Shown piece after piece: positions 1 to 64,000 of a stretch of 64,000 bases of DNA. Under the pieces are notes generated by a model. That model ran no database searches. It was not told where the DNA came from and was given only the letters and a program-made list of their open reading frames with translations. This DNA comes from Joostella atrarenae (lineage in GTDB: Bacteria; Bacteroidota; Bacteroidia; Flavobacteriales; Flavobacteriaceae): NCBI RefSeq assembly GCF_021764745.1, contig NZ_JAETXX010000007.1, positions 124,001 to 188,000 on the forward strand. The letters are read 5' to 3'. How positions within the stretch are numbered: the first letter of the stretch is position 1; every line of letters starts with the position of its first letter. Made by a program: the position numbers and the translations under genes.

Positions 1-73
1 ATATTTATTAATTTTACCTTTCTAATATGGATAAAATATAACATAATTGTATTCTATAAAAAAACATAAAACC

Positions 74-1468
74 ATGAGAATTCTTATTCTACCAATATTC
101 CTATTAATAATCACAAATATCTTTCCACAAGATTACACTAAGAAGTATAACTCAGTTTTAAAACAATATGAATATTACGATAAAGATGGTAACATGGTCG
201 GACATCAGAAATATAATAATGTTATGAGACAATGGGAATACACAAAAGGCTCGACCTACAGCTACGATAACACTTCACCAGCAAATTTTAATAATTATGT
301 AAAGCCTTATAATTTTAATTTAATTAGTCAAGTCCTTGCTGCTAAACAACGAAAGTATGATGCTAAAACTCAGTACAACAAAAACAGGCTCTTGAACAAG
401 CTAGATCAATTACTTATGCTAGCAAATAAAATGAACAATCAAACTCAACAAAACAGAATCTATAAAGAAGTCGAAAACTACTTTTACAAAAATAGCAATT
501 ACTTAAATCAACACCTATCAAATGACATTATTATCAACCAAGCTATCATAGACTTAACATATATATATAACAATGTTATTGGAGTTGAAAATAACTATAG
601 TGTAACCCAAAACTACAATTACTCAAACACCACTACCCCAAAAAAACAATTCGAACCAAATACATACATCAAGGTAAGTCATGCTGCTCCAATTCGAGAC
701 GCACCCAGTATTTTGGCAAAAAAAGTAGGAACTCCTTATGAGAATAAGGTATTAATAATAAAAAAAGTAGATGATGGTTATTACAAGGTTAAATCTGGCA
801 AGTTATATGGATATATAAATGACGCGTGGTTAAGTGAAGTAATTAAGGAGACTGTAGATGAAAGTCCTCAAATTAAAAATTATACACAAAATAGTTTTGC
901 AAGCACTACAAGCAATGCCCCTATCCTTGACAAGCCTAACAGTTTAGGAAATAAAATAGGGTCAACAGAAGAAAATAGTATCGTATACATATTCACTAAA
1001 GAGACTGAAAATTATTATAAAATTAAACACGGAAGCTTGATAGGGTATATTGACGCTAAATGGCTAAAAAACACCATTACTATTCCTTCAAAAGAAGAAA
1101 AAGAACCATCTACTGAGACCCAAATCCCAAAACAGATACTTGGTTTATATCTTGTAATGAAAATTGAAGAATCAACATTAAACTCAATAACTGGAGAAAA
1201 GGAAATACAAAATACAATTAATGGAAAGTCATTATTATATTTAAGTGAAAAATCAATAGGCTTTCAAAGAAACGGAGAACCCGCTAAAGAATCAGATTGG
1301 AGATATTTAGGTTTTGAATCAGTTTCAAACTCCCACAAATTTGAAGATGATTACAACCAATTAATATATATAGATAAAGATTTAAATAGAGTAACGTGGA
1401 TCGTAAAATCACCCTCATCAGTAAAAAAAATATACACGTATTATAACTTAAAAAAAATAAACAAATAG
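74..1468 (+). CDS. Secreted protein with two bacterial SH3 (SH3b) domains
   Basis: A hydrophobic signal peptide at the N-terminus (RILILPIFLLIITNIF, then PQD) points to export. Two SH3b-like repeats follow a low-complexity Asn/Tyr-rich region. Each has the pattern (V/S)xxAPIxDxPxSxxxxKxG ... YYKIKxGxxxGYIxxxWL, roughly residues 195-255 and 275-330. SH3b domains usually bind peptidoglycan or cell-surface ligands. The C-terminal 110 residues (VMKIEES to the end) are an unrecognised beta-rich domain. I use the ATG at 74; an in-frame TTG at 47 would put charged residues before the signal peptide. It converges with the replication gene of the adjacent mobile element and may be cargo of it. The exact function is unknown. 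Confidence 0.7.
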   Translation: MRILILPIFLLIITNIFPQDYTKKYNSVLKQYEYYDKDGNMVGHQKYNNVMRQWEYTKGSTYSYDNTSPANFNNYVKPYNFNLISQVLAAKQRKYDAKTQYNKNRLLNKLDQLLMLANKMNNQTQQNRIYKEVENYFYKNSNYLNQHLSNDIIINQAIIDLTYIYNNVIGVENNYSVTQNYNYSNTTTPKKQFEPNTYIKVSHAAPIRDAPSILAKKVGTPYENKVLIIKKVDDGYYKVKSGKLYGYINDAWLSEVIKETVDESPQIKNYTQNSFASTTSNAPILDKPNSLGNKIGSTEENSIVYIFTKETENYYKIKHGSLIGYIDAKWLKNTITIPSKEEKEPSTETQIPKQILGLYLVMKIEESTLNSITGEKEIQNTINGKSLLYLSEKSIGFQRNGEPAKESDWRYLGFESVSNSHKFEDDYNQLIYIDKDLNRVTWIVKSPSSVKKIYTYYNLKKINK

Positions 1469-1487
1469 CCACGAAGTCATCAAAATA

Positions 1488-1556
1488 AATACTCATGACA
1501 AAAGCACCCAAACAACCAAGTTGAATAATTGATTTGGTACTTTTGTCATGAGTATT
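1488..1556. repeat. 21-bp inverted repeat (hairpin) between convergent genes
   Basis: Arms at 1488-1508 and 1536-1556 are complementary at 20 of 21 positions (core ACTCATGACAAAAG / CTTTTGTCATGAGT), with a 27-nt loop. It lies between the end of the SH3b gene and the end of the pII/X-like replication gene. No U-run follows either arm, so it is not a textbook terminator. It could be a bidirectional terminator or a single-strand origin or end structure of the mobile element. Confidence 0.75.
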
Positions 1557-1574
1557 ATAGCTGACATTTCTCCC

Positions 1575-2498
1575 CTAAGCTGCTTTTTGAATAGATTCTA
1601 AATTACAATCTATCATTTCTTGAAACTTTTTATGGAGTAAATTTCTAATAAGCAATCTAGTACGATTCAATCCATACTCTTCTATATATCTATTACATTC
1701 TCTTTTAATTCTACCATAAATCCTATAAGATACTGCTTGTTTCAGACTATCCCAATAATAAGGATTTGTACAGTCACAAATCAACCCAACATGACGTTTG
1801 TCTAACACTTTCTCCATTCCTTCTATATCTACTATCAAAAGCTTATCAAACTGCTTTAACAGGAACTGAAAAAGCCTAAATACAACATCTTGACTTAGCA
1901 AATCCACAAGGTTATATATTTGCAATTCTTCTAAAAACCGAGAGCGAGTTATTTTTATTTCAAACCTTACCACATTTCCTTTTTGCTTATAATGCTTAGA
2001 TTTGTTATAAATTTTTAAAGAGTAATCGGTCTTCTTGAACTCCCTATAATTGCCCTTTCCGTTAAAAGTCTCATTTCGATTCGGAGCTTTAAAATCGTAC
2101 ATCAACAACATGTGGTTTAAGAAACGGTCTGCATCTATCGGCAAATCAATATTTAACCCAAACTCTAGGTTCGTTATTTTTGTTTCCTCTGGAATAATAT
2201 ATAATTCCTCACACATAATATCCAAAACTTGTTCCTGCTCACAAAAACTAAAGTCATTATAATTATGCTCCTCTCCATACATATGTAAATTAAATAGTTT
2301 ATGCAAGCTTCCTGTAACGTAGGACTTCTCTTTTTGCAAATCTACCTGCATATTATAATACCTGCCTTTTTTTGGAAACTCCTCAATCTCACCTGTTTGG
2401 CGATTAAACCTTGACCTAAGCTCTACTGTCCTTTTTTCTTCTGTTCTAAAATCAAAACTCCCTTTATCTAGAACATAAAACCTAACGTTATCTATCAT
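1575..2498 (-). CDS. Phage/plasmid replication initiator, pII/X-like
   Basis: Probable rolling-circle replication initiator. From memory of the M13 gene II protein, the order of conserved blocks matches: N-terminal MIDNVRF, then YVTGSLHKLFN (about residues 60-70), ITNLEFGLNIDLP (about 105-120), LKIYNKSKHY (about 160) and VVRFEIKITRSRFLEEL (about 175-192). The C-terminal 100 residues are helical and basic. At 307 residues it is shorter than M13 pII (410). Its ATG overlaps the stop of the upstream HTH gene in a TAATG arrangement, so the two are translationally coupled. No HUH motif is obvious, as is also true of M13 pII. The family call is by pattern only. Confidence 0.65.
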   Translation of the reverse strand: MIDNVRFYVLDKGSFDFRTEEKRTVELRSRFNRQTGEIEEFPKKGRYYNMQVDLQKEKSYVTGSLHKLFNLHMYGEEHNYNDFSFCEQEQVLDIMCEELYIIPEETKITNLEFGLNIDLPIDADRFLNHMLLMYDFKAPNRNETFNGKGNYREFKKTDYSLKIYNKSKHYKQKGNVVRFEIKITRSRFLEELQIYNLVDLLSQDVVFRLFQFLLKQFDKLLIVDIEGMEKVLDKRHVGLICDCTNPYYWDSLKQAVSYRIYGRIKRECNRYIEEYGLNRTRLLIRNLLHKKFQEMIDCNLESIQKAA

Positions 2499-2695
2499 TA
2501 GGCTACGTTTCTATAGTTAGACAATGCGATTTGCTCCAAAATAGAGCTTTCCAGATACAAAGGTTTTCTTCCCACTTTATGCGTAGGTTTTAAAATCCCT
2601 CTTTTTTTCAAATTATGTATCGTTACAAGCGATACCCTTAATAATTCTGCAACCTCTTGACGTGTTAACAGTCGCTCACTAAAATTTTTCAACAT
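2498..2695 (-). CDS. Helix-turn-helix (excisionase/MerR-like) DNA-binding protein
   Basis: A small protein of about 65 residues containing a winged-HTH of the excisionase type: LLTRQEVAELLRVSLVTIHN followed by LKKRGILKP and a basic wing (HKVGRKPLYLES). Such proteins act as recombination directionality factors or as regulators of the replication gene. I prefer the ATG at 2695; an in-frame GTG at 2740 would add 15 residues that are not part of the fold. The stop codon overlaps the start of the replication initiator (TAATG), so both are expressed as one unit. It lies just downstream of iteron-like repeats that could be its own operator. Confidence 0.75.
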   Translation of the reverse strand: MLKNFSERLLTRQEVAELLRVSLVTIHNLKKRGILKPTHKVGRKPLYLESSILEQIALSNYRNVA

Positions 2696-2774
2696 TTCAT
2701 ATTTTAAAATTAATATTCTTTTAAATGCAATTCGAATCACAAGGCAAATATACCTTCCATTGTGAGCTATTTAA

Positions 2775-2887
2775 AAAAAGGGGAATGAACGGGAATATGC
2801 TTAATTTAGAGCAACATCAATGAAATAAAAGGGGGTTAAACTTTAAAAAAAATTAAACTTTTTGAAAAAGGGGAATAGAAAGGGAAT
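2775..2887. repeat. Iteron-like direct repeats upstream of HTH-rep
   Basis: Two copies of AAAAAGGGGAAT-(4 or 5 nt)-GGGAAT occur at 2775-2796 and 2865-2887. Between them are a further AAAAGGGGG tract and two TTAAACTTT copies (2836-2844, 2853-2861). The G-tracts stand out from the AT-rich surroundings. The position, directly upstream of the HTH-rep pair, suits an origin or operator. Confidence 0.5.
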
Positions 2888-3822
2888 TAAATTGAATCTA
2901 AATAATAGAACTCTGCCTTAACTAGTTTAGTAGAAATGTTATTATATTTACTAGGCTTACCCTGGTCGTTAACGTTAAACTTGTATCGCACTTCTAAAGC
3001 TTTTAAAAAAGAATTATCCTTTTCGCTAGAAAAATGAGTTTTCAAGAGACTCCTTTGTTTGACATATAAAAAAAATAAAACAAGAGTTTTTTTCTGACTT
3101 AGCATCCATTTCAAATCATTATCTAATACATCTTTATCCATAAGCTTTTTCTCTATCTGAAGAAATCTTTCATACTCATTAGATCTCAAAAACTTATCAA
3201 TATTACCCGTATTAGGTAACTTAGTATTATTTTTAACATCTAAATAACTACTAATTAAAATAGGATAAACATCACCGTAATCCACTTTTATTAAATCAAT
3301 TACTCTACGATAACTAGACAGATACATATTAACCATAATTTTTAATAATGGGTTAATGTTTTCTGAACTCAGAATATTTATTAGACAAACCTCACTATTC
3401 TTTAAATTAAGTATCTTCTCCTTAAACATAATATTTGTAAGCAAAGCAACTTCATTGCTTTTAATTAATGAATTATTAAGATTACTCAAGTAGACACCTT
3501 CTTGAACCTGTACATAGTTCAGCAAAAAACTCTTAAACTCTTTTATATCAATAGATTCTAAAATCTCTTCATAATCAACATCGATATCAAGTCCCTCTAT
3601 CCCCTTTTGATTACCCCCAATAAAATCTTTTATTGTAATAGACTCATAAGTAATATCAATATCGTCCCAATAAGCAAAATGAATAAAAACATTTTCGTAA
3701 AGACCCATCTCTTTATATATGGGCAATTCAAATTTTTCAATAGTATATTCAACATCACTTATGCAAGTGTAAGGTCTAAAAACTTCTTCTAAATCTTCAA
3801 CTGTTTGTTTTAAATAGTACAT
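2887..3822 (-). CDS. Unknown protein of integrative element (311 aa)
   Basis: I do not recognise this protein. It has an acidic N-terminal half (EEVF, DDIDITYES, DIDVDYEEILES), a helical middle part and a more basic C-terminus ending in KLVKAEFYYLDSI. No signal peptide or membrane segment is seen. It starts only 2 nt after the integrase stop, so the two are co-transcribed. A short patch near the C-terminus (LKWMLSQKKTLVLFFLY) is faintly like the RteC regulators of Bacteroides conjugative transposons, but this is too weak to name it. Its place between integrase and excisionase suggests a role in element regulation or replication. Confidence 0.6.
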   Translation of the reverse strand: MYYLKQTVEDLEEVFRPYTCISDVEYTIEKFELPIYKEMGLYENVFIHFAYWDDIDITYESITIKDFIGGNQKGIEGLDIDVDYEEILESIDIKEFKSFLLNYVQVQEGVYLSNLNNSLIKSNEVALLTNIMFKEKILNLKNSEVCLINILSSENINPLLKIMVNMYLSSYRRVIDLIKVDYGDVYPILISSYLDVKNNTKLPNTGNIDKFLRSNEYERFLQIEKKLMDKDVLDNDLKWMLSQKKTLVLFFLYVKQRSLLKTHFSSEKDNSFLKALEVRYKFNVNDQGKPSKYNNISTKLVKAEFYYLDSI

Positions 3823-3824
3823 CC

Positions 3825-5096
3825 TTAAATATTAAAATAACCGCTTTTGGCAAACTTCAAAGCCTGCTGTTCTTTTTCAATCCGAATATACTTATAAAAT
3901 TCTTTTTCGGTTGAATGTCCAGAGAATATCATAATATCATATGTAGACATTCCCTTTTTGTACATATTCGTACAAAAGGAACGTCTCGCACTATGGGTAC
4001 ATACTAATTTATATTTTGGAACTCTCTCAGAAACCTTATCCCCGCCTTTGGTATAATTACGTTCCACTAGCTCCAAAACGTTGGCTCTTCTTGCAATCTC
4101 TTTAATATATCTATTCAAATCTTGTTCACGCATCCGAGGCGGCGGGCTACCATTGTACTTCTTATGAATTTCCTTAATCTCTCTTGTTATTGGGCAGTGC
4201 ACTTCTTTTTTTGTCTTTGATTGTCTAATCTTAAAAAATAAAGTACCATCTAAGTTAATAATATTATCATTAGTCAATCCATTATAGTCACTCACACGTT
4301 GCCCCGTTAGACATCCAATAACAAATATATCTCTCGCTCTATCAAGCTCAGGATGTTTATTTAAGTCTAACTCTATAATTGAGTTAATCTCATCATCAGT
4401 TAAATAGATTGCCGTTGTCAGTTCTTTTGGAGCTCTAAATTCTCGATTAGAATATGCTAAATTAGTATTATAACCCTCTTCAGTAGCTGATTTCAAAAAA
4501 GATTTCAAATTTTTTATATGCTTCCCAATTGTATTCATTGACTTATCATCCTCCTCTAAAAAAGTCAAGAAAGCGTAATAAAAATCCATAGTAATATCAT
4601 TAAACTGTAACTTTTTTTCATACTTCCTTAAAAGTTTTACTGTCTGTTGATACGACCTTAACGTCACATCTCTTATTACCCCCTTCCTCCTATTACAAAA
4701 TAAGTCAGTATAATTATAAAAAGTCATTTCTTCATTTGCAATATCAATAGTGGGTCTAACAATACTATCCAATTTTTCTCTTAATATCTTTTTTGTAATA
4801 GGGATGTTATCTGCATTCAATCTAGATATTTCTTTTGACAATGCAACTTTTAGCCCATTCAAAAAGTCATTGACATAATCCCTGTCCAGTATATGCGCTT
4901 TATTTCTTAATTGCTGTCTTTCAAAATCCCAATCAGCATAGCATGATGAATATTCTGTTGAGTATTTCATTCTTAACGAACCGTAGTTGAAATGAAGGAA
5001 TATAAGAGATTGCTGTTTTGGATTTTTACTTAACTTTTTAATAGGTTCTTTAAAGGCTAATCGTATTGATCCTTTTGACCGCTCTACAGAATTCAT
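3825..5096 (-). CDS. Tyrosine-type site-specific integrase
   Basis: A 423-residue tyrosine recombinase with the usual three-part layout of Bacteroidota integrases: an arm-binding N-terminal region (residues 1-110), a SAM-like core-binding domain (about 125-215) and a catalytic domain (about 235-415). The catalytic set is visible: R267 in LTGQRVSD, K294 in SKTKKE, H368-S-A-R371, H394 in FSGHST and the nucleophile Y401 in EKEFYKY. It would integrate and excise the element encoded downstream. Two AGGGTGCT repeats lie about 37-56 nt upstream of its ATG and are candidate arm sites. The start gives a complete arm domain. Confidence 0.93.
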   Translation of the reverse strand: MNSVERSKGSIRLAFKEPIKKLSKNPKQQSLIFLHFNYGSLRMKYSTEYSSCYADWDFERQQLRNKAHILDRDYVNDFLNGLKVALSKEISRLNADNIPITKKILREKLDSIVRPTIDIANEEMTFYNYTDLFCNRRKGVIRDVTLRSYQQTVKLLRKYEKKLQFNDITMDFYYAFLTFLEEDDKSMNTIGKHIKNLKSFLKSATEEGYNTNLAYSNREFRAPKELTTAIYLTDDEINSIIELDLNKHPELDRARDIFVIGCLTGQRVSDYNGLTNDNIINLDGTLFFKIRQSKTKKEVHCPITREIKEIHKKYNGSPPPRMREQDLNRYIKEIARRANVLELVERNYTKGGDKVSERVPKYKLVCTHSARRSFCTNMYKKGMSTYDIMIFSGHSTEKEFYKYIRIEKEQQALKFAKSGYFNI

Positions 5097-5132
5097 ATTA
5101 TTAATTATAATTATATTACAAATATAACTAAA

Positions 5133-5152
5133 AGGGTGCTAATTAGGGTGCT
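5133..5152. repeat. Tandem AGGGTGCT repeats, candidate integrase arm sites
   Basis: AGGGTGCT occurs at 5133-5140 and again at 5145-5152, 12 bp apart, in otherwise AT-only sequence directly upstream of the integrase gene. Integrases of this type bind short direct repeats next to the crossover site. The role is inferred from position. Confidence 0.4.
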
Positions 5153-5302
5153 GTTTATAATTAATTTACATTAACTTAATTTAACCAGAATTAATTATTA
5201 TTAATTTTTAAATCTGATAATCAATGATTTAAATTAGCATGAGTAAATTTAGATTAAAATCAATTAAAACTAGATTGGTACTGGAGGCACCACCACTAAA
5301 AG

Positions 5303-5335
5303 CCCGATTCCATTTATATGGCAATCGGGTTTTTT
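5303..5335 (+). terminator. Rho-independent terminator with no gene in front (probable att scar)
   Basis: Stem CCCGATT / AATCGGG (5303-5309, 5323-5329) with an inner CCAT/ATGG pairing, followed by six Ts. No rightward gene precedes it; only the integrase upstream region and a GC-richer patch TACTGGAGGCACCACCAC (about 5279-5296) do. The simplest reading is that this is the 3' end and terminator of the gene into which the element inserted, left at the integrase end. Confidence 0.7.
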
Positions 5336-5702
5336 GGTTTTATACTTCCCCTTAATCAAAATAAAAAAGGTAAGCCTAAACAGAACCAACTGCCTGATTT
5401 ATTACCCAAAAACACTCTCCAACAAACCAAAAGCAAACCGCAAGATTCACAATCTTTGTTTTGAATGATAATTTTTGATCAAACCACCCAACATTACTTT
5501 AAAAAACAAGAGAGAATTTTAGAACAGCTATAATCGTAAGACTTTTCCTAATTATATATACAGCAATCTTCAAACAGCAGCCCAGTCCTACAATATTCTT
5601 AGCCTAAAATCAAATTATCTACATAACCTATAAAAAGGAAAAAACCCTCAACAAATAAATATCTGTTGAAGGTTTAATATATTTTCGGAGCCTTAAAAAG
5701 AC
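5336..5702. other. Intergenic region, no gene seen
   Basis: AT-rich sequence with no credible reading frame on either strand. Its only structured part is the leftward terminator at 5639-5675. Confidence 0.6.
5639..5675 (-). terminator. Rho-independent terminator of the receiver-like/microprotein unit
   Basis: On the minus strand a stem of AAACC-TCAACA paired with TGTTGA-GGTTT (arms 5642-5653 and 5664-5675, one internal mismatch) is followed by six Us (5639-5644). It lies 27 nt past the stop of the 38-residue ORF. Confidence 0.75.
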
Positions 5703-5819
5703 TTAGACCATCTTCTTCTTTAAAATTATAAGCACTAAAAGGAAAACCAATAAAATTTCATAATCTGCACCGGCTATTATCCCATAAAAACTAGCTTTTG
5801 CTATCAAGAAATATGTCAT
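5703..5819 (-). CDS. Putative 38-residue membrane microprotein
   Basis: A short frame that runs from an ATG at 5819 to a TAA at 5703-5705. It has a polar N-terminal half (MTYFLIAKASFYGIIAGADY), then a clear membrane segment (EILLVFLLVLIIL) and ends in a KKKMV positive tail, as in a single-pass inner-membrane peptide. It sits 25 nt after the stop of the receiver-like gene and 27 nt before a strong terminator, so it would be the last part of that transcript. No homologue is known to me; it could also be a chance ORF. Confidence 0.4.
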   Translation of the reverse strand: MTYFLIAKASFYGIIAGADYEILLVFLLVLIILKKKMV

Positions 5820-5844
5820 CTGAATTAGTTTTAAATTTATCTAA

Positions 5845-6180
5845 CTAAACTGTAACCGATAAAATCGAATTAAAATATTCTATCATTTCACTTTTATGCT
5901 TTGTCATATCGACAGAAATGACTCCGTATACACCTTGAGCTTTTTCATAAACTTCTTTATCCAAAGAACAAAGAATTATCGGGATATTCCTTTTATAAAC
6001 ACCCAATAAGCTTAGTAAATCTCCCGCACTGTAAGCAAAAAACACAACCGCCACATAATCATTCTCATCAAAATTCACTTCCGTTAGATCTTTACTAACG
6101 TGAAACTCCCCATACCCCAAATCACTTTTTTGTAACATTTTTGAAAAGGCACCTTGAGGATCACAAACCAACACTTCCAT
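5845..6180 (-). CDS. Degenerate receiver-like (CheY-fold) protein
   Basis: A 111-residue protein with an alternating beta/alpha pattern like a response-regulator receiver: MEVLVCD (strand 1, one acidic residue), VAVVFFAY (strand 3), IPIILCSL (strand 4) and VYGVISVDM (strand 5). The phosphoacceptor Asp expected at the end of strand 3 is absent (FFAYSAGD), and the acidic pair is reduced to D7. If it is a receiver it is probably phosphorylation-independent. It is followed by a putative membrane microprotein and a terminator, and is preceded, beyond a 420-bp gap rich in inverted repeats, by a true NarL-type regulator in the same orientation. The function is unknown. Confidence 0.6.
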   Translation of the reverse strand: MEVLVCDPQGAFSKMLQKSDLGYGEFHVSKDLTEVNFDENDYVAVVFFAYSAGDLLSLLGVYKRNIPIILCSLDKEVYEKAQGVYGVISVDMTKHKSEMIEYFNSILSVTV

Positions 6181-6249
6181 ACTATAATTATTTATTTAAA
6201 AGCTTGGAGCAAACAAAAATCAATCTTATCATTTAGGTTATAAACAAGA

Positions 6250-6353
6250 AAAGACTTAAGGAGAGAATATTCATAAGAGATTTAACCCTCTCATAAAGCA
6301 AAATAAAAAAACCTACTAATTTTAATTTATTATCCTTCATTCCTTAAGTCTTT
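6250..6353. repeat. 13-bp inverted repeat with 78-nt spacer
   Basis: AAAGACTTAAGGA at 6250-6262 is the exact reverse complement of TCCTTAAGTCTTT at 6341-6353. Found between the two response-regulator-like genes. Function unknown. Confidence 0.65.
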
Positions 6354-6465
6354 AACAATAAACCAACCTAAAGCCTACACTCTACAAAAGATTTCATAGA
6401 GCTTTAACTCGGTACAAATGTAGGACAGGTAAGCTATGAATTAAAAAAAACAACTACAGTCTTAT

Positions 6466-6507
6466 TTCGTAAAGTGATACATTAATTTTAATGTATCACT
6501 TTACGAA
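6466..6507. repeat. Perfect 42-bp palindrome (20-bp arms, 2-nt centre)
   Basis: Arms at 6466-6485 and 6488-6507 match perfectly around a TT centre (arm core CGTAAAGTGATACATTAA). It lies about 90 bp after the stop of the NarL-type regulator. There is no U-run right after it, so either an unusual terminator/RNA stabiliser or a protein-binding palindrome is possible. Confidence 0.8.
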
Positions 6508-6598
6508 GGCATGTTTTTATAAGGTTTTTAAATAAGAAAGCATCTACAAAGTTTACTTGTAAATGCTGCTATATAAGAGACTCGCTCTTGAAGAAACT

Positions 6599-7231
6599 TT
6601 ATTTAGAAATAACATAGCCCTCCTCTAAGGCTTTAAGAATAAGATCTACAGTTCTATTCACATCCATTTTAGCCATAAGTCGCTTACTATAGAAATGAAT
6701 TGTATTTACACTAAGATCTAACTCAAAAGCAATCTCTTTTGCCGTCATTCCATCACACATTAACTGTAACAATTGCGTTTCACGCGGAGACAACTTCACA
6801 TCTTTTTTATGAAAATTATCCACCATAGCCAGGGTTGCATTTTTACTAAAGTAAGGCTTAGAATTACCCTCTTTGAAATGTACAATCGCAGAAATTAAGT
6901 CGGATACAGCGTCTTGCTTCGTTATATAAGCGTTAGCCCCTAAAGAAATAGCATCTCTCATTATTTTTGTAGAAACTGAAGAAGACAATACTATTATTTT
7001 ATATTGATCATCCTTTTTAAAAGCCCTAACTTCTTTAATAACCTCCAACCCGTTAGTTTCTGGCATAAAAACATCTAGAATAATAAGATTTACTTCATTC
7101 TCCTTTAAGTAACCCAAAAATTCTAAATGAGAAGTAAACGTTTCAATATGACGCACCTCAGGGACATCTTGAAGAATTTCCCTTACCATATCGGTAATCA
7201 TTTTATGATCATCTAATATTACTACATGCAT
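6599..7231 (-). CDS. NarL/LuxR-family response regulator
   Basis: A two-component response regulator. The receiver domain (about residues 1-120) has the acidic pair D7/D8, phosphoacceptor D53 in LIILDVFMPE, the signalling Ser in IIVLSSS and the Lys in AYITKQD. The C-terminal LuxR HTH (about 145-205) reads LSPRETQLLQLMCDGMTAKE and then IAFELDLSVNTIHFYSKRL. Length (210) is normal. No histidine kinase is adjacent, so it is an orphan here. It is the first gene of a short leftward stretch; the 180-bp gap to the Fic gene suggests a separate promoter. Confidence 0.92.
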   Translation of the reverse strand: MHVVILDDHKMITDMVREILQDVPEVRHIETFTSHLEFLGYLKENEVNLIILDVFMPETNGLEVIKEVRAFKKDDQYKIIVLSSSVSTKIMRDAISLGANAYITKQDAVSDLISAIVHFKEGNSKPYFSKNATLAMVDNFHKKDVKLSPRETQLLQLMCDGMTAKEIAFELDLSVNTIHFYSKRLMAKMDVNRTVDLILKALEEGYVISK

Positions 7232-7409
7232 ATCAACAAAGTCCTTTCTTTACAGTTTAATTATTACAGCTTTTATATCACTTTCAATAAAGCTGTATTT
7301 ATATTCATTTTATGGTAAAACTTTACAAATCTAAGACATATTAAATTGATAAAGTCTTTATTTCTTAATTATTATACGTGAAATTTCTTCAAATTAATTA
7401 AACACTATC

Positions 7410-8552
7410 TTACTTATTACCAGAACCTTGAACACCGAAAAGATCTATATATTTCTTAAATGAATACACTTCAACACGACTAACTCTATCAATATGACAG
7501 AGTATACCTAACTCTACTAAGGTTTTAATTATTGTATTGGCACGTTCTTCTGATACATTTATCAGCTCAACTACATCATTAACATCTATTACAGGATTTA
7601 AATAAAGAAAAGCTACAACCTTTTTAACCTCATCAGAACTTTCATCCAATTTATTTACAGCTCGATTTACTAATCTTTGCATCTGGAGTATCTTATTTAG
7701 ATTCCCCGCTCCATCTTTCGCCACCTCAGCAATTCCTTTTAAAAAGAATTTAAGCCACTGCTGTAAGTCATTATCCTTTCTTACTTTATTCAAGCTCCTA
7801 AAATACTCATCTTTATTCCTTTGCAAATAATCTGAAAAATATAATATAGGAAGCCTGATAAGTTTTTCATCCATTAAGTTTAGAACTATCAATAACCTTC
7901 CAATTTTACCATTACCATCAACAAAAGGATGTATTGTCTCAAATTGATAATGAATTAACGCCACCTTCAAAAGATCTGGTAACGCATTAGATTTATCATT
8001 TCCAAAAGCTAGAAGATCCTCCATTAAATAATCGATGGACTTATGTGTTGGAGGCACAAAGGAAGCATGTATTACCGAAGAACCTCCAATCCAATTCTGA
8101 GTTCGGCGATATTCTCCAGGCATAAACTCCTTCGCTTTGTTTTTACCCGAGAGCGTTTTATGAGCCTCCTTAATTAAGGATGCCTGAAGCGACTGATTTT
8201 TCAAACTATTTATAGACTTATTCGTTGCAGACACACAATCTCTTACAGCTTGCCAAGCCCCCTTTTTATCCTCAGCCAAGTCTTCTTTCTTCATAAAAGC
8301 CTCTTCTAAAGTGAGATAAGCTCCGTCTATATTACTAGACTGCACAACCTCTTTGAAAATATGCATATTGACAAACATATCCATATTCACATATTCTGAA
8401 AACATATCTAGTCTACCGACCTGCCTATCTGCTTTACTCAATAAGCTTAAAACTTCTCTATTATTAATAAGCCATTCTTTATTTATGAATGTGGGTTGAA
8501 AATTCACATAACGCCTATGAATTATATAACTTCCTGCTTTGTAATCATCCAT
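7410..8552 (-). CDS. Fic family protein AMP transferase
   Basis: Fic enzymes transfer AMP (or another nucleotide part) to a hydroxyl side chain of a target protein. The catalytic loop is HPFVDGNGKIGR at residues 208-219. Upstream are the class II inhibitory motif position SSNIDG (residues 72-77), which here has Asp where most members have Glu, and the GEYRRTQNWIGG segment (about 146-157) typical of Fic-DOC proteins. The C-terminal part (about 300-360) is a winged-HTH-like domain (NPVIDVNDVVELINVSEERA). It stands alone between the NarL-type regulator and tRNA-Asp. No antitoxin partner is next to it, in agreement with an internal inhibitory helix. Confidence 0.92.
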   Translation of the reverse strand: MDDYKAGSYIIHRRYVNFQPTFINKEWLINNREVLSLLSKADRQVGRLDMFSEYVNMDMFVNMHIFKEVVQSSNIDGAYLTLEEAFMKKEDLAEDKKGAWQAVRDCVSATNKSINSLKNQSLQASLIKEAHKTLSGKNKAKEFMPGEYRRTQNWIGGSSVIHASFVPPTHKSIDYLMEDLLAFGNDKSNALPDLLKVALIHYQFETIHPFVDGNGKIGRLLIVLNLMDEKLIRLPILYFSDYLQRNKDEYFRSLNKVRKDNDLQQWLKFFLKGIAEVAKDGAGNLNKILQMQRLVNRAVNKLDESSDEVKKVVAFLYLNPVIDVNDVVELINVSEERANTIIKTLVELGILCHIDRVSRVEVYSFKKYIDLFGVQGSGNK

Positions 8553-8716
8553 AACATATATATTAAAATCAATTTATAACGAAGTTAAGGGAAACATATA
8601 AAGCTACATTAAAAATAAAAAACTAGACACTGTAGCCAATATTATTAACAAAAAAACAACACTACATCAATTAGGAAAACAAAAAAGGAAGACGAAGAAA
8701 AGTATATAAAAACAAA

Positions 8717-8743
8717 AAAGCTCCAATTTTCATTGAAGCTTTA
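8717..8743 (-). terminator. Terminator of tRNA-Asp (first copy)
   Basis: On the minus strand AAAGCTTCAAT, a GAAA loop, ATTGGAGCTTT and six Us. The same hairpin with one or two changes follows the truncated tRNA copy at 9014-9040. Confidence 0.8.
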
Positions 8744-8749
8744 CTTTTG

Positions 8750-8823
8750 CGGTCTGGACGGGATTCGAACCCGCGACCCCATGCGTGACAGGCATGTATT
8801 CTAACCAGCTGAACTACCAGACC
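8750..8823 (-). tRNA. tRNA-Asp (anticodon GTC), first copy
   Basis: The minus strand reads as a complete cloverleaf: acceptor GGTCTGG / CCAGACC, D-arm AGTTCAGCTGGTTAGAA, anticodon loop CTGTCAC with anticodon GTC, T-arm GCGGGTTCGAATCCCGT. CCA is not encoded. A promoter lies 17 nt upstream and a terminator just downstream. Confidence 0.95.
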
Positions 8824-8839
8824 TTTTTTAATGCGAGTG

Positions 8840-8870
8840 CAAATATACACTCTATTATTTATTATGCAAA
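8840..8870 (-). promoter_or_regulatory. Bacteroidota promoter of tRNA-Asp (first copy)
   Basis: On the minus strand TTTG (8867-8870) is followed after 19 nt by TATATTTG (8840-8847), matching the Bacteroidota consensus TTTG-N19-TAnnTTTG, close upstream of the tRNA 5' end. Confidence 0.75.
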
Positions 8871-8897
8871 CCTTTTCTTTTAAATAATAGTAGAAAC

Positions 8898-8938
8898 AAA
8901 AAAAGCCTTCAACAGCTCGAAAAAATCGAGAGGAAAGC
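8898..8938 (-). terminator. Probable leftward terminator between tRNA copies
   Basis: On the minus strand a stem GCTTTC / GAAGGC (8933-8938 with 8905-8910, one G-U pair) and inner CTCGA / TCGAG stem are followed by seven Us. No gene is seen just upstream, so it may belong to a lost tRNA or RNA gene. Confidence 0.45.
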
Positions 8939-9013
8939 CTTTCATTGGTTTAACTACTAAACCTCCGATAATATTCTCATATCATCGAACAACACAACTA
9001 TTTTTATGCGAAA

Positions 9014-9040
9014 AAAGCTCCAATTCTCATTGAAGCTTTT
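9014..9040 (-). terminator. Terminator following the truncated tRNA-Asp
   Basis: Near-identical to the terminator of the first tRNA-Asp (AAAGCTTCAAT ... ATTGGAGCTTTTTT on the minus strand). It shows that the 3' fragment at 9050-9071 was once a full tRNA-Asp gene. Confidence 0.7.
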
Positions 9041-9049
9041 TGCTTTTCG

Positions 9050-9071
9050 CGGTCTGGACGGGATTCGAACC
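9050..9071 (-). repeat. tRNA-Asp 3' fragment, putative left attachment site of the PUL island
   Basis: The 22 nt from the T-loop to the discriminator base are identical to the 3' end of tRNA-Asp (TTCGAATCCCGTCCAGACCG on the minus strand, plus two bases), then identity stops abruptly. A complete tRNA-Asp lies about 19 kb to the right at 28247-28320. This is the usual mark of an island integrated into a tRNA 3' end. Confidence 0.75.
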
Positions 9072-9495
9072 TTACTTCTTTAGACCTTATAGAATAAGGC
9101 CCTATTAACTTGTCACTAATCGTGTTGACGATTCGTGAACTCATATATGATCTAAAAAATGTCAAAATAACTTCGGTGCAAATGTATAATTATTGTTGTT
9201 ACCAATCAAGACAAAAATTGATTATTTATTTGGTCGGATTTTTGAAGTTTTGGAAGGTCAATTTTCTAAATGAAGTTAAACCTTTTTATTCTGATTTTCC
9301 AATTTTAAATAGTACTCTCTATAAGAACTAGTCAAACTTTCAAAAACAAAATAAAATGGAACTACAAAGTATTGCAAAGTATGGAAGGATAGATTTTAGA
9401 TTTGGATATTATAAGCATGTGTGGTCTAAATCCTCTCTAGGTTAATATAGACACTAATTACATATTTACTGAGATAGAGTTTGTCTTTTAAAGAA
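9072..9495. other. Island left end, no credible gene
   Basis: Holds an imperfect dyad (9111-9140), a hairpin ACCTTAT/ATAAGGC (about 9084-9102), an orphan leftward promoter-like site (9179-9210) and AT-rich sequence. A 73-codon frame at 9110-9331 has no protein-like features. Confidence 0.6.
9179..9210 (-). promoter_or_regulatory. Orphan tRNA-type promoter at the island left end
   Basis: On the minus strand CTTG (9207-9210), a 20-nt spacer and TACATTTGCACCG (core 9179-9186) resemble the promoters of the two intact tRNA-Asp genes (TATATTTGCACTCGC). It points left towards the tRNA fragment, but no intact RNA gene follows. Confidence 0.45.
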
Positions 9496-10530
9496 TTATT
9501 CATGAAAATTTCCAGCCAAACCAATGAGCCCAACCGAAATGAACATTAAAACCAAACCTATCCCTAACAGTATTTTAGCCTTCATTCCCACTCCTTTCCA
9601 TTCTTTTAAATAGAGTCCCCAAAATAGACTGAATATGATGATGAAAGTCATATGCAGGGTCCATGATGCATAGTCCAATTCTCCCATAAGACTTCCTCCC
9701 ATTCCGTAAAAAAAGAATTGAAGGTACCAAATAATACCGGCTGAAGAGCTTAAAAGGTAATTAACCCTCAAGGAAGACCCTTCTTTTTTAACAGTGTATT
9801 CCTTATAGCTTTTATTTTTAAAATTTAGAATCAAACACCATACAAAATTAGTAATAAAACCTCCCCAAAGTACAACTACCAAAACTGCGTTGTTTTGCCA
9901 TAGTTCAGGAACACCATTTGCCACCGCAATAGCCGCTATAGGTTTTCCGGCCGCGAGGGCAAAAGACATGCAAGCACTTAAAAGACCGGAAAAGAAAGCT
10001 ACAAACAATCCTTTTCTATGGTTAAAGTCCCTGTTTCCTTTATGTGCTCCCTGATTTTGTTCTTTTTCTTTTCCCGCAATGCCATAGACCACAATCCCGA
10101 ATAGACAAACTAATACACCAGACAATACCATTTGACCCGATGATGAATGGATTATGGCTCCAATACTACCGTCAAAAATCATTGGAGTTAAAGTACCAAA
10201 GGTAGCTGTAAAGCCCAAAACAACGGCGTAGCCAATAGAGATTCCCAAATATCGCATACTCAAACCAAAGGTCAGTCCTCCTAATCCCCAAAGCAGCCCA
10301 AAAAAAAATGTAAGTACCAATACTTTTGCTGGAGCTTGAAAAATGATATCCATTAAATTAGGGATAAATAAATAACCCATAACTAATGGCATAATAAGCC
10401 ATGCAGCAACTCCACTTACTAACCAATAGCTTTCCCAAGACCAGTTCTTCACCTGTTTAAAGGGAACATAAAAACTGGCTGCAGCTACACCACCAATTGC
10501 GTGATAAAAAATACCAGAAGGAAAAGGCAT
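9496..10530 (-). CDS. rhaT: L-rhamnose/proton symporter RhaT
   Basis: An inner-membrane symporter of the drug/metabolite superfamily that imports L-rhamnose (and related deoxysugars) with protons. The length (344) equals that of E. coli RhaT and the conserved blocks agree: FYHAIGGVAAASFYVPFKQV with VKNWSWESYW at the N-terminus, LTFGLSMRYLGISIGYAVVL near 85-105, SAGIIWYLQFFFYGMG near 265-280 and LHMTFIIIFSLFWGLYLKEW near the C-terminus. About ten membrane segments are visible. It is the second gene of a leftward pair with the isomerase (72-nt gap), both divergent from the AraC regulator. It indicates that the island's glycan releases rhamnose. Confidence 0.9.
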   Translation of the reverse strand: MPFPSGIFYHAIGGVAAASFYVPFKQVKNWSWESYWLVSGVAAWLIMPLVMGYLFIPNLMDIIFQAPAKVLVLTFFFGLLWGLGGLTFGLSMRYLGISIGYAVVLGFTATFGTLTPMIFDGSIGAIIHSSSGQMVLSGVLVCLFGIVVYGIAGKEKEQNQGAHKGNRDFNHRKGLFVAFFSGLLSACMSFALAAGKPIAAIAVANGVPELWQNNAVLVVVLWGGFITNFVWCLILNFKNKSYKEYTVKKEGSSLRVNYLLSSSAGIIWYLQFFFYGMGGSLMGELDYASWTLHMTFIIIFSLFWGLYLKEWKGVGMKAKILLGIGLVLMFISVGLIGLAGNFHE

Positions 10531-10602
10531 ATTGAATTTTTTTAATTACTAACTATTAAACATCGTAGATCGACATTTAAATATTCTAGAGAGGTTGAAA
10601 TA

Positions 10603-12030
10603 TTAACAGACCTGTACAACTTCAATATTGAGAAGCTGACCTAACTTTTCGATTTTTGAAGTTATATCCCCAGTACCGATTGCGCAATGATGTGCCGGAC
10701 CATAACTGTTCCAAGTTTCCATAAACTCTATTGCACTTATAGGGAACTTATAACGGCTATTGGTATTTCCTATTTCCAAAATAGGACCAGAAACAGATTC
10801 CGCACTGGCAGTGAGCAACATTAATTTCGCATTTGGCTTTTGAACCACCGAAAGAAGGGTTACAGGTCCATTTTTAACTGACATTTCAACACTTAGACCC
10901 CTGCTAACTTTCCCATGGTAAACCTCCAGCGGCTTTACACTTACTTTGCCTTCAGAAATACGAATATGGCCTGGCCCGTCGTGTCCCATTAAAACAACAT
11001 CATCTACATGATCCATTCCGTAATATTCAGTAAAAGAACCTACCACGCCAAAAGTATCCAGAACCTTCATAGCCTGTACATTTTTAACCTCGTATTCCCC
11101 AGCTACAGGCACATTATTTCCACTTAATATAGAATTACCCAAAATAATTGATGCTATAGTTTCTTCATTTTCCGTGCCGGTGCCTTTATGATAATAAGCA
11201 ATTGAGCCTAGTTTATAATCATGCACAATTTGTTCCAAAGCCAAAGATGTCTTTGCTGCACTAACCAAATCCTCATGCCGGCAATCCTTCTGAACATCGA
11301 AAGTTGATTTAAACAATATAATTCGTTCAGCAATAGCTTCTTCAGAAATAAATCTACGAATTTGAGTGATTAAATCAACTTCCAATATTTCAAAATGACC
11401 TCCAAACTGTATTAGTTGCTGTGTAAGATCAGTATAAATATCAAGCATCCCACCATAATAGTTACCAAATAATCCTAACCTATTATTAGACATGATAAAT
11501 TTGACATGCGCAGCCTCAACCCATTCAGAGATTTCCTTACGCACATGATCGGAATCCCCTTTAAGAACACCTGTAATTTGGGCATACTGAAAACCAGCTC
11601 TTTTAATAACACTTATCATTTCAGGCACTGGACAGGCAGCACAATGTGCAAGCCATTCACCGGTCATTTTTGTTCTATCATTTAACTGATTAAAAGATTT
11701 ATAATCAATTTGAGAAAGCGGCGAAAGATTTAAGAGAACAACTGGCACAGGACATTTTTGAAGCACAGTCAAAACTGTAGATGATAGTGCATAAGTAGTA
11801 ACATGTATAAATAGGAGATCTACTTCCATCTGCCGAAAACGTCTTCCGGCTTCAACCGCTTTCTCATAATTATCGACCATGCCAAGATTGTGCAAATTGA
11901 TTTTGGGACTCTCAATCATTTCTTCTACAATCCCCATATAACCATTTAATCGATCGAGCAATCCATCAAATTGATCCCAATAAGTGTCTAGTCCTACCCC
12001 AAAAAGTCCTACTGATAATTTTTGTGCCAT
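10603..12030 (-). CDS. L-arabinose/L-fucose isomerase family protein
   Basis: Cytoplasmic aldose-ketose isomerase with the AraA fold. The residues that bind metal and catalyse in E. coli AraA have counterparts: Glu in VPVAGEYE, Glu in SFTEYYGM, His in LMGHDGPGH and His in GPAHHCA near the C-terminus. Overall sequence is distant from classical AraA, and 475 residues is close to its usual size. Next to rhaT it most likely converts the imported sugar (rhamnose, fucose or arabinose) to its ketose; which one cannot be read from sequence. First gene of the pair with rhaT, divergent from the AraC regulator with an 86-bp shared promoter region. Confidence 0.8.
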   Translation of the reverse strand: MAQKLSVGLFGVGLDTYWDQFDGLLDRLNGYMGIVEEMIESPKINLHNLGMVDNYEKAVEAGRRFRQMEVDLLFIHVTTYALSSTVLTVLQKCPVPVVLLNLSPLSQIDYKSFNQLNDRTKMTGEWLAHCAACPVPEMISVIKRAGFQYAQITGVLKGDSDHVRKEISEWVEAAHVKFIMSNNRLGLFGNYYGGMLDIYTDLTQQLIQFGGHFEILEVDLITQIRRFISEEAIAERIILFKSTFDVQKDCRHEDLVSAAKTSLALEQIVHDYKLGSIAYYHKGTGTENEETIASIILGNSILSGNNVPVAGEYEVKNVQAMKVLDTFGVVGSFTEYYGMDHVDDVVLMGHDGPGHIRISEGKVSVKPLEVYHGKVSRGLSVEMSVKNGPVTLLSVVQKPNAKLMLLTASAESVSGPILEIGNTNSRYKFPISAIEFMETWNSYGPAHHCAIGTGDITSKIEKLGQLLNIEVVQVC

Positions 12031-12116
12031 GGTTTATTCATTACTGTTTTTTCAAAACTACTGGACATTTAACTCATATAAAATATGTAAATTGACAATT
12101 TCTTGCACAATTTGAT

Positions 12117-13010
12117 ATGAAATCTAAGTTTTACAGGGAATATGTTTCCATTCAACCCAATTGGTTCAAATGGGGTTTACACATCAAAAACGCGGGGCAC
12201 ACTCATGTGCCACCATATGCTACCTATCCGGATATGGAGCATCCCACAGAATACTATTTTGAATGGGAGGAGGGGAGGAAATTATCTGAATACCAATTAA
12301 TCTTAATCACATCAGGATCAGGATATTATGAGTCTGAATCCTGCTCCTGCACCAAGGTTATGGAAGGCTCTATCATTCTGCTGTTTAAAGGGGAGTGGCA
12401 CCGCTACAGACCAGACAAGAGTACTGGGTGGAAAGAATACTGGGTCGGTTTTGATGGAGATCTAGCGCAGTTGATAATGGAGCGATCTTTATTGAAGCAG
12501 ACAAATCCAGTAATTAAAATTAATGACCTTAAAAGTATCATGAATGCCATGCTTAAAATTTTTGATTGGTTAGAATCTCAAAAACTTTATGGAAGTAACT
12601 TGATCCCTAGTCAAATTATGGTTATCCTGGCTCAATTGGAAAACGATAGCGTATCTGGAAAATATGAAAATTCGCTTGAGATGGAAATCATTCAAAAGAT
12701 ACAGCTTTCAATACTGGATAACTTCACTGGAGCGATAGATTTCGAAAAGTTGTCTCAAACCCACAATATTAGTTATTCCTGGATGCGTAAAAAATTCAGG
12801 GAGATTATCGGAATGCCTCCTCACAGCTATCTCCTACAACTCCGTATTCAAAAAGCTAGGGATCTTCTTATCTTTTCAAATCATCCTATTAAACAAATTG
12901 CCATAGAATGTGGATTTTCTTCTGCATATTATTTTTCAAGATATTTCAAACTACATTGCTCGTATTCTCCATCACAATACCGTAAAAAAAACGTATTGGG
13001 TAAAGAGTGA
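12117..13010 (+). CDS. AraC family transcriptional regulator
   Basis: An N-terminal cupin-like sugar-binding domain (about residues 20-160, with IILLFKGEWHRYRPDKSTGW) is followed by the AraC double-HTH domain (about 190-295). The second HTH has the family signature IKQIAIECGFSSAYYFSRYF and SPSQYR. It stands divergent to the isomerase-rhaT pair and upstream of the GH43 gene, as expected for the local activator responding to a monosaccharide. No hybrid two-component sensor or anti-sigma pair is present, so it is the only visible PUL regulator. Confidence 0.9.
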   Translation: MKSKFYREYVSIQPNWFKWGLHIKNAGHTHVPPYATYPDMEHPTEYYFEWEEGRKLSEYQLILITSGSGYYESESCSCTKVMEGSIILLFKGEWHRYRPDKSTGWKEYWVGFDGDLAQLIMERSLLKQTNPVIKINDLKSIMNAMLKIFDWLESQKLYGSNLIPSQIMVILAQLENDSVSGKYENSLEMEIIQKIQLSILDNFTGAIDFEKLSQTHNISYSWMRKKFREIIGMPPHSYLLQLRIQKARDLLIFSNHPIKQIAIECGFSSAYYFSRYFKLHCSYSPSQYRKKNVLGKE

Positions 13011-13296
13011 ATTTAATTTTAAATCATCCAGATATAACTATGAAAAATCCATCTCAATCAAATTCATCTTAAACTAAAAAAATTGCGAATGCCATCCTTA
13101 AGTAAAGTGCTGATATATTTTTATAACAGATATTTGAACTCCTAAATCTAAAAATTAGACTATCAAGCACCTTTGCAGTATAGTACAGGATGGAAGAAAT
13201 TAAGCTATTTATATTTTAGCCAAATGCTTTTTAAGAAGATGTAAATCCCTTCTAAGCAACTTCAAATTTTTCAGTTTAATTTCAAAAATCTAATCG
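13011..13296. other. Leader region of the GH43 gene
   Basis: No gene is seen. It holds one copy of the PUL-wide motif CAGTATAGTACAGGATG at 13176-13192, about 105 bp upstream of the GH43 ATG. Confidence 0.6.
13176..13192 (+). promoter_or_regulatory. Candidate PUL operator (copy 1)
   Basis: CAGTATAGTACAGGATG matches the right arm of the GH2/susC intergenic inverted repeat (CAGCACAGTACAGGATA, 21939-21955) at 14 of 17 positions, including all of AGTACAGGAT. Confidence 0.5.
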
Positions 13297-14766
13297 ATGA
13301 AGAAAAAAATAAACTTAATGCTCCATTTAACACTAATAATGTTTTTAACAGGGTGCACCCAAAACGATTTAAAAGAAAAAGCTAAAAATAGTATTTCGAT
13401 TTCAAATGTAGAACCGCGAAAAACTATTGATGATAATATCGTTGACGCTCATGATGGGAGGATTATAAACTTTAATGATAAATTTTATTGGTACGGAACT
13501 TCTTACGGAAAAACTAATGGTTTTACCACAGCTAATAAATACATGTGTTACAGCTCGAAGGACTTGATAAATTGGGAAGAGCAGGGCGCCCTGATACCCA
13601 ATCAACCAGAAGGTGTTTATTACAGACCTCATGTTATTTATAATAAAAAAACTAAGAAATATGTGCTTTGGTATAATTGGTACCCAAAACTATGGAATGG
13701 AAAATTTGGGGTAGCTGTAAGCGATACACCGCAAGGTCCTTTTAAAATTATTAACGACGATGTACAAATGTCGCGATCCGAGGCAGGACTGGGTGATTTT
13801 GGACTTTTTGTAGATGGCGACGGCACCGCTTACATAAGCTACAACACCATAAATAATCACCAAGTTTCCATTGAAAAATTAGACGATAGCTATACAGGCT
13901 CTACTATGAAAAACGGTGGAATTATCGCCCAGCACATGGAAGCAGGTTCTCAATTTAAACACAACAATAAATACTACTTATTAACTGATTACACTTGCTG
14001 TTTCTGTAATTATGGCTCTGGTGCTAGGGTTTATGTAAGTAACAACCCACTTACTGGCTATACTTTTACAGGAAACATAAACCGTTATCCTGGCAAAAAA
14101 GCCTTAATGCTGAGCGATAGTGTTTCCAGAGGTACGCAATATGAAACGTTAGAAAAAAGACCTTCTGGCTACGATGGCATCGAACTTCAACTTGAAAAGC
14201 ATACCTCTGTAAACAAAATTGAAATAAGCCTGTTTACAGGAAACCGTCCCGAAAACTGCGGAAATGTTGAAAATCCTAGAGTTCATCCTGAAATCAACAT
14301 TCCTAAATTCAGTTTCTTTACTTGGCAATTTGATAGTTGGAAACCACTTAAGGCTGAACTTTCAAGCAAGGAATCTTCCGCACTTAACGAATCCATGCGT
14401 TTTACCGTAAATATTGAAGCAGACCGAATTAAGGTTGTTCCAAAGGATTCCACCGCAACTACAGCCCTTTACATTAACGAGATTACTTTATTCAATAACC
14501 AACAAAAACTTCCGTTTAACGGTTATATCTCCCATAAAAGTATTCCACAAAAACCAATTATTCCAGCGCAACAAACCTACGTAATGAAACTAAACACAAA
14601 TGCTGGGGAAAAATTTATTTGGATGGGCGATTTATGGGGTTCTGCTTCGGATAATATAAAAGGGCACGATTATCAATACTGGAGCGCTCCTTTGAATTTT
14701 AAAGAAGATGGCACCATTTATCCATTGCAATGGACGGATTCATGGGATTACCAACCTAATAAGTAG
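13297..14766 (+). CDS. GH43-like glycoside hydrolase, lipoprotein
   Basis: A cell-surface or periplasmic lipoprotein (lipobox LTGC, Cys20) with a five-bladed beta-propeller of the GH43 type, which usually cleaves arabinose, xylose or galactose side chains with inversion. The catalytic trio can be placed: Asp in NIVDAHDG (residue 50 or 53), Asp167 in LGDFGLFVDGDGTAYISY and the general acid Glu215 in HMEAGSQF. The C-terminal 200 residues are a beta-sandwich (IELQLEKHTSVNKIEISLFT). A Cys-rich patch TDYTCCFCNYG is unusual. It is the only enzyme on the plus strand of the PUL, preceded by its own motif copy. Substrate not determinable. Confidence 0.8.
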   Translation: MKKKINLMLHLTLIMFLTGCTQNDLKEKAKNSISISNVEPRKTIDDNIVDAHDGRIINFNDKFYWYGTSYGKTNGFTTANKYMCYSSKDLINWEEQGALIPNQPEGVYYRPHVIYNKKTKKYVLWYNWYPKLWNGKFGVAVSDTPQGPFKIINDDVQMSRSEAGLGDFGLFVDGDGTAYISYNTINNHQVSIEKLDDSYTGSTMKNGGIIAQHMEAGSQFKHNNKYYLLTDYTCCFCNYGSGARVYVSNNPLTGYTFTGNINRYPGKKALMLSDSVSRGTQYETLEKRPSGYDGIELQLEKHTSVNKIEISLFTGNRPENCGNVENPRVHPEINIPKFSFFTWQFDSWKPLKAELSSKESSALNESMRFTVNIEADRIKVVPKDSTATTALYINEITLFNNQQKLPFNGYISHKSIPQKPIIPAQQTYVMKLNTNAGEKFIWMGDLWGSASDNIKGHDYQYWSAPLNFKEDGTIYPLQWTDSWDYQPNK

Positions 14767-14891
14767 ATCTTTCAACGTATTTGTTTTTTGGCCTGCAATA
14801 TGCTTTAAATGTATGGCAATTCCCGTTCGGTGTATTGCAAGGCCCGCTCATTGCACTGCATAAACTGTTAAATTTTCTTCTCTACAGCAAT

Positions 14892-14922
14892 AAAAAAACC
14901 CCGTGGCTGTTGCCAACGGGGT
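14892..14922 (-). terminator. Terminator of the GH2-GH78-sulfatase operon
   Basis: On the minus strand ACCCCGT paired with ACGGGGT (14916-14922 with 14898-14904), an inner GGC/GCC pairing, then seven Us. It lies 25 nt past the sulfatase stop. Confidence 0.9.
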
Positions 14923-14946
14923 ATAACAATATTTTATTATTAGAAA

Positions 14947-16386
14947 CTACTCTGCCGAAGGATTGTACTTTGTATTTGGCTTAGGAAACTTAGCACCTAG
15001 TCTTTTTAGTTCAGCTTGCATTTCATTATACATAGCTTCAGCCTTATCTCTATTCTCTTCGGAAAGATCTTTGGTTTCTCCTAAATCTTCTTCCAAATTA
15101 TACAGCTCAGATCTTTCTTCTTCATAAAAATAAACAAGCTTCCAATCCCCTTTTCTGTAGGCTGTCGCTGGCTTCCCATGTTGCGGACTGTAATGTGGTA
15201 AATGCCAAAGCAATCCTCGCTCGTTATTTTCTAGGTTAAAAATATCTATTCCTTCCGCAGGAAAATCAGTACAACCGGTTAATTTGGATAAGCTGTACAC
15301 CAAATCTTGTGCTACAACTGGCGTATTTATTTCTTTAGAAGTTAATTTATCAGGCCAAGAAACTATTAAAGGCTCTCTAATACCGCCTTCATATAGATAT
15401 CCTTTTCCGGCACGCAATGGTCCGTTATCTGTTGGTGGTGTGTGCTTGGCAAAAGCAGGTACTTCCCTTACTGAAAGTCCGCCGTTATCAGAAGTAAAAG
15501 CAATCAATGTTTTCTTATCCAAATTCTGCTCTTCAAGCATTTTAATAATTCTTCCCACGTTGATATCGATACTTTCCACCATAGCGGCATAATGAATGTT
15601 TGGAAGAATTGCTTCGGAAGTGTCCCCTCGTTTTTCAGTATACTTTTTCACCAAAGAATCTTTAGCCTCAATAGGCACATGCGGAGCATAGTAATTTAAA
15701 CTGATAAAAAACGCACTGTCTTTTTGTTTGTTAATATAATCAAGCACTTGATTGGTGAGCACATCTGTTAAATAATCTCCGTCATTGCTATTATTTTGCA
15801 ATGCAGGCTTCTCTCCCATTCTAAAAAATGGAAAAAAGAAAGAAGAAGGTAGTCCGTTGTAACTTCCCCCTACATTTACATCAAACCCTTGATGTTGAGG
15901 CTCAAATTTTCCACCACCAAGATGCCATTTCCCAAAAAAACCGGTGTTATAACCCTTTTCCTTCAATGCCTCTGCCAGCGTTTTATAATCTAAATCCAAT
16001 TGCTGACTTACAGGAGGTGTTTTTAACATCTGCTTTGGTCCGGCAGGTCTATTTCCATGAATATGCTCTGTAATATTCACCGTTATCGGGTGAAGTCCTG
16101 TCATTAAAGAAGCCCTAGAAGGACTACAAAGTGGTGCTGCAGCGTATGCATCAGTAAATTTTAATCCATTGGCAGCCAAACGGTCTAAGTTGGGTGTTTC
16201 AATGAAAGTATTTCCATAAGTCCCAAGATCGTGCCAACCCATATCATCAGCAACTATCATAATTATGTTAGGTTTACTTTCTTGAATTTCTTCAGTTGAA
16301 GATTCCCCTTTCGGAATTTCTTTACAGGAAAGAAGCATCAATGTTGCTGATAAATAATAAAAAATTGGATGTTTTAAGTAATTCAT
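14947..16386 (-). CDS. S1-family sulfatase, lipoprotein
   Basis: A type I sulfatase that removes sulfate esters from glycans. The formylglycine motif is CSPSR (Cys87-Arg91) in LCSPSRASLMTG, to be matured by an anaerobic or FGE-type enzyme encoded elsewhere. Metal-binding Asp47/Asp48 lie in IVADDMGWHD and the C-terminal metal site in AFTSDNGG. A lipobox (MLLSC, Cys21) anchors it to an outer or periplasmic membrane face. Length 479 is typical. It is the last gene of the leftward operon, 5 nt after GH78, with a terminator right behind. It shows that the substrate is sulfated, so of marine algal origin. Confidence 0.92.
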   Translation of the reverse strand: MNYLKHPIFYYLSATLMLLSCKEIPKGESSTEEIQESKPNIIMIVADDMGWHDLGTYGNTFIETPNLDRLAANGLKFTDAYAAAPLCSPSRASLMTGLHPITVNITEHIHGNRPAGPKQMLKTPPVSQQLDLDYKTLAEALKEKGYNTGFFGKWHLGGGKFEPQHQGFDVNVGGSYNGLPSSFFFPFFRMGEKPALQNNSNDGDYLTDVLTNQVLDYINKQKDSAFFISLNYYAPHVPIEAKDSLVKKYTEKRGDTSEAILPNIHYAAMVESIDINVGRIIKMLEEQNLDKKTLIAFTSDNGGLSVREVPAFAKHTPPTDNGPLRAGKGYLYEGGIREPLIVSWPDKLTSKEINTPVVAQDLVYSLSKLTGCTDFPAEGIDIFNLENNERGLLWHLPHYSPQHGKPATAYRKGDWKLVYFYEEERSELYNLEEDLGETKDLSEENRDKAEAMYNEMQAELKRLGAKFPKPNTKYNPSAE

Positions 16387-16391
16387 AGTAG

Positions 16392-18692
16392 TTATTTTGC
16401 AATTATTGTATGGTTACCACTTTCTAACCACAACTCTTGGCTATCAGCAGTTATCTCTTTATTATTTAAAAAAGTTGGTTTCCATTCCTTCGGAAGAACA
16501 ACTTTGACGCGACTTCCCTCGGGAACATTAATAGATATTTGAAGATTTTCAGTTCTTTTAATATCGACATCAATCAGTCCTTGAATACTTGCTACACTTG
16601 CCGACACCTCTTTCAATTCTCCCATTTGAGGCTTCACCATAAAAGTTTTATATCCCGGAGTTATTGGACTTATCCCTGCCACATATTGAGAAAGTAGTGT
16701 GAGTCCGCCCCCACTCCATGCATGGTTTATCGTTCCACCTCCGAAACCTTCTTTTCCAATACCCCAACCTTCCCAAAGGGTTGTAATGGTTGGGTGACTC
16801 ACCATTTTCTCAAATCGTTCATTTAGTCTCTTTAAGGCAAAACTATCTTTATCCATCAAGAATAACGATTCGACTACGTATTTTTCCATGTACGGACTCG
16901 CATGCTTTTCAGCTTTTAAAATCTTGTAGATTGCATCAAATTTATCGCTATCTGCCAAACCAGAAACTACTGCCAACGCCTGGGAACGGTCGTCGGTTAA
17001 CCCTTTGTAATCTCGGGAACGGTATGCGTTTCCTCTCCAAAAAGCATCATTAAAACTCTTTTTAAACACCTTCATTTTAACAGCAATTTCTCGAGCTTCT
17101 TCATCTTTATTCAGTGTTTCTGCCAGCAAATGCAATCCCTTTAAAGCTAGGTAATATTGAGTATTCATCAATAAGGGAATGTCTTTATTGTTACCCCAAT
17201 CTCCCCAAATCCATCCTCCTTGTCTAACTTGTATCGTACCATCATCCTTTAATTTGTACAACGACAGGTATTTTTTTATGGGTTCATACACTTGCTGGAT
17301 GGTAGTCGTGTCTCCAGTATGAAGAAAATAATTGTAAACTCCATAATACCCAACACTGGCGAGCATTTGTCCAGGCAATTCTTTATCCCAATTACCGGCC
17401 GGAACTGGTGAAAAAATAGTACTGTCTTTTCGTTGCCAGTTTAGCAGTTCTAAAATTCCCTTTTGGGTAAGTGCATCAGATTTTCTATCCAATGCATAAA
17501 AAGATTCTCCGCTTTCCAATACAACATCTCCCCACCATTGAGCTCGTTCCCTATCGGGGCAGTCCATATAAGTATCCCGCATGGTAATGTATAAAGTGCG
17601 TCTCGCTTTCTTCCAAAGCTCATTAAAAAAAGGATCTTCACAGGAAAAAGCACCTGCCAACTCAGTATCATAACCTGTCTCCCTGTATTTTAAATCCAAA
17701 ACCTCAATCCCTTTCGGAATATAATAATGTACATTATGTCCGTTAATCCAACCGGGGATTTCAAACTCTTGAACGCCAGGCTTGCTAATATACACGGCCC
17801 TAATATTGGGGGTTCCCCCTCCTCGGTAATTATCGGTTTGAATGTGGATGGTATCTTTCTGCGTGGCCTTAATTTCTAAGTACGGACTCACTTGTCCATT
17901 ATAAGGTAACTTCATTTTTAAGGTATCCCCTACACTTTTAAATGGATATGAAAGTCTATTTTCATATTCTTTCAAGCCAAAGTCTTTCCAGAATGGGATG
18001 GGTCTTTTCACTAAATTATTCCAAGGCGCATCTCCATATTTCCCTATAATTTTTGCTAATTGATTAGAAAAGGCATCAAAATTCTCGCTTACAAAAGAAA
18101 AATCACCTCTATTGGCATCAAATAGAATATTACTTTCTGCAAGTCTGTAATTAGGATGCGGATCACTGGTCATTCCAAATGAAGGATGTTTCCAAGCTTT
18201 CCAATTTTCATCAGAAGAAATATCCAATTCATTCCATTTCAAGTCAAAAATAAGACCTTGTTTACCGCTGTTATTATGACTAAATCCATGCTTACCGAAG
18301 AATTGAGTTAAAATAGCTATTACATTTTCTCCTTTCTTTAAGTACGGTTTTAAATCAATGCTGTCATAATAAGTGTCGTTTGGATTCGGACCGCGTTTTA
18401 ATCCGCCCATTCTTACCACCATTTTTCCATTTACCCAAAGCCAGTACTTAGAATCTACTGCTAAATTTGCCATGGCGCTTTCAGGTATTTCTTCATCTAT
18501 AACAAATTCCCGTCTGTAAACAGCCCATTGGTTTATAGTATCTTTTGCATTGTTTGGAGCAATCCATGAAGCCGTTTCCCAAAAATCCTTTGTTTCCGAA
18601 GCTTTATTTGCTACTTTTCCTTCTTTGGTTTGACACGCCAATGTTGAAAACAGTGCACAGAAAACAATTATGTATGTAAAAAATCTATTCAT
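16392..18692 (-). CDS. GH78 alpha-L-rhamnosidase, lipoprotein
   Basis: Removes terminal alpha-L-rhamnose with inversion. The family signature YMDCPDRERAQWWGD is at about residues 375-389; the Glu of RER is the general acid. The N-terminal beta-sandwich carries a carbohydrate-binding-like part (WLWVNGKMVVRMGGLKRGPN), and the C-terminal domain closes the alpha/alpha barrel (HAWSGG, TLLSQYVAGI). I place the start at 18692 (MNRFFTYIIVFCALFSTLAC, a lipoprotein signal); a longer frame to 18815 lies inside GH2. It overlaps the GH2 stop by 8 nt, indicating coupling, and leads straight into the sulfatase. Confidence 0.92.
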   Translation of the reverse strand: MNRFFTYIIVFCALFSTLACQTKEGKVANKASETKDFWETASWIAPNNAKDTINQWAVYRREFVIDEEIPESAMANLAVDSKYWLWVNGKMVVRMGGLKRGPNPNDTYYDSIDLKPYLKKGENVIAILTQFFGKHGFSHNNSGKQGLIFDLKWNELDISSDENWKAWKHPSFGMTSDPHPNYRLAESNILFDANRGDFSFVSENFDAFSNQLAKIIGKYGDAPWNNLVKRPIPFWKDFGLKEYENRLSYPFKSVGDTLKMKLPYNGQVSPYLEIKATQKDTIHIQTDNYRGGGTPNIRAVYISKPGVQEFEIPGWINGHNVHYYIPKGIEVLDLKYRETGYDTELAGAFSCEDPFFNELWKKARRTLYITMRDTYMDCPDRERAQWWGDVVLESGESFYALDRKSDALTQKGILELLNWQRKDSTIFSPVPAGNWDKELPGQMLASVGYYGVYNYFLHTGDTTTIQQVYEPIKKYLSLYKLKDDGTIQVRQGGWIWGDWGNNKDIPLLMNTQYYLALKGLHLLAETLNKDEEAREIAVKMKVFKKSFNDAFWRGNAYRSRDYKGLTDDRSQALAVVSGLADSDKFDAIYKILKAEKHASPYMEKYVVESLFLMDKDSFALKRLNERFEKMVSHPTITTLWEGWGIGKEGFGGGTINHAWSGGGLTLLSQYVAGISPITPGYKTFMVKPQMGELKEVSASVASIQGLIDVDIKRTENLQISINVPEGSRVKVVLPKEWKPTFLNNKEITADSQELWLESGNHTIIAK

Positions 18693-21600
18693 TGGTATTG
18701 ACTTTAAAAATAAATTCATAATGATAAACATTTGCAGGCAAGCGAAAAGGTTCATGTGGACGAGCGTCCATACTCCAACTATTATCTCCCCCAACTCCCA
18801 TTTGCTTATAATCAATATTTAAAACATTAAAATTGTTCAAAGGTAAATCTTCAATACGGGTAGCTTCCTCCAGTTGATTTTGCGTGTAAGGCCAAACACT
18901 AAAATTTATTGCATTATTAAACGCTTCAACTTGTAATAATGTGTTTTTTCCGTCGGTAAGTTTCGCCCAGTAAACATCTGTTTTATTGCTGCTCTCTTGC
19001 GGACGAACATAATAGACGAAATCTGAAACGTTTTCTTTATAACGACCAATAAAAGATCCCGATTTTTTATCAGCATACGTTTCATAAGGTCCTCTACCAA
19101 ACCATTCTAAATCACTTAAGCTTTTAGCAACCGGCACTTGCATTCCCACTCGTGGCAAATTAGGCAAATCTGGTGAAGGTTGCATCGTAAAAGACACTTT
19201 TAACGCCCCTGAACTATTAAGACGATACTTAATTTCCAAACTCAATTTTTTATCAGGAGAAACATGCGTAGTTTCTACGACAGTACCCTTTTCTGAAGAA
19301 TAATTAGTGAAACTATCAAGAGATAAGCTATCTACTATGGTTTTCCAAACACCCATGCGTTTAGGAACTGAAGCTGCTAAATCGTTATCAGTTGGTGCTC
19401 TCCAAAAATTAGGATTTAATGCCCCTTTCAACAATTCTCTTCCATTTGCTTCCCACCCGCTTAAAAAGCCTGTTTTAGTGTTAAAAGCAAATTCTAATTT
19501 ATTTTGTTTAATAAAAAGGGTGTCGCCAAGTTGATAAATTTCTGTTTCAGATTCCGTTTCCTCTTTTTTCAACAAAGGCTTATAAACAAGTGGAAATTGT
19601 TCTTTGGCGATTTCGAATCCTTTTTCAGCCCATAACTCATCCTTTTTAAGCACGTAATAAATATTGAAAAAATAACGCTTGCCCTCTTTATAATTTACGT
19701 AAGGCATGGAAATCTTTAATTTACCTTTCTTGCCTGTAGCAATACTCGGTGCGTTCATCGTACCGTTTTCAACAGGAGTTCCATCTTCTGTAATTTCCCA
19801 TTTAACACCATACGTATCCAAATTAGTGCGGGAATGCTGATTTGTTACTGTAAAAATTCCTTTCTGTAAACTATCTGCCTCTGTGTGGATTCGTTGCCAT
19901 ACATATTTAGCTTGCCAACCACCGGATTTAATTTTTCCATCTGCGGAAATAAGTCCTTTTTGAATAGGCAGCAAATCATCTAATTTTTGGTTGAAATCTT
20001 TGCCATACTTCCAAAGTTCCTTATCACCTTCACTTGGTTTTGAGATTAATTGATCTCTCCAATCCCATACAAAACCTCCTACCAATCGCTTATATTTATA
20101 GATGGCATCCCAATAGCCTTGCATATCCCCAGTGGAATTGCCTTGAGAATGAGCATACTCACACCAAATAACGGGTCGGGTATCATTGGGTTGCGTGGCG
20201 AGGTCAATCATATCATCCATTAGGCGATACATTCTACTAATGATATCTATGTACAGTCTATCTTTTGGTTCTGGCTTAGGCCAATTGTATCCATAAATAT
20301 TCTGAGCCCCTTCAGCATGAATAGGTCGGGTTGGATCAAACTCTTTTATCCAAGCTGAAAGTGCAGCATGATTTGGACCAAACCCAGCTTCATTGCCCAA
20401 TGACCAACTTATAATGCTAGGATGGTTTTTGTCTCTTTCCACCATATTAATCCCTCTTTCCAAAAAAGCAGTGTGGAATGCTGGTGTATTACTTGGCAAA
20501 GACCCCAAAGCGTGGCTTTCTATATTGGCTTCATCCATCACATAAATACCGTATTGATTGCACAATTCGTACCAATAAGGAGGATTTGGATAATGGGAAG
20601 AGCGAGACGCATTTACATTGAGCTGTTTCATCAACTTAACATCCCTTTCCATCGCTTCTTTAGTAACCGCCTTTCCAGTGGTTGCATCCCAATCGTGACG
20701 GTTTACCCCGTACAACAATACTGAAATTCCATTCACTTTAAACTGCCCATCGGAAATATCAATCTCTCTAAAGCCAATCTTTTGGCTACGTGCTTCTATC
20801 AATTTTCCCTTTTCATCCTTTAGCGCCAATATGAGGGTATAGAGATAAGGCTGTTCAGCAGACCATTTTTTTGGAGAAGGAATGGTTCGTTTCATTAAAT
20901 TATTAAAGGGGCGATTTCCAATTTGTGGGTAATGCTCGTTCAATATTTTTTTCACTGAAACTTGAAAAACACTATCCAAAATAGGCTCGTTATCCTCATC
21001 ATATAACAAAGCTTCCAAATTCCATCCGTCTATATCTGATCGTTCATACTGCTTAATTTCTGGGCGTATCTGTAATTCAGCATTGGTATAACTTTCGTCA
21101 AAATCAGTTCTAACTTCAAAATCGTATAATTGAACCATGGGTGAAGCATCCAAGTAAACATCACGGGTAATACCACTCATTCGCCAATGATCCTGATCTT
21201 CAATATAACTTCCATCGCTCCATTGAGTAACCTGAAAAGCAATTAAATTTTCTCCCGATTTTAGTTTTTTGGTAATATCGAATTCCGCAGGCAATCTATT
21301 ATCTTCACTATAACCTACATATTCTCCGTTGACCCAAACGGATAAAGATGAAGAAGCCGCACCTATGTGTAAAGTTATCTGCATTCCGTCCCAATCTTTC
21401 GGCAAAGTGACCCATTTTCGGTAAAGGCCTGTCGGGTTGTAATCTGTTGGAATATTTGGAAAAGGAACATTTTTATCTTCCCATATTTGCGGAGTAAGTC
21501 GTTGCCAAGGTTTACCATACCCGTGCAATTCCCAATTGGATGGCACCGGTAAAGTTGCCCAATTTTCATCTGATGTTTCCAACTCAAAAAAATTGGATGG

Positions 21601-21852
21601 TACATCGTTAGAAGAATTTTTAAAAAGAAATTTCCAGTCTCCGTTTATATTTTTTCTTCTTGACGACTCCTCTCGATTTGCTTTTAAAGCTTGATTTAAA
21701 GTGGAGTAAGAAACCGAGGTCGCTTTGGCCGGAAGTTTGTTAATTTGCGTGACATTTTGATCCAACCAGGGCTCTTTTGATTGACAAATCAAAAGAAAAT
21801 GTGTTGAGATTAAACTAATCGTCAATAGGTTCTTGTAATAAGATCTTTTCAT
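18685..21852 (-). CDS. GH2 LacZ-type beta-galactosidase, lipoprotein
   Basis: A large (1055 residues) retaining beta-galactosidase. Domain order is that of LacZ: sugar-binding jelly roll (about 60-240), immunoglobulin-like domain, TIM barrel (about 370-680) with acid/base Glu488 in SWSLGNEAGF and nucleophile Glu565 in VIWCEYAHS, then the beta-galactosidase small chain domain (about 800-1050, RAPTDNDL). A lipobox-like LLIC (Cys23) suggests membrane anchoring. It is the first gene of the GH2-GH78-sulfatase operon, divergent from susC with a shared regulatory region that has the 17-bp inverted motif. A beta-glucuronidase or other GH2 activity cannot be excluded. Confidence 0.92.
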   Translation of the reverse strand: MKRSYYKNLLTISLISTHFLLICQSKEPWLDQNVTQINKLPAKATSVSYSTLNQALKANREESSRRKNINGDWKFLFKNSSNDVPSNFFELETSDENWATLPVPSNWELHGYGKPWQRLTPQIWEDKNVPFPNIPTDYNPTGLYRKWVTLPKDWDGMQITLHIGAASSSLSVWVNGEYVGYSEDNRLPAEFDITKKLKSGENLIAFQVTQWSDGSYIEDQDHWRMSGITRDVYLDASPMVQLYDFEVRTDFDESYTNAELQIRPEIKQYERSDIDGWNLEALLYDEDNEPILDSVFQVSVKKILNEHYPQIGNRPFNNLMKRTIPSPKKWSAEQPYLYTLILALKDEKGKLIEARSQKIGFREIDISDGQFKVNGISVLLYGVNRHDWDATTGKAVTKEAMERDVKLMKQLNVNASRSSHYPNPPYWYELCNQYGIYVMDEANIESHALGSLPSNTPAFHTAFLERGINMVERDKNHPSIISWSLGNEAGFGPNHAALSAWIKEFDPTRPIHAEGAQNIYGYNWPKPEPKDRLYIDIISRMYRLMDDMIDLATQPNDTRPVIWCEYAHSQGNSTGDMQGYWDAIYKYKRLVGGFVWDWRDQLISKPSEGDKELWKYGKDFNQKLDDLLPIQKGLISADGKIKSGGWQAKYVWQRIHTEADSLQKGIFTVTNQHSRTNLDTYGVKWEITEDGTPVENGTMNAPSIATGKKGKLKISMPYVNYKEGKRYFFNIYYVLKKDELWAEKGFEIAKEQFPLVYKPLLKKEETESETEIYQLGDTLFIKQNKLEFAFNTKTGFLSGWEANGRELLKGALNPNFWRAPTDNDLAASVPKRMGVWKTIVDSLSLDSFTNYSSEKGTVVETTHVSPDKKLSLEIKYRLNSSGALKVSFTMQPSPDLPNLPRVGMQVPVAKSLSDLEWFGRGPYETYADKKSGSFIGRYKENVSDFVYYVRPQESSNKTDVYWAKLTDGKNTLLQVEAFNNAINFSVWPYTQNQLEEATRIEDLPLNNFNVLNIDYKQMGVGGDNSWSMDARPHEPFRLPANVYHYEFIFKVNTNE

Positions 21853-21884
21853 AATGCAATTCTATAATGATAAAATAAAAAGTG

Positions 21885-21955
21885 TATCCTGTACTATGCT
21901 GAATAAAACATCGTCCTAAGATTTTCCATTTCCACTAACAGCACAGTACAGGATA
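21885..21955. promoter_or_regulatory. Candidate PUL operator: inverted repeat between GH2 and susC
   Basis: TATCCTGTACTATGCTG (21885-21901) and CAGCACAGTACAGGATA (21939-21955) are inverted copies with one mismatch in 17, 37 nt apart, in the divergent promoter region. A third copy precedes the GH43 gene. Confidence 0.6.
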
Positions 21956-22070
21956 GTTTTGATTGAATTGCTAATTATAATTGCATCTATTATGAATAAT
22001 TTAAAATATTCGCTTCTATTTTATAAATATTAATAAAATATAAAGATGTTTTAAACAAAAACTAACTAAA

Positions 22071-25000
22071 ATGTTCAAAGTATTCAACAGACTCAAAGAG
22101 CGTTTACAAAAGTCCCGGAAGGTGGTGTCCTTACTTGGGATTTTTATCTTAACGACATGCTCAATTTATGCGCAGACAGCAATTAATGGTAAAGTTACGG
22201 GACCCGATGGAACCCCTCTACCGGGCGTAACAATATTTGTTAAAGGAACAACCAATGGTACACAAACCGATTTCGACGGAAATTACTCGATAAGTATTCA
22301 GAAGGAAAATGTAATTTTGACTTTTTCATATATTGGTTTCTCACCACAAGAAATACCTGTTCAAGGCAAAAATGAAATCAACATTAGCATGAAAGAAGAT
22401 GTAACGGCTTTGGAAGACGTAGTTGTGATTGGATACGGTAAAAGAAAAAGGGAGGATTTAATAGGTGCTGTATCCACAGTCGATTCAAAAAGTATTCAAG
22501 ATAAACAAGTCAATACGTTTCAAGAAGCATTAATTGGCCAAGTATCTGGAGTTCAGTTTCGGCAGAATGGAGCGCCTGATGGAGCACCACAATTAACTAT
22601 CCGGGGAGTCGCTTCACTCGGTAACAACACCCCTCTATATGTTGTGGATGGCTTTCCATTGGGAAATTCAACGGCCATTGCATCTCAAAGGGACAACTAT
22701 ATCCTAAGTGGCATTAACCCAGATGATATAGAGTCGATAAGTATCTTAAAAGATGCATCCGCAAAAGCGATCTATGGATCAAGAGCCTCCAATGGTGTGG
22801 TGATAATAACTACCAAACAAGGTAAAAAAGGTAAACCAACCTTCACTTTCGGAACAAGCCTTGGGGTTCAGTCAATTCCTGACTATGAAAAACCTGATGT
22901 CTTGAATGCTCAAGAACTCTATCAATACCAGTTGGATTTTTATGAAGATAAGGAAGCTGACAATCTACCACTTGGAGGTATTCAAATACAAAATCGAGAC
23001 TTTTTATTGGGATTAGATGATATTGACCCAGATAATGATTGGTTTGATTTAATTACTAGGGATGCTTTTGTAAAAGACTATAACATCGCCGTAAGAGGAG
23101 GCGGTGAAAATAGCAAGTATAGTGTTTCCGCCGCCTTACAAAATCGGGAAGGTACTTTAATTAACACCGGATTTAAAAGATATTCCATCAACGCCAATTT
23201 GGACATAGACATTAATAAACGCCTTCGATTTGGGATCAATTTTGCTCCTACACGCTCTGTTGCTACTGGCGGTAGAACGGATGCTGGGGCCAATAATTTT
23301 GACATTTTCAACGCGGTAAGCTTATCGGCTTGGACAGATCCTACAGCTCCACTTTATGATGACCAAGGTATGCTTACGGGCGTTACAGATGGGAATCTAT
23401 TATTTAGAAGTCGAAATATCAACCCAGTGACGCTTTTAACAGAAAGAGTCGATGAAAGAGTTTCCAACCAATTGCGTATGGGTAGCTTTGTTGAATACGA
23501 TATCTTAGAAAATTTAACGGCTAAAACTTTTGGAACCCTGCAGTATATTGACAGATACAATCGTCAGTTTCAACCTTCCCGTTTCCCTGGGGACAATTTG
23601 AATCCAAGTTTATTAGGAACTCAAATGGCTACTGCTCAGGTATTCGACCAAAATAACTTTAACTGGGTATGGGAAAACACACTGAATTTTTCTAAAACGT
23701 TGGGTAAACATGATATAGATGCTCTTGTAGGATTTACCATGGAAAAACGTCAAGCAACCTCTTCCTTGGTTCGTTCCACAAATTTAGCTGATGAAACTAT
23801 ACAATTGCCAAGTGCTGCAAATTCAGTAGAGCCAACGGATTTTGAAGGTAATTCACAAACAGATTCTAATGCATTGATTTCAATGATAGCAAGATTAAAT
23901 TATGCATATGATAATAGATATTACCTCACAGCAACCATAAGACGGGATGGCTCGTCAAGATTTGGTGAAGGCACACGTAATGGTAATTTTCCTTCTATAG
24001 CTGCTGCTTGGAGAATCAGTAATGAAAAATTCTTTGAGTCCTTGAAACCAACTATTTCAGACTTTAAAATTGAAGGAGGTTTTGGAATAAGTGGAAACAA
24101 TGGATTAGGAAATTACGAATCCCAAGGTAGTATCGCTATTGGTCAGGATTATATTTTTGGAGGACAAAATGCTCCTGGAGTTGCTGTAGATGGACTTCCT
24201 AATCTTTTGGCAAAATGGGAAGAAACCGAAGAAACAAATTTCGGGATAGATTTGGGGCTTTTTAACAATAGGGTGTACATCAGTGTGGATTACTATAATA
24301 TTAGTTCGGTAGACTTTCTCGCTTTACAGCCTTTACCGACCACAAGTGGATTCGACAATGTACGTGCTAATATAGGGGAAATAAATAATGAAGGGTTTGA
24401 GATTGATTTCAAAGTGGAAATTTTAAGGGATACCCCTGTAAAATGGAGCACTAACTTTAACTTTTCCAAAAACAAAAATAAAGTTATTGACCTAGTACAA
24501 GAAGAAGGCTTTTTCTATCCGGCAGGTAGTTTCCTAGCAGGTATTAATATTACAGAAGTTAGGGAAGGAGAATCCATAGGGCTCTTCAGGGGACTTAAAG
24601 TTACAGGTCTGTTCACGGAAGAGGACTTGAACGATCCTGATGTCCCAAAATATCCGGATGCCATTGTAGGATCTTTGAAGTTTGAAGATGTGCCAACTGT
24701 AGATACAGATGGTGATGGAATCCCCGATGAAGGTGATGGTGTTTTAAACACCTTGGATGCGACTATAATTGGTGATTCAAATCCAGATTTCATATTTGGT
24801 ATGTCCCATCAAATTTATTGGAACAATTTTGATCTCAGTTTAACTTTAGATGGGGCCTTTGGAGGAGATATTTTTTACGGACAAAACCAATTTTTAGGAA
24901 ACCAAGATGATGGACAATTTAATATAGATCGTAGATTATTGGAGAGATTTAGACCTGGTGATGATCCTACGACAAAAGAAATACCGGGTATCGGAAGCAA

Positions 25001-25289
25001 TAGCAGTCGTCAATTCTTTAGAAATCCAAACTCTTTATCTATAAAAGATGGAAGTTACCTATGGGTTAGAAATATCACATTTGGCTATACTTTTGACGAA
25101 AGTTTAATAAAATACTTTAAAAATGCAAGAGTTTATGCGAGTATTCAAAATCCGTTTTTATTTACAAAATATGAATTTGGTAGCCCCACTGTTAACAGAG
25201 CGGCAGACAATGCATTGGTAAGAAATGTGGATTATGGATCATACCCAATTTCACAAGTGTTAACTTTAGGATTTAATGTAACTTTTTAA
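22071..25289 (+). CDS. SusC-like TonB-dependent outer-membrane transporter
   Basis: Imports oligosaccharides through the outer membrane with energy from TonB. After a signal peptide (GIFILTTCSIYAQ) come a carboxypeptidase-D-like domain (AINGKVTGPDGTPLPGVTIF, about 35-115), the TonB box region (LEDVVVIGYGK), a plug domain (about 125-240, LYVVDGFPLG, ISILKDASAKAIYGSRASNG) and a 22-strand barrel ending in VLTLGFNVTF. Length 1072 is typical. It is followed after 4 nt by its SusD partner. Transcribed divergently from the enzyme operon, it is most likely under the same regulator. Confidence 0.96.
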   Translation: MFKVFNRLKERLQKSRKVVSLLGIFILTTCSIYAQTAINGKVTGPDGTPLPGVTIFVKGTTNGTQTDFDGNYSISIQKENVILTFSYIGFSPQEIPVQGKNEINISMKEDVTALEDVVVIGYGKRKREDLIGAVSTVDSKSIQDKQVNTFQEALIGQVSGVQFRQNGAPDGAPQLTIRGVASLGNNTPLYVVDGFPLGNSTAIASQRDNYILSGINPDDIESISILKDASAKAIYGSRASNGVVIITTKQGKKGKPTFTFGTSLGVQSIPDYEKPDVLNAQELYQYQLDFYEDKEADNLPLGGIQIQNRDFLLGLDDIDPDNDWFDLITRDAFVKDYNIAVRGGGENSKYSVSAALQNREGTLINTGFKRYSINANLDIDINKRLRFGINFAPTRSVATGGRTDAGANNFDIFNAVSLSAWTDPTAPLYDDQGMLTGVTDGNLLFRSRNINPVTLLTERVDERVSNQLRMGSFVEYDILENLTAKTFGTLQYIDRYNRQFQPSRFPGDNLNPSLLGTQMATAQVFDQNNFNWVWENTLNFSKTLGKHDIDALVGFTMEKRQATSSLVRSTNLADETIQLPSAANSVEPTDFEGNSQTDSNALISMIARLNYAYDNRYYLTATIRRDGSSRFGEGTRNGNFPSIAAAWRISNEKFFESLKPTISDFKIEGGFGISGNNGLGNYESQGSIAIGQDYIFGGQNAPGVAVDGLPNLLAKWEETEETNFGIDLGLFNNRVYISVDYYNISSVDFLALQPLPTTSGFDNVRANIGEINNEGFEIDFKVEILRDTPVKWSTNFNFSKNKNKVIDLVQEEGFFYPAGSFLAGINITEVREGESIGLFRGLKVTGLFTEEDLNDPDVPKYPDAIVGSLKFEDVPTVDTDGDGIPDEGDGVLNTLDATIIGDSNPDFIFGMSHQIYWNNFDLSLTLDGAFGGDIFYGQNQFLGNQDDGQFNIDRRLLERFRPGDDPTTKEIPGIGSNSSRQFFRNPNSLSIKDGSYLWVRNITFGYTFDESLIKYFKNARVYASIQNPFLFTKYEFGSPTVNRAADNALVRNVDYGSYPISQVLTLGFNVTF

Positions 25290-25293
25290 AATT

Positions 25294-26763
25294 ATGAAAA
25301 ATTTAAAAACAACTATAATTTTTGCGATTTCCATTATCCTTTTTGTAGGATGTAATGACTTTTTGGATGAATCGCCAGAAGCATTTAGAACTCCACAATC
25401 GTTTTATAAAACTGAAAGTGAAATTGACCAAGCAGTTGCTGGAGTCTACAGAACCAATCGAGTGCTGTACAATAATCAAACCCAACTAAGGTTTGGTGAA
25501 ACCAGATCAGACAATACGAATATAGAAATCACAGGGGATGCTGGGGGTGTAAATGATGATCAACTGAATGAATTCACCATGGACGCCACAAACGGAAATC
25601 TTTTGACGTATTGGAATACAAATTACGAAGGAATATCTAGAGCCAATTTCGTCTTAGCAAATATAGAAAGTGTTGAATTCTTCAATGAAGATGATAAGAA
25701 TTTTAGAATTGGAGAACTTTTGTTTTTTAGAGCTATGTATCATTTCAATTTAACCCAGATTTTTGGTGATATCCCCTATGTCATAGAGCCAGGTGAAAAT
25801 CCAGATCAAATTCTGTCAGAAGAATTTCTAGTGCGCGATCCACAAGCGGAGGTTTACTCGAATATTGAACAGGATGTGCTTACTGCCATTGGACTCTTGC
25901 CAAATCCACAAAATCTATCCAGCGAAGATATAGGAAGGTCCACCAAAGGAGCCGCCTTGATGTTACAGGCAAAAGTGTTTATGGCACAACAAAAATACCC
26001 TCAAGCCATATCTCCCTTGGAAAGAATACAAACACTAGGCTATCAATTACTTCCAAACTATGCGGACGTTTTTGGCACTAAAAATAATAAAGAAGGCATC
26101 TTTGAAGTTCAATACGATCAATCGTTAGGACAAAGTTCTAATTTCTTCACCAATTTTGTTCCCTTCGTAAGTGAAGAAGACATTTTAGGAACTGGAGCAA
26201 CACCTAATAATCGTGGAAATCAGTTTCGCCCAACTGATGATTTGATTGAATTATATGCTGAAGAAGACCAAAGAAAAGCTCAAAATATTTCCATTTACAC
26301 CGATGACAATGGGGATCAATTTCAATGGGGTAGCAAATATGCCTTTCCTTTTGTAATTCCAGGAGAGCAAAATATAAATTGGCAAATGTACCGTTATGCA
26401 GATGCTCTATTAATGCTAGCCGAATGCTATGAAAAGACCGGAAGCGGAGACCCTATTCCTCTCTTATTGCAAATAAGAACCAGGGCAGGACTTGATAATC
26501 CAAATTTGAGTCCGAATGAACTTGGTGATCTCGAAAAGGCAATCTCAGACGAAAGAAGAAGAGAACTTGTTTTTGAAGGCCATAGATATTTTGATCTACT
26601 AAGAACTGGTAAATTACAGGAAGTGATGACAGCACATGGCGAAGACCAAATACAAAAAGGTTTGACCGTAACAGGAAATCCTTATCAAAATATACGTACT
26701 CTATTTGGGATTCCGCAAGCTCAGGTCGATCAATTTGGATTTCAACAGAATGAAGGATGGTAA
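25294..26763 (+). CDS. SusD/RagB-family glycan-binding lipoprotein
   Basis: Surface lipoprotein that caps the SusC barrel and binds the glycan. Lipobox FVGC in the first 20 residues, SusD N-terminal helices (NDFLDESPEAFRTPQSFYKT), TPR-like middle part and the C-terminal SusD signature (YADALLMLAECYEKTG, LLQIRTRAG, RRRELVFEGHRYFDLLRTGK). Length 489 is normal and the C-terminus seems complete (NEGW). No SusE/F-like or surface glycan-binding protein follows; instead an IS element begins 63 nt after the stop. Confidence 0.95.
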   Translation: MKNLKTTIIFAISIILFVGCNDFLDESPEAFRTPQSFYKTESEIDQAVAGVYRTNRVLYNNQTQLRFGETRSDNTNIEITGDAGGVNDDQLNEFTMDATNGNLLTYWNTNYEGISRANFVLANIESVEFFNEDDKNFRIGELLFFRAMYHFNLTQIFGDIPYVIEPGENPDQILSEEFLVRDPQAEVYSNIEQDVLTAIGLLPNPQNLSSEDIGRSTKGAALMLQAKVFMAQQKYPQAISPLERIQTLGYQLLPNYADVFGTKNNKEGIFEVQYDQSLGQSSNFFTNFVPFVSEEDILGTGATPNNRGNQFRPTDDLIELYAEEDQRKAQNISIYTDDNGDQFQWGSKYAFPFVIPGEQNINWQMYRYADALLMLAECYEKTGSGDPIPLLLQIRTRAGLDNPNLSPNELGDLEKAISDERRRELVFEGHRYFDLLRTGKLQEVMTAHGEDQIQKGLTVTGNPYQNIRTLFGIPQAQVDQFGFQQNEGW

Positions 26764-26894
26764 ATTAAACTTTGAATACTCCCACAATACGATTGATTGT
26801 CCAGATTTTGAAACGAACATAAATTTGGACTTGCTATATTTGACTAGACAGTAAGAAAGGAGTTTATATATTTATAAACTTAAAAAAAATAATA

Positions 26895-27212
26895 ATGTCA
26901 AAAGCACGAAATTTTTACACCAAAGAATTTAAACAAAAAGCTGTAGAGCTTAGTTATGCAAAAGGTAGTTTAAAACAAACTTGTAAAGATCTATATATTT
27001 CCTTTTCATCTTTATCTAGATGGCGTCGTGAATTAAAACACTATGGAGATAAGAATAGTTTTCCAGGAAAAGGAAACTTAAAATTAACAGATCAACAGCG
27101 CGAGATTATAGCCTTGAAGAAAGAATTACAGGATGCTCATTTAGAGAATGAAATATTAAAAAAGACAGTGAGCATCTTCTCCAAGAGCGACAAGAAAAAT
27201 ATAAATTTATAA
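26895..27212 (+). CDS. IS3-family transposase OrfA (HTH subunit)
   Basis: A 105-residue DNA-binding subunit: KARNFYTKEFKQKAVELSYA with an HTH (LKQTCKDLYISFSSLSRWRRE), then a leucine-zipper-like coiled coil (IALKKELQDAHLENEILKKT). The heptamer A AAA AAG at 27158-27164 is in frame at the end of the zipper, just where IS3 elements shift to the -1 frame to make the OrfAB transposase. The -1 frame is open from there into orfB. Confidence 0.92.
   Translation: MSKARNFYTKEFKQKAVELSYAKGSLKQTCKDLYISFSSLSRWRRELKHYGDKNSFPGKGNLKLTDQQREIIALKKELQDAHLENEILKKTVSIFSKSDKKNINL
27158..27164 (+). promoter_or_regulatory. Programmed -1 frameshift site (A AAA AAG)
   Basis: The codons in the OrfA frame are TTA AAA AAG, so the heptamer has the correct register for slipping. 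The -1 frame downstream (KDSEHLLQERQEKYKFIKYH) continues without a stop into OrfB. Confidence 0.75.
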
Positions 27213-27223
27213 AATATCATAGA

Positions 27224-28078
27224 TTGAAATTTCCTGTTGAGAAGATGTGTAATGTCCTAAAAATAAGTAGGAGTAGTTATTATAATTGGCTAAAATGTGG
27301 TCCATCAAAACATTGGTTAGCTAATGAGCGTATCATGTTTTTTATACAAAAGGTGTTTAAAGAAAGCTACGAGAGTTATGGAGCTCCCAGAATAAAAAGA
27401 GCATTAGAAAAATATGGCTATTTTGTTTCTAGGAGAAGGATAAGTAAGCTAATGAAATTATTAGGTTTACTAGTAAGACGTTCTTATAAATTTAGAGCAT
27501 TAACCGATTCGAATCATAAATATATAGTGGCTCCCAATATATTGAATCAGAACTTTAAGGTTGATAGAAAAAATCAAGTATGGGTATCTGATATGACATA
27601 CATTGCTACAAAACAAGGCTGAATGTACTTAACTGTAATTATAGATTTATTCAATAGAAAGGTAGTAGGATGGTCTTTTAGTAAGAACCTAACCACAAAA
27701 AATACCATTATTCCTGCATGGAAAATGGCTGTTAATAGAAATCAAATCACGAAAAAATTAATATTTCATACCGATAGATGTTCTCAATATGCTAGTGGAC
27801 AATTTACAGATTTAATTAAATCTTATAAAGGTTTAATTAAGCAATCTATGAGTCGTAAGGGCAATTGCTGGGATAATGCTGTCGCAGAATCTTTCTTTAA
27901 ATCTTTAAAAGTAGAATGGATCTATAAATATCAATACCAAACTAGATCTAATGCAAAATTATCTGTTTTTAAATGGATAGAAACTTGGTATAATAGGAAA
28001 AGATTACACTCAGCTTTAGGATTAAAATCTATTGAAGAATTTGAAACAGATATGTACAATCAAAAGCTAGCAGCATAA
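27224..28078 (+). pseudogene. IS3-family transposase OrfB, interrupted by a nonsense codon
   Basis: DDE integrase-type subunit: HTH-like start (KMCNVLKISRSSYYNWLK), first Asp in VWVSDMTYI, second in FHTDRCSQY, Glu in NAVAESFFKSLKVEW. A TGA at 27620-27622 splits the frame after IATKQG; relatives have Trp (TGG) here, so a single G-to-A change explains it. The reading frame stays the same on both sides. The second motif also has Cys where DRGSQY is usual. With the core split and motif altered, the element is probably inactive unless the stop is read through. Confidence 0.85.
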
Positions 28079-28116
28079 TCTCTTTTCTCTTTGTCCAGTT
28101 TTTTGTTGCAAGTCCA

Positions 28117-28246
28117 AAAAATAACTGTTGACGATTTGTGAACTTTTAAAGTTAAATATAATAACTTTAAAAATATGCCTAAAAACGACAAAACCCTGCT
28201 AATCATATAATTAACAGGGTTTTGATTCTAATTGTTTTCTTAAAAG
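28117..28246. other. Island right end with 19-bp repeat
   Basis: Contains TGTTGACGATTTGTGAACT (28126-28144), which matches 18 of 19 bases of 9123-9141 at the left end in direct orientation, an inverted repeat AACTTTAAAG/CTTTAAA-like stretch, and the island-type terminator of the tRNA. Confidence 0.5.
28190..28223 (-). terminator. Terminator of tRNA-Asp (right copy)
   Basis: AAAACCCTG / CAGGGTTTT stem with an AAT/ATT inner pair, U-rich on the minus strand. Different from the terminators of the other two tRNA-Asp copies, as expected if it was brought by the island. Confidence 0.75.
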
Positions 28247-28320
28247 CGGTCTGGACGGGATTCGAACCCGCGACCCCATGCGTGACAGGCATGTATTCTA
28301 ACCAGCTGAACTACCAGACC
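28247..28320 (-). tRNA. tRNA-Asp (anticodon GTC), right copy
   Basis: Identical over the 74-nt gene to the copy at 8750-8823. It marks the right border of the PUL island; its 3' end is the presumed crossover site. Confidence 0.95.
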
Positions 28321-28337
28321 TTTTGTTATTGCGAGTG

Positions 28338-28368
28338 CAAATATACAACCTCTTTTTAACTACACAAG
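28338..28368 (-). promoter_or_regulatory. Promoter of tRNA-Asp (right copy)
   Basis: On the minus strand CTTG (28365-28368), 19 nt, TATATTTG (28338-28345), same GCACTCGC initiation context as the first tRNA-Asp copy. Confidence 0.7.
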
Positions 28369-28405
28369 TCTTTTTTTATAAAAAAATAAAATTTTAAATC
28401 GGTAA

Positions 28406-29338
28406 TCAAATAATCTTTTGACGTTCAGCAATATAAGTTTGCATGATTTTATTGAAATCTTTCTCTACATCGACCTCAACATACTTAATTCTATATTTTG
28501 CACACCTTAATTTGAGCTCTTCTTGAAATTTATGCATTAATTCTTCATAAGATTCCTTTACATTTTCTGCAAACAAATCAAGATGAGCTCCAGTCTCTAC
28601 ATCTACAAACCTTGTTGGAGTGTTCTCAAACTCAAAGTTCACCTCTGTATTTTTATCCATCACATGAAAAAAAACAACTTCATGCTTGTTATATTTTAAA
28701 TGCTGCAATGCTTTAAACAATTGCTCCTGATCTGTTTCTGTTTCAAAAAGATCCGTAAAAATAAAAATAAGACTCCTTCTATGTAACTTTTTTGCTATCT
28801 GATGCAAATATGTATATGTATTGGTCTTGCGCGTAGAATCTTCTTTTTCATTTAAAAGATCTTCTAAAGTATTTAATAATAGATGATGGTGACGTTCATT
28901 TCCTTTTTCTGGTGCATAGAATTCATATATGTCAGAATAAACACTTAACCCTACGGCATCACGCTGCTTCTTTAATAACTTCATTAGGACTGCACTTGCC
29001 AAGACTGAAAAACCCAATTTATTTAGATTTCCAAGAACGTGCTTCCTTTTAAAAGGGTAATGCATAGAAGCAGAATTATCTATTATAATATGACACCTCA
29101 AATTGGTCTCTTCATCATATTTCTTGGTATATAATTTATCTGTCTTTCCAAATAACTTCCAATCGATATGTTTTGTACTTTCCCCTTGATTGTAAATTTT
29201 ATGTTCAGCAAATTCTGATGAAAACCCATGAAAAGGACTTTTATGCATACCACTAATAAATCCCTCTACAACCTGACTGGCTAGCAGATCTAAATTCCCT
29301 GCCAGTTGTAAATTGTTAACTTCCTCTTGTAATTTCAT
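28406..29338 (-). CDS. DUF58 domain protein (vWA-like)
   Basis: A cytoplasmic protein of the DUF58 family, often a partner of MoxR AAA ATPases. The characteristic block HIDWKLFGKTDKLYTKKYDE is near residue 58, followed by a MIDAS-type DNSAS (87-91) in IIIDNSASMHYP and a von Willebrand A-like fold to the C-terminus. Length 310 fits. No MoxR or membrane vWA gene is next to it in this window, though the leftward neighbour was replaced by the island border. Divergent from ftsX. Confidence 0.88.
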   Translation of the reverse strand: MKLQEEVNNLQLAGNLDLLASQVVEGFISGMHKSPFHGFSSEFAEHKIYNQGESTKHIDWKLFGKTDKLYTKKYDEETNLRCHIIIDNSASMHYPFKRKHVLGNLNKLGFSVLASAVLMKLLKKQRDAVGLSVYSDIYEFYAPEKGNERHHHLLLNTLEDLLNEKEDSTRKTNTYTYLHQIAKKLHRRSLIFIFTDLFETETDQEQLFKALQHLKYNKHEVVFFHVMDKNTEVNFEFENTPTRFVDVETGAHLDLFAENVKESYEELMHKFQEELKLRCAKYRIKYVEVDVEKDFNKIMQTYIAERQKII

Positions 29339-29485
29339 ATCAAAACCCTCCTCTTTTCATTATTCTTCTCTTCTTTTTTTAAAATCTACAGCAAACTTTA
29401 TAATTTCTAACTGCTATTAGTCGTTTTAAATTATCGTGATTAAATTTACTTTATTACTTTTACACATCCAATTATATTATACAGT

Positions 29486-30361
29486 ATGAGCAAATCTTTT
29501 GAGCGCTACCAGAAACGCAAACTTATATCATCTTACTTTTCTGTAATCTTAAGTATTGCGCTTGTTTTGTTTCTTTTAGGAGTTTTGGGCCTATTAGTTA
29601 TAAATACTAAAAAGCTAGCAAATCACTTTAAAGAGCAAGTGGCAATTACTGTATTTTTAAAAGACAACGCTAAAGAGGTTGAAATAAATCAATTACAGAA
29701 AAGCTTAGCTATGACCGATTATACTAAATCGGCGGTTTTTGTCTCCAAAGAGGAAGCAGCAGAATCTCATAGTAAAGAAATAGGAGAAAATTTCTTAGAT
29801 TTTTTAGGCTACAATCCCCTACAGAATTCAATAGATGTACATTTAAATGCTGATTATGTTGCTACAGATAGTATTCAGAAAATAGCAGACAATCTCTCCA
29901 AAAAAGAATATGTTGCCGAAGTTTCTTATGATAAGCCTTTAATATCATTACTGAATGAGAATGTGAAAAGAATGAGTTTTTGGATTCTTATTGCAAGTGG
30001 TGTTTTTACATTAATTGCCGTTTTATTAATAAACAGCTCTATAAGGTTATCTGTTTATTCCAAGCGCTTTATAATAAAAACCATGCAAATGGTTGGCGCA
30101 ACAAAACGTTTTATAAGACGACCTTTTATATGGAATAGCATTAAATTGGGAATGGTAGGCGCACTTGTGGCAATCATCGCTATGATAGGACTCTTATATT
30201 ATGTAGATATGAGAATGCCACAATTAAACTTACTTTCAGACCCATTTATGTTAATTGGGTTATTTATAGGTATCTTTGTAACCGGTATAATTATCACTTG
30301 GATTAGCACTTATATTGCTACCCAGAGATTTTTAAATTTAAAAACTGACGATTTATATTAA
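29486..30361 (+). CDS. ftsX: Cell division protein FtsX
   Basis: Permease part of the FtsEX complex that couples septal ring assembly to peptidoglycan hydrolase activation. Four membrane segments (about 18-40, 165-185, 215-240, 255-280) flank a periplasmic extracellular domain (KEQVAITVFLKDNAKEVE, residues 50-160), the FtsX order. The MacB-type FtsX domain ends FLNLKTDDLY. FtsE is not adjacent. It heads a rightward cluster with DUF3098, uppP and truB, a common flavobacterial order. Confidence 0.92.
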   Translation: MSKSFERYQKRKLISSYFSVILSIALVLFLLGVLGLLVINTKKLANHFKEQVAITVFLKDNAKEVEINQLQKSLAMTDYTKSAVFVSKEEAAESHSKEIGENFLDFLGYNPLQNSIDVHLNADYVATDSIQKIADNLSKKEYVAEVSYDKPLISLLNENVKRMSFWILIASGVFTLIAVLLINSSIRLSVYSKRFIIKTMQMVGATKRFIRRPFIWNSIKLGMVGALVAIIAMIGLLYYVDMRMPQLNLLSDPFMLIGLFIGIFVTGIIITWISTYIATQRFLNLKTDDLY

Positions 30362-30445
30362 AAAGGCTTCAGTTCTATTTAACCAGAATATAAGCGTAAT
30401 ATAATAAACTATTAAGCCCTACTAGGGATTAAAATATATATTAAA

Positions 30446-30709
30446 GTGAAAAAAAACAATCAGAATAACACAACTGATAAAGAGTTTATCTTCCAGAAAA
30501 AGAATTATACTTTTATGTTCATTGGTTTAGCCTTCATTATTTTGGGCTTTATATTAATGAGCGGTGGCGGAAGTGACGACCCAAATGTTTTCAATCCAGA
30601 CATATTTAGCTTCAGAAGAATACGCTTAGCACCTACATTGGTTCTTATTGGTTTTGGAATCGAGGTATATGCCATTCTTTTAAACCCAAACAAGAAGAAA
30701 AATAACTAA
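30446..30709 (+). CDS. DUF3098 small membrane protein
   Basis: An 87-residue protein with two membrane helices (YTFMFIGLAFIILGFILMSG and APTLVLIGFGIEVYAILL) joined by a short polar loop GGGSDDPNVFNPDIFSFRRI. It belongs to DUF3098, found almost only in Bacteroidota. GTG start at 30446. Its constant place between ftsX and uppP suggests a part in division or envelope synthesis, but no function is established. Confidence 0.85.
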   Translation: MKKNNQNNTTDKEFIFQKKNYTFMFIGLAFIILGFILMSGGGSDDPNVFNPDIFSFRRIRLAPTLVLIGFGIEVYAILLNPNKKKNN

Positions 30710-30734
30710 TTTCAATATAATTTAATCTATTTCT

Positions 30735-31529
30735 ATGGATGTAATAGACGCTATTATTCTTGGAATTATTCAAGGTTTAACAGAGTTTCTTCCCGTATCT
30801 TCTAGTGGCCATTTAGAACTAGGAAAAGCCATTTTAGGAGACAATTCTCTTCCGCAAGAAAGTTTGCTATTTACTGTTGTACTACATTTTGCCACAGCAC
30901 TAAGTACTATGGTTGTCTTCAGAAAAGACATCTTTGATATAATAAAAGGAGTACTTAAGTTTGAATGGAATGAAGAGCTTAAATTTTCTATTAAGATTCT
31001 AATTTCCATGATACCAGCAGCATTAATTGGTTACTTTTTTGAAGAGCAATTAGGAATGCTTTTTAACGGAAACATACTTTTAGTAGGTTTTATGCTTATT
31101 GTTACAGCCCTTTTACTTTACCTAGCAGATAAAGCTAAAAATACTGGTAAGCCTGTTAGCAACACTAATGCATTTGTTATTGGAGTGTCGCAAGCAATTG
31201 CCATGCTTCCTGGGATTTCGAGATCTGGAGCTACAATTTCAACATCAGTTTTATTAGGAAACGACAAAAGTAAAGCTGCTCGTTTTTCTTTTCTGATGGT
31301 TGTTCCATTAATTTTCGGGAAAATAGCTAAAGACATTTTAAGTGGAGAGCTTTCTTTTGAGGGACATAATGCACCGGCATTGGGAATTGGCTTTTTAGCG
31401 GCTTTTATTTCTGGAATTCTAGCCTGCACATTGATGATTAAATTAGTTAAAAACAGTAAGCTAATCTATTTTGCTATCTACTGCTTTGTCGTAGGACTAA
31501 TCGCCATCGTTTTAGGGTATTACTATTAA
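30735..31529 (+). CDS. uppP: Undecaprenyl-diphosphatase UppP (BacA)
   Basis: Inner-membrane phosphatase that recycles undecaprenyl diphosphate for peptidoglycan and other envelope glycans; confers bacitracin resistance. The catalytic signatures are present: LTEFLPVSSSGHLELG (residues 15-30) and LPGISRSGATISTS (about 156-170). About eight membrane helices, length 264 as usual. 25 nt after DUF3098 and 16 nt before truB, so one operon. Confidence 0.96.
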   Translation: MDVIDAIILGIIQGLTEFLPVSSSGHLELGKAILGDNSLPQESLLFTVVLHFATALSTMVVFRKDIFDIIKGVLKFEWNEELKFSIKILISMIPAALIGYFFEEQLGMLFNGNILLVGFMLIVTALLLYLADKAKNTGKPVSNTNAFVIGVSQAIAMLPGISRSGATISTSVLLGNDKSKAARFSFLMVVPLIFGKIAKDILSGELSFEGHNAPALGIGFLAAFISGILACTLMIKLVKNSKLIYFAIYCFVVGLIAIVLGYYY

Positions 31530-31545
31530 CAGAAACACTTATTTT

Positions 31546-32241
31546 ATGATATACACAGAAGAGAATATTAAAAGCGGACAGGTACTATTAATTGACAAAC
31601 CGCTTACATGGTCTTCTTTTCAGGCGGTGAATAAAATAAAATGGGCAATTAAAAAGAAGTTCGGATTCAAAAAAATTAAGGTAGGCCATGCAGGTACTTT
31701 AGACCCGCTTGCTACTGGACTATTAATTATTTGCACTGGAAAATTTACCAAAAGAATATCCGATCTCCAAGGTCAGATTAAAGAGTATACTGGAACCATT
31801 ACTTTAGGCGCAACCCGTCCCTCTTATGACATGGAAACTGAAATTGACAACACTTTTTCTATAGACCATATCACTTCAGAAAAAATACAAGATACTACAA
31901 AGCAGTTTATAGGAGAAATAGACCAATATCCTCCTGTTTTTTCAGCATTAAAAAAAGATGGAAAGCGTTTATATGAATTTGCTCGTGAAGGTATTGAAGT
32001 TGAAATTAAATCGCGTAAAATAACAATTGAAGCTTTTGAAATTACAGCTATAAACTTACCGGAAGTAGAGTTTAGAGTTGTTTGCAGCAAAGGGACTTAT
32101 ATACGCTCTTTAGCACACGATTTTGGGAAAGCTTTAGATTCTGGAGCATATCTTTCTACTTTACGAAGAACCAAAATAGGAGATTTCAACGTAGATAATG
32201 CAATCACACCAGATGCTTTTACAGATATGTTATTACCATAA
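31546..32241 (+). CDS. truB: tRNA pseudouridine(55) synthase TruB
   Basis: Makes pseudouridine 55 in the T-loop of tRNAs. Catalytic Asp53 lies in VGHAGTLDPLATGLL. Further family blocks are YTGTITLGATRPSYD and CSKGTYIRSLAHDFG. Length 231 is on the short side, without a C-terminal PUA extension, as usual in Bacteroidota. Part of the ftsX-DUF3098-uppP-truB series. Confidence 0.95.
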   Translation: MIYTEENIKSGQVLLIDKPLTWSSFQAVNKIKWAIKKKFGFKKIKVGHAGTLDPLATGLLIICTGKFTKRISDLQGQIKEYTGTITLGATRPSYDMETEIDNTFSIDHITSEKIQDTTKQFIGEIDQYPPVFSALKKDGKRLYEFAREGIEVEIKSRKITIEAFEITAINLPEVEFRVVCSKGTYIRSLAHDFGKALDSGAYLSTLRRTKIGDFNVDNAITPDAFTDMLLP

Positions 32242-32287
32242 AAGATATAATATTTTCTATCTTTAGCATCCAAGTCGATTTTCGATT

Positions 32288-33073
32288 ATGAACCTGAAAC
32301 CATATATAAATAAGATAAACGCTATTAATGATACTATTATTAATAGATTAGATGAACTTAGCAATAAGCAGTTAGCGCTAATTATCACGTCTTGCATCAT
32401 GGGGATTTTTCTATTGACACTACTCAATATTCAACTTTCAGGACAACAAGAAGAAGAATTCTTATATGAGTTAAGTTTTGACGAAAAGCTTTTAGAAGAG
32501 GAGATTCCAGAGGAGAAAATGACTCTTACAGAGCTAGAAACACATAAAGCATATAACGAAGCTGAAAAAAGTGATTATGCTGATGAAATTGATAACTTTA
32601 AAACTTTAGAAGAATTAGAACAGGAAGCTCAAGAAGCTGCTAGTCAAGATCCAGATAATTCTGATACTCCTTCTAATAATCCTTCTTTAAATCAAAATAG
32701 TGCTTCCAGTAAATATGCAGAAAAGTTAAAAGAGCAACGAGAAAAAATCGAAGCTCTAAAACGACAAGGAGAAGCTCCAAAAATAAATATAAAACGTAGA
32801 ACAACTATTACCTACTCCCTAATAGCACGTAGCGAAATTAGCTTACCAAATCCAGTATATACTTGCGAAAGTTTCGGGAAAGTTGTAATAAACATCAAAG
32901 TAGACGCCCAAGGCAACGTAACTGATGCCAACTTTAATAAGAGTAGCTCAACGACCTCTAATGGCTGTCTAGTTGATAATGCAATAAACTATGCTTTGAA
33001 ATCGAAATTTACGAGTAAAAGCAATACAACAGATCAGCCAGGAACAATCACCTATTTATTTCAAGGAGAGTAA
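32288..33073 (+). CDS. TonB-like membrane-anchored protein
   Basis: One N-terminal membrane helix (LALIITSCIMGIFLLTLLNI, about 28-48), a long charged coiled-coil and Ser/Asn-rich linker (about 55-155) and a C-terminal domain (about 165-261) of TonB type (GKVVINIKVDAQGNVTDANF, NYALKSKFTS). Typical for energy-transducer-like or envelope-spanning proteins, but the linker is acidic and lacks the Pro-rich stretch of TonB. It ends the truB operon; the last 18 nt overlap the end of the convergent thioredoxin-like gene. Specific partner unknown. Confidence 0.7.
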   Translation: MNLKPYINKINAINDTIINRLDELSNKQLALIITSCIMGIFLLTLLNIQLSGQQEEEFLYELSFDEKLLEEEIPEEKMTLTELETHKAYNEAEKSDYADEIDNFKTLEELEQEAQEAASQDPDNSDTPSNNPSLNQNSASSKYAEKLKEQREKIEALKRQGEAPKINIKRRTTITYSLIARSEISLPNPVYTCESFGKVVINIKVDAQGNVTDANFNKSSSTTSNGCLVDNAINYALKSKFTSKSNTTDQPGTITYLFQGE

Positions 33074-33667
33074 CTCTAATAAATCTTCTATAGTATTTTC
33101 ACCTTTATTTTTATTATACCACACTTGAAGACTCTCTTTAAATTCTGGAGACAAACCTCCATGCTTCTCTTTATATTCTTGAACTAAATTTGTTGCAATA
33201 GAAGGTCTTGGACCCCATACATCAAGAACTTTACAAAGACCTTTGTCAAGCATTATTAATTTAGGAATAGATCGAGATCCATTAGTTAGAAAGTTATCCA
33301 TAAGCTCCTCATTCTCGTCCCTTAAAACTATTTTAAGATCAATTTTATCGGTAGCTTCTGCAAACTTATTAATTATAGGTAATGTTTGTGCAGCATCACC
33401 ACACCAGCTTTCAGTAATAACAACCCAAGTAACTTGTTCTTTTATAGATTGTAGTTTTGCAATCACATCTGGAGATAATTTAGTCGTCTTATCGAGACGT
33501 TTCATTCTTTTATGATTTAGCAAACTGTAATTTGTTAGCACTTCTGTTTGCTCTTTCCCAGTCGACTCACCTTCTAAAACAAGCTGCTCAACTATAGCCC
33601 TATAATCTAAATAACTAAAGCCTTCATCTACAGCCTTTCTTATATGTTTTAAAATGTTTTGCTCCAT
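33056..33667 (-). CDS. Thioredoxin-family protein with single-Cys WCGD site
   Basis: A thioredoxin-like fold in the C-terminal two thirds, with ESWCGDAAQTLP at about residues 86-97 where thioredoxin has WCGPC: only one Cys remains, so classical dithiol exchange is not possible. The cis-Pro region is SRSIPKLIML. I use the ATG at 33667, since GGAGG lies 4 nt upstream of it (a rare Shine-Dalgarno in this phylum); an in-frame ATG at 33679 is the alternative. Overlaps the TonB-like gene tail to tail by 18 nt. Likely cytosolic, role unknown. Confidence 0.8.
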   Translation of the reverse strand: MEQNILKHIRKAVDEGFSYLDYRAIVEQLVLEGESTGKEQTEVLTNYSLLNHKRMKRLDKTTKLSPDVIAKLQSIKEQVTWVVITESWCGDAAQTLPIINKFAEATDKIDLKIVLRDENEELMDNFLTNGSRSIPKLIMLDKGLCKVLDVWGPRPSIATNLVQEYKEKHGGLSPEFKESLQVWYNKNKGENTIEDLLELLSLK

Positions 33668-33764
33668 AATTACCTCCATCGTATTAATTCTACAACTTAA
33701 TTTTATATCTTGGTCGTAAACATAGCTAAAAATTACTAAAATTTAACTGATAAATATCATGCTT

Positions 33765-34343
33765 ATGAAACGATGTGAATGGTGTGTTGGAGACCCTCTT
33801 TACGAAGCCTACCATGATAATGAGTGGGGAGTTCCTGTTTATGATGACAGTACTATATTTGAATTTCTAATCTTAGAAACTTTCCAAGCTGGATTAAGCT
33901 GGATAACTATCTTAAGAAAGCGTGAAAACTTCAGGAAGGCTCTAGATGATTTTGATTACAAAAAAATAGCTACCTACGACGAAAGCAAATACAATTCTTT
34001 GCTTTTAGATGAGGGGATTATCAGAAATAAATTAAAAATAAAGTCTACAATAACTAATGCTCAACTATTCATGTCTGTACAGAAAGAGTTTGGAAGTTTC
34101 AGTGAATATATATGGAGTTTTGTTGACGGAAAACCTCTTCAGAATAAAGTTAAAAATTACAAAGAAGCTCCCGCTAATACAGAAATTTCTGATGCAATTA
34201 GTAAAAACTTAAAAAAGAGAGGTTTTAAATTTGTTGGCTCCACAGTAATTTATGCACATATGCAAGCAACTGGAATGGTAAATGATCATGAAGTTAGCTG
34301 TTTTCGCTATAACGAAGTTCGCTCTTTATCTAAAAAAGATTAA
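33765..34343 (+). CDS. tag: DNA-3-methyladenine glycosylase I
   Basis: Base-excision enzyme that removes 3-methyladenine. It begins MKRCEWCVGDPLYEAYHDNE, aligned with the zinc-binding Cys4 and His17 of E. coli Tag; the other zinc ligands are in NDHEVSCFR near the C-terminus. The active-site segment LETFQAGLSWITIL is conserved. I start at the second ATG (33765), giving the usual N-terminus; an ATG two codons upstream is possible. Single gene, divergent from the thioredoxin-like gene. Confidence 0.94.
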   Translation: MKRCEWCVGDPLYEAYHDNEWGVPVYDDSTIFEFLILETFQAGLSWITILRKRENFRKALDDFDYKKIATYDESKYNSLLLDEGIIRNKLKIKSTITNAQLFMSVQKEFGSFSEYIWSFVDGKPLQNKVKNYKEAPANTEISDAISKNLKKRGFKFVGSTVIYAHMQATGMVNDHEVSCFRYNEVRSLSKKD

Positions 34344-34411
34344 AAGCTAGTTTTTAATTCTCTAAGTAAGCTAAATCTTGATTACACGATCGGTGTACAT
34401 AACTTTTGCAC

Positions 34412-35041
34412 TTATAAATAACTAATAAAAACTTCCCTCGGAATTTCTCTTGCCCCAAGAGAATGAAGATGGTCCGTATATAATTGGCAATCTATCAACT
34501 TATAATTCTCCTTCTCAAGTTTCTGAGCCAAATATATAAATGCAGCTTTAGAGGCATTGCTCATCTTTGAAAACATACTTTCCCCACAAAATATATCCCC
34601 CAAATCAACACCATATAATCCTCCCACAAGTTCATTTTTATACCAAACCTCAACAGATTTAGCAATCCCTTTCCTATTTAATTCGGTATAAGCGGTAATC
34701 ATATCTTGGTCAATCCATGTTCCTTCTTGTCCATCTCGTTTGATAGAAGCACAATTTTCTATCACTTCTTTAAAAGCAGTATTATATGTTATCTTAAAAA
34801 CATCCTTCTTAAGAACAGACTTCATGCTTTTAGATATTTTTACTTCTGAAGGAAATAAAACCATTCTTGGGTCTGGACTCCACCATAAAATTAAATCTCC
34901 TTGATCAAACCAAGGAAAAATACCTTTGGTATATGCCTCCATAAGTCTTTTGGTAGACAACTCTCCACCAACAGCGACCACTCCTTCTGAAGAAGCTGAT
35001 GAAACTGGAGGAAAATCTATATTGTCAGTAAGAAAAATCAA
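34412..35041 (-). CDS. aat: Leucyl/phenylalanyl-tRNA--protein transferase
   Basis: Transfers Leu or Phe from tRNA to N-terminal Arg/Lys of proteins, marking them for ClpAP (N-degron pathway). Conserved blocks: FPPVSSASSEGVVAVGGELS, RLMEAYTKGIFPWFDQG, WWSPDPRMVLFP and LVGGLYGVDLGDIFCGESMF. Length 209 is typical for Bacteroidota. Monocistronic; a gap of 250 bp with a possible small RNA follows on its 5' side. Confidence 0.95.
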   Translation of the reverse strand: MIFLTDNIDFPPVSSASSEGVVAVGGELSTKRLMEAYTKGIFPWFDQGDLILWWSPDPRMVLFPSEVKISKSMKSVLKKDVFKITYNTAFKEVIENCASIKRDGQEGTWIDQDMITAYTELNRKGIAKSVEVWYKNELVGGLYGVDLGDIFCGESMFSKMSNASKAAFIYLAQKLEKENYKLIDCQLYTDHLHSLGAREIPREVFISYL

Positions 35042-35129
35042 TTTTTCAATCGTTTATTTAACAAATTCAATGATTAAGCATAAAAAACACTCTTTTAACT
35101 TGTATATCAAAATTAAATATCACATTTTT

Positions 35130-35236
35130 GACACTTGCCAATGTAACCAATTATTTTCATCATTGCTTTTTGAGTTTAATGCATTGGCAAAACCTAAAAC
35201 CACAATACTAAGCTCCGATTTTATCGGAGCTTTTTT
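35130..35236 (+). ncRNA. Candidate small RNA
   Basis: A stem TTGCCAATG / CATTGGCAA (35135-35143 and 35182-35190) is followed 19 nt later by a strong rho-independent terminator (35210-35236), with no coding frame worth naming. A weak promoter-like ACTTG ... CATTTTTG lies just upstream. Neighbouring genes are both on the other strand, so this terminator has no other client on the plus strand. Confidence 0.35.
35210..35236 (+). terminator. Rho-independent terminator
   Basis: AAGCTCCGAT-TTT-ATCGGAGCTTTTTT: a 10-bp stem with six Ts on the plus strand. On the minus strand it may also serve the DUF3127 gene ending at 35297, but the U-run favours plus. Confidence 0.85.
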
Positions 35237-35296
35237 GTTTCTTAAATATAAAAAAAGGGAAGCTATCAGCCTCCCTCTTTACATTTTATTTATACC

Positions 35297-35677
35297 TTAG
35301 AAAGGCAGATCATCGTGATCATCCTCTTTAAAATCTTTTGCTGGCTCGAAAGCATCTTCTGGCGGCATAGGTGGCATCTCTGGAGCCCCATTTCCTGCTG
35401 CTTGTAAGTTTTCTATTCTCCAACCTTGAATAGAATTGAAATACTTAGTCTCCCCTTGAGGGTTAACCCACTCTCTACCTCTTAGATTAATACTTACTTT
35501 TACTTGTTGACCTACTTGATATGCATTTAAAATATCACATTTATCTTGCACAAATTCAACAAGTATATGCTGTGGATATTGCTCTTCTGTAGTTACAACC
35601 AATTCTCTTTTTCTAAAACCATTGTTTCCAAAAGTCTTAGTCTCATCAATCAACTTAATTTTTCCTTGTATTTCCAT
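35297..35677 (-). CDS. DUF3127 protein (OB-fold, SSB-like)
   Basis: A 126-residue protein starting MEIQGKIKLIDETKTFGNNG with FRKRELVVTTEEQYPQHILV and the end EDDHDDLPF, an acidic tail like that by which SSB binds partners. Typical of DUF3127, a Bacteroidota family with a predicted OB fold. Probably nucleic-acid related, no established function. 30 nt downstream of the flavin reductase gene, likely co-transcribed. Confidence 0.85.
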   Translation of the reverse strand: MEIQGKIKLIDETKTFGNNGFRKRELVVTTEEQYPQHILVEFVQDKCDILNAYQVGQQVKVSINLRGREWVNPQGETKYFNSIQGWRIENLQAAGNGAPEMPPMPPEDAFEPAKDFKEDDHDDLPF

Positions 35678-35707
35678 GCTTCAAAAATATTAAAATATAT
35701 CTATATA

Positions 35708-36577
35708 TTATGCTAATAATAACTTCCATGCAGAAAGAACGTCATTATTTGCTATCATTTCTTGTGCTTTCTTATGCACTTCCTCTTTATTATCAGTCTT
35801 TAATAGCTCTTTAATACTATTAGAACTTTCTGAAAATATTATCACCTCCTCTTTGGAAGGTAAAGCTGCTACATTCCCAAGTATTCCCAAATCATTACCT
35901 GTTAACACCTTACTACATCTTATTTCAGAAGGAATTCCGTCTATTCCTATTCCAATGACGGATAAAGGTTTTGGAACCTCAAACATCCCAAGATTTGCAC
36001 GACTGTACCAATTACCGCCCATTCTACTCACTAAATCAATCTTAAACTGATCTATATGCTGATTCTCATCTAAAATAGCCTCAGAAACATGTAGTTTTAA
36101 AACTTCACAAACTATTAAATTACCAGCACCTCCTTCTTCTCCCAAAGCTATCACTTCATTTACCCTGCACTCAAATTGAACAGGAGATTCCCCAACACGA
36201 AACGGTTTTACTATATCCGACTTCAGCATAGTTAACCCTGTCTTTTCAAATTCATTTACACCTTTAGGATATTCCGTGCTACTCAGAGAGGTTTGCTGAA
36301 CAATATCGTAGTTTACAACATTAATAACAACCTCTTTAGTTTCAATAACATTCTCTAATGTATGCTTTGTAGTATTATCTCTTACCCTCCTATTTGCTGA
36401 AAAAATCATGATAGGCGGATTAGAACTATATACATTGAAAAAACTAAATGGAGATAAATTTACATTCCCCTCTCCATCTATAGTACTCGCAAAAGCAATA
36501 GGTCGTGGACCTACAGCCCCTAAAAGATAACTATGGAGTTTTGATGTTGGTACTTCTTTAGGATCTATGGATAGCAT
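35708..36577 (-). CDS. Flavin reductase family protein
   Basis: FMN-binding split-barrel protein: SYLLGAVGPRPIAFASTIDG and GNVNLSPFSFFNVYSSNPPI at the N-terminus mark the flavin reductase-like domain (about 15-190). The C-terminal 100 residues are an added domain common in this subfamily. Usually provides reduced flavin or binds it as a hydrolase/oxygenase accessory; substrate unknown. Divergent from the histidine kinase. Confidence 0.85.
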   Translation of the reverse strand: MLSIDPKEVPTSKLHSYLLGAVGPRPIAFASTIDGEGNVNLSPFSFFNVYSSNPPIMIFSANRRVRDNTTKHTLENVIETKEVVINVVNYDIVQQTSLSSTEYPKGVNEFEKTGLTMLKSDIVKPFRVGESPVQFECRVNEVIALGEEGGAGNLIVCEVLKLHVSEAILDENQHIDQFKIDLVSRMGGNWYSRANLGMFEVPKPLSVIGIGIDGIPSEIRCSKVLTGNDLGILGNVAALPSKEEVIIFSESSNSIKELLKTDNKEEVHKKAQEMIANNDVLSAWKLLLA

Positions 36578-36789
36578 TTAATCATTTTTAGCAAAAATAA
36601 CGTAAATAAAAGAGATGCAAAAATGTTTCGATCGGAATCATAAACTCTATAAATATAAATTTTCAACATGTATTTAAACGTCCTTTTATCTATTTTTAAA
36701 ATATTCAAATCCAATAGAACAATAAATATGATGCATTTGCTTTATATTTATAGATTCACTAGAAAATATAACCTTTTTCTTCATTTGAA

Positions 36790-37932
36790 ATGAAAAAAAC
36801 GACTCGTTGGATTTTAATAATATCCTCCATTGTAATTGTAACTTCTATCCTATGGAATACCTATGTGTTCTTTCAGAAGTTTAAAGAAGAGGAACGTACT
36901 AAAATGAAGATTTGGGCGGAAGCACTCGGGGAGTTTCTTCAAACCACAGACTTAGATCGTGATCTTGGAAATCTTACATTAGCCGTTATTAAAAACAATA
37001 CAAGCACTCCTATGATCTATGTTGGTGAGAAAGGGGAAATAAGATCTAACAACTTACCAGAAAACAAAGCAGACGATTCTCTCTACATAGATTACAAAAT
37101 CAAACAGTTTATGAGTGAGAACGCCCCTATTGAAGTTAATTTTAGGACTGAAAAATACGGAACCCTTTACTACGGAAACTCTGATGTTCTAAACAACTTA
37201 AAATATTACCCCATTGCCTTAATTCTAATTATTCTATTCTTTGGAGGTAGCGTTTACTTTTTTTACCAAATTTCTAAGGCTGCAGATCAAAATAAATTAT
37301 GGGCTGGAATGGCTAAAGAAACAGCTCACCAAATAGGCACACCACTTTCTTCACTTCTAGGATGGGCAGAACTATTAAAATCAGAAAATGTTAACCCTAC
37401 AATCACAGAAGAGATAGAAAAAGATATCGACCGTCTCTCTACAATAACCGAAAGATTCTCTAAAATAGGATCCATCCCAAAATTAGAGCGATTGGATGTT
37501 ATTAATGAAACAAAAAATAGCTTTAATTATATACAAGCAAGAAGCTCCAAGCTCGTTACTTTTAATTTTAAGGCTCCCGAAGGAGAAATATACAGCCTTA
37601 TAAACCCACAATTGTATAGTTGGACTATAGAAAATCTAATTATAAACTCCATTGATGCCATGAAAGGCAAGGGGAATTTAACAATTGAGATCACTCAGGA
37701 TAAGAAAACAATTAAAATAAACGTTATAGATACAGGAAAAGGTATTTTGAAAAGTGATTTTAATAGAATTTTCGAACCCGGTTACACCACAAAAAAGAGA
37801 GGCTGGGGATTAGGTTTATCTTTAGTAAGAAGAATTATTGAAGATTATCACAATGGAAAAGTAAAAGTATTAAGTTCCGTTATAGGCAAAGGAAGCACCA
37901 TCCAAATTGCACTTAAAGTTGAAGATTTATAA
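36790..37932 (+). CDS. Sensor histidine kinase
   Basis: Membrane-bound kinase with two helices (about 7-28 and 139-159) enclosing a 110-residue periplasmic sensor. The HisKA part has phosphoacceptor His180 in KETAHQIGTPLSSLLG; this HQIGTPL form is common in Bacteroidota. ATP-binding domain: N-box LIINSIDAM, G1 DTGKGI, F-box FEPGYTT, G2 RGWGLGLSL. No response regulator is adjacent. The next gene follows after 21 nt and may be co-transcribed. Confidence 0.92.
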   Translation: MKKTTRWILIISSIVIVTSILWNTYVFFQKFKEEERTKMKIWAEALGEFLQTTDLDRDLGNLTLAVIKNNTSTPMIYVGEKGEIRSNNLPENKADDSLYIDYKIKQFMSENAPIEVNFRTEKYGTLYYGNSDVLNNLKYYPIALILIILFFGGSVYFFYQISKAADQNKLWAGMAKETAHQIGTPLSSLLGWAELLKSENVNPTITEEIEKDIDRLSTITERFSKIGSIPKLERLDVINETKNSFNYIQARSSKLVTFNFKAPEGEIYSLINPQLYSWTIENLIINSIDAMKGKGNLTIEITQDKKTIKINVIDTGKGILKSDFNRIFEPGYTTKKRGWGLGLSLVRRIIEDYHNGKVKVLSSVIGKGSTIQIALKVEDL

Positions 37933-37953
37933 ATTAGCAGAAAAATTAACCAA

Positions 37954-38304
37954 TTGGAAATAAGTCAACATAAAATTAAAGAAGCCACCTTAACAAATAA
38001 CTGCCCCGAATGTTTTTGTAACGAAGGACTTGTACTTACATTTTATCAAAAGCAAATTAAAAATGCGTGGTATCACAATACTACCAAAGAGATTTCTGAT
38101 AAAATTGAGTGTGGAAATTGCAATACTATTATTTATCCCGTACGATGGACAGAAGATATTGAAAGAGTTAGAGAATTCTATTTTAAAACTATCGAACAAC
38201 CTAAAAGTCGATTTAAACTAACCAGCCTTTCTATATTTACTTTAATCGGAATTGTAATCGTTGCAATTGCTGTTTTTATAGCAATCCAGAAAAATTACAT
38301 ATAA
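37954..38304 (+). CDS. Zinc-ribbon, single-pass membrane protein
   Basis: 116 residues: a Cys-rich part with CPECFC near residue 18 and CGNC near 55 (a probable zinc ribbon), and one C-terminal membrane helix (LSIFTLIGIVIVAIAVFIAI). TTG start at 37954; there is no in-frame ATG, and the frame is closed upstream at 37930. I do not recognise a family. Co-directional with the kinase. Confidence 0.6.
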   Translation: MEISQHKIKEATLTNNCPECFCNEGLVLTFYQKQIKNAWYHNTTKEISDKIECGNCNTIIYPVRWTEDIERVREFYFKTIEQPKSRFKLTSLSIFTLIGIVIVAIAVFIAIQKNYI

Positions 38305-38310
38305 AAGGTA

Positions 38311-38700
38311 TTATAATGCAGCACTTACTTTTGCTGCTATATCCTTAAATTCTTCTTCAGATAGTTTTACTTTCTGCTGAAAAGTCATTTCACTCATTGC
38401 ATTCAAAGGGATTAAATGTACATGTGTATGCGGCACCTCTAAACCTACAACTGCAATTCCAACTCTTTTACAGTCTATTACCTTTTTGAGAGCCTTTGCT
38501 ACCTTTCGTGAAAAAGCCATTAACCCCATATATGTTTCTTCATCTAAATCAAAAATCTTATCAACTTCCTTCTTTGGCACACATAGAGTATGACCAACTG
38601 CATTGGGATTAATATCTAGAAAAGCATAGAAGTTTTCGTCCTCTGCAATCTTATAACTTGGGATCTCTCCACTTATGATTTTTGTAAAAACTGATGCCAT
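38311..38700 (-). CDS. HIT family (histidine triad) nucleotide hydrolase
   Basis: A small nucleotide hydrolase or transferase of the HINT branch. The triad is H91-T-H-V-H95 in VPHTHVHLIPLN, and the N-terminal IISGEIPSYKIAEDENFYAF is typical. Length 129. Next upstream is trxA in the same direction with a terminator between, so separately transcribed. Confidence 0.93.
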   Translation of the reverse strand: MASVFTKIISGEIPSYKIAEDENFYAFLDINPNAVGHTLCVPKKEVDKIFDLDEETYMGLMAFSRKVAKALKKVIDCKRVGIAVVGLEVPHTHVHLIPLNAMSEMTFQQKVKLSEEEFKDIAAKVSAAL

Positions 38701-38735
38701 ATCTATTAGGGGATGTAATTTTTTATAACTAAAAT

Positions 38736-38766
38736 AAAAAAGGCTTGACCAACAGCCAAACCTTTT
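38736..38766 (-). terminator. Terminator of trxA
   Basis: On the minus strand AAAAGG-TTGGC pairs with GTCAA-CCTTTT, followed by Us. It lies 24 nt past the trxA stop. Confidence 0.75.
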
Positions 38767-38789
38767 CTATATAAATGTTATAATATAGG

Positions 38790-39107
38790 TTATAATAACG
38801 TATCTATTGCTTCATTATAAGCAGTCTTTGGAGCAACTCCAACTTGACGTCCTACAACTTCTCCATTTTGAAAAACTAAAACTGTAGGTATGTTTCTAAC
38901 GCCATACTTAGCTGCAAATTCTTGATTTGCATCTACATCTACTTTTCCTACTACTGCTTTTCCTTCATATTCTGTACTCAATTGATCGATAATTGGAGCT
39001 ACCATTCTACAAGGTCCACACCATGCAGCCCAAAAATCTACCATTACAGGTTTATCACTTTTTAAAACTACTTCTTCAAAAGTAGCATCTGTTATTTCTA
39101 AAGCCAT
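38790..39107 (-). CDS. trxA: Thioredoxin
   Basis: General dithiol-disulfide oxidoreductase. Active site WCGPC with Cys30 and Cys33 in DFWAAWCGPCRM, cis-Pro in RNIPTVLVF. 105 residues is the standard size. Promoter TAAATTTG at 39144-39151 on the minus strand fits the Bacteroidota consensus, about 37 nt before the ATG. Confidence 0.97.
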   Translation of the reverse strand: MALEITDATFEEVVLKSDKPVMVDFWAAWCGPCRMVAPIIDQLSTEYEGKAVVGKVDVDANQEFAAKYGVRNIPTVLVFQNGEVVGRQVGVAPKTAYNEAIDTLL

Positions 39108-39143
39108 CTTATTTAATTTTAATGTTTATTCTACTCTATTGTG

Positions 39144-39151
39144 CAAATTTA
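39144..39151 (-). promoter_or_regulatory. -7 element of the trxA promoter
   Basis: TAAATTTG on the minus strand equals TAnnTTTG, 37 nt upstream of the trxA start. Confidence 0.55.
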
Positions 39152-39280
39152 GTCAAATATTTCTCTAAACCTTACAGCCGATATATTAGTTTTGACTATG
39201 GTAGCATTTGATTTTCTGATATTATTCTCTAATTTATCACTTTTAAATCAATATCCACTTACTTTTATTAACTTCATTGA

Positions 39281-39688
39281 ATGAAAAAACGTTTTCTTTA
39301 TCTATTTTTCTTACTTCTGAGTTATATAAATATTGCTCAAGAAATTGATCCTAATGATGATTTATACCAATGGGTGCCATTAGATGTAAAAGCATCTGCA
39401 TATAATTCAATCCAAAATCAAACCAATAGAAATCCATCAATAGGTGCATGGGGAGATACCTTAGTACCAGGCATGAAAGCAGTTGCTATTTCTAGAGATT
39501 TAATGAAGCTCGGAATCACAAAAAACACACCGATTAAGATAGAAGGATACGATGGCATCTATCTCGTAAAAGATAAAATGAATGCGCGTTACCATAAAAA
39601 AATTGACATCTATATGGGACTAAAACTCCAAAAAGCTAAAAATTTTGGAATTCAACACCTTAAAATATGGTATGGAATTCCAAAATAA
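39281..39688 (+). CDS. Secreted 3D-domain (double-psi barrel-like) protein
   Basis: A signal peptide (LYLFFLLLSYINIAQ) and a short beta domain with the pattern KASAYNS ... GDTLVPGMKAVAISRDL ... IKIEGYDGIYLVKDKMNARY HKKIDIYMG. The KD-K-M-N-x-R-Y-x-K-x-IDIY end corresponds to the 3D (Asp-Asp-Asp) domain of lytic transglycosylase-like proteins (MltA/YabE type). Likely a periplasmic peptidoglycan-related protein. Monocistronic, divergent from trxA, convergent with dnaE. Confidence 0.75.
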   Translation: MKKRFLYLFFLLLSYINIAQEIDPNDDLYQWVPLDVKASAYNSIQNQTNRNPSIGAWGDTLVPGMKAVAISRDLMKLGITKNTPIKIEGYDGIYLVKDKMNARYHKKIDIYMGLKLQKAKNFGIQHLKIWYGIPK

Positions 39689-39730
39689 ATTTCTTGTCAT
39701 ATAATTTTCAAGTAAAGATAAATTCTAGTT

Positions 39731-42700
39731 CTATTGATTCAGCTTATAAACAACTTGTTGCGAATCAAGCTCAAAAAGTAATTCATTAGAAATATTTACT
39801 TTTTGCTTCCTACTAGGCATATCCAATCTAATCTCATCCTCCATTGCATAAACCACAAAATTCAATAAGTGGTCACCACTATGCATAGAAATTAAATCTT
39901 TTAACGCATCAATACGTTGCTCTTCTATTTCTTCTAATTTTAAATGAATAGTTAATTTCCGAGCATATCTATCCATCACATCTTGAAGCTGCTCCATAGA
40001 ATTAAACTGAAGTCTAGGATCGCTTCTTTTTCCTGTTTCTCTATTTACCCATCCTTCGCGTACAAATGCTTTTATATATATAAAGGAGTTAATCATTAAA
40101 AAATGACGGAATTTAAGATATTCCTCTCCAAACATTCTAAATTCATAAGAATCAGAATAATCTTCAACAGTAAACAAAGCCCATCCCTTTCCATTCTTAG
40201 AAACACGATGCTGAACATCTGATATAACACCAGCAAAAGAAACTTCTCTATTTACAATCTCTTCAAGATTAGAAAAAGCACCTACATTCCCATTACAAAA
40301 AACGTCAATCTCAGTCTTAAAATCATCCAAAGGATGCCCAGAAATATAAATCCCTACTACTTCTTTTTCACGCTTCAATTTCTCCATAGTTCCCCAAGAT
40401 TCGCATGGTGGAACTTGAGGCTCTGGAATCTGAACATCACTAGCCTCACCAAAGAGACTCACTTGCGCAGAATTTTGATTCTCTTGAAATTTAGCTCCGT
40501 ATTTAACAGCTTTCTCTAAAAAAGTAACTCCATCTCCTTCATCATAAAAGTACTGGGCCCTATGTGTATCTCCAAAAGAGTCAAAACCTCCTGCCAATGC
40601 TAAATTTTCAAAAGCTTTTTTATTTGCTGCTCTTAAATCTATACGCTTAGCTAAATCGAAAACTGACTTATATCTTCCATTTTCTCTCCCATCAACAATT
40701 GTTGCTACAGCACCCTTTCCTACTCCTTTTACCGCTCCTATTCCAAAGCGAATTGCATTGTCTTTATTTACAGTAAACTTATAGTAAGATTCATTAACAT
40801 CTGGTCCGAGCACTACAATCCCCATTCGCTTACACTCTTCTAAGAAGAAAGTAACCTGCTTAATATCGTTCATATTATTAGAAAGTACCGCAGCCATATA
40901 TTCAGCAGGATAATTTGCTTTTAAATATGCCGTTTGGTAACCAATCCAAGCATAGCATGTAGAGTGAGATTTATTAAAGGCATAACTTGCAAATGCCTCC
41001 CAGTCTTTCCATACTTTTCCTAAAACCTCTCTAGAATGACCTTTTTTCTCCCCTCCATCAAGGAATTTAGGTTTTAATTCTTCTAGTAATGAAAAGATCT
41101 TTTTTCCCATTGCTTTACGAAGTACATCGGCTTCACCCTTTGTAAACCCAGCCAATTTCTGAGATAAAAGCATCACTTGCTCTTGATATACGGTAATTCC
41201 GTAGGTCTCCTGCAAGTATTCCTCCATAGCATCGAGATCATATTTAATCTCTTCATCACCATGCTTTCTTTTAATAAAACTAGGAATGTATTCTAGCGGC
41301 CCAGGACGATACAATGCATTCATTGCAATAAGATCGGCAAATACTGTAGGCTTTAAATCTTTCATGTGTTTCTGCATTCCTGCAGATTCATATTGAAAAA
41401 CTCCTACTGTTTCTCCCTTCTGAAATAACTCATATGTTTTTTCATCATCCAAAGGAAACTTATCAGGATCTAAAGATATCCCATGCTTATATTTCACCAA
41501 TTTAACAGTGTCTTTAATAAGCGTTAAGGTCTTCAGTCCTAAGAAGTCCATTTTTAATAACCCTGCATTCTCTACAACAGAGTTATCAAATTGTGTAACA
41601 TATAAATCGGAATCTTTAGCGATAGAAACTGGAACGAACTTGGTAATATCATCTGGAGTAATAATAACTCCACAAGCATGAATTCCCGTATTTCTCACTG
41701 AACCTTCTAAAATCCTAGCTTGATTTATAGTTAAGGCTTCTAAATCGTCTCCTTCAGAAATATTCTTAAGCTCATATACCTTCTCCAGTTCATCCGCCCT
41801 TAAACTCCCTTTTAACTTGGCATCATCTAACCCAAATATCTTTGCCAGTTTTAGGTTAGGAATTAACTTCGCTATCCTATCTGCTTCATGTAAAGGTAAA
41901 TCTAAAACTCTGGCTGTATCTCGGATGGACGACTTTGCCGCCATCGTACCATATGTAATAATTTGCGCCACCTGATTGGCACCATATTTATCAATTACGT
42001 ACTGCATTACTCGTCCACGACCTTCATCATCAAAGTCAATATCAATATCGGGAAGTGAAACACGATCTGGATTTAAAAAACGCTCAAAAAGTAAGTCGTA
42101 ATGTATCGGATCGATGTTTGTAATTTCTAAGCAATAAGCAACTGCAGACCCAGCTGCGGATCCACGCCCCGGCCCTACCGAAACATCCATTTGCCTCGCT
42201 GCAGCAATAAAATCTTGTACAATTAAGAAATAACCAGGATATCCTGTATTTTCAATTACACTTAATTCAAAATCAAGACGCTCTTTAATATCGTCTGTAA
42301 TTTCAGGATATCTCCTTTTGGCTCCTTCATAAGTAAGGTGACGTAAGTATTTATTTTCCCCGCGTTTTCCATTATCCTCTTTATCTTCTTCAAATTGAAA
42401 CTCTTCAGGGATGTCGAAAGCAGGCAACAATACATCTCTAGCCAACTCAAAAGGCTCAATCTTATCTACCACCTCTTGAATATTAAAGATCGCTTCTGGT
42501 AGATCTTTAAAAATGGCCTTCATCTCATCGCCACTTTTAAAATAATATTCTTGGTTAGGTAAACCATATCGGTACCCACGCCCACGACCTATTGGAGTGT
42601 CTTTTTTCTCTCCGTCCTTTACACAAAGTAAAATATCGTGCGCATTTGCATTCTCTTTATTTATATAGTAACAGTTATTAGTAGCTAATATTTTTACTTG

Positions 42701-44116
42701 ATGCTTATTTGCTAGCTTAACTAAATCACCATTTACTCTATTTTCATCCTCTTGATCGTGGCGCATCATCTCTACGTAAAGGTCTTCTCCAAACTGCTCT
42801 TTCCACCACAACAAAGCCTCTTCCGCCTGTACTTCTCCAATATTTAATAACTTACTAGGCACTTCTCCATATAAGTTTCCTGTAAGTACTATTATATCCT
42901 CTTTGTACTTTTCTACTACTTTTTTATCAATTCTAGGCACATAATAAAAACCTTCTGTGTATCCTATAGAAGACATTTTTGCCAAATTATGATACCCGCG
43001 TTTGTTCTTTGCTAGCATCACGATTTGGTAACCATTGTCTTTTACAGATTTATCCAAATGGTTTTCACACACATTTAAAGTACAACCAACTATTCCTTTT
43101 AATTCTATCTCTGTTGGTTCTTCTCCCTTTTCTAGCGCTTCTTTATTTCGAGCTTTTACCCCTTTATTATGGTTTCCTACTTCTTTTACAAAATGAAAAG
43201 CTCCCATCATATTTGCCAAATCTGTCAATGCTACTGCTGGCATTTTCTCTTTAGCAGCTGCAGCAACTAAATTTGGAATACTAGACGTTGCTTGAAGGAT
43301 AGAAAACTGAGAATAATTATGAAGATGTGAGAAATGTACCTCTTCAAGTTCTTTTATATTCTGATGTAACTCTTCCTTAGAAATTTCTCCTGAAGGTGCT
43401 TCTTTTGCTAATTGCTTACGAATTTCATCTGAAGCCTTTTTTAGGTTAATATGCTTTAAACCTATTAATTCTATCGGCTGCGGATTAGCCTCAGAAAAAT
43501 CTCTTAAATAAGTAGGAGAAACATCTAACTCTTCTCCTGTAAAAACTTCTTTTCTAATAAGCTCTAAAAAGCAACGTGTTGTTGCTTCCACATCGGCAGT
43601 TGCATTATGGGCTTCAGCAAAAGGCTCATCAAAAAGAAACTCATGTAATTCTGTTAGTGTCGGTAATTTAAATTTACCTCCTCTACCTCCTGGAATTTGA
43701 CATAGCGATGCAGTAGTCTCCGTACAGGTATCTAAAACTGGCATTTCTGTCAAATTACTTTCTACTCCTGCTCGATAGAATTCAGCTCCCATAATATTAA
43801 TATCGAAGCCTACATTTTGCCCAACAACATGTGTGGATTTACTTAAAGCTATTTGGAATTTCTCCAAGACCTCCATTAGAGGCAATCCTTCTTCCGCTGC
43901 TAATTCTGTAGAAATTCCATGTATCTTTTCCGCATCAAAAGGAATATTAAAACCCTCTGGCTTAATTAGATAATCTTGATGCTCTACTAAATTCCCCATG
44001 TCGTCGTGCAACTGCCATGCAATTTGAATTGCACGTGGCCAATTGTCTACATCTGTAATAGGTGCATCCCAACGCTTAGGTAATCCAGTAGTTTCTGTAT
44101 CAAAAATTAGGTACAT
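39731..44116 (-). CDS. dnaE: DNA polymerase III subunit alpha with fused exonuclease domain
   Basis: Replicative polymerase. The N-terminal 190 residues are a DnaQ-like 3'-5' exonuclease (LIFDTETTGLP, HNATADVEAT), then the PHP domain (FSHLHNYSQFSILQA, about 255 on), the polymerase palm with GPGRGSAAGSAV and catalytic Asp residues in LPDIDIDFDDEGRG, finger region (MNALYRPGPLEYIPSFIKRK), HhH and OB domains (VSFAGVISDVQHRVS). The length of 1461 and the exonuclease fusion are usual in this family of Bacteroidota. Single gene. Confidence 0.97.
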   Translation of the reverse strand: MYLIFDTETTGLPKRWDAPITDVDNWPRAIQIAWQLHDDMGNLVEHQDYLIKPEGFNIPFDAEKIHGISTELAAEEGLPLMEVLEKFQIALSKSTHVVGQNVGFDINIMGAEFYRAGVESNLTEMPVLDTCTETTASLCQIPGGRGGKFKLPTLTELHEFLFDEPFAEAHNATADVEATTRCFLELIRKEVFTGEELDVSPTYLRDFSEANPQPIELIGLKHINLKKASDEIRKQLAKEAPSGEISKEELHQNIKELEEVHFSHLHNYSQFSILQATSSIPNLVAAAAKEKMPAVALTDLANMMGAFHFVKEVGNHNKGVKARNKEALEKGEEPTEIELKGIVGCTLNVCENHLDKSVKDNGYQIVMLAKNKRGYHNLAKMSSIGYTEGFYYVPRIDKKVVEKYKEDIIVLTGNLYGEVPSKLLNIGEVQAEEALLWWKEQFGEDLYVEMMRHDQEDENRVNGDLVKLANKHQVKILATNNCYYINKENANAHDILLCVKDGEKKDTPIGRGRGYRYGLPNQEYYFKSGDEMKAIFKDLPEAIFNIQEVVDKIEPFELARDVLLPAFDIPEEFQFEEDKEDNGKRGENKYLRHLTYEGAKRRYPEITDDIKERLDFELSVIENTGYPGYFLIVQDFIAAARQMDVSVGPGRGSAAGSAVAYCLEITNIDPIHYDLLFERFLNPDRVSLPDIDIDFDDEGRGRVMQYVIDKYGANQVAQIITYGTMAAKSSIRDTARVLDLPLHEADRIAKLIPNLKLAKIFGLDDAKLKGSLRADELEKVYELKNISEGDDLEALTINQARILEGSVRNTGIHACGVIITPDDITKFVPVSIAKDSDLYVTQFDNSVVENAGLLKMDFLGLKTLTLIKDTVKLVKYKHGISLDPDKFPLDDEKTYELFQKGETVGVFQYESAGMQKHMKDLKPTVFADLIAMNALYRPGPLEYIPSFIKRKHGDEEIKYDLDAMEEYLQETYGITVYQEQVMLLSQKLAGFTKGEADVLRKAMGKKIFSLLEELKPKFLDGGEKKGHSREVLGKVWKDWEAFASYAFNKSHSTCYAWIGYQTAYLKANYPAEYMAAVLSNNMNDIKQVTFFLEECKRMGIVVLGPDVNESYYKFTVNKDNAIRFGIGAVKGVGKGAVATIVDGRENGRYKSVFDLAKRIDLRAANKKAFENLALAGGFDSFGDTHRAQYFYDEGDGVTFLEKAVKYGAKFQENQNSAQVSLFGEASDVQIPEPQVPPCESWGTMEKLKREKEVVGIYISGHPLDDFKTEIDVFCNGNVGAFSNLEEIVNREVSFAGVISDVQHRVSKNGKGWALFTVEDYSDSYEFRMFGEEYLKFRHFLMINSFIYIKAFVREGWVNRETGKRSDPRLQFNSMEQLQDVMDRYARKLTIHLKLEEIEEQRIDALKDLISMHSGDHLLNFVVYAMEDEIRLDMPSRKQKVNISNELLFELDSQQVVYKLNQ

Positions 44117-44230
44117 AAAATTCTTATCTATTTAATGTTGAAGCAATTAGTCGTAAAGAGACCGAAAGCTTAAAATTAAGAATAATTTTTAGAGAAAAAA
44201 GCAGAAGTTCCTATGAGTTATCAACCATAA

Positions 44231-44267
44231 AAAAAGGGTCGTTCCGCAACATAAAACAACCCTTTTT
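44231..44267 (-). terminator. Terminator of the four-helix-bundle gene
   Basis: Minus strand AAAAAGGGT-GTT pairs with AAC-ACCCTTTTT with a U-run, 21 nt past the stop at 44288. Confidence 0.8.
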
Positions 44268-44287
44268 CGAATTTAAATCTATCTTGT

Positions 44288-44737
44288 TTATGATACAATT
44301 TGCTCATACCTTTTTGCATTATCAACAGAATTCTTAATTGCATTCCGTTGTCTTGTAAGCATTGCTTTTGTAGAATCTGGCAAAGCAGTTTCTTTTAATA
44401 CTTTATTATAATCTTCCAAACTAGCTTCTTCTCCTCTTTGAACCTCTTCTAAAACTGCTTCTTCATTGTTTTGAGAGACAGCAGATTTTATATCTATCCA
44501 AGCTCTATGTATATCACCAGTAAAACTACCTGAATCGACAGGCTTTTCTCCGAAAGAAATAATTTCTCTTTTTAATTCATCTGAAAAATGTTCTCTTTCT
44601 ACAGCTTTACTCTTTAAATATGTTTTTAAATTAGTGCTTTTAACATGATCGACAGAATTCATAAAGCCTTTGTTGGCATCATAATTCTTTTCTAATAATT
44701 CATTTATTTTTTTCGCAACATCTTCTGTATAACTCAT
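44288..44737 (-). CDS. DUF2383 ferritin-like four-helix bundle protein
   Basis: 149 residues, all helical, PA2169-family: INELLEKNYDANKGF, KSKAVEREHFSDELKREIIS, GDIHRAWIDIKSAV and EEVQRGEEASLEDYNKVL. Glu/His pairs spaced as in ferritin-like carboxylate sites (ERE-H, EEA-LEDY). Often induced in stress in related species; function not established. Monocistronic. Confidence 0.8.
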   Translation of the reverse strand: MSYTEDVAKKINELLEKNYDANKGFMNSVDHVKSTNLKTYLKSKAVEREHFSDELKREIISFGEKPVDSGSFTGDIHRAWIDIKSAVSQNNEEAVLEEVQRGEEASLEDYNKVLKETALPDSTKAMLTRQRNAIKNSVDNAKRYEQIVS

Positions 44738-44955
44738 AATTTATTTTTTTATTGATTCGTGTATTATTAAACTACTAAAAATAAGACCAGTAGACAAAGT
44801 TCATCATGCATTTATGTATAATTTAACTCCTTTTCTTAAAGGAAATACAAAACAAAATCAGTAGTAAAATTCCTCATTTAAAAGCATAATTTCACAATAA
44901 TAAGTATGAGTTAAAAAAATAGAATAATTTCATTAAAATAATTTAAGGGTTTAAT

Positions 44956-44963
44956 TATCTTTG
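44956..44963 (+). promoter_or_regulatory. -7 element of the TerB-like gene promoter
   Basis: TATCTTTG matches TAnnTTTG, 25 nt upstream of the ATG at 44988. Confidence 0.5.
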
Positions 44964-44987
44964 TGCCCACATTAAAAATATATATTG

Positions 44988-45419
44988 ATGTCAATTTCAG
45001 ATTTATATTCTTCAGGTTTTAGAGATAGAAACCGCGATCACTTTGCTGCTATTGTTAGAGTTGCTTTGTCTGATGGCGAAATTTCTCCTGAAGAGAAAGC
45101 ATTTTTAGACCGTTTAGCAAGTAATTTAGACATTACTCCAGAGCTTTACGAAAGCATATTAGAAAACCCATCTGCGTACCCAGTTAATCCACCTTCATTA
45201 TATGTAGCCAGATTAGAACGCCTTTATGATATTGGAAGAATGATTTTTGCAGATCATATTGAAGATGAAGATGAGATGAAAATCATGAGACGCCTTGGTA
45301 TCGGACTAGGTTTTAGCCCTGCCAATGTTGATCTTATTAATAAAAAAGCAATGGACCTTATTCATGATGGGGTAGATGTTGACACTTTTATTGAAGAAAT
45401 AAGACACATGAACAGATAA
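44988..45419 (+). CDS. TerB-like (tellurite resistance B) domain protein
   Basis: 143 residues, all helical, with the TerB pattern: HFAAIVRVALSDGEISPEEK near the N-terminus carrying the acidic metal-binding Asp/Glu, then DRLASNLDIT and MIFADHIEDEDEMKIMRRLG with a second acidic patch, GLGFSPANVDLI. I use the ATG at 44988, not the TTG just before it. Single gene with its own promoter and terminator. Often linked to membrane stress, no proven role here. Confidence 0.8.
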   Translation: MSISDLYSSGFRDRNRDHFAAIVRVALSDGEISPEEKAFLDRLASNLDITPELYESILENPSAYPVNPPSLYVARLERLYDIGRMIFADHIEDEDEMKIMRRLGIGLGFSPANVDLINKKAMDLIHDGVDVDTFIEEIRHMNR

Positions 45420-45440
45420 TCCTGTTTTTACAAAATAATA

Positions 45441-45471
45441 AAAGGCTGCTTTTCTAAAAGCAGCCTTTTTT
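45441..45471 (+). terminator. Bidirectional terminator between TerB-like gene and fbp
   Basis: AAAGGCTGCTTTT / AAAAGCAGCCTTT stem with six Ts. A second imperfect hairpin GGTTTACA/TGTAAACC at about 45476-45499 lies nearer to the fbp end. Confidence 0.88.
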
Positions 45472-45510
45472 GTTTGGTTTACACATCAAGATGTAAACCC
45501 CCTCAGTTCG

Positions 45511-46518
45511 TTATTTATAAATATCTATAAACTCCTCAGCTTTTTCCACCATATTTTTACTTCCGCAGTAAAAAGGAACTCTTTGATGAAGTTCTGTAGG
45601 TTTGATATCCAATATAGATCTAAAACCATCACTAGCTTTTCCTCCAGCTTGTTCCGCTAAAAAAGCAATCGGATTACACTCATACAACAACCTCAACTTT
45701 CCATTTACAGCTTTACTACTGCTAGGATACAAGAAAATTCCACCTTTAATTAAATTTCTATGAAAGTCAGACACCAAAGAACCTATATATCTTGATGTAT
45801 AAGGCCTGTCATCTTCTTCCTCTTGACAATATTTAATAAACTTTTTAACACCTTCTGGAAAATGAACATAATTACCTTCATTAACAGAATAGATACTTCC
45901 ATCTTCAGGATATTGCATATTTGGATGTGATAAATAAAATGTACCTATCGCTGGATTTAACGTAAACCCATTAACACCATGCCCTGTTGTATAAACAAGC
46001 ATTGTTGAGGTTCCATAAACAACATAACCTGCAGCAACTTGAGCACTTCCTGGCTGTAAAAAGTCTTCCATAGTAACCTCTGTTCCTATCGGTGTAACAC
46101 GTCTATAAACAGAAAAAATTGTTCCTACAGACACATTTACATCAATGTTACTCGAACCATCTAACGGATCGAATAAAACGACATATTTATTCTGATTGTT
46201 ATTGTCATGACTATTTATTGCTACAAAATCATCTTCCTCCTCTGAAGCAATTCCACAAACAATCTCCCTATTCGTTAATGATTGGATAAACTTTTCATTA
46301 GCCAATACGTCTAATTTCTGCTGATCTTCACCTTGCGCATTAATATCTCCACTAGCCCCTAAGATATCTACTAATCCTGCTTTACTAACTTCGTGATTTA
46401 CAACTTTTGCCGCCAACCGGATTGCATTTATCAATTTAGAAAGTTCCCCTGTGGAATAAGGGAAAGCACGTTGGTTTTCGATTATGAACTCACCAAGCGT
46501 CTTATTTTTTTTGGTCAT
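45511..46518 (-). CDS. fbp: Class 1 fructose-1,6-bisphosphatase
   Basis: Gluconeogenic phosphatase. Metal- and substrate-binding motif [13 protein letters not shown] at about residues 116-128 from the ATG used; other family blocks [18 protein letters not shown] and [29 protein letters not shown] at the C-terminus. I use the ATG at 46518; an in-frame GTG at 46545 would add nine residues. Divergent from the GNAT gene. Confidence 0.95.
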
Positions 46519-46616
46519 AACAGTGATTTGTGTTTTTACGCTCACAAATATCGTGATTTTTGTGAAACTACAACGTTTTCGCTAAATTTCATTTTTATAT
46601 ATTTATAACTATAAGT

Positions 46617-46624
46617 TATATTTG
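46617..46624 (+). promoter_or_regulatory. -7 element just before the GNAT start (near-leaderless)
   Basis: TATATTTG ends 8 nt before the ATG at 46633, so transcription would start only a few bases before the start codon. Confidence 0.5.
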
Positions 46625-46632
46625 TAACAGAT

Positions 46633-47118
46633 ATGAAGTACACAATTAGAGAAGCACAGAAAGAAGATATGAGTCAAGTTTTGGAACTTATCCAAGAGCT
46701 TGCAGATTTTGAAAAAGAACCAGATGCTGTAGAAGTTACTGTTGAAGATCTTATAAATGACGGATTTGGAGAAAACCCGCTTTTTAGATGTTTTGTTGCT
46801 GAAGTAGGAAGCAGAATTGAAGGCATGGCTCTATATTACAACCGTTATTCAACGTGGAAAGGCAAAACTATTCATCTTGAAGATCTAGTGGTAAGAAAAA
46901 GTATGCGCGGAACAGGTTTAGGAAGTGCTTTATTTGAAAAAGTAATAACACAAGGACACCAAGAAGGTGTTAAACGCATTGAGTGGGTAGTTCTAGACTG
47001 GAACGCTCCTGCTGTTGCATTCTATGAAAAGAATGGTGCAGCTATTTTAAGAGACTGGAATACGGTGCAATTGGACGAAAAAGGAATTAAGAATTTTATA
47101 GCAAATACTAATTCATGA
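46633..47118 (+). CDS. GNAT family N-acetyltransferase
   Basis: 161 residues. The acetyl-CoA site is VRKSMRGTGLGSALFEKVI (about 92-110, R-G-x-G-x-G form), and YTIREAQKEDMSQVLELIQE is the usual N-terminus. Resembles the diamine/thialysine acetyltransferase branch (FFxKxGA: FYEKNGA). Its TGA overlaps the ATG of the aspartate kinase (ATGA), so both are coupled. Confidence 0.88.
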   Translation: MKYTIREAQKEDMSQVLELIQELADFEKEPDAVEVTVEDLINDGFGENPLFRCFVAEVGSRIEGMALYYNRYSTWKGKTIHLEDLVVRKSMRGTGLGSALFEKVITQGHQEGVKRIEWVVLDWNAPAVAFYEKNGAAILRDWNTVQLDEKGIKNFIANTNS

Positions 47119-48365
47119 GAATTTTTAAATTTGGAGGAGCATCTATTAAAGATGCAGAAGGAATAAGAAACGTAGTTGAAGTATTACAAACTGTTGGTCA
47201 TCAAAATACATTATTAGTGGTTTCTGCAATGGGAAAAACCACTAATGCCATGGAAGTGGTTGTAAAAAATTATTTCGAAGACAAGACAGCGTTAGATGCT
47301 TCTTTCAATGAAATTATTGAGTACCATAATGAAATATCATTAGCACTATTCAAAAATGACAAGCACCCTATTTTTGCGGAAGTAAAAGGGTTAATTGAAC
47401 AAGTAAAAGGGTTCTTAGCTTGGAATAAATCTCCAAAATATGCGTTCGTATACGACCAAGTTGTTGGATATGGAGAACTTATATCTACAACTATTCTTAG
47501 TGCGTACTTTAAAGAAGTAGGCATTACAAACAAATGGTTGGATGTTAGAGATTATATTAAAACTAGCGATGATTATAGAGAGGGAAGTGTGAACTGGGAA
47601 AATACTCAAAAAAACATAGCCCAAAACATAGATCAAAGCTGCTTAAATATTACGCAAGGTTTCCTTGGAAGTGATGACAATAACTTCACCACTACTTTAG
47701 GAAGAGAAGGTTCGGATTATACCGCTGCTATATTTGCTTATTGCTTAAACGCAGATTCTGTTACCATATGGAAAGATGTCCCTGGGGTTTTAAATGCAGA
47801 TCCTAGATATTTTGAAAATGCAGAGCTTTTAAATAGAATTTCCTATAGAGAGGCTATTGAGCTTGCTTTTTATGGTGCTTCTGTAATCCACCCTAAAACT
47901 TTGCAACCGCTACAAAGAAAAGAAATACCTTTACATGTTAAGTCCTTTATCAATCCAACAGAGGACGGAACCGTTGTAATGAAAGGAAAAGGAATCACTC
48001 CTAATGTTCCTTGCTTTATCGTTAAGAAAGATCAGATTTTAATGAAACTTTCTTCTTTAGATTTTTCTTTCATTGTAGAAGAAAATATTAGTGAAATCTT
48101 CAAATTATTTCATGATAATAAAATGAAAGTTGATCTTATTCAAAATTCTGCAATTAGTTTTTCTGTATGTGTAGAGAATAAATATAATAAACTTGAAGAC
48201 CTACTAAAGGTATTAAAATCTAAGTTTAAAGTTACGCATTATGAAGACGTTGCATTGTATACAATAAGACATTTTGATGAAAATGCAATAGCTTCTTTAC
48301 AGGAAGGAAAAGAAATTTTACTTGAACAACGTACGCAAGAAACAATCCAGTTGGTCGTAAAATAA
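47115..48365 (+). CDS. lysC: Aspartate kinase
   Basis: First step of the Asp-family amino acid pathway. N-terminal KFGGASIKDA holds the catalytic Lys, followed by VVSAMGKTTN, GREGSDYTAA and the ASVIHPKTLQPL segment; a C-terminal ACT-like regulatory part starts at about residue 300. Length 416 is in the range of monofunctional kinases. Start overlaps the GNAT stop by 4 nt. Confidence 0.92.
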   Translation: MRIFKFGGASIKDAEGIRNVVEVLQTVGHQNTLLVVSAMGKTTNAMEVVVKNYFEDKTALDASFNEIIEYHNEISLALFKNDKHPIFAEVKGLIEQVKGFLAWNKSPKYAFVYDQVVGYGELISTTILSAYFKEVGITNKWLDVRDYIKTSDDYREGSVNWENTQKNIAQNIDQSCLNITQGFLGSDDNNFTTTLGREGSDYTAAIFAYCLNADSVTIWKDVPGVLNADPRYFENAELLNRISYREAIELAFYGASVIHPKTLQPLQRKEIPLHVKSFINPTEDGTVVMKGKGITPNVPCFIVKKDQILMKLSSLDFSFIVEENISEIFKLFHDNKMKVDLIQNSAISFSVCVENKYNKLEDLLKVLKSKFKVTHYEDVALYTIRHFDENAIASLQEGKEILLEQRTQETIQLVVK

Positions 48366-48388
48366 ACTAAGAGCTCGCTTTCTTTTTC

Positions 48389-48396
48389 TATATTTG
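48389..48396 (+). promoter_or_regulatory. -7 element of the olsF-like gene promoter
   Basis: TATATTTG, 28 nt upstream of the ATG at 48424. Confidence 0.55.
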
Positions 48397-48423
48397 TATT
48401 GATTTGACCTCAATAAGATTTAA

Positions 48424-50244
48424 ATGGGATTAGTTACTGCGAAAGAAATTGCTCAAGTAATAAATGTAGATAAATATGGTTTCTTAGGAACTTTCAGCGG
48501 GTGGATCCTTATGAAAGTTCTTAACATATCTGCAATAAACAAAGTATACGACAAACACAAAGACAAAAAGGATTTAGACTTTTTAAATTCCATTTTAGAA
48601 GAGTTTGAGATAAATTTTGAAATCCATCAAGAAGACTTAAAAAGACTTCCTAAAGATGGCGCTTATGTAACAATATCCAATCACCCTCTTGGTGGAATTG
48701 ATGGTGTTTTACTTTTAAAATTACTTTTAGAGCAAAGACCTGATTATAAAATAATTGCCAATTTTTTACTTCATCGTATAAAACCATTGGCTCCTTTTAT
48801 AATGCCAGTAAATCCCTTTGAAGAACATAAAGATGCAAAAAGTAGTATCGCTGGCTTCAAGCAATCCCTTAAACATTTAAAGGACGGACATCCGTTGGGT
48901 GTTTTTCCTGCTGGGGAAGTATCAACGTATCGTGACGGAAAACTTATTGTAGATAGACCGTGGGAAGAGGCAGCTATGAAACTTATAAAAAGGGCTGAAG
49001 TTCCTGTTGTTCCTATTTATTTTCATGCTAAAAACAGCAAGTTATTCTATAGACTTTCTAAACTAAATGATACACTAAGAACAGCAAAATTACCTTCTGA
49101 AGTTATCACACAACGCAACAGAGTTATCCGCGTAAGAATAGGGAGACCTATTAGCGTAGAAGCTCAAAAAGAACATGAAAGCTTAGAGGAATTTACTGAT
49201 TTCCTTAGAAGAAAAACATATATGCTTTCTAATGCTTTTGAAGAAGATCGTTTGTTCGATAAAGTTCCTACGAGCTTTAAATTCCCTCGTTCCCCAAAAG
49301 AAATCATTACTCCAGTGAGTAAAGAACTTATGGATCAGGAGGTTTCTCAATTAAGAGAAAATGACTTACGATTGCTACAAAGTAAAAACTACGAAGTTTT
49401 CTTAGCTAAGGCCAATCAAATGCCTTACATACTTCGAGAAATAGGAAGACTCCGAGAAATTACATTTAGAGAAGTTGGAGAAGGAACAAATCAAGCAATT
49501 GATTTAGATGAATTCGATGAATTTTACCACCACCTCTTCCTTTGGGACAATCAAGAAAAAACACTTGTTGGAGCCTACAGAATGGGAATGGGGGCTGATA
49601 TTTTTAAAGCTAAAGGAATTGATGGTTTTTATCTTCAAGACCTATTTAAATTTGAACCCGAGCTATATAAAATGATGAGTGAATCGATTGAAATGGGACG
49701 TGCTTTTATAGTAAGCGATTACCAACAGAAACCGATGCCACTATTTTTATTATGGAAAGGAATTGTACATACTACTTTACGTCGCCCAGAACACAAATAC
49801 CTAATTGGGGGAGTAAGCATTAGTAACCAATTTTCGAACTTCTCAAAATCTCTAATGATTGAGTTTATGAAGTCTCACTATTGGGATCCATACGTAGCAC
49901 AATATATAAGTCCAAAGAAAGAATTTAAAGTAAAACTTAAAGACGCAGATAAAGAATTTGTTTTTGATGAAACAGAAGCAGATCTTAATAAGTTTGATCG
50001 TTTAATTGATGAAGTAGAACCAGGAAACTTACGCCTTCCTGTTTTGATCAAAAAATACATCAAACAAAATGCAAAGGTTGTAGCTTTTAATGTCGATCCA
50101 CTATTTAATAACTCTGTAGATGGACTTATGTATATAAAAATTGCTGACTTACCAGAGAGCACAGTTAAGCCCGTAATGGAAGAATTTCAGGAAGAATTGG
50201 AGCGCAAGCACATGGAAGATGCCAACGAAGAAAATTTAAAATAA
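48424..50244 (+). CDS. olsF: Bifunctional acyltransferase, OlsF-like (aminolipid synthesis)
   Basis: Two acyltransferase domains in one chain. The N-terminal half (about 1-270) is PlsC-like: SNHPLGGIDG (His87, Asp93), FPAGEVSTYRDG and VPIYFHA. The C-terminal half (about 320-590) is an OlsB/hemolysin-type GNAT: LREITFREVGEGTNQAIDLD, GAYRMGMG, MGRAFIVSDYQQKPMPLFLL, GGVSISNQFS. This order matches OlsF known from Flavobacterium and Serratia, which makes ornithine lipid (or glycine lipid in relatives) in two steps. The amino acid used cannot be read from sequence. Confidence 0.75.
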   Translation: MGLVTAKEIAQVINVDKYGFLGTFSGWILMKVLNISAINKVYDKHKDKKDLDFLNSILEEFEINFEIHQEDLKRLPKDGAYVTISNHPLGGIDGVLLLKLLLEQRPDYKIIANFLLHRIKPLAPFIMPVNPFEEHKDAKSSIAGFKQSLKHLKDGHPLGVFPAGEVSTYRDGKLIVDRPWEEAAMKLIKRAEVPVVPIYFHAKNSKLFYRLSKLNDTLRTAKLPSEVITQRNRVIRVRIGRPISVEAQKEHESLEEFTDFLRRKTYMLSNAFEEDRLFDKVPTSFKFPRSPKEIITPVSKELMDQEVSQLRENDLRLLQSKNYEVFLAKANQMPYILREIGRLREITFREVGEGTNQAIDLDEFDEFYHHLFLWDNQEKTLVGAYRMGMGADIFKAKGIDGFYLQDLFKFEPELYKMMSESIEMGRAFIVSDYQQKPMPLFLLWKGIVHTTLRRPEHKYLIGGVSISNQFSNFSKSLMIEFMKSHYWDPYVAQYISPKKEFKVKLKDADKEFVFDETEADLNKFDRLIDEVEPGNLRLPVLIKKYIKQNAKVVAFNVDPLFNNSVDGLMYIKIADLPESTVKPVMEEFQEELERKHMEDANEENLK

Positions 50245-50295
50245 CTGATTACAGTTTTTCAAAATATAGTTAAACCGCTAGATAATTAACTTTGT

Positions 50296-50619
50296 CTAGC
50301 TGTTTCCTTGTTGAGTTTCATTAAAGAAAGACCCTACAGACTGTTTTACCTCGTAAAGCTTATCTATATTGATATTATAACAGGTTTTCTTACCTTTTGG
50401 AGTTCCTTTAATCAAGTCTACCTTTTTTAACTCAATTAAATGTTGAGAAATAGTGGCTTGTGCCAAATCAATATCTCTAACCATATCATTACAAATACAG
50501 TTTGGATTATTGCTTATATATTGAAGTATTGATATTCGAGCAGGATGCCCTAAGGCTTTAAAAGTTTTGGAGAGTTCATTTTGCTCCAGCGTATGCGCTA
50601 ATATTTTAGTAAACCCCAT
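50296..50619 (-). CDS. ArsR-family transcriptional regulator
   Basis: A winged-HTH repressor type: ALGHPARISILQYISNNPNC, ATISQHLIELKKVDLIKGTP and a beta wing. CIC in NCICND lies in the position of metal-binding Cys in ArsR/SmtB, so a metal or redox sensor is possible. I take the ATG at 50619; the frame extends to a TTG at 50649. Autonomous gene, convergent with olsF. Confidence 0.87.
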   Translation of the reverse strand: MGFTKILAHTLEQNELSKTFKALGHPARISILQYISNNPNCICNDMVRDIDLAQATISQHLIELKKVDLIKGTPKGKKTCYNINIDKLYEVKQSVGSFFNETQQGNS

Positions 50620-50675
50620 AATTATAATCTTTTCGTTTTGCTGTAACAATTTATGAAATGGGGGAAATGTAAATG

Positions 50676-50709
50676 CTAGTGTCTAGAAACAAACGCTTCT
50701 AGACACTAG
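50676..50709. terminator. 13-bp perfect hairpin between TM2 and ArsR genes
   Basis: CTAGTGTCTAGAA (50676-50688), 8-nt loop, TTCTAGACACTAG (50697-50709). It lies 10 nt past the TM2 gene end. Without a U-run it may be a terminator aided by stem strength or an ArsR operator-like palindrome. Confidence 0.6.
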
Positions 50710-50719
50710 TAATAATTAT

Positions 50720-51079
50720 TTAGAACCAAGTCTTTTTACCAATTTGGTACGTTTGGAAAAACTCTTCATCAGACTTTGTTAGGTATATAATTCCTTCTAT
50801 TAGTCCTATAATAGACATTACAGGTGCTAAAATCCCACAAGTAAGGATAGATCCTAATAACATAATTAACCCTTCTTTCTGATAACCTAAAACAAATTTA
50901 TGGATTCCTAGAGCTCCTAATACTATTCCTAGTACTCCAGCCATTACTTTTTTATTATTCTGAGTTTCAAAAGATGTCTGAGCTTCTCTTGCTCCCTCTT
51001 TAAACTCATTTGCTGTTTTCTTAGCTTCTTCAGAAAAATCTTTTGCCTTATCCTCGAAGTTTTTCTCGTTATCGTTCAT
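50720..51079 (-). CDS. TM2 domain membrane protein
   Basis: 119 residues: a hydrophilic helical N-terminus (NEKNFEDKAKDFSEEAKKTA) and a TM2 domain of two helices, VLGIVLGALGIHKFVLGYQK and SILTCGILAPVMSIIGLIEG, with the usual GxxGxHKFxLG start. Role unknown. Single gene. Confidence 0.88.
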   Translation of the reverse strand: MNDNEKNFEDKAKDFSEEAKKTANEFKEGAREAQTSFETQNNKKVMAGVLGIVLGALGIHKFVLGYQKEGLIMLLGSILTCGILAPVMSIIGLIEGIIYLTKSDEEFFQTYQIGKKTWF

Positions 51080-51180
51080 TTCCTCTTTTTTTTTAAATTG
51101 GTTTAAGTGGCTAAATTACTAAAAATACTACCAGTATTCCAAAGCCTTCCTTTTAATATTTAGGATATTTATTACGTTTA

Positions 51181-51630
51181 CTATTTTATTGTCTCTTCAT
51201 AAAGGCCTATCCAAGTTTCAACATCCATTTTACTCAATAATGTTGCTATCAACTCATAAGGAATCTGATCCATTTTTCTAAAACGAACACAGCTCTTTCC
51301 TATATCTAATTTTGACGATGTATACTTTGGATACTCATTAATAAACCATTTATAAATTTCTTCATCTGCATACAATCCAGAATGGTAGAGTGAAATGTAA
51401 TTTTTCTGGGAAGCTAAATTTATAAAGGGAAGTGGAAGTTCTGGGTTGCAGTGATATCCCTTTGGATAAATAGAATGTGGAACTACATAACCAATCATTC
51501 CATAACTCAATCTCTCCTCCAAACCTTTCGGTAAATTATCTAAAATTACAGCTCGCAATTTATTAAATGCTGGTCGTATTTCTAAGGGGACCGTATTTAA
51601 ATAATCTTCTACTGTATTTGCACTTGTCAT
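51181..51630 (-). CDS. DUF1801 protein
   Basis: 149 residues, YdhG-like: TVEDYLNTVPLEIRPAFNKL, then ERLSYGMIGYVVP and LASQKNYISLYHSGLYADEE and CVRFRKMDQIPYELIATLLS. This is the DUF1801 pattern (iron-chaperone frataxin-like fold). Function not proven. Likely co-transcribed with or separate from the upstream dehydrogenase (41-nt gap). Confidence 0.82.
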   Translation of the reverse strand: MTSANTVEDYLNTVPLEIRPAFNKLRAVILDNLPKGLEERLSYGMIGYVVPHSIYPKGYHCNPELPLPFINLASQKNYISLYHSGLYADEEIYKWFINEYPKYTSSKLDIGKSCVRFRKMDQIPYELIATLLSKMDVETWIGLYEETIK

Positions 51631-51671
51631 AAATGGTGATAATTAAGACATTAGACACTTCTCTTATAAAG

Positions 51672-52607
51672 TTAAGAAAAATCTGCCTTAATTTTATCTA
51701 CAATTGTTTGCGCCAATTTTTCTTTGCTTTCTATGGTCCATCCTGCAACATGAGGTGTAAGAAGAACATTATCTGCTTCTATCAAATAATTCATGGCTGC
51801 TGGCATTTCATCAGTAAATAGATTTTCAAAAGATGATTTTTCATATTCTAAAACATCTAGGCCAGCACCTAAAACTTTTCCAGATTTTAAAGCAGCTACC
51901 AAGTCTTCAGTAACTACGCTTTTTCCTCGAGCTGTATTTATAAACCAAAATGGGCGATCAAAAGAATCTATAAACTCTTTATTTATCATCCCCAATGTTT
52001 CAGGTGTTTGCGGGGTATGGATACTCACAACATCTACTCTTTTCTTAAACTCTAAAATTCCCACCTGCCGTGCGTTCTCATCTCCTACTCCTCCAACAAT
52101 ATCATAGCACAATACATCAACATCAAAACCTTTTAGCTTTTTAGAAAAGGCTTTTCCCATATTTCCATAACCAATTATTCCTACAGTTTTTCCTTCTAAC
52201 TCTAAGCCTCTATTTTCCTCTCGTTGCCATAAACCGCCACGAACCTCTTTATCTGCTTTATTTAAATGATTAAATAAGGAAAGTAACATTCCTAAGGAAT
52301 GCTCTCCAACAGCATTCCTATTTCCTTCAGGGGCATTATATAATTTTATTCCTTGCTCTTTAGCAACATCCATGTCGATATTTTCTAATCCTGCACCAAC
52401 ACGACCAATAAATTTTAAATTTGTAGCTGCTCTTAAAAACTGAGCATCTATCTTGATTCTACTTCTTATTATGAGTCCATCGTAATCTTTTATTTTCGCT
52501 TCCACCTCCTCTTTTGAGGAAGTATAATCTGTATCGTTATTAAATCCTAATGCAGCTAGTTGCTCCAAAAGAAGAGGATGGTTTGTATCTAAATGAAGTA
52601 CGTTCAT
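51672..52607 (-). CDS. D-2-hydroxyacid dehydrogenase (phosphoglycerate dehydrogenase-like)
   Basis: NAD-binding site VGIIGYGNMGKAF (about 142-154), catalytic Arg in NTARGKSVV and His in TPHVAGWTIES. The N-terminal part has the RVGAGLENID segment of this superfamily. At 311 residues it has no ACT domain, so it is the short form; it may be the serine-pathway enzyme of this organism, but no serC is adjacent, so substrate is uncertain. Confidence 0.88.
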   Translation of the reverse strand: MNVLHLDTNHPLLLEQLAALGFNNDTDYTSSKEEVEAKIKDYDGLIIRSRIKIDAQFLRAATNLKFIGRVGAGLENIDMDVAKEQGIKLYNAPEGNRNAVGEHSLGMLLSLFNHLNKADKEVRGGLWQREENRGLELEGKTVGIIGYGNMGKAFSKKLKGFDVDVLCYDIVGGVGDENARQVGILEFKKRVDVVSIHTPQTPETLGMINKEFIDSFDRPFWFINTARGKSVVTEDLVAALKSGKVLGAGLDVLEYEKSSFENLFTDEMPAAMNYLIEADNVLLTPHVAGWTIESKEKLAQTIVDKIKADFS

Positions 52608-52767
52608 TATATATAATTTAAATGCTTTTAATTAAAAAACAGATAAGTTTTAAAGCATACAAATTGCTCAAGTCTTATCTTAATACAAAGATATTACCTT
52701 TAGATTTAATTATATAATAAAGAATACTTAAGAGAATGGTCAGTTTATAAAACCCAACTATAACAAC

Positions 52768-53247
52768 TTAATTATTATGCAAAACATTACTGGTATGCCT
52801 AGCTATAATATTCTTAAGACTTTCAATTCTTTTTTCCTGTCCCAAAGAATGTTTTAGTAGCTTATGCCGTAATTCATCTGGTAGGTGCTCTTCCAATAGT
52901 TTTAATAACAACTTATTGTTTTGCTCCTCCAAAGCCAAAGCATTCTCAAAAAGATAACCACAACCGTCTTTTTCGATAAATAGAAATAAAGTAATTTTCG
53001 TAACATAGAAAGAGTTTATAAGTCGTGATTTAAAAAAAGAAACATTATGGTTTTTCTCTAAGTATAGACGTATGTCGTTACAGAAATTATATTTAGAAAA
53101 AAAGCTCTCCTCATAAAACATCTTTAACTCATCAGGAGTCATATAATATTGGCATTCATTATAGGTCTCCTTAAGTTTACAACTAACGTCGTATAACTTA
53201 ACAAGTTCTCTCTGTATGTGGCTTTTAAAACTACTTTTTTTCGGCAT
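52768..53247 (-). CDS. Unknown helical protein (159 aa)
   Basis: No family recognised. All-helical, rich in Lys, Glu, Phe and Tyr, with four Cys spread through the chain and no signal peptide or membrane segment. The C-terminal half (EEQNNKLLLKLLEEHLPDEL, GQEKRIESLKNIIARH) looks like a coiled coil. Single gene preceded by a G-rich GGGGAGGGGG tract at about 53271-53280 upstream of its start. Confidence 0.6.
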   Translation of the reverse strand: MPKKSSFKSHIQRELVKLYDVSCKLKETYNECQYYMTPDELKMFYEESFFSKYNFCNDIRLYLEKNHNVSFFKSRLINSFYVTKITLFLFIEKDGCGYLFENALALEEQNNKLLLKLLEEHLPDELRHKLLKHSLGQEKRIESLKNIIARHTSNVLHNN

Positions 53248-53388
53248 AAGAAGTCCCTATGAAATTTTAAGGGGAGGGGGTGCTTTAATTTACGCAAAAA
53301 TAATATAAGTATAGACAAGCAAGAGAATTTAGACTAGATTTTAACATTAATATTCGTCAAAAGGCAATCTTTACCACACAAACTACAC

Positions 53389-54744
53389 TTAGAAGCCCAA
53401 TATGTACTTTGCAATTGTGAAATATATTAATATTCCGAAAACATCATTACTTGTTGTAATAAATGGCCCTGTTGCAACAGCTGGATCAATTCCTTTTTTA
53501 TCTAAAAAGATTGGAACAAACGTTCCTATTATTGCAGCAATGATAATTACCGTTATTAAAGCTATACCTATGGTTACAGAAACCAAATATGTAGTATCGA
53601 ATAAAAAATGACTTATTAAAAGTACTACAAAAGCAATTGCCATTCCGTTAATAAGACCTAACAAGAATTCTTTCCCGAGCCTATGAAGCATTTCTCCTTT
53701 TATAGTATCATTAGCAAGTCCTTGCACTACAATTGCAGAAGACTGAACACCCATATTTCCTGCGGTTGCTTGAATTAAGGGTACAAAACTCAATAAAATA
53801 GGAAATTTCGCCAATGCCCCTTGGAAACTACCTATAATACTAGCTGCTCCTAATCCCCCAAGCATTCCAATTAACAACCATGGTAATCGCGCTTTTGTAA
53901 GCTCAACAATACTATCACTAGCCTCTACATCTTGGGTAATACCCGCAGCCATTTGGTAGTCTTTTTCTGCTTCCTCACGGATAACATCCACAATATCATC
54001 AATCGTAATTCTACCTACCAAGCGCCCTAATTCATCAATCACAGGAATAGCTTCCAAATCATATTTAGACATCAAACGAGCCACATCCTCACCTTTGTCA
54101 TTAACGGTTACATAATCTACTTTTGGAATATAAACACTACTAATTTCTGCTTTAGTAGAAGTCGTCAACAAATCTTTCAGCGAAAGTCTACCTTTCAACT
54201 TGTCGTCATTATCAACCACATATATAGAATGCACACGGGTTACATTTTCCGCTTGCTTTCTCATTTCTTTCACGCAAGTGAGCACATTCCAGTTTTCATT
54301 AACTTTTACCAGCTCTTTCGCCATAAGTCCACCAGCGGAACTCTCATCATAACGTAAAAGTTCAACAATATCTCTCGCATGGTCTTTATCTCCAATCTGA
54401 GCTATAATCTCATTTACACGATCATCAGGAAGCTCCGCAATAATATCCGCTGCATCATCGGTATCAAGCTCGCTAATTTCTTCAGCTATCTCTTTAGCAG
54501 AAAGATTCCCTAGGATCTGTTCCCTTATGTCTTCATCTAACTCTGTAAGTATATCAGAAGTTTTTTCACTATCTAATAACTTAATAATATAAGTCGATTC
54601 TTCTAAATTAAGCTCATGGATAATCTCTGCAACGTCAGCATAATGAAAATCTTCCATCATATGCAATAACGTCGCATCACCGTTGCTTTCAATAAGTTGC
54701 TCTATTTGCTCTATGAGCTCCTCCGTAAGTTTAAATGGAACCAT
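53389..54744 (-). CDS. mgtE: Magnesium transporter MgtE
   Basis: Mg2+ channel. Domain order: MgtE N-terminal superhelical domain (about 1-125, LDTDDAADIIAELPDDRVNE), two CBS domains (about 130-255, VDYVTVNDKGEDVARLMSKY) that gate by Mg2+, and five membrane helices (about 285-450) with GNMGVQSSAIVVQGLA, the pore signature, and NDVFGILIYF. 451 residues is standard. Preceded by two hairpins in its leader. Confidence 0.95.
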   Translation of the reverse strand: MVPFKLTEELIEQIEQLIESNGDATLLHMMEDFHYADVAEIIHELNLEESTYIIKLLDSEKTSDILTELDEDIREQILGNLSAKEIAEEISELDTDDAADIIAELPDDRVNEIIAQIGDKDHARDIVELLRYDESSAGGLMAKELVKVNENWNVLTCVKEMRKQAENVTRVHSIYVVDNDDKLKGRLSLKDLLTTSTKAEISSVYIPKVDYVTVNDKGEDVARLMSKYDLEAIPVIDELGRLVGRITIDDIVDVIREEAEKDYQMAAGITQDVEASDSIVELTKARLPWLLIGMLGGLGAASIIGSFQGALAKFPILLSFVPLIQATAGNMGVQSSAIVVQGLANDTIKGEMLHRLGKEFLLGLINGMAIAFVVLLISHFLFDTTYLVSVTIGIALITVIIIAAIIGTFVPIFLDKKGIDPAVATGPFITTSNDVFGILIYFTIAKYILGF

Positions 54745-54769
54745 CTATCTTTTCTTGTTTTTTGGGCAC

Positions 54770-54855
54770 ATAACCATAAAAAATGGTTATCGGGCTATCT
54801 GCTATATCTTTTAGTATAATATCCACTTGCTACGCGCTGGATATTATACTAAAAG
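54770..54855. repeat. Two hairpins between rsmA and mgtE
   Basis: Hairpin A: CTTTTAGTATAATATCCA (54808-54825) and its perfect reverse complement (54838-54855) with a 12-nt loop, 27 nt after the rsmA end. Hairpin B: ATAACCAT / ATGGTTAT (54770-54777, 54783-54790), about 26 nt upstream of the mgtE ATG. A may end rsmA transcription; B lies in the mgtE leader. Confidence 0.7.
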
Positions 54856-54881
54856 GATGCCGCTACTATCCCTTGCGCAGG

Positions 54882-55748
54882 TTACAATAAATCTTTCTCT
54901 ATATTAACCGTAAGTGTTATAAAATCATCTACACTCATCTGTTCTGGCCTACGGTTAAATATAACATCTTCTCTTAAATTATCTGTTAACTCAAATGTTT
55001 TTAAACTGTTACGTAATGTTTTCCTACGTTGTCCAAAAGCGGCTTTTACAACCTTAAAGAACAATTTTTCATCGCAAGGCAACGAATAATCTTCTTTCCT
55101 TATTAATCGTAATACTCCAGATTCTACTTTTGGCGGTGGATTAAAAACTTCTGGTGGAACTGTAAAAAGATATTCTGCATCATAAAAAGCTTGCACCAAT
55201 ACAGATAATATTCCGTAAGTTTTATTACCCTCCTTTTCACAAATTCTTGCAGCTACTTCTTTTTGAAACATTCCAGTAAATTCTGGAATTTGATCTCTTA
55301 GTTCTAAAGTTTTAAAAACTATTTGAGTAGATATATTATAAGGAAAATTTCCTGTAATAGCAAATTGTTCCTCCCCAAATAATTGTGAAGTATCATATTT
55401 TAAAAAATCAGCTTCTACAACCTTAAATTCACTTTTAGAATTTGCAAGTCCTGGATGCTCTAACAAGAAGTTTTGCTGTAAGTATAAAATAGATTCGCTA
55501 TCAAGATCCATAGCTATAAGACCTACATCCTTTTTAAGTATGTATTTTGTTAATACACCTGTCCCAGGACCAATCTCTAAAACCTTCTTGTAATTATTAA
55601 GCGTTAACGTATCTCCTATTCTCTCAGCAACTGCCTCGTCTTTTAAGAAATGCTGCCCCAAATGCTTTTTAGCCTTAACGGGAGAATCATTATCGGCACG
55701 TCCTTTTTTATAAGGAGTATGATCGTACTTCTTTTTTTTCTTACTCAT
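54882..55748 (-). CDS. rsmA: 16S rRNA dimethyladenosine transferase RsmA (KsgA)
   Basis: Dimethylates two adjacent adenines near the 3' end of 16S r[17 protein letters not shown] site [11 protein letters not shown] (56-66), NFPYNIS catalytic NPPY-type motif and [11 protein letters not shown] are all as in the family. 288 residues including a basic N-terminal extension ([18 protein letters not shown]). Confidence 0.95.
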
Positions 55749-55930
55749 AGCAATATGTATATAATATGCTTAGAAAGCTTTAAGCTATTAATGAAATAGA
55801 AATCTTTCTGATCAGACGGGTTAAAATATATATTTCTGGCTATAAAAACTGCTGTAAGCAAAGCTAAAACCTCAACGTATATATTCTATAATCTAAACCT
55901 TTTCCAAAACTCTAATTCATAAAAATAGAT

Positions 55931-56242
55931 TTAATGCTCGCTTATAATTTCTAACTCCGTTCTAAAAGAAACTAACTGACTCGCAAATTTCTTAAGTACT
56001 TTTCCTCTCAACTCTTCTGCGTTTTCTTTATAATAACGGTCTAACGTATCTTTATCTTTAGTAAAATACTGCACAGAATAGGTTATACCTCCCATTTCTT
56101 CCTCTACCAAAACACGCGTCATTGTTGCTTTTGTAAATTTTCCCGTTGCTAGCACTTCGGGAATATGAGTCTCTTTCATCCAAGCGACCCATGCTTCATG
56201 AGATTGCTCCTCTACATTTGTTGTAACACTATATATATACAT
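55931..56242 (-). CDS. DUF4286 family protein
   Basis: 103 residues: YIYSVTTNVEEQSHEAWVAW, MKETHIPEVLATGKFTKATM, then YSVQYFTKDKDTLDRYYKEN. This is the DUF4286 pattern, a dimeric alpha+beta barrel-like protein common in Bacteroidota. Function unknown. Separate from the neighbouring TPR gene by 132 bp. Confidence 0.85.
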   Translation of the reverse strand: MYIYSVTTNVEEQSHEAWVAWMKETHIPEVLATGKFTKATMTRVLVEEEMGGITYSVQYFTKDKDTLDRYYKENAEELRGKVLKKFASQLVSFRTELEIISEH

Positions 56243-56374
56243 ACTTTCCGTATTCTTTTATCAATTTATAATCTAACACTTGCTCTTATATTAAAGCACA
56301 AAAAATAATCGGTTCCAAAATTAACAATCTAGATCTTAACAACTCGTATCTATGTTAAAAAACTTCGGCAGTAA

Positions 56375-58162
56375 TTAGTTTACAGCATCTCCACGAAGTT
56401 CACGATATTCTTTACGAGCATCAACAAAATAAATACTGTCTTGATGCTCAAATATTATACGCTCTAATAGTTTTTTTGCCTCTTCAGGTTTCGATAATTC
56501 ATCACTATAAATAGCAGCTAATTTATACAAAGCATCATCCATTAGGATTCCTTCAGGGTAAAACTCAATTATTTTCTGATAATTATATGCTGCCTTCTCA
56601 TAGGATCCTCCTTTTTCTAACAATTCGGCTTGCATTAATAATGCTTCGTCTTCAATTGGCTCTCCCTTATGATTCTCTAAAATTTCTTCTAATAATGAAA
56701 TCGACTTTTCATTATTATGCTGATAAGCCATAAGATCTGCTTTCGCATAAAGTTTTAATGCAGTATGCGTAGAATCGTTTACTATATTATCAGAAATCAA
56801 AAGTTTTAACTCCAAAGCATCGTTGGCAATTAATTGAGAGGTTGATGATTTTAATACTTTGAGTTGTGTTTCTGCCCAATCAAAATCACCTTTATAAAAA
56901 CTCGTCTGCGCTACTTTAAAACGCGCTTGCTGACCTACAACATGATTTTTCATGTCCTTTTGGACTTGTGAATAGTAAATTAGCGCCTGATTGAATTTCT
57001 CATCATAAACCAAGATATCTGCCATTGCCATTCGTACTTGAGCTATTGAAAACCTATTTAAAGGTAATTCCAACGCATCTTTTAATAGCTGAATTGCTTC
57101 TTCACTCCTATCGCGATTAAAGGCTAGAAATGAGGCATATTTTAACTGTACTTCGATCGTTTGTGAAGACATTCCGTATGTATCTAAAAGCATCTTAAAA
57201 TCTTGCTCCACCAGATCATAATCTTTTTTAGTGGCTGTATCTAAAGAGATAGAAATTAATTCCAGATTTGCATATATTAATAATTCTGGATTCTGAGTTT
57301 CTGAAATAATAAACTCAAAAATTGACTTTGAAGTTTCTGTATCTCCACTCTGAGAAGCCATTCTAGCTACATTTAGAATAACATTAAATTTAGGTTCTAA
57401 CGAGCGCTTGTATATTGCTTTCTCTTGAATAAAAGCACTTTTAAAATCTTGCTGCTGAATAAATAGCCAACTCAACAACTCGTTCCAAAGTAAATCTGGA
57501 TTTGTTTGTGAGCGTCGCAGGAGAATCTTCTTGAATAAAATATTATTTTCACTCGCACTATCTTCACTAATAAAAGCGCTTAGATTTCTTTTTATATTCC
57601 CAATTAAATTCTCACGCTCTAACATCAGGTCACAGTACATCTCGTACATGTTTTCGATATCACCCTGCTCCCCGTAGATATACGCTAAGTCGTAGTTAAA
57701 ATTTAGCTTAGGGTTTAAAGACATTCCTTTTTTATAGGTCTTTACTGCATAATCCAACAATGCTTTCTCCTTAAAAGCACCTCCTACTGCAAACGCAAAA
57801 TTAGGATTACTATCAAGGCTCGCTACGGCTTTATCATAATATAGATTGGCTTTATCTTCTTGATTCATTAATTGATAATTGTAGCCTGTTTCTATAAAAA
57901 GAACTGGATAGATATTTTTATCTTCTAATTTTTTGAGCAAAATCTTTTCTGCCTCTTCCAACTGATTTGCCTGTTGGTAAGAAGCAACCAAACTCATAAA
58001 ATAGTTCCTATTGTTTGGATTTTGATCATAAAGCTTCTGGAAGTAAACAATGGCTTTTTCATAATCTCCCTTCTCAAAATACTGCTGTGCAATAGCTTGG
58101 TTCTGAGCAAAAAGATCAGAAAAACTTAATAGAGAAAAGAATATTATAAAAAAGTATTTCAC
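56375..58162 (-). CDS. Secreted tetratricopeptide repeat protein
   Basis: Signal peptide (FFIIFFSLLSFSDLFAQ) and at least eight TPR-like repeats over 595 residues (for example QYFEKGDYEKAIVYFQKLYD, LEKGGSYEKAAYNYQKIIEF, YKLAAIYSDELSKPEEAKKL). The C-terminal repeats look like those of outer-membrane assembly scaffolds (YbgF/BamD-like). A periplasmic scaffold is likely; partners unknown. Single gene 3' to serS. Confidence 0.85.
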   Translation of the reverse strand: MKYFFIIFFSLLSFSDLFAQNQAIAQQYFEKGDYEKAIVYFQKLYDQNPNNRNYFMSLVASYQQANQLEEAEKILLKKLEDKNIYPVLFIETGYNYQLMNQEDKANLYYDKAVASLDSNPNFAFAVGGAFKEKALLDYAVKTYKKGMSLNPKLNFNYDLAYIYGEQGDIENMYEMYCDLMLERENLIGNIKRNLSAFISEDSASENNILFKKILLRRSQTNPDLLWNELLSWLFIQQQDFKSAFIQEKAIYKRSLEPKFNVILNVARMASQSGDTETSKSIFEFIISETQNPELLIYANLELISISLDTATKKDYDLVEQDFKMLLDTYGMSSQTIEVQLKYASFLAFNRDRSEEAIQLLKDALELPLNRFSIAQVRMAMADILVYDEKFNQALIYYSQVQKDMKNHVVGQQARFKVAQTSFYKGDFDWAETQLKVLKSSTSQLIANDALELKLLISDNIVNDSTHTALKLYAKADLMAYQHNNEKSISLLEEILENHKGEPIEDEALLMQAELLEKGGSYEKAAYNYQKIIEFYPEGILMDDALYKLAAIYSDELSKPEEAKKLLERIIFEHQDSIYFVDARKEYRELRGDAVN

Positions 58163-58285
58163 AGATAGATATTATTTATTTTGAGTCGCTTTATAATGCT
58201 ATCGCATAAATATAATGCTTAGTTCTCAAATATAATCGATTAATAATGAAGAACTAAATAGCTACTAACAAATAGATATATAAAA

Positions 58286-58334
58286 GCGGAGTCGAAAACA
58301 CCTTCACCTGAATGATGAAATTTCTCGACTCCGC
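58286..58334 (-). terminator. Terminator-like hairpin after serS
   Basis: GCGGAGTCGA / TCGACTCCGC perfect 10-bp stem with a 29-nt loop and four Us on the minus strand, 54 nt past the serS stop. GC-rich compared with its surroundings. Confidence 0.6.
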
Positions 58335-58387
58335 CCGAAAAGACACTCTTTGTATTTTTTAAAATATTTTAAATACTAATTATAGCG

Positions 58388-59656
58388 TTACGAAATCATA
58401 TTGAAACCTGTATATGGCACTAAAACCTCAGGGATTTTAATTCCTTCTGGAGTCTGGTAATTCTCTAATATTCCTGCCAAAACTCTCGGCAATGCTAAAG
58501 AACTTCCGTTTAGAGTATGTGCTAAAACACTCTTTCCATTCTCATCTTTAAAACGAAGCTTTAAGCGGTTTGCCTGATATGTTTCAAAATTCGAAACTGA
58601 GCTAATTTCTAACCAACGCTCTTGAGCAGTAGAATACACTTCAAAATCGAATGTTAAGGCAGAAGTAAATCCTAAATCTCCACCACAAAGTCTTAAAATT
58701 CTATAAGGAAGTTTTAATTCTCTTAGAATTTCTTGAATGTGAGCAACCATTCCATCTAATGCTTTATAAGAATTATCTGGATGTTCTACTCGTACAATTT
58801 CCACTTTATCAAATTGATGAAGTCTATTTAATCCTCTAACATGTGCTCCATAACTCCCTGCTTCTCTTCTAAAGCATGGTGTATAACCAGTAATTTTAAT
58901 TGGTAAACTACTTTCTGAAACTATCTCATCTCTAAAAATATTAGTAACAGGAACTTCCGCAGTTGGAATTAAATATAAGTCGTCTGCACCAATATGATAC
59001 ATCTGTCCCTCTTTATCTGGCAACTGCCCAGTACCGAAACCTGAAGCTTCATTCACTAAATGTGGCACTTGGTATTCTGTATATCCTGCTGCTGTATTTT
59101 TATCTAAAAAATAAGCGATTAGCGCTCGTTGTAAACGTGCTCCTTTTCCTTTGTAAACAGGAAAACCAGCTCCTGTAATTTTTGCTCCTAAATCGAAATC
59201 AATGATATCGTATTTTTTAGCAAGCTCCCAATGTGGTAAAGCATCTCCTTCTAATTCTGGAACAGCTCCTTCTTTAAAAATCTCAACGTTATCCTCATCA
59301 GAATTCCCAGCAGGAACAGATGGATGCGGGATATTAGGAATTTTATATAATAAACTTGATAATTCTTCAGACTTCACATTCAATTGCTCTCCTAAAGTCT
59401 TAGAAGTCTCTTTTAACTCTCCTGTTTGTGCTTTTAAGGCATTTGCCTTTTCTACATCACCACTTTTAAAATACCCACCAATCTCTTTGGACAATTTATT
59501 AGACTCGGCCAATATGTTATCTAATTGCGCCTGAAGTGCTCTACGCTCTTCATCCAAGGATATCACTTGCTCGATCATTGAAGCCTCTACATTTCTTACT
59601 TGTAGTAGCTTAATTACCTCCTCCTTGTTTTCTCTAATAAACTGTACTTGAAGCAT
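58388..59656 (-). CDS. serS: Serine--tRNA ligase
   Basis: Class II synthetase. An N-terminal coiled-coil arm (about 30-100, EERRALQAQLDNILAESNKL), motif 2 (CFRREAGSYGAHVRGLNRLH) and motif 3 (NGSSLALPRVLAGILENYQT) are present. 422 residues is standard. Monocistronic. Confidence 0.97.
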   Translation of the reverse strand: MLQVQFIRENKEEVIKLLQVRNVEASMIEQVISLDEERRALQAQLDNILAESNKLSKEIGGYFKSGDVEKANALKAQTGELKETSKTLGEQLNVKSEELSSLLYKIPNIPHPSVPAGNSDEDNVEIFKEGAVPELEGDALPHWELAKKYDIIDFDLGAKITGAGFPVYKGKGARLQRALIAYFLDKNTAAGYTEYQVPHLVNEASGFGTGQLPDKEGQMYHIGADDLYLIPTAEVPVTNIFRDEIVSESSLPIKITGYTPCFRREAGSYGAHVRGLNRLHQFDKVEIVRVEHPDNSYKALDGMVAHIQEILRELKLPYRILRLCGGDLGFTSALTFDFEVYSTAQERWLEISSVSNFETYQANRLKLRFKDENGKSVLAHTLNGSSLALPRVLAGILENYQTPEGIKIPEVLVPYTGFNMIS

Positions 59657-59887
59657 GATTATACTTATTTAATTTATAAAAATGATTTTTTTGCCCAGTA
59701 ATGCAATTTTTCAGCAAAACTGAAGCACAAATTTAAACGTTTACGGGTGATTAAGAAATGTATTTATGTTTTTTTAATTCAGAAGTGAAGACATCTCATT
59801 TTTAATAAGAAAAACATAACTCCTTCACTATAATACTTGCTCTTTTATTAATAAAAAGCATCGTAAAAGCAGCCACAAAAAAGTGTT

Positions 59888-61231
59888 TTAATCTTTAATT
59901 CGTTTCTCCTCTTTCTCTTTAGGATTATAAGGATAAATCCAATCTGCGTGCTTAAAGTAGTCCCAAGAAACAGTAGCAAGATCTACATCGGGTTTCACAA
60001 AAGACATCCATTCACTATTATTCACACTCACCTTACTCGAAGTAGCATACACACTAATCTCCTCTCCCTTTTCTTGATATTCTCTCTTTAAATGTTGAAC
60101 AAATTGCCAAATAACATCTGGTTTAGTAGCTACAATACGGCGTTGCTTAGGAGATAAATAATCTTTTAGATTTACATAGTGAGTCCTTCCCGTTGTTTTA
60201 TTAACCAATTTAAAGCTAATTACCCCAGATTTTCCTCTTAGCATCATTCGCCAACTTAATCGGTGTCCTTCTTCTGTCCATAGTACATTATCCTTAATTA
60301 CCCAATGACGAAGCGGAAGTAGTATTTGAATCGTAAAATACAAACCTCCAAGAATCAGCAATGGTTTTCTGTAGCTAGGAACCACTATTTCATTAGCAGT
60401 ATACAACTCTTTTTTCTTCAGAAATAAATTGCGAATCGTTTTAGGCTCAAAAAAGAATAAGCTAAATGCGAGCGACATATACGGGAAGATTCCGATCTGA
60501 AAAACAATAGAATTAAACAAATGGAAAAAAATCGAAGCAAAAAATGCCCACTTGCGGGTTCTTTTTATCAGCAGTAAAGGAACTATTAGAAGATCGAATA
60601 GAATTCCGGTATAAGTAATAAACACATGAACTGAATGTTGCTGTAAAATATCTCCTATCAAATAATAGTGTGCACGAGATTTCATCAACATTTCAACAAC
60701 AGAAAAATCTAACCAATCTGGGTATAACTTTGCAATAGCAGCATAAGTATAAACAATCCAAACTTGAAGAATTATTATTAGAGAACACCATCTGGGCATC
60801 CATATTCTTTTATAAGAAGGATTCCGAGCATCCACAGAAAAATAACGACTCGCAGGCAATAAAATCATTATCAGGCAAAGTAATAATAACAGATAATAAT
60901 GGTTATTATAAGAGTTCTTTTGCATAAAATAAACGCCTGCCCACATAATAGTGAAAGCACTCATACTATATCTATACTTATATCCCACCATTACTAAGAG
61001 TCCAAAAATGCCCATAATAGCAAAATAGAAATACATCCCATTACCCGGTAATGGTTGCAAAAAATCTAATCCTATAAAATTAAATGTGAATTTAGGATCT
61101 ATAAGTGCACGTTTTACCCAACCCGTAAAAATGGCGCCTATAGCTTCCATGAAAATTAAAAAACCAAAAATAACTCTAAACACCACAAGTGCAGAATTAT
61201 CTATTCTCGTAAATAAAAGTTTATTGAGCAT
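59888..61231 (-). CDS. HTTM domain (VKGC-like) membrane protein
   Basis: About eight to nine membrane helices in the first 300 residues with the HTTM arrangement related to vitamin K-dependent gamma-carboxylase (FGFLIFMEAIGAIFTGWVKR, KNSYNNHYYLLLLLCLIMIL, YTYAAIAKLYPDWLDF, FHLFNSIVFQIGIFPYMSLA), and a soluble C-terminal part (W-S-W region, KPDVIWQFVQHLK). Bacterial members have no proven carboxylase role. Its start overlaps the end of ribF by 11 nt. Confidence 0.88.
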   Translation of the reverse strand: MLNKLLFTRIDNSALVVFRVIFGFLIFMEAIGAIFTGWVKRALIDPKFTFNFIGLDFLQPLPGNGMYFYFAIMGIFGLLVMVGYKYRYSMSAFTIMWAGVYFMQKNSYNNHYYLLLLLCLIMILLPASRYFSVDARNPSYKRIWMPRWCSLIIILQVWIVYTYAAIAKLYPDWLDFSVVEMLMKSRAHYYLIGDILQQHSVHVFITYTGILFDLLIVPLLLIKRTRKWAFFASIFFHLFNSIVFQIGIFPYMSLAFSLFFFEPKTIRNLFLKKKELYTANEIVVPSYRKPLLILGGLYFTIQILLPLRHWVIKDNVLWTEEGHRLSWRMMLRGKSGVISFKLVNKTTGRTHYVNLKDYLSPKQRRIVATKPDVIWQFVQHLKREYQEKGEEISVYATSSKVSVNNSEWMSFVKPDVDLATVSWDYFKHADWIYPYNPKEKEEKRIKD

Positions 61232-62159
61232 GGTTTTTAGCGATATAGGCTAAAGTAGCCTCTTTATCTTTAATAAGTTGTTCTTTTAGCTGAATTATAG
61301 AATCGAATTTAGTTTCATCGCGTAACCTTTCAAGCACTTCTACTCTTACTTCAGTACCATAAAGATCTTCATTGAAATCTATAAAATGAACCTCTATTGT
61401 CTTCTTCTCGCCATTTACAGTAGGATTGAAGCCGATATTCATCATTCCAAATACCACTTTCCCATTGTAAACACTCTTAACAACATAAACTCCAATCTTA
61501 GGAATGAGTTTATATTTCTCTTTGATATAAATATTGGCAGTCGGAAAATCTATTTGCTTCCCTAAGCCTTTTCCTTGAGTAATTTCTCCTGTTAGCATAT
61601 AAGAATACCCAAGAAAAGTATTTGCTGTCTTTACATCTCCCTCTTCGAGAGCCTTTCTAATTTTTGTAGAACTTACAGACACTTCATCAACCTCTTCCAC
61701 AGAAATTTGTTCAACTTCAAAATCGTATTTCTCTCCAAAATCTATAAGATCATCAATAGTTGCTGTTCTATTTCTTCCGAAGCGATGATCGTAACCAATA
61801 ATTACTTTCTTAGCATTTATATTATCTACAAGAACGTCTTTTACATATTCTTCCGCAGTAAGTCTAGAAAACTCTTTTGTAAATGGATGTATGATAAGCT
61901 GATCTAAACCAGTTTCTTTTAATATGGAAATCTTCTCGTCTAAAGTATTTAATAATTTTAAATCCGTAGCTTGTTGCAATACCATACGAGGGTGTGGAAA
62001 GAACGTTAAGATTGTAGATTTTAAATCGTTTGCAATAGCATTTGCCACCAATTTATCTATAATTTTTCTGTGCCCCACATGAACTCCATCAAAGGTACCA
62101 ACAGTTACCACCGTATAGTAATTTTCTTCTTTATCAAAAAGATTACGCTTTATAATCAC
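61221..62159 (-). CDS. ribF: Bifunctional riboflavin kinase/FAD synthetase
   Basis: Makes FMN and FAD. N-terminal nucleotidyltransferase motif GTFDGVHVGHRKII (21-34) with GYDHRFGRNRTA and STKIRKALEEGDV, C-terminal riboflavin kinase with GKGLGKQIDFPTANI (about 195-209). 312 residues. First gene before the HTTM gene, overlapping by 11 nt. No FMN riboswitch is seen upstream. Confidence 0.95.
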   Translation of the reverse strand: MIIKRNLFDKEENYYTVVTVGTFDGVHVGHRKIIDKLVANAIANDLKSTILTFFPHPRMVLQQATDLKLLNTLDEKISILKETGLDQLIIHPFTKEFSRLTAEEYVKDVLVDNINAKKVIIGYDHRFGRNRTATIDDLIDFGEKYDFEVEQISVEEVDEVSVSSTKIRKALEEGDVKTANTFLGYSYMLTGEITQGKGLGKQIDFPTANIYIKEKYKLIPKIGVYVVKSVYNGKVVFGMMNIGFNPTVNGEKKTIEVHFIDFNEDLYGTEVRVEVLERLRDETKFDSIIQLKEQLIKDKEATLAYIAKNHAQ

Positions 62160-62305
62160 TTAAAAGCATTTAAATTAAACATCATCCATCACAAAATAAC
62201 GAATTTAAAAGTGAATATTTAATTAAATTAAATAAGTGATTTATTATTTTTTTCGCTGAACAAGGTCAAAAATTGATTATTTTTATTCCCAGCCTATACG
62301 TCAAA

Positions 62306-64000
62306 ATGAAAAAAACCACCAGAATCACCCTCTTTTTTTGCATTTTAATATGCTCTGTTTCAGTTTTTTCACAGAACAAACCTCTTTGGTCTGCGACACA
62401 ACTTAAGCAGAAAAATATTCCTAATCTTCAAGGAAAAGAAACACCAACCTTTACCCTTAATATTCAAGAATTAAAATCGCAATTAGAGAACGCTCCTAAA
62501 AGAGGAGGTCAACTTTTTAAAAGAAGTGCGAATGTGGCGGTAACTTTTCCAGTTGATAAAAATAAATTTACGCAATTTGTTATAACTGAAAACAATGTTT
62601 TGGCAGCGGAGCTTGCCGAGAAATTTCCGGATATAAAATCCTACGTAGGAACTTCCATAGAAAACCCTTTAGAGAGAATTTATTTTTCCGTTGACAATTC
62701 AGGCTTCCATGGAATGATTAGAAATAAAAACGAGATCACCTATATAAATCCATCTGAAAATTCTAAAGGCGATTATTATCTAGCTAAAAAATCAGATTTT
62801 GATGCCATTGAATATGAATGTAAAGTAGAAGGAGCCAATACGGAAACTAGTTCTAAAAGTGATAGCAATTATGCGGCGCGCCCAGTAGACGACAGCATGT
62901 TAAGAACCTACAGAATGGCATTAGCATGTACCGCAGAATATGCTGCTTTTCACATTAATGCTGCAGGAGTATCAACAGGAACAGAAGCAGAGAAAAAGTC
63001 GGCAGTTCTTGCTGCAATGAATACTTCCATCACAAGAATTAACAGCGTTTATGAAAATGATCTCGCCATACAATTACAGCTTATTGCTAATAATGACGAT
63101 CTAATATTTTTAAATGAAGAAAATGATGGACTTACTAATGGCGACGGGGAAGCATTAATTAATGAGATTCAAAATGTAATTGATAATGCTGTAGGTTTTG
63201 GTAATTATGATATTGGACACGTATTTAGCGTTAGCTCTTCTGGAGGTGATGGGATTGCACAGTTAGCTTCGGTATGTACTTCAGGAAAAGCAAGAGGCGT
63301 AACAGGATTTGTTAACCCAACAGGAGACGCTTTTGATATAGATTTTGTAGCACATGAAATTGGACATCAATTTGGAGCTACGCATACTTTTAACAACTCT
63401 TGTAATTCTAATAGAACTTCTGCTACCGCTGTAGAACCAGGAAGTGGAAGTACAATTATGGGGTACGCAGGAATATGCCCAAGTAACGTGCAAGGAAATA
63501 GCGATGCTTACTTCCATGCAATTAGTATTTCGCAAATCTGGGACAATATAACCTTAGGAAATAGCACTTGTGGAGCAACTACATCGATAAGCAACCAACC
63601 GCCTGTGGTTTCTCCAATTGTAAATTACAGCATCCCAGCAGGAACCGCTTTTGTTTTAGATGCTGAAGTAACAGACCCTAATGGAGATGTATTAACATAC
63701 ACATGGGAGCAGCAAAATAATGAAGCTTCCGCACAACCTCCTGTTGCCAATGCAGAAGATGGACCTATGTTTAGATCTGTACCTCCATCTATTTCTTCAA
63801 AAAGATACTTCCCTGAAGAGAGTGCCGTTCTTAATAATAATTTATCACCAACTTGGGAAGTAATTCCTACAGTCTCTAGGAATCTTAATTTCTCACTTTT
63901 AGTAAGAGATAATAATTCTAATGGCGGACAAACAGCGAGAGAAGACCTTACTATTTCAACTATAAACACAGGAAATGCCTTTGCAGTTACCTCTCAAACA
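62306..64000 (+). CDS. Secreted reprolysin-type zinc metalloprotease (partial)
   Basis: A signal peptide (ITLFFCILICSVSVFSQ), an about 190-residue propeptide-like region (RSANVAVTFPVDKNKFTQFV, GFHGMIRNKNE) and a catalytic domain with HEIGHQFGATH at 350-360 and the Met-turn STIMGYAG. This is the metzincin type of M12B-like (reprolysin family) proteases of Bacteroidota. After it comes a PKD-like or Ig-like domain (PPVVSPIVNYSIPAGTAFVL, DAEVTDPNGDVLTYTWEQ). The frame is open to the window end; the missing C-terminus probably has a type IX secretion sorting domain. Confidence 0.9.
   Translation, partial: MKKTTRITLFFCILICSVSVFSQNKPLWSATQLKQKNIPNLQGKETPTFTLNIQELKSQLENAPKRGGQLFKRSANVAVTFPVDKNKFTQFVITENNVLAAELAEKFPDIKSYVGTSIENPLERIYFSVDNSGFHGMIRNKNEITYINPSENSKGDYYLAKKSDFDAIEYECKVEGANTETSSKSDSNYAARPVDDSMLRTYRMALACTAEYAAFHINAAGVSTGTEAEKKSAVLAAMNTSITRINSVYENDLAIQLQLIANNDDLIFLNEENDGLTNGDGEALINEIQNVIDNAVGFGNYDIGHVFSVSSSGGDGIAQLASVCTSGKARGVTGFVNPTGDAFDIDFVAHEIGHQFGATHTFNNSCNSNRTSATAVEPGSGSTIMGYAGICPSNVQGNSDAYFHAISISQIWDNITLGNSTCGATTSISNQPPVVSPIVNYSIPAGTAFVLDAEVTDPNGDVLTYTWEQQNNEASAQPPVANAEDGPMFRSVPPSISSKRYFPEESAVLNNNLSPTWEVIPTVSRNLNFSLLVRDNNSNGGQTAREDLTISTINTGNAFAVTSQT

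Follow-up and report, generated by a model that had tools for sequence, protein, structure and literature searches.

An integrase-less polysaccharide island in a tRNA-Asp gene of Joostella atrarenae, probably a CIME-like remnant of a PUL-carrying ICE

Here, we describe an island of 19,197 bp, seated in a tRNA-Asp gene and devoid of an integrase, which we read as a CIME-like deletion remnant of a PUL-carrying tRNA-Asp ICE that has kept both attL and attR, and to this reading we assign a probability of about 0.88. It lies in what we call the window, namely the full 64,000-nt stretch of DNA analysed, which is free of unknown bases and comes from a genome of 3.99 Mb assembled in 71 contigs. An earlier note on this DNA had proposed a compact PUL island at tRNA-Asp that moved as such; the island stands, but the unit is best seen as what remains of a larger ICE and not as a PUL that had moved by itself.

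The boundaries are marked by two intact tRNA-Asp genes, a fragment of a third copy and two terminators:

8749-8823, minus strand: tRNA-Asp copy 1, intact, outside the island (ARAGORN)
9011-9048, minus strand: ancestral terminator of tRNA-Asp copy 2, remaining beside the fragment
9049-9071, minus strand: attL core, a 23-nt tRNA-Asp 3' end identical to 28246-28268
28190-28224, minus strand: hairpin carried by the element and lying downstream of the tRNA-Asp gene; it is conserved among the near ends of ICEs and presumed to be a terminator
28246-28320, minus strand: tRNA-Asp copy 2, intact, with the attR core at 28246-28268 (ARAGORN)

The unit, measured from the fragment at 9049-9071 to the intact gene at 28246-28320, bears out the approximately 19 kb given in the earlier note, which had also named a tRNA-Asp fragment of 22 nt; the fragment is present, though 23 nt of it are identical to the intact gene. 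Up to three mismatches allowed, GGTCTGGACGGGATTCGAACC occurs at three places in the window (mean 0.00 in 100 shuffles), and a 20-nt form of the core with up to two mismatches finds these same three places only across the whole 3.99-Mb genome, so that no such fragment is seen elsewhere without the PUL. Both terminators are as the note had them. The left one is ancestral, with 8745-9071 aligning to the tandem tRNA-Asp genes of Galbibacter orientalis at 93% over 328 nt, while the right one, alien to the intact tRNA-Asp that it follows, is by sequence comparison part of the conserved end of an ICE family. The GC content is 0.370 in the island, 0.304 in the left flank, 0.334 in the right flank and 0.294 in the IS element discussed below.

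The uninterrupted site can be seen in relatives. A DUF58 gene and tRNA-Asp occupy the equivalent place in seven of the seven genus genomes examined, our own included (the compared genomes of this genus include G. orientalis, G. marinus, G. mesophilus and G. pacificus). Five of them have a single tRNA-Asp there, and G. orientalis has an uninterrupted tandem pair, 296 bp from start to start; when the flanks of the window are joined together, this tandem layout is restored. Neither the PUL nor anything else in 9072-28115 has a nucleotide match in the 20 kb around the site in the six other Galbibacter genomes, which speaks against a PUL carried at this place by all relatives, and the right end, 28116-28245, is matched at the site in G. 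orientalis only. Because the relatives have the site without the PUL and joining the flanks restores the tandem, we read the PUL as an insertion into tRNA-Asp copy 2, in line with the idea that tandem copies had offered a target. On this comparison, the insertion would have left the host terminator and 3' end at the left and brought a new 3' end and terminator at the right.

The motif GTTGACGATTYGTGAMC is also present at both ends of the island, on the inner side of the fragment at a distance of 54 nt and on that of the intact tRNA-Asp at 122 nt, and the end features are as follows:

9124-9140, plus strand: GTTGACGATTCGTGAAC, which we presume to be an arm site of the integrase; an 18-nt core match lies 54 nt away
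28127-28143, plus strand: GTTGACGATTTGTGAAC, likewise a presumed arm site of the integrase; an 18-nt core match lies 122 nt away
28116-28245, plus strand: integrase-proximal end of a tRNA-Asp ICE, without the integrase gene (sequence comparison)

With up to two mismatches the motif is found at two places in the genome, the island ends only (reversed control: 1). The distance from motif to core at the near end, 122 nt in the window, is 123-124 nt in 16 other near ends measured, and that at the far end, 54 nt in the window, is 54-55 nt in 13 others and 49 nt in G212, a genome to which we return. Far ends carry the core (at most three differences) and then the motif; ARAGORN reported no tRNA at those submitted to it. 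The region 28116-28245, tRNA start included, is 87% identical to the corresponding end in G138 (155 nt), 86% to that in G054 and 76% to that in G. orientalis, while the far end is 75-76% identical over 142-151 nt to those of G382, G167 and G054; the ends of the window are thus closest to the G138/G054/G382/G167 subgroup. The stretch 9193-9495 had no match among the 12 far ends compared. The motif may well be the arm site of the integrase, and both attachment ends are retained with normal sequence and spacing.

A tyrosine integrase (PF13102, PF00589, Arm-DNA-bind_5) comes next to the right-end sequence in G. orientalis, and relatives of this integrase occur in 132 of 397 genomes of the host family (E ≤ 1e-90). 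At 30 integrase loci taken from the 397 genomes (L105-L134), the nearest tRNA was Asp at 14, Pro at seven, Arg at five and Lys at three, with none at one. The pattern GTTGACGATTTGTGA[AC]C, with up to one mismatch, lies about 120 bp from the tRNA in 14 of 14 tRNA-Asp loci; the motif is not specific to tRNA-Asp, being present also at two tRNA-Lys loci and at one tRNA-Arg locus. Core-to-core lengths of family members were:

G278: 51 kb
G383: 54 kb
G162: 54 kb
G220: 59 kb
G138: 75 kb
G130: 98 kb
G054: 136 kb

Integrase, MobB, MobC, TraG, TraK, TraM and TraN are present in all six fetched elements that have both ends on one contig (G220, G162, G383, G130, G054 and G138; G278 is not among them). Elements with core copies on separate contigs (G303, G326, G145, G399, G382 and G167) or with one core copy each (G332 and G091) were not counted as full. 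The G. orientalis element has a near end and integrase that match those of tRNA-Asp ICEs, but a search of its whole genome (up to two mismatches) returned no far end, and the 55 kb fetched yielded no Tra gene; it serves here only as the uninterrupted site and for near-end comparison. Members of the family can carry catabolic cargo. The order in G054 is attL, catabolic/PUL cargo, traN to traG, more cargo, mobC/mobB, parB, int and attR, with GH2, GH3, GH28 and sulfatases among the cargo between attL and the tra genes, and in G138 SusC/SusD, GH26 and an alpha-galactosidase adjoin the integrase.

None of this machinery is found in the island, as the earlier note had observed for the recombinase. 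There is no integrase within 9049-28245; MobB, MobC, TraG, TraK, TraM and TraN of the six ICEs have no match in the window at E ≤ 1e-3; and Pfam searches with the island's nine large ORFs and its three IS ORFs, together with the Mob/Tra comparison, recognised no relaxase or other mobilisation protein. We asked whether a tyrosine recombinase at 3825-5096 might be the missing integrase and rejected it, since it lies outside the island and is 22-29% identical over aligned stretches to tRNA-Asp ICE integrases; it was also discarded as part of a separate tRNA-Asp element, no further core copy or motif having been found in the genome. A search of our own genome with the G138 integrase (E ≤ 1e-20) returned five matches, the best at 49% identity, of which two lie near tRNA-Pro (one a decayed fragment), one near tRNA-Ser and two near no tRNA, and the stretches around them contain no resident helper integrase of tRNA-Asp type.

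At the position of the integrase there is instead an IS3-family element:

26826-28116, plus strand: IS3-family element whose terminal repeats are imperfect and whose ends are placed to within 1-2 bp
26895-27212: IS3 OrfA
27224-28078: IS3 OrfB, interrupted by an in-frame stop

It begins 62 bp after the end of susD and is the sole copy found in the 71-contig assembly, in which others could be hidden. No clear target duplication was found, the outcome varying with the placement of the ends; the insertion is probably not recent, since OrfB carries a stop. Homology to the integrase-side ICE end begins at 28115-28117, that is, it halts at the edge of the IS, 10 bp from the motif, and this edge is thus the breakpoint of the ICE-end homology. 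The suggestion that the IS had replaced the integrase is strengthened by this, and by a like arrangement in G212.

Besides the IS3 element, and in keeping with what had been claimed of its content, the island holds nine PUL genes:

9496-10530, minus strand: RhaT-type L-rhamnose/proton symporter
10603-12030, minus strand: sugar isomerase-like protein, with a weak L-arabinose isomerase match below curated cut-offs and no PDB match
12117-13010, plus strand: AraC-family regulator
13297-14766, plus strand: GH43, whose solved relatives include galactan 1,3-beta-galactosidases
14947-16386, minus strand: sulfatase whose closest relative of solved structure is k-carrageenan sulfatase S1_16 (9fo1)
16392-18815, minus strand: alpha-L-rhamnosidase (Bac_rhamnosid6H), start codon uncertain, ORF overlapping the next gene
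18685-21852, minus strand: GH2 LacZ-type beta-galactosidase, solved relatives LacZ-type beta-galactosidases
22071-25289, plus strand: SusC
25294-26763, plus strand: SusD

With a susC/susD pair and glycan-degrading enzymes, the locus falls within the definition of a PUL. Its genes probably serve the uptake and breakdown of a sulfated galactan of algal type that bears rhamnose, the least certain of our assignments. The alpha-L-rhamnosidase, whose nearest solved relative is rhamnosidase B, has relatives at 53-61% identity in six genomes besides our own among the 397; at E ≤ 1e-120, where weaker paralogues come in as well, the number is 18 of 397. Partly syntenic PUL loci occur in G195, G220, G139, G216 and G325. 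Three of these five (G195, G216 and G325) have rhaT and a full isomerase-like gene, and in four (G195, G216, G220 and G325) susCD has a TIM-barrel isomerase and an aldolase/dehydrogenase fusion close by, joined in three of the four by an FGGY kinase, the domains of these proteins having been scanned in the G195 copies. Fusion, isomerase and kinase, which together we take to resemble L-rhamnose catabolism, are all absent from the island, the scope of that statement being the island only. Since the island lacks genes that accompany susCD in four of the five relatives, we regard its PUL as probably truncated; of the ‘complete polysaccharide locus’ of the earlier note, the nine genes including susC and susD hold good and the completeness is doubtful.

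A tie between this type of PUL and the ICE family comes from G325, where the PUL begins about 1.2 kb from a traN of the tRNA-Asp ICE family on a contig that also has traG, traK, traM, mobB, mobC and a parB. This shows that the PUL type of the window can ride on this ICE family. The G325 PUL is not the same event as that in the window, since it lies in reverse orientation with respect to the ICE backbone and its proteins share 39-62% identity with those of the window; from 1 to 152 kb its contig yielded no integrase (three queries, E ≤ 1e-15) and no tRNA. No intact ICE with the window's very PUL was found. We draw no link between the PUL and the tRNA-Asp ICE of G220, the two being about 35 kb apart, with the PUL outside the ICE and no further core copy found, and SusC matches within the genus were rejected as a sign of the same PUL, given many paralogues and a best match of 45% in another Galbibacter.

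A second integrase-less island is present in G212. The exact pattern of motif, 90-118 nt and the 3' part of tRNA-Asp was found in 15 of 397 genomes (the reversed-pattern control gave no match among the matches listed), and 13 of these 15 exact integrase-side ends have an integrase in the fetched stretch; those without one are the window and G212, a small number of cases (n = 2) from a pattern that misses diverged ends. The G212 unit (C1:545,205-560,408; 15.2 kb) has both att ends. Its cargo comprises DsbD, a sulfatase-maturing enzyme, DUF1097, UPF0261, a PEP-hydrolase-like protein, two sulfatases and a SusC-type TonB receptor, followed by an IS3 whose end directly abuts the motif; no SusD or glycoside hydrolase was seen among the eight cargo ORFs scanned. 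Like the window island it is compact, bounded by both att ends and without an integrase, with an IS3 at the integrase position and sulfatase and TonB-receptor cargo. Unlike it, it has the motif subtype GTGACC, other cargo genes, of which only distant sulfatase and SusC-type relatives are common to the two, and an IS3 in the opposite orientation that is 69% identical over 1247 columns. We take it as an independent event because the motif subtype and cargo differ.

Taken as a deletion remnant, the island would have arisen as follows. An ICE with a tyrosine integrase, MobB/MobC, TraG, TraK, TraM and TraN and a PUL would have integrated into the second of the tandem tRNA-Asp genes, restoring copy 2 by means of the identical 3' end and the terminator that it carried, while the host 3' end was displaced to 9049-9071. 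A later deletion, with the IS3 at its junction, would have run from the end of susD to within 10 bp of the integrase-side motif and taken away the integrase, the transfer genes and perhaps PUL genes beyond those that remain. From a G054-like order (attL-cargo-tra-cargo-mob-int-attR) one deletion would therefore yield the order seen in the window. We infer a single, IS-driven event, the role of the IS being unproven given the lack of a clear target duplication and the uncertainty over where exactly the element ends. An ICE integrase acting in trans, or an ICE integrating alongside, could perhaps still move the block.

The island might instead be a natural satellite that never had an integrase and depends for its movement on that of a tRNA-Asp ICE sharing the cell. 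Intact att ends at normal spacing and a second compact integrase-less island in G212 are what such a satellite would present, but we consider it improbable: integrase-side homology ends at the IS in both islands, the present one lacks genes that neighbour susCD in four of five relatives, neither a relaxase nor any other mobilisation protein was recognised in it, and cargoes that share only distant sulfatase and SusC-type relatives point to no common satellite backbone. Less probable still is a history in two events, in which an ICE first decayed until only its att pair was left, the PUL and IS arriving later by recombination or transposition. It needs more steps, there is no long direct repeat around the PUL except the tRNA/att copies (20 of 21 repeat families), and G054, an ICE of the same subgroup, already has catabolic cargo next to attL; in its favour are the OrfB stop, by which the IS is probably not recent, and a PUL orientation that differs from that in G325. 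Tandem tRNA-Asp copies are known in several genera among the genomes examined, and the fragment might on that ground be a decayed third copy and the PUL an old resident, with no island at all, an account to which we give almost no credence in view of the order of spacer and terminator, the ICE-type sequence at both ends and a PUL that is unmatched at the site in six other Galbibacter genomes.

A deletion remnant of this kind suggests a route by which an ICE-borne PUL can become fixed, the machinery being lost while cargo and docking ends stay. Surveys based on integrases or T4SS would be expected to miss such islands, and the core and motif at fixed spacing form a signature that detects them. 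That two of the 15 exact integrase-side ends are integrase-less islands, both with an IS3 at a nearly equal place, makes the route testable. As a speculation against which we would still wager, insertion of IS3 elements into the arm region on the integrase side might be a recurrent event in tRNA-Asp ICEs, with adjacent deletion producing att-bounded catabolic cassettes that are excisable by any resident or incoming tRNA-Asp ICE, such that Flavobacteriaceae would exchange glycan-use genes as small integrase-less cassettes as well as on whole ICEs.

Set against known classes, the island has neither the own integrase and conjugation machinery of an ICE nor the own integrase that an IME would combine with mobilisation genes or oriT, no integrase or relaxase having been found. 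A CIME (cis-mobilizable element) is defined, in the part of PMC5704250 drawn on here, as having lost integration and transfer genes while keeping attL and attR, and the island would come under this definition: the putative attachment sites are both retained (identical 23-nt cores, motifs at normal spacing), the nearest integrase, at 3825-5096, lies outside, no Mob/Tra match exists in the window, and both ends are homologous to ICE ends. It shares with the CIMEs of that source the loss of these genes, the kept att ends, the tRNA 3' end and the ICE-homologous ends, and differs from those described there in its host family (Flavobacteriaceae), its PUL cargo, the IS3 at the integrase position and the absence of any accretion partner seen. 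PUL-bearing ICE-type elements at a tRNA 3' end are reported, in the sections of PMC7553746 considered, as whole ICEs of 107.7 and 172.4 kb; they resemble the island in having a PUL inside an ICE-type element at such a site, whereas the island is 19 kb, without integrase or conjugation genes, at tRNA-Asp and in another family. According to the portion of PMC8694125 used, ICEEaIII of Elizabethkingia/Chryseobacterium can use tRNA-Asp-GTC; ICEs of this type likewise sit at tRNA 3' ends in related bacteria, but the one described there carries resistance genes, a comparison made by description only. Among the matches listed in the open-access literature, no paper on a PUL-carrying CIME in Bacteroidetes was found, and what seems new here is the PUL cargo, the host family, the end signature by which such remnants can be located and the repeated presence of an IS3 at the integrase position.

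Directly downstream of the tRNA-Asp terminator, a non-coding block on the minus strand (8880-9010) is conserved in Galbibacter, Neptunitalea and Pustulibacterium, and contains a T-run together with two predicted hairpins. An Rfam search with this block returned no match, and covariation across eight aligned sequences from the three genera (alignment A1) was weak, with a both-sided change in one of 29 pairs. The block may nevertheless represent an undescribed small RNA. Elsewhere in the window, a match to the Flavo-1 RNA (RF01705; 55.1 bits) lies at 54784-54887.

To the left of the first tRNA-Asp copy, AT-rich DNA spans 1575-8552 and includes the following genes:

3825-5096, tyrosine recombinase, distinct from the integrases of the tRNA-Asp ICEs
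6599-7231, LuxR-type response regulator
7410-8552, Fic-domain protein

This segment is perhaps another variable region, as comparison with the site loci of six other Galbibacter genomes gave no nucleotide match to it.

In a Neptunitalea chrysea locus (L040), two tRNA-Asp copies are separated by 5.5 kb (11138-16771), while in a relative (L037) two copies lie 339 bp apart, start to start. The L040 pair, at which the motif presumed to be the integrase arm site is absent, perhaps reflects another insertion in the same tandem. In genome G382 (C7:3929, locus L135), near-end sequence like that on the integrase side of tRNA-Asp ICEs, adjoined by a partial integrase match, has the motif at a spacing of 123 nt; the core (a copy of the tRNA-Asp 3' end) that comes after it does not belong to an intact tRNA. 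This arrangement is possibly an accretion junction.

A 136-kb element with transfer genes occupies tRNA-Asp in genome G054 (C27:285,547-422,034), its cargo being an extended series of sulfatase, GH2, GH3, GH28 and SusC-type genes, which makes it a large catabolic ICE.
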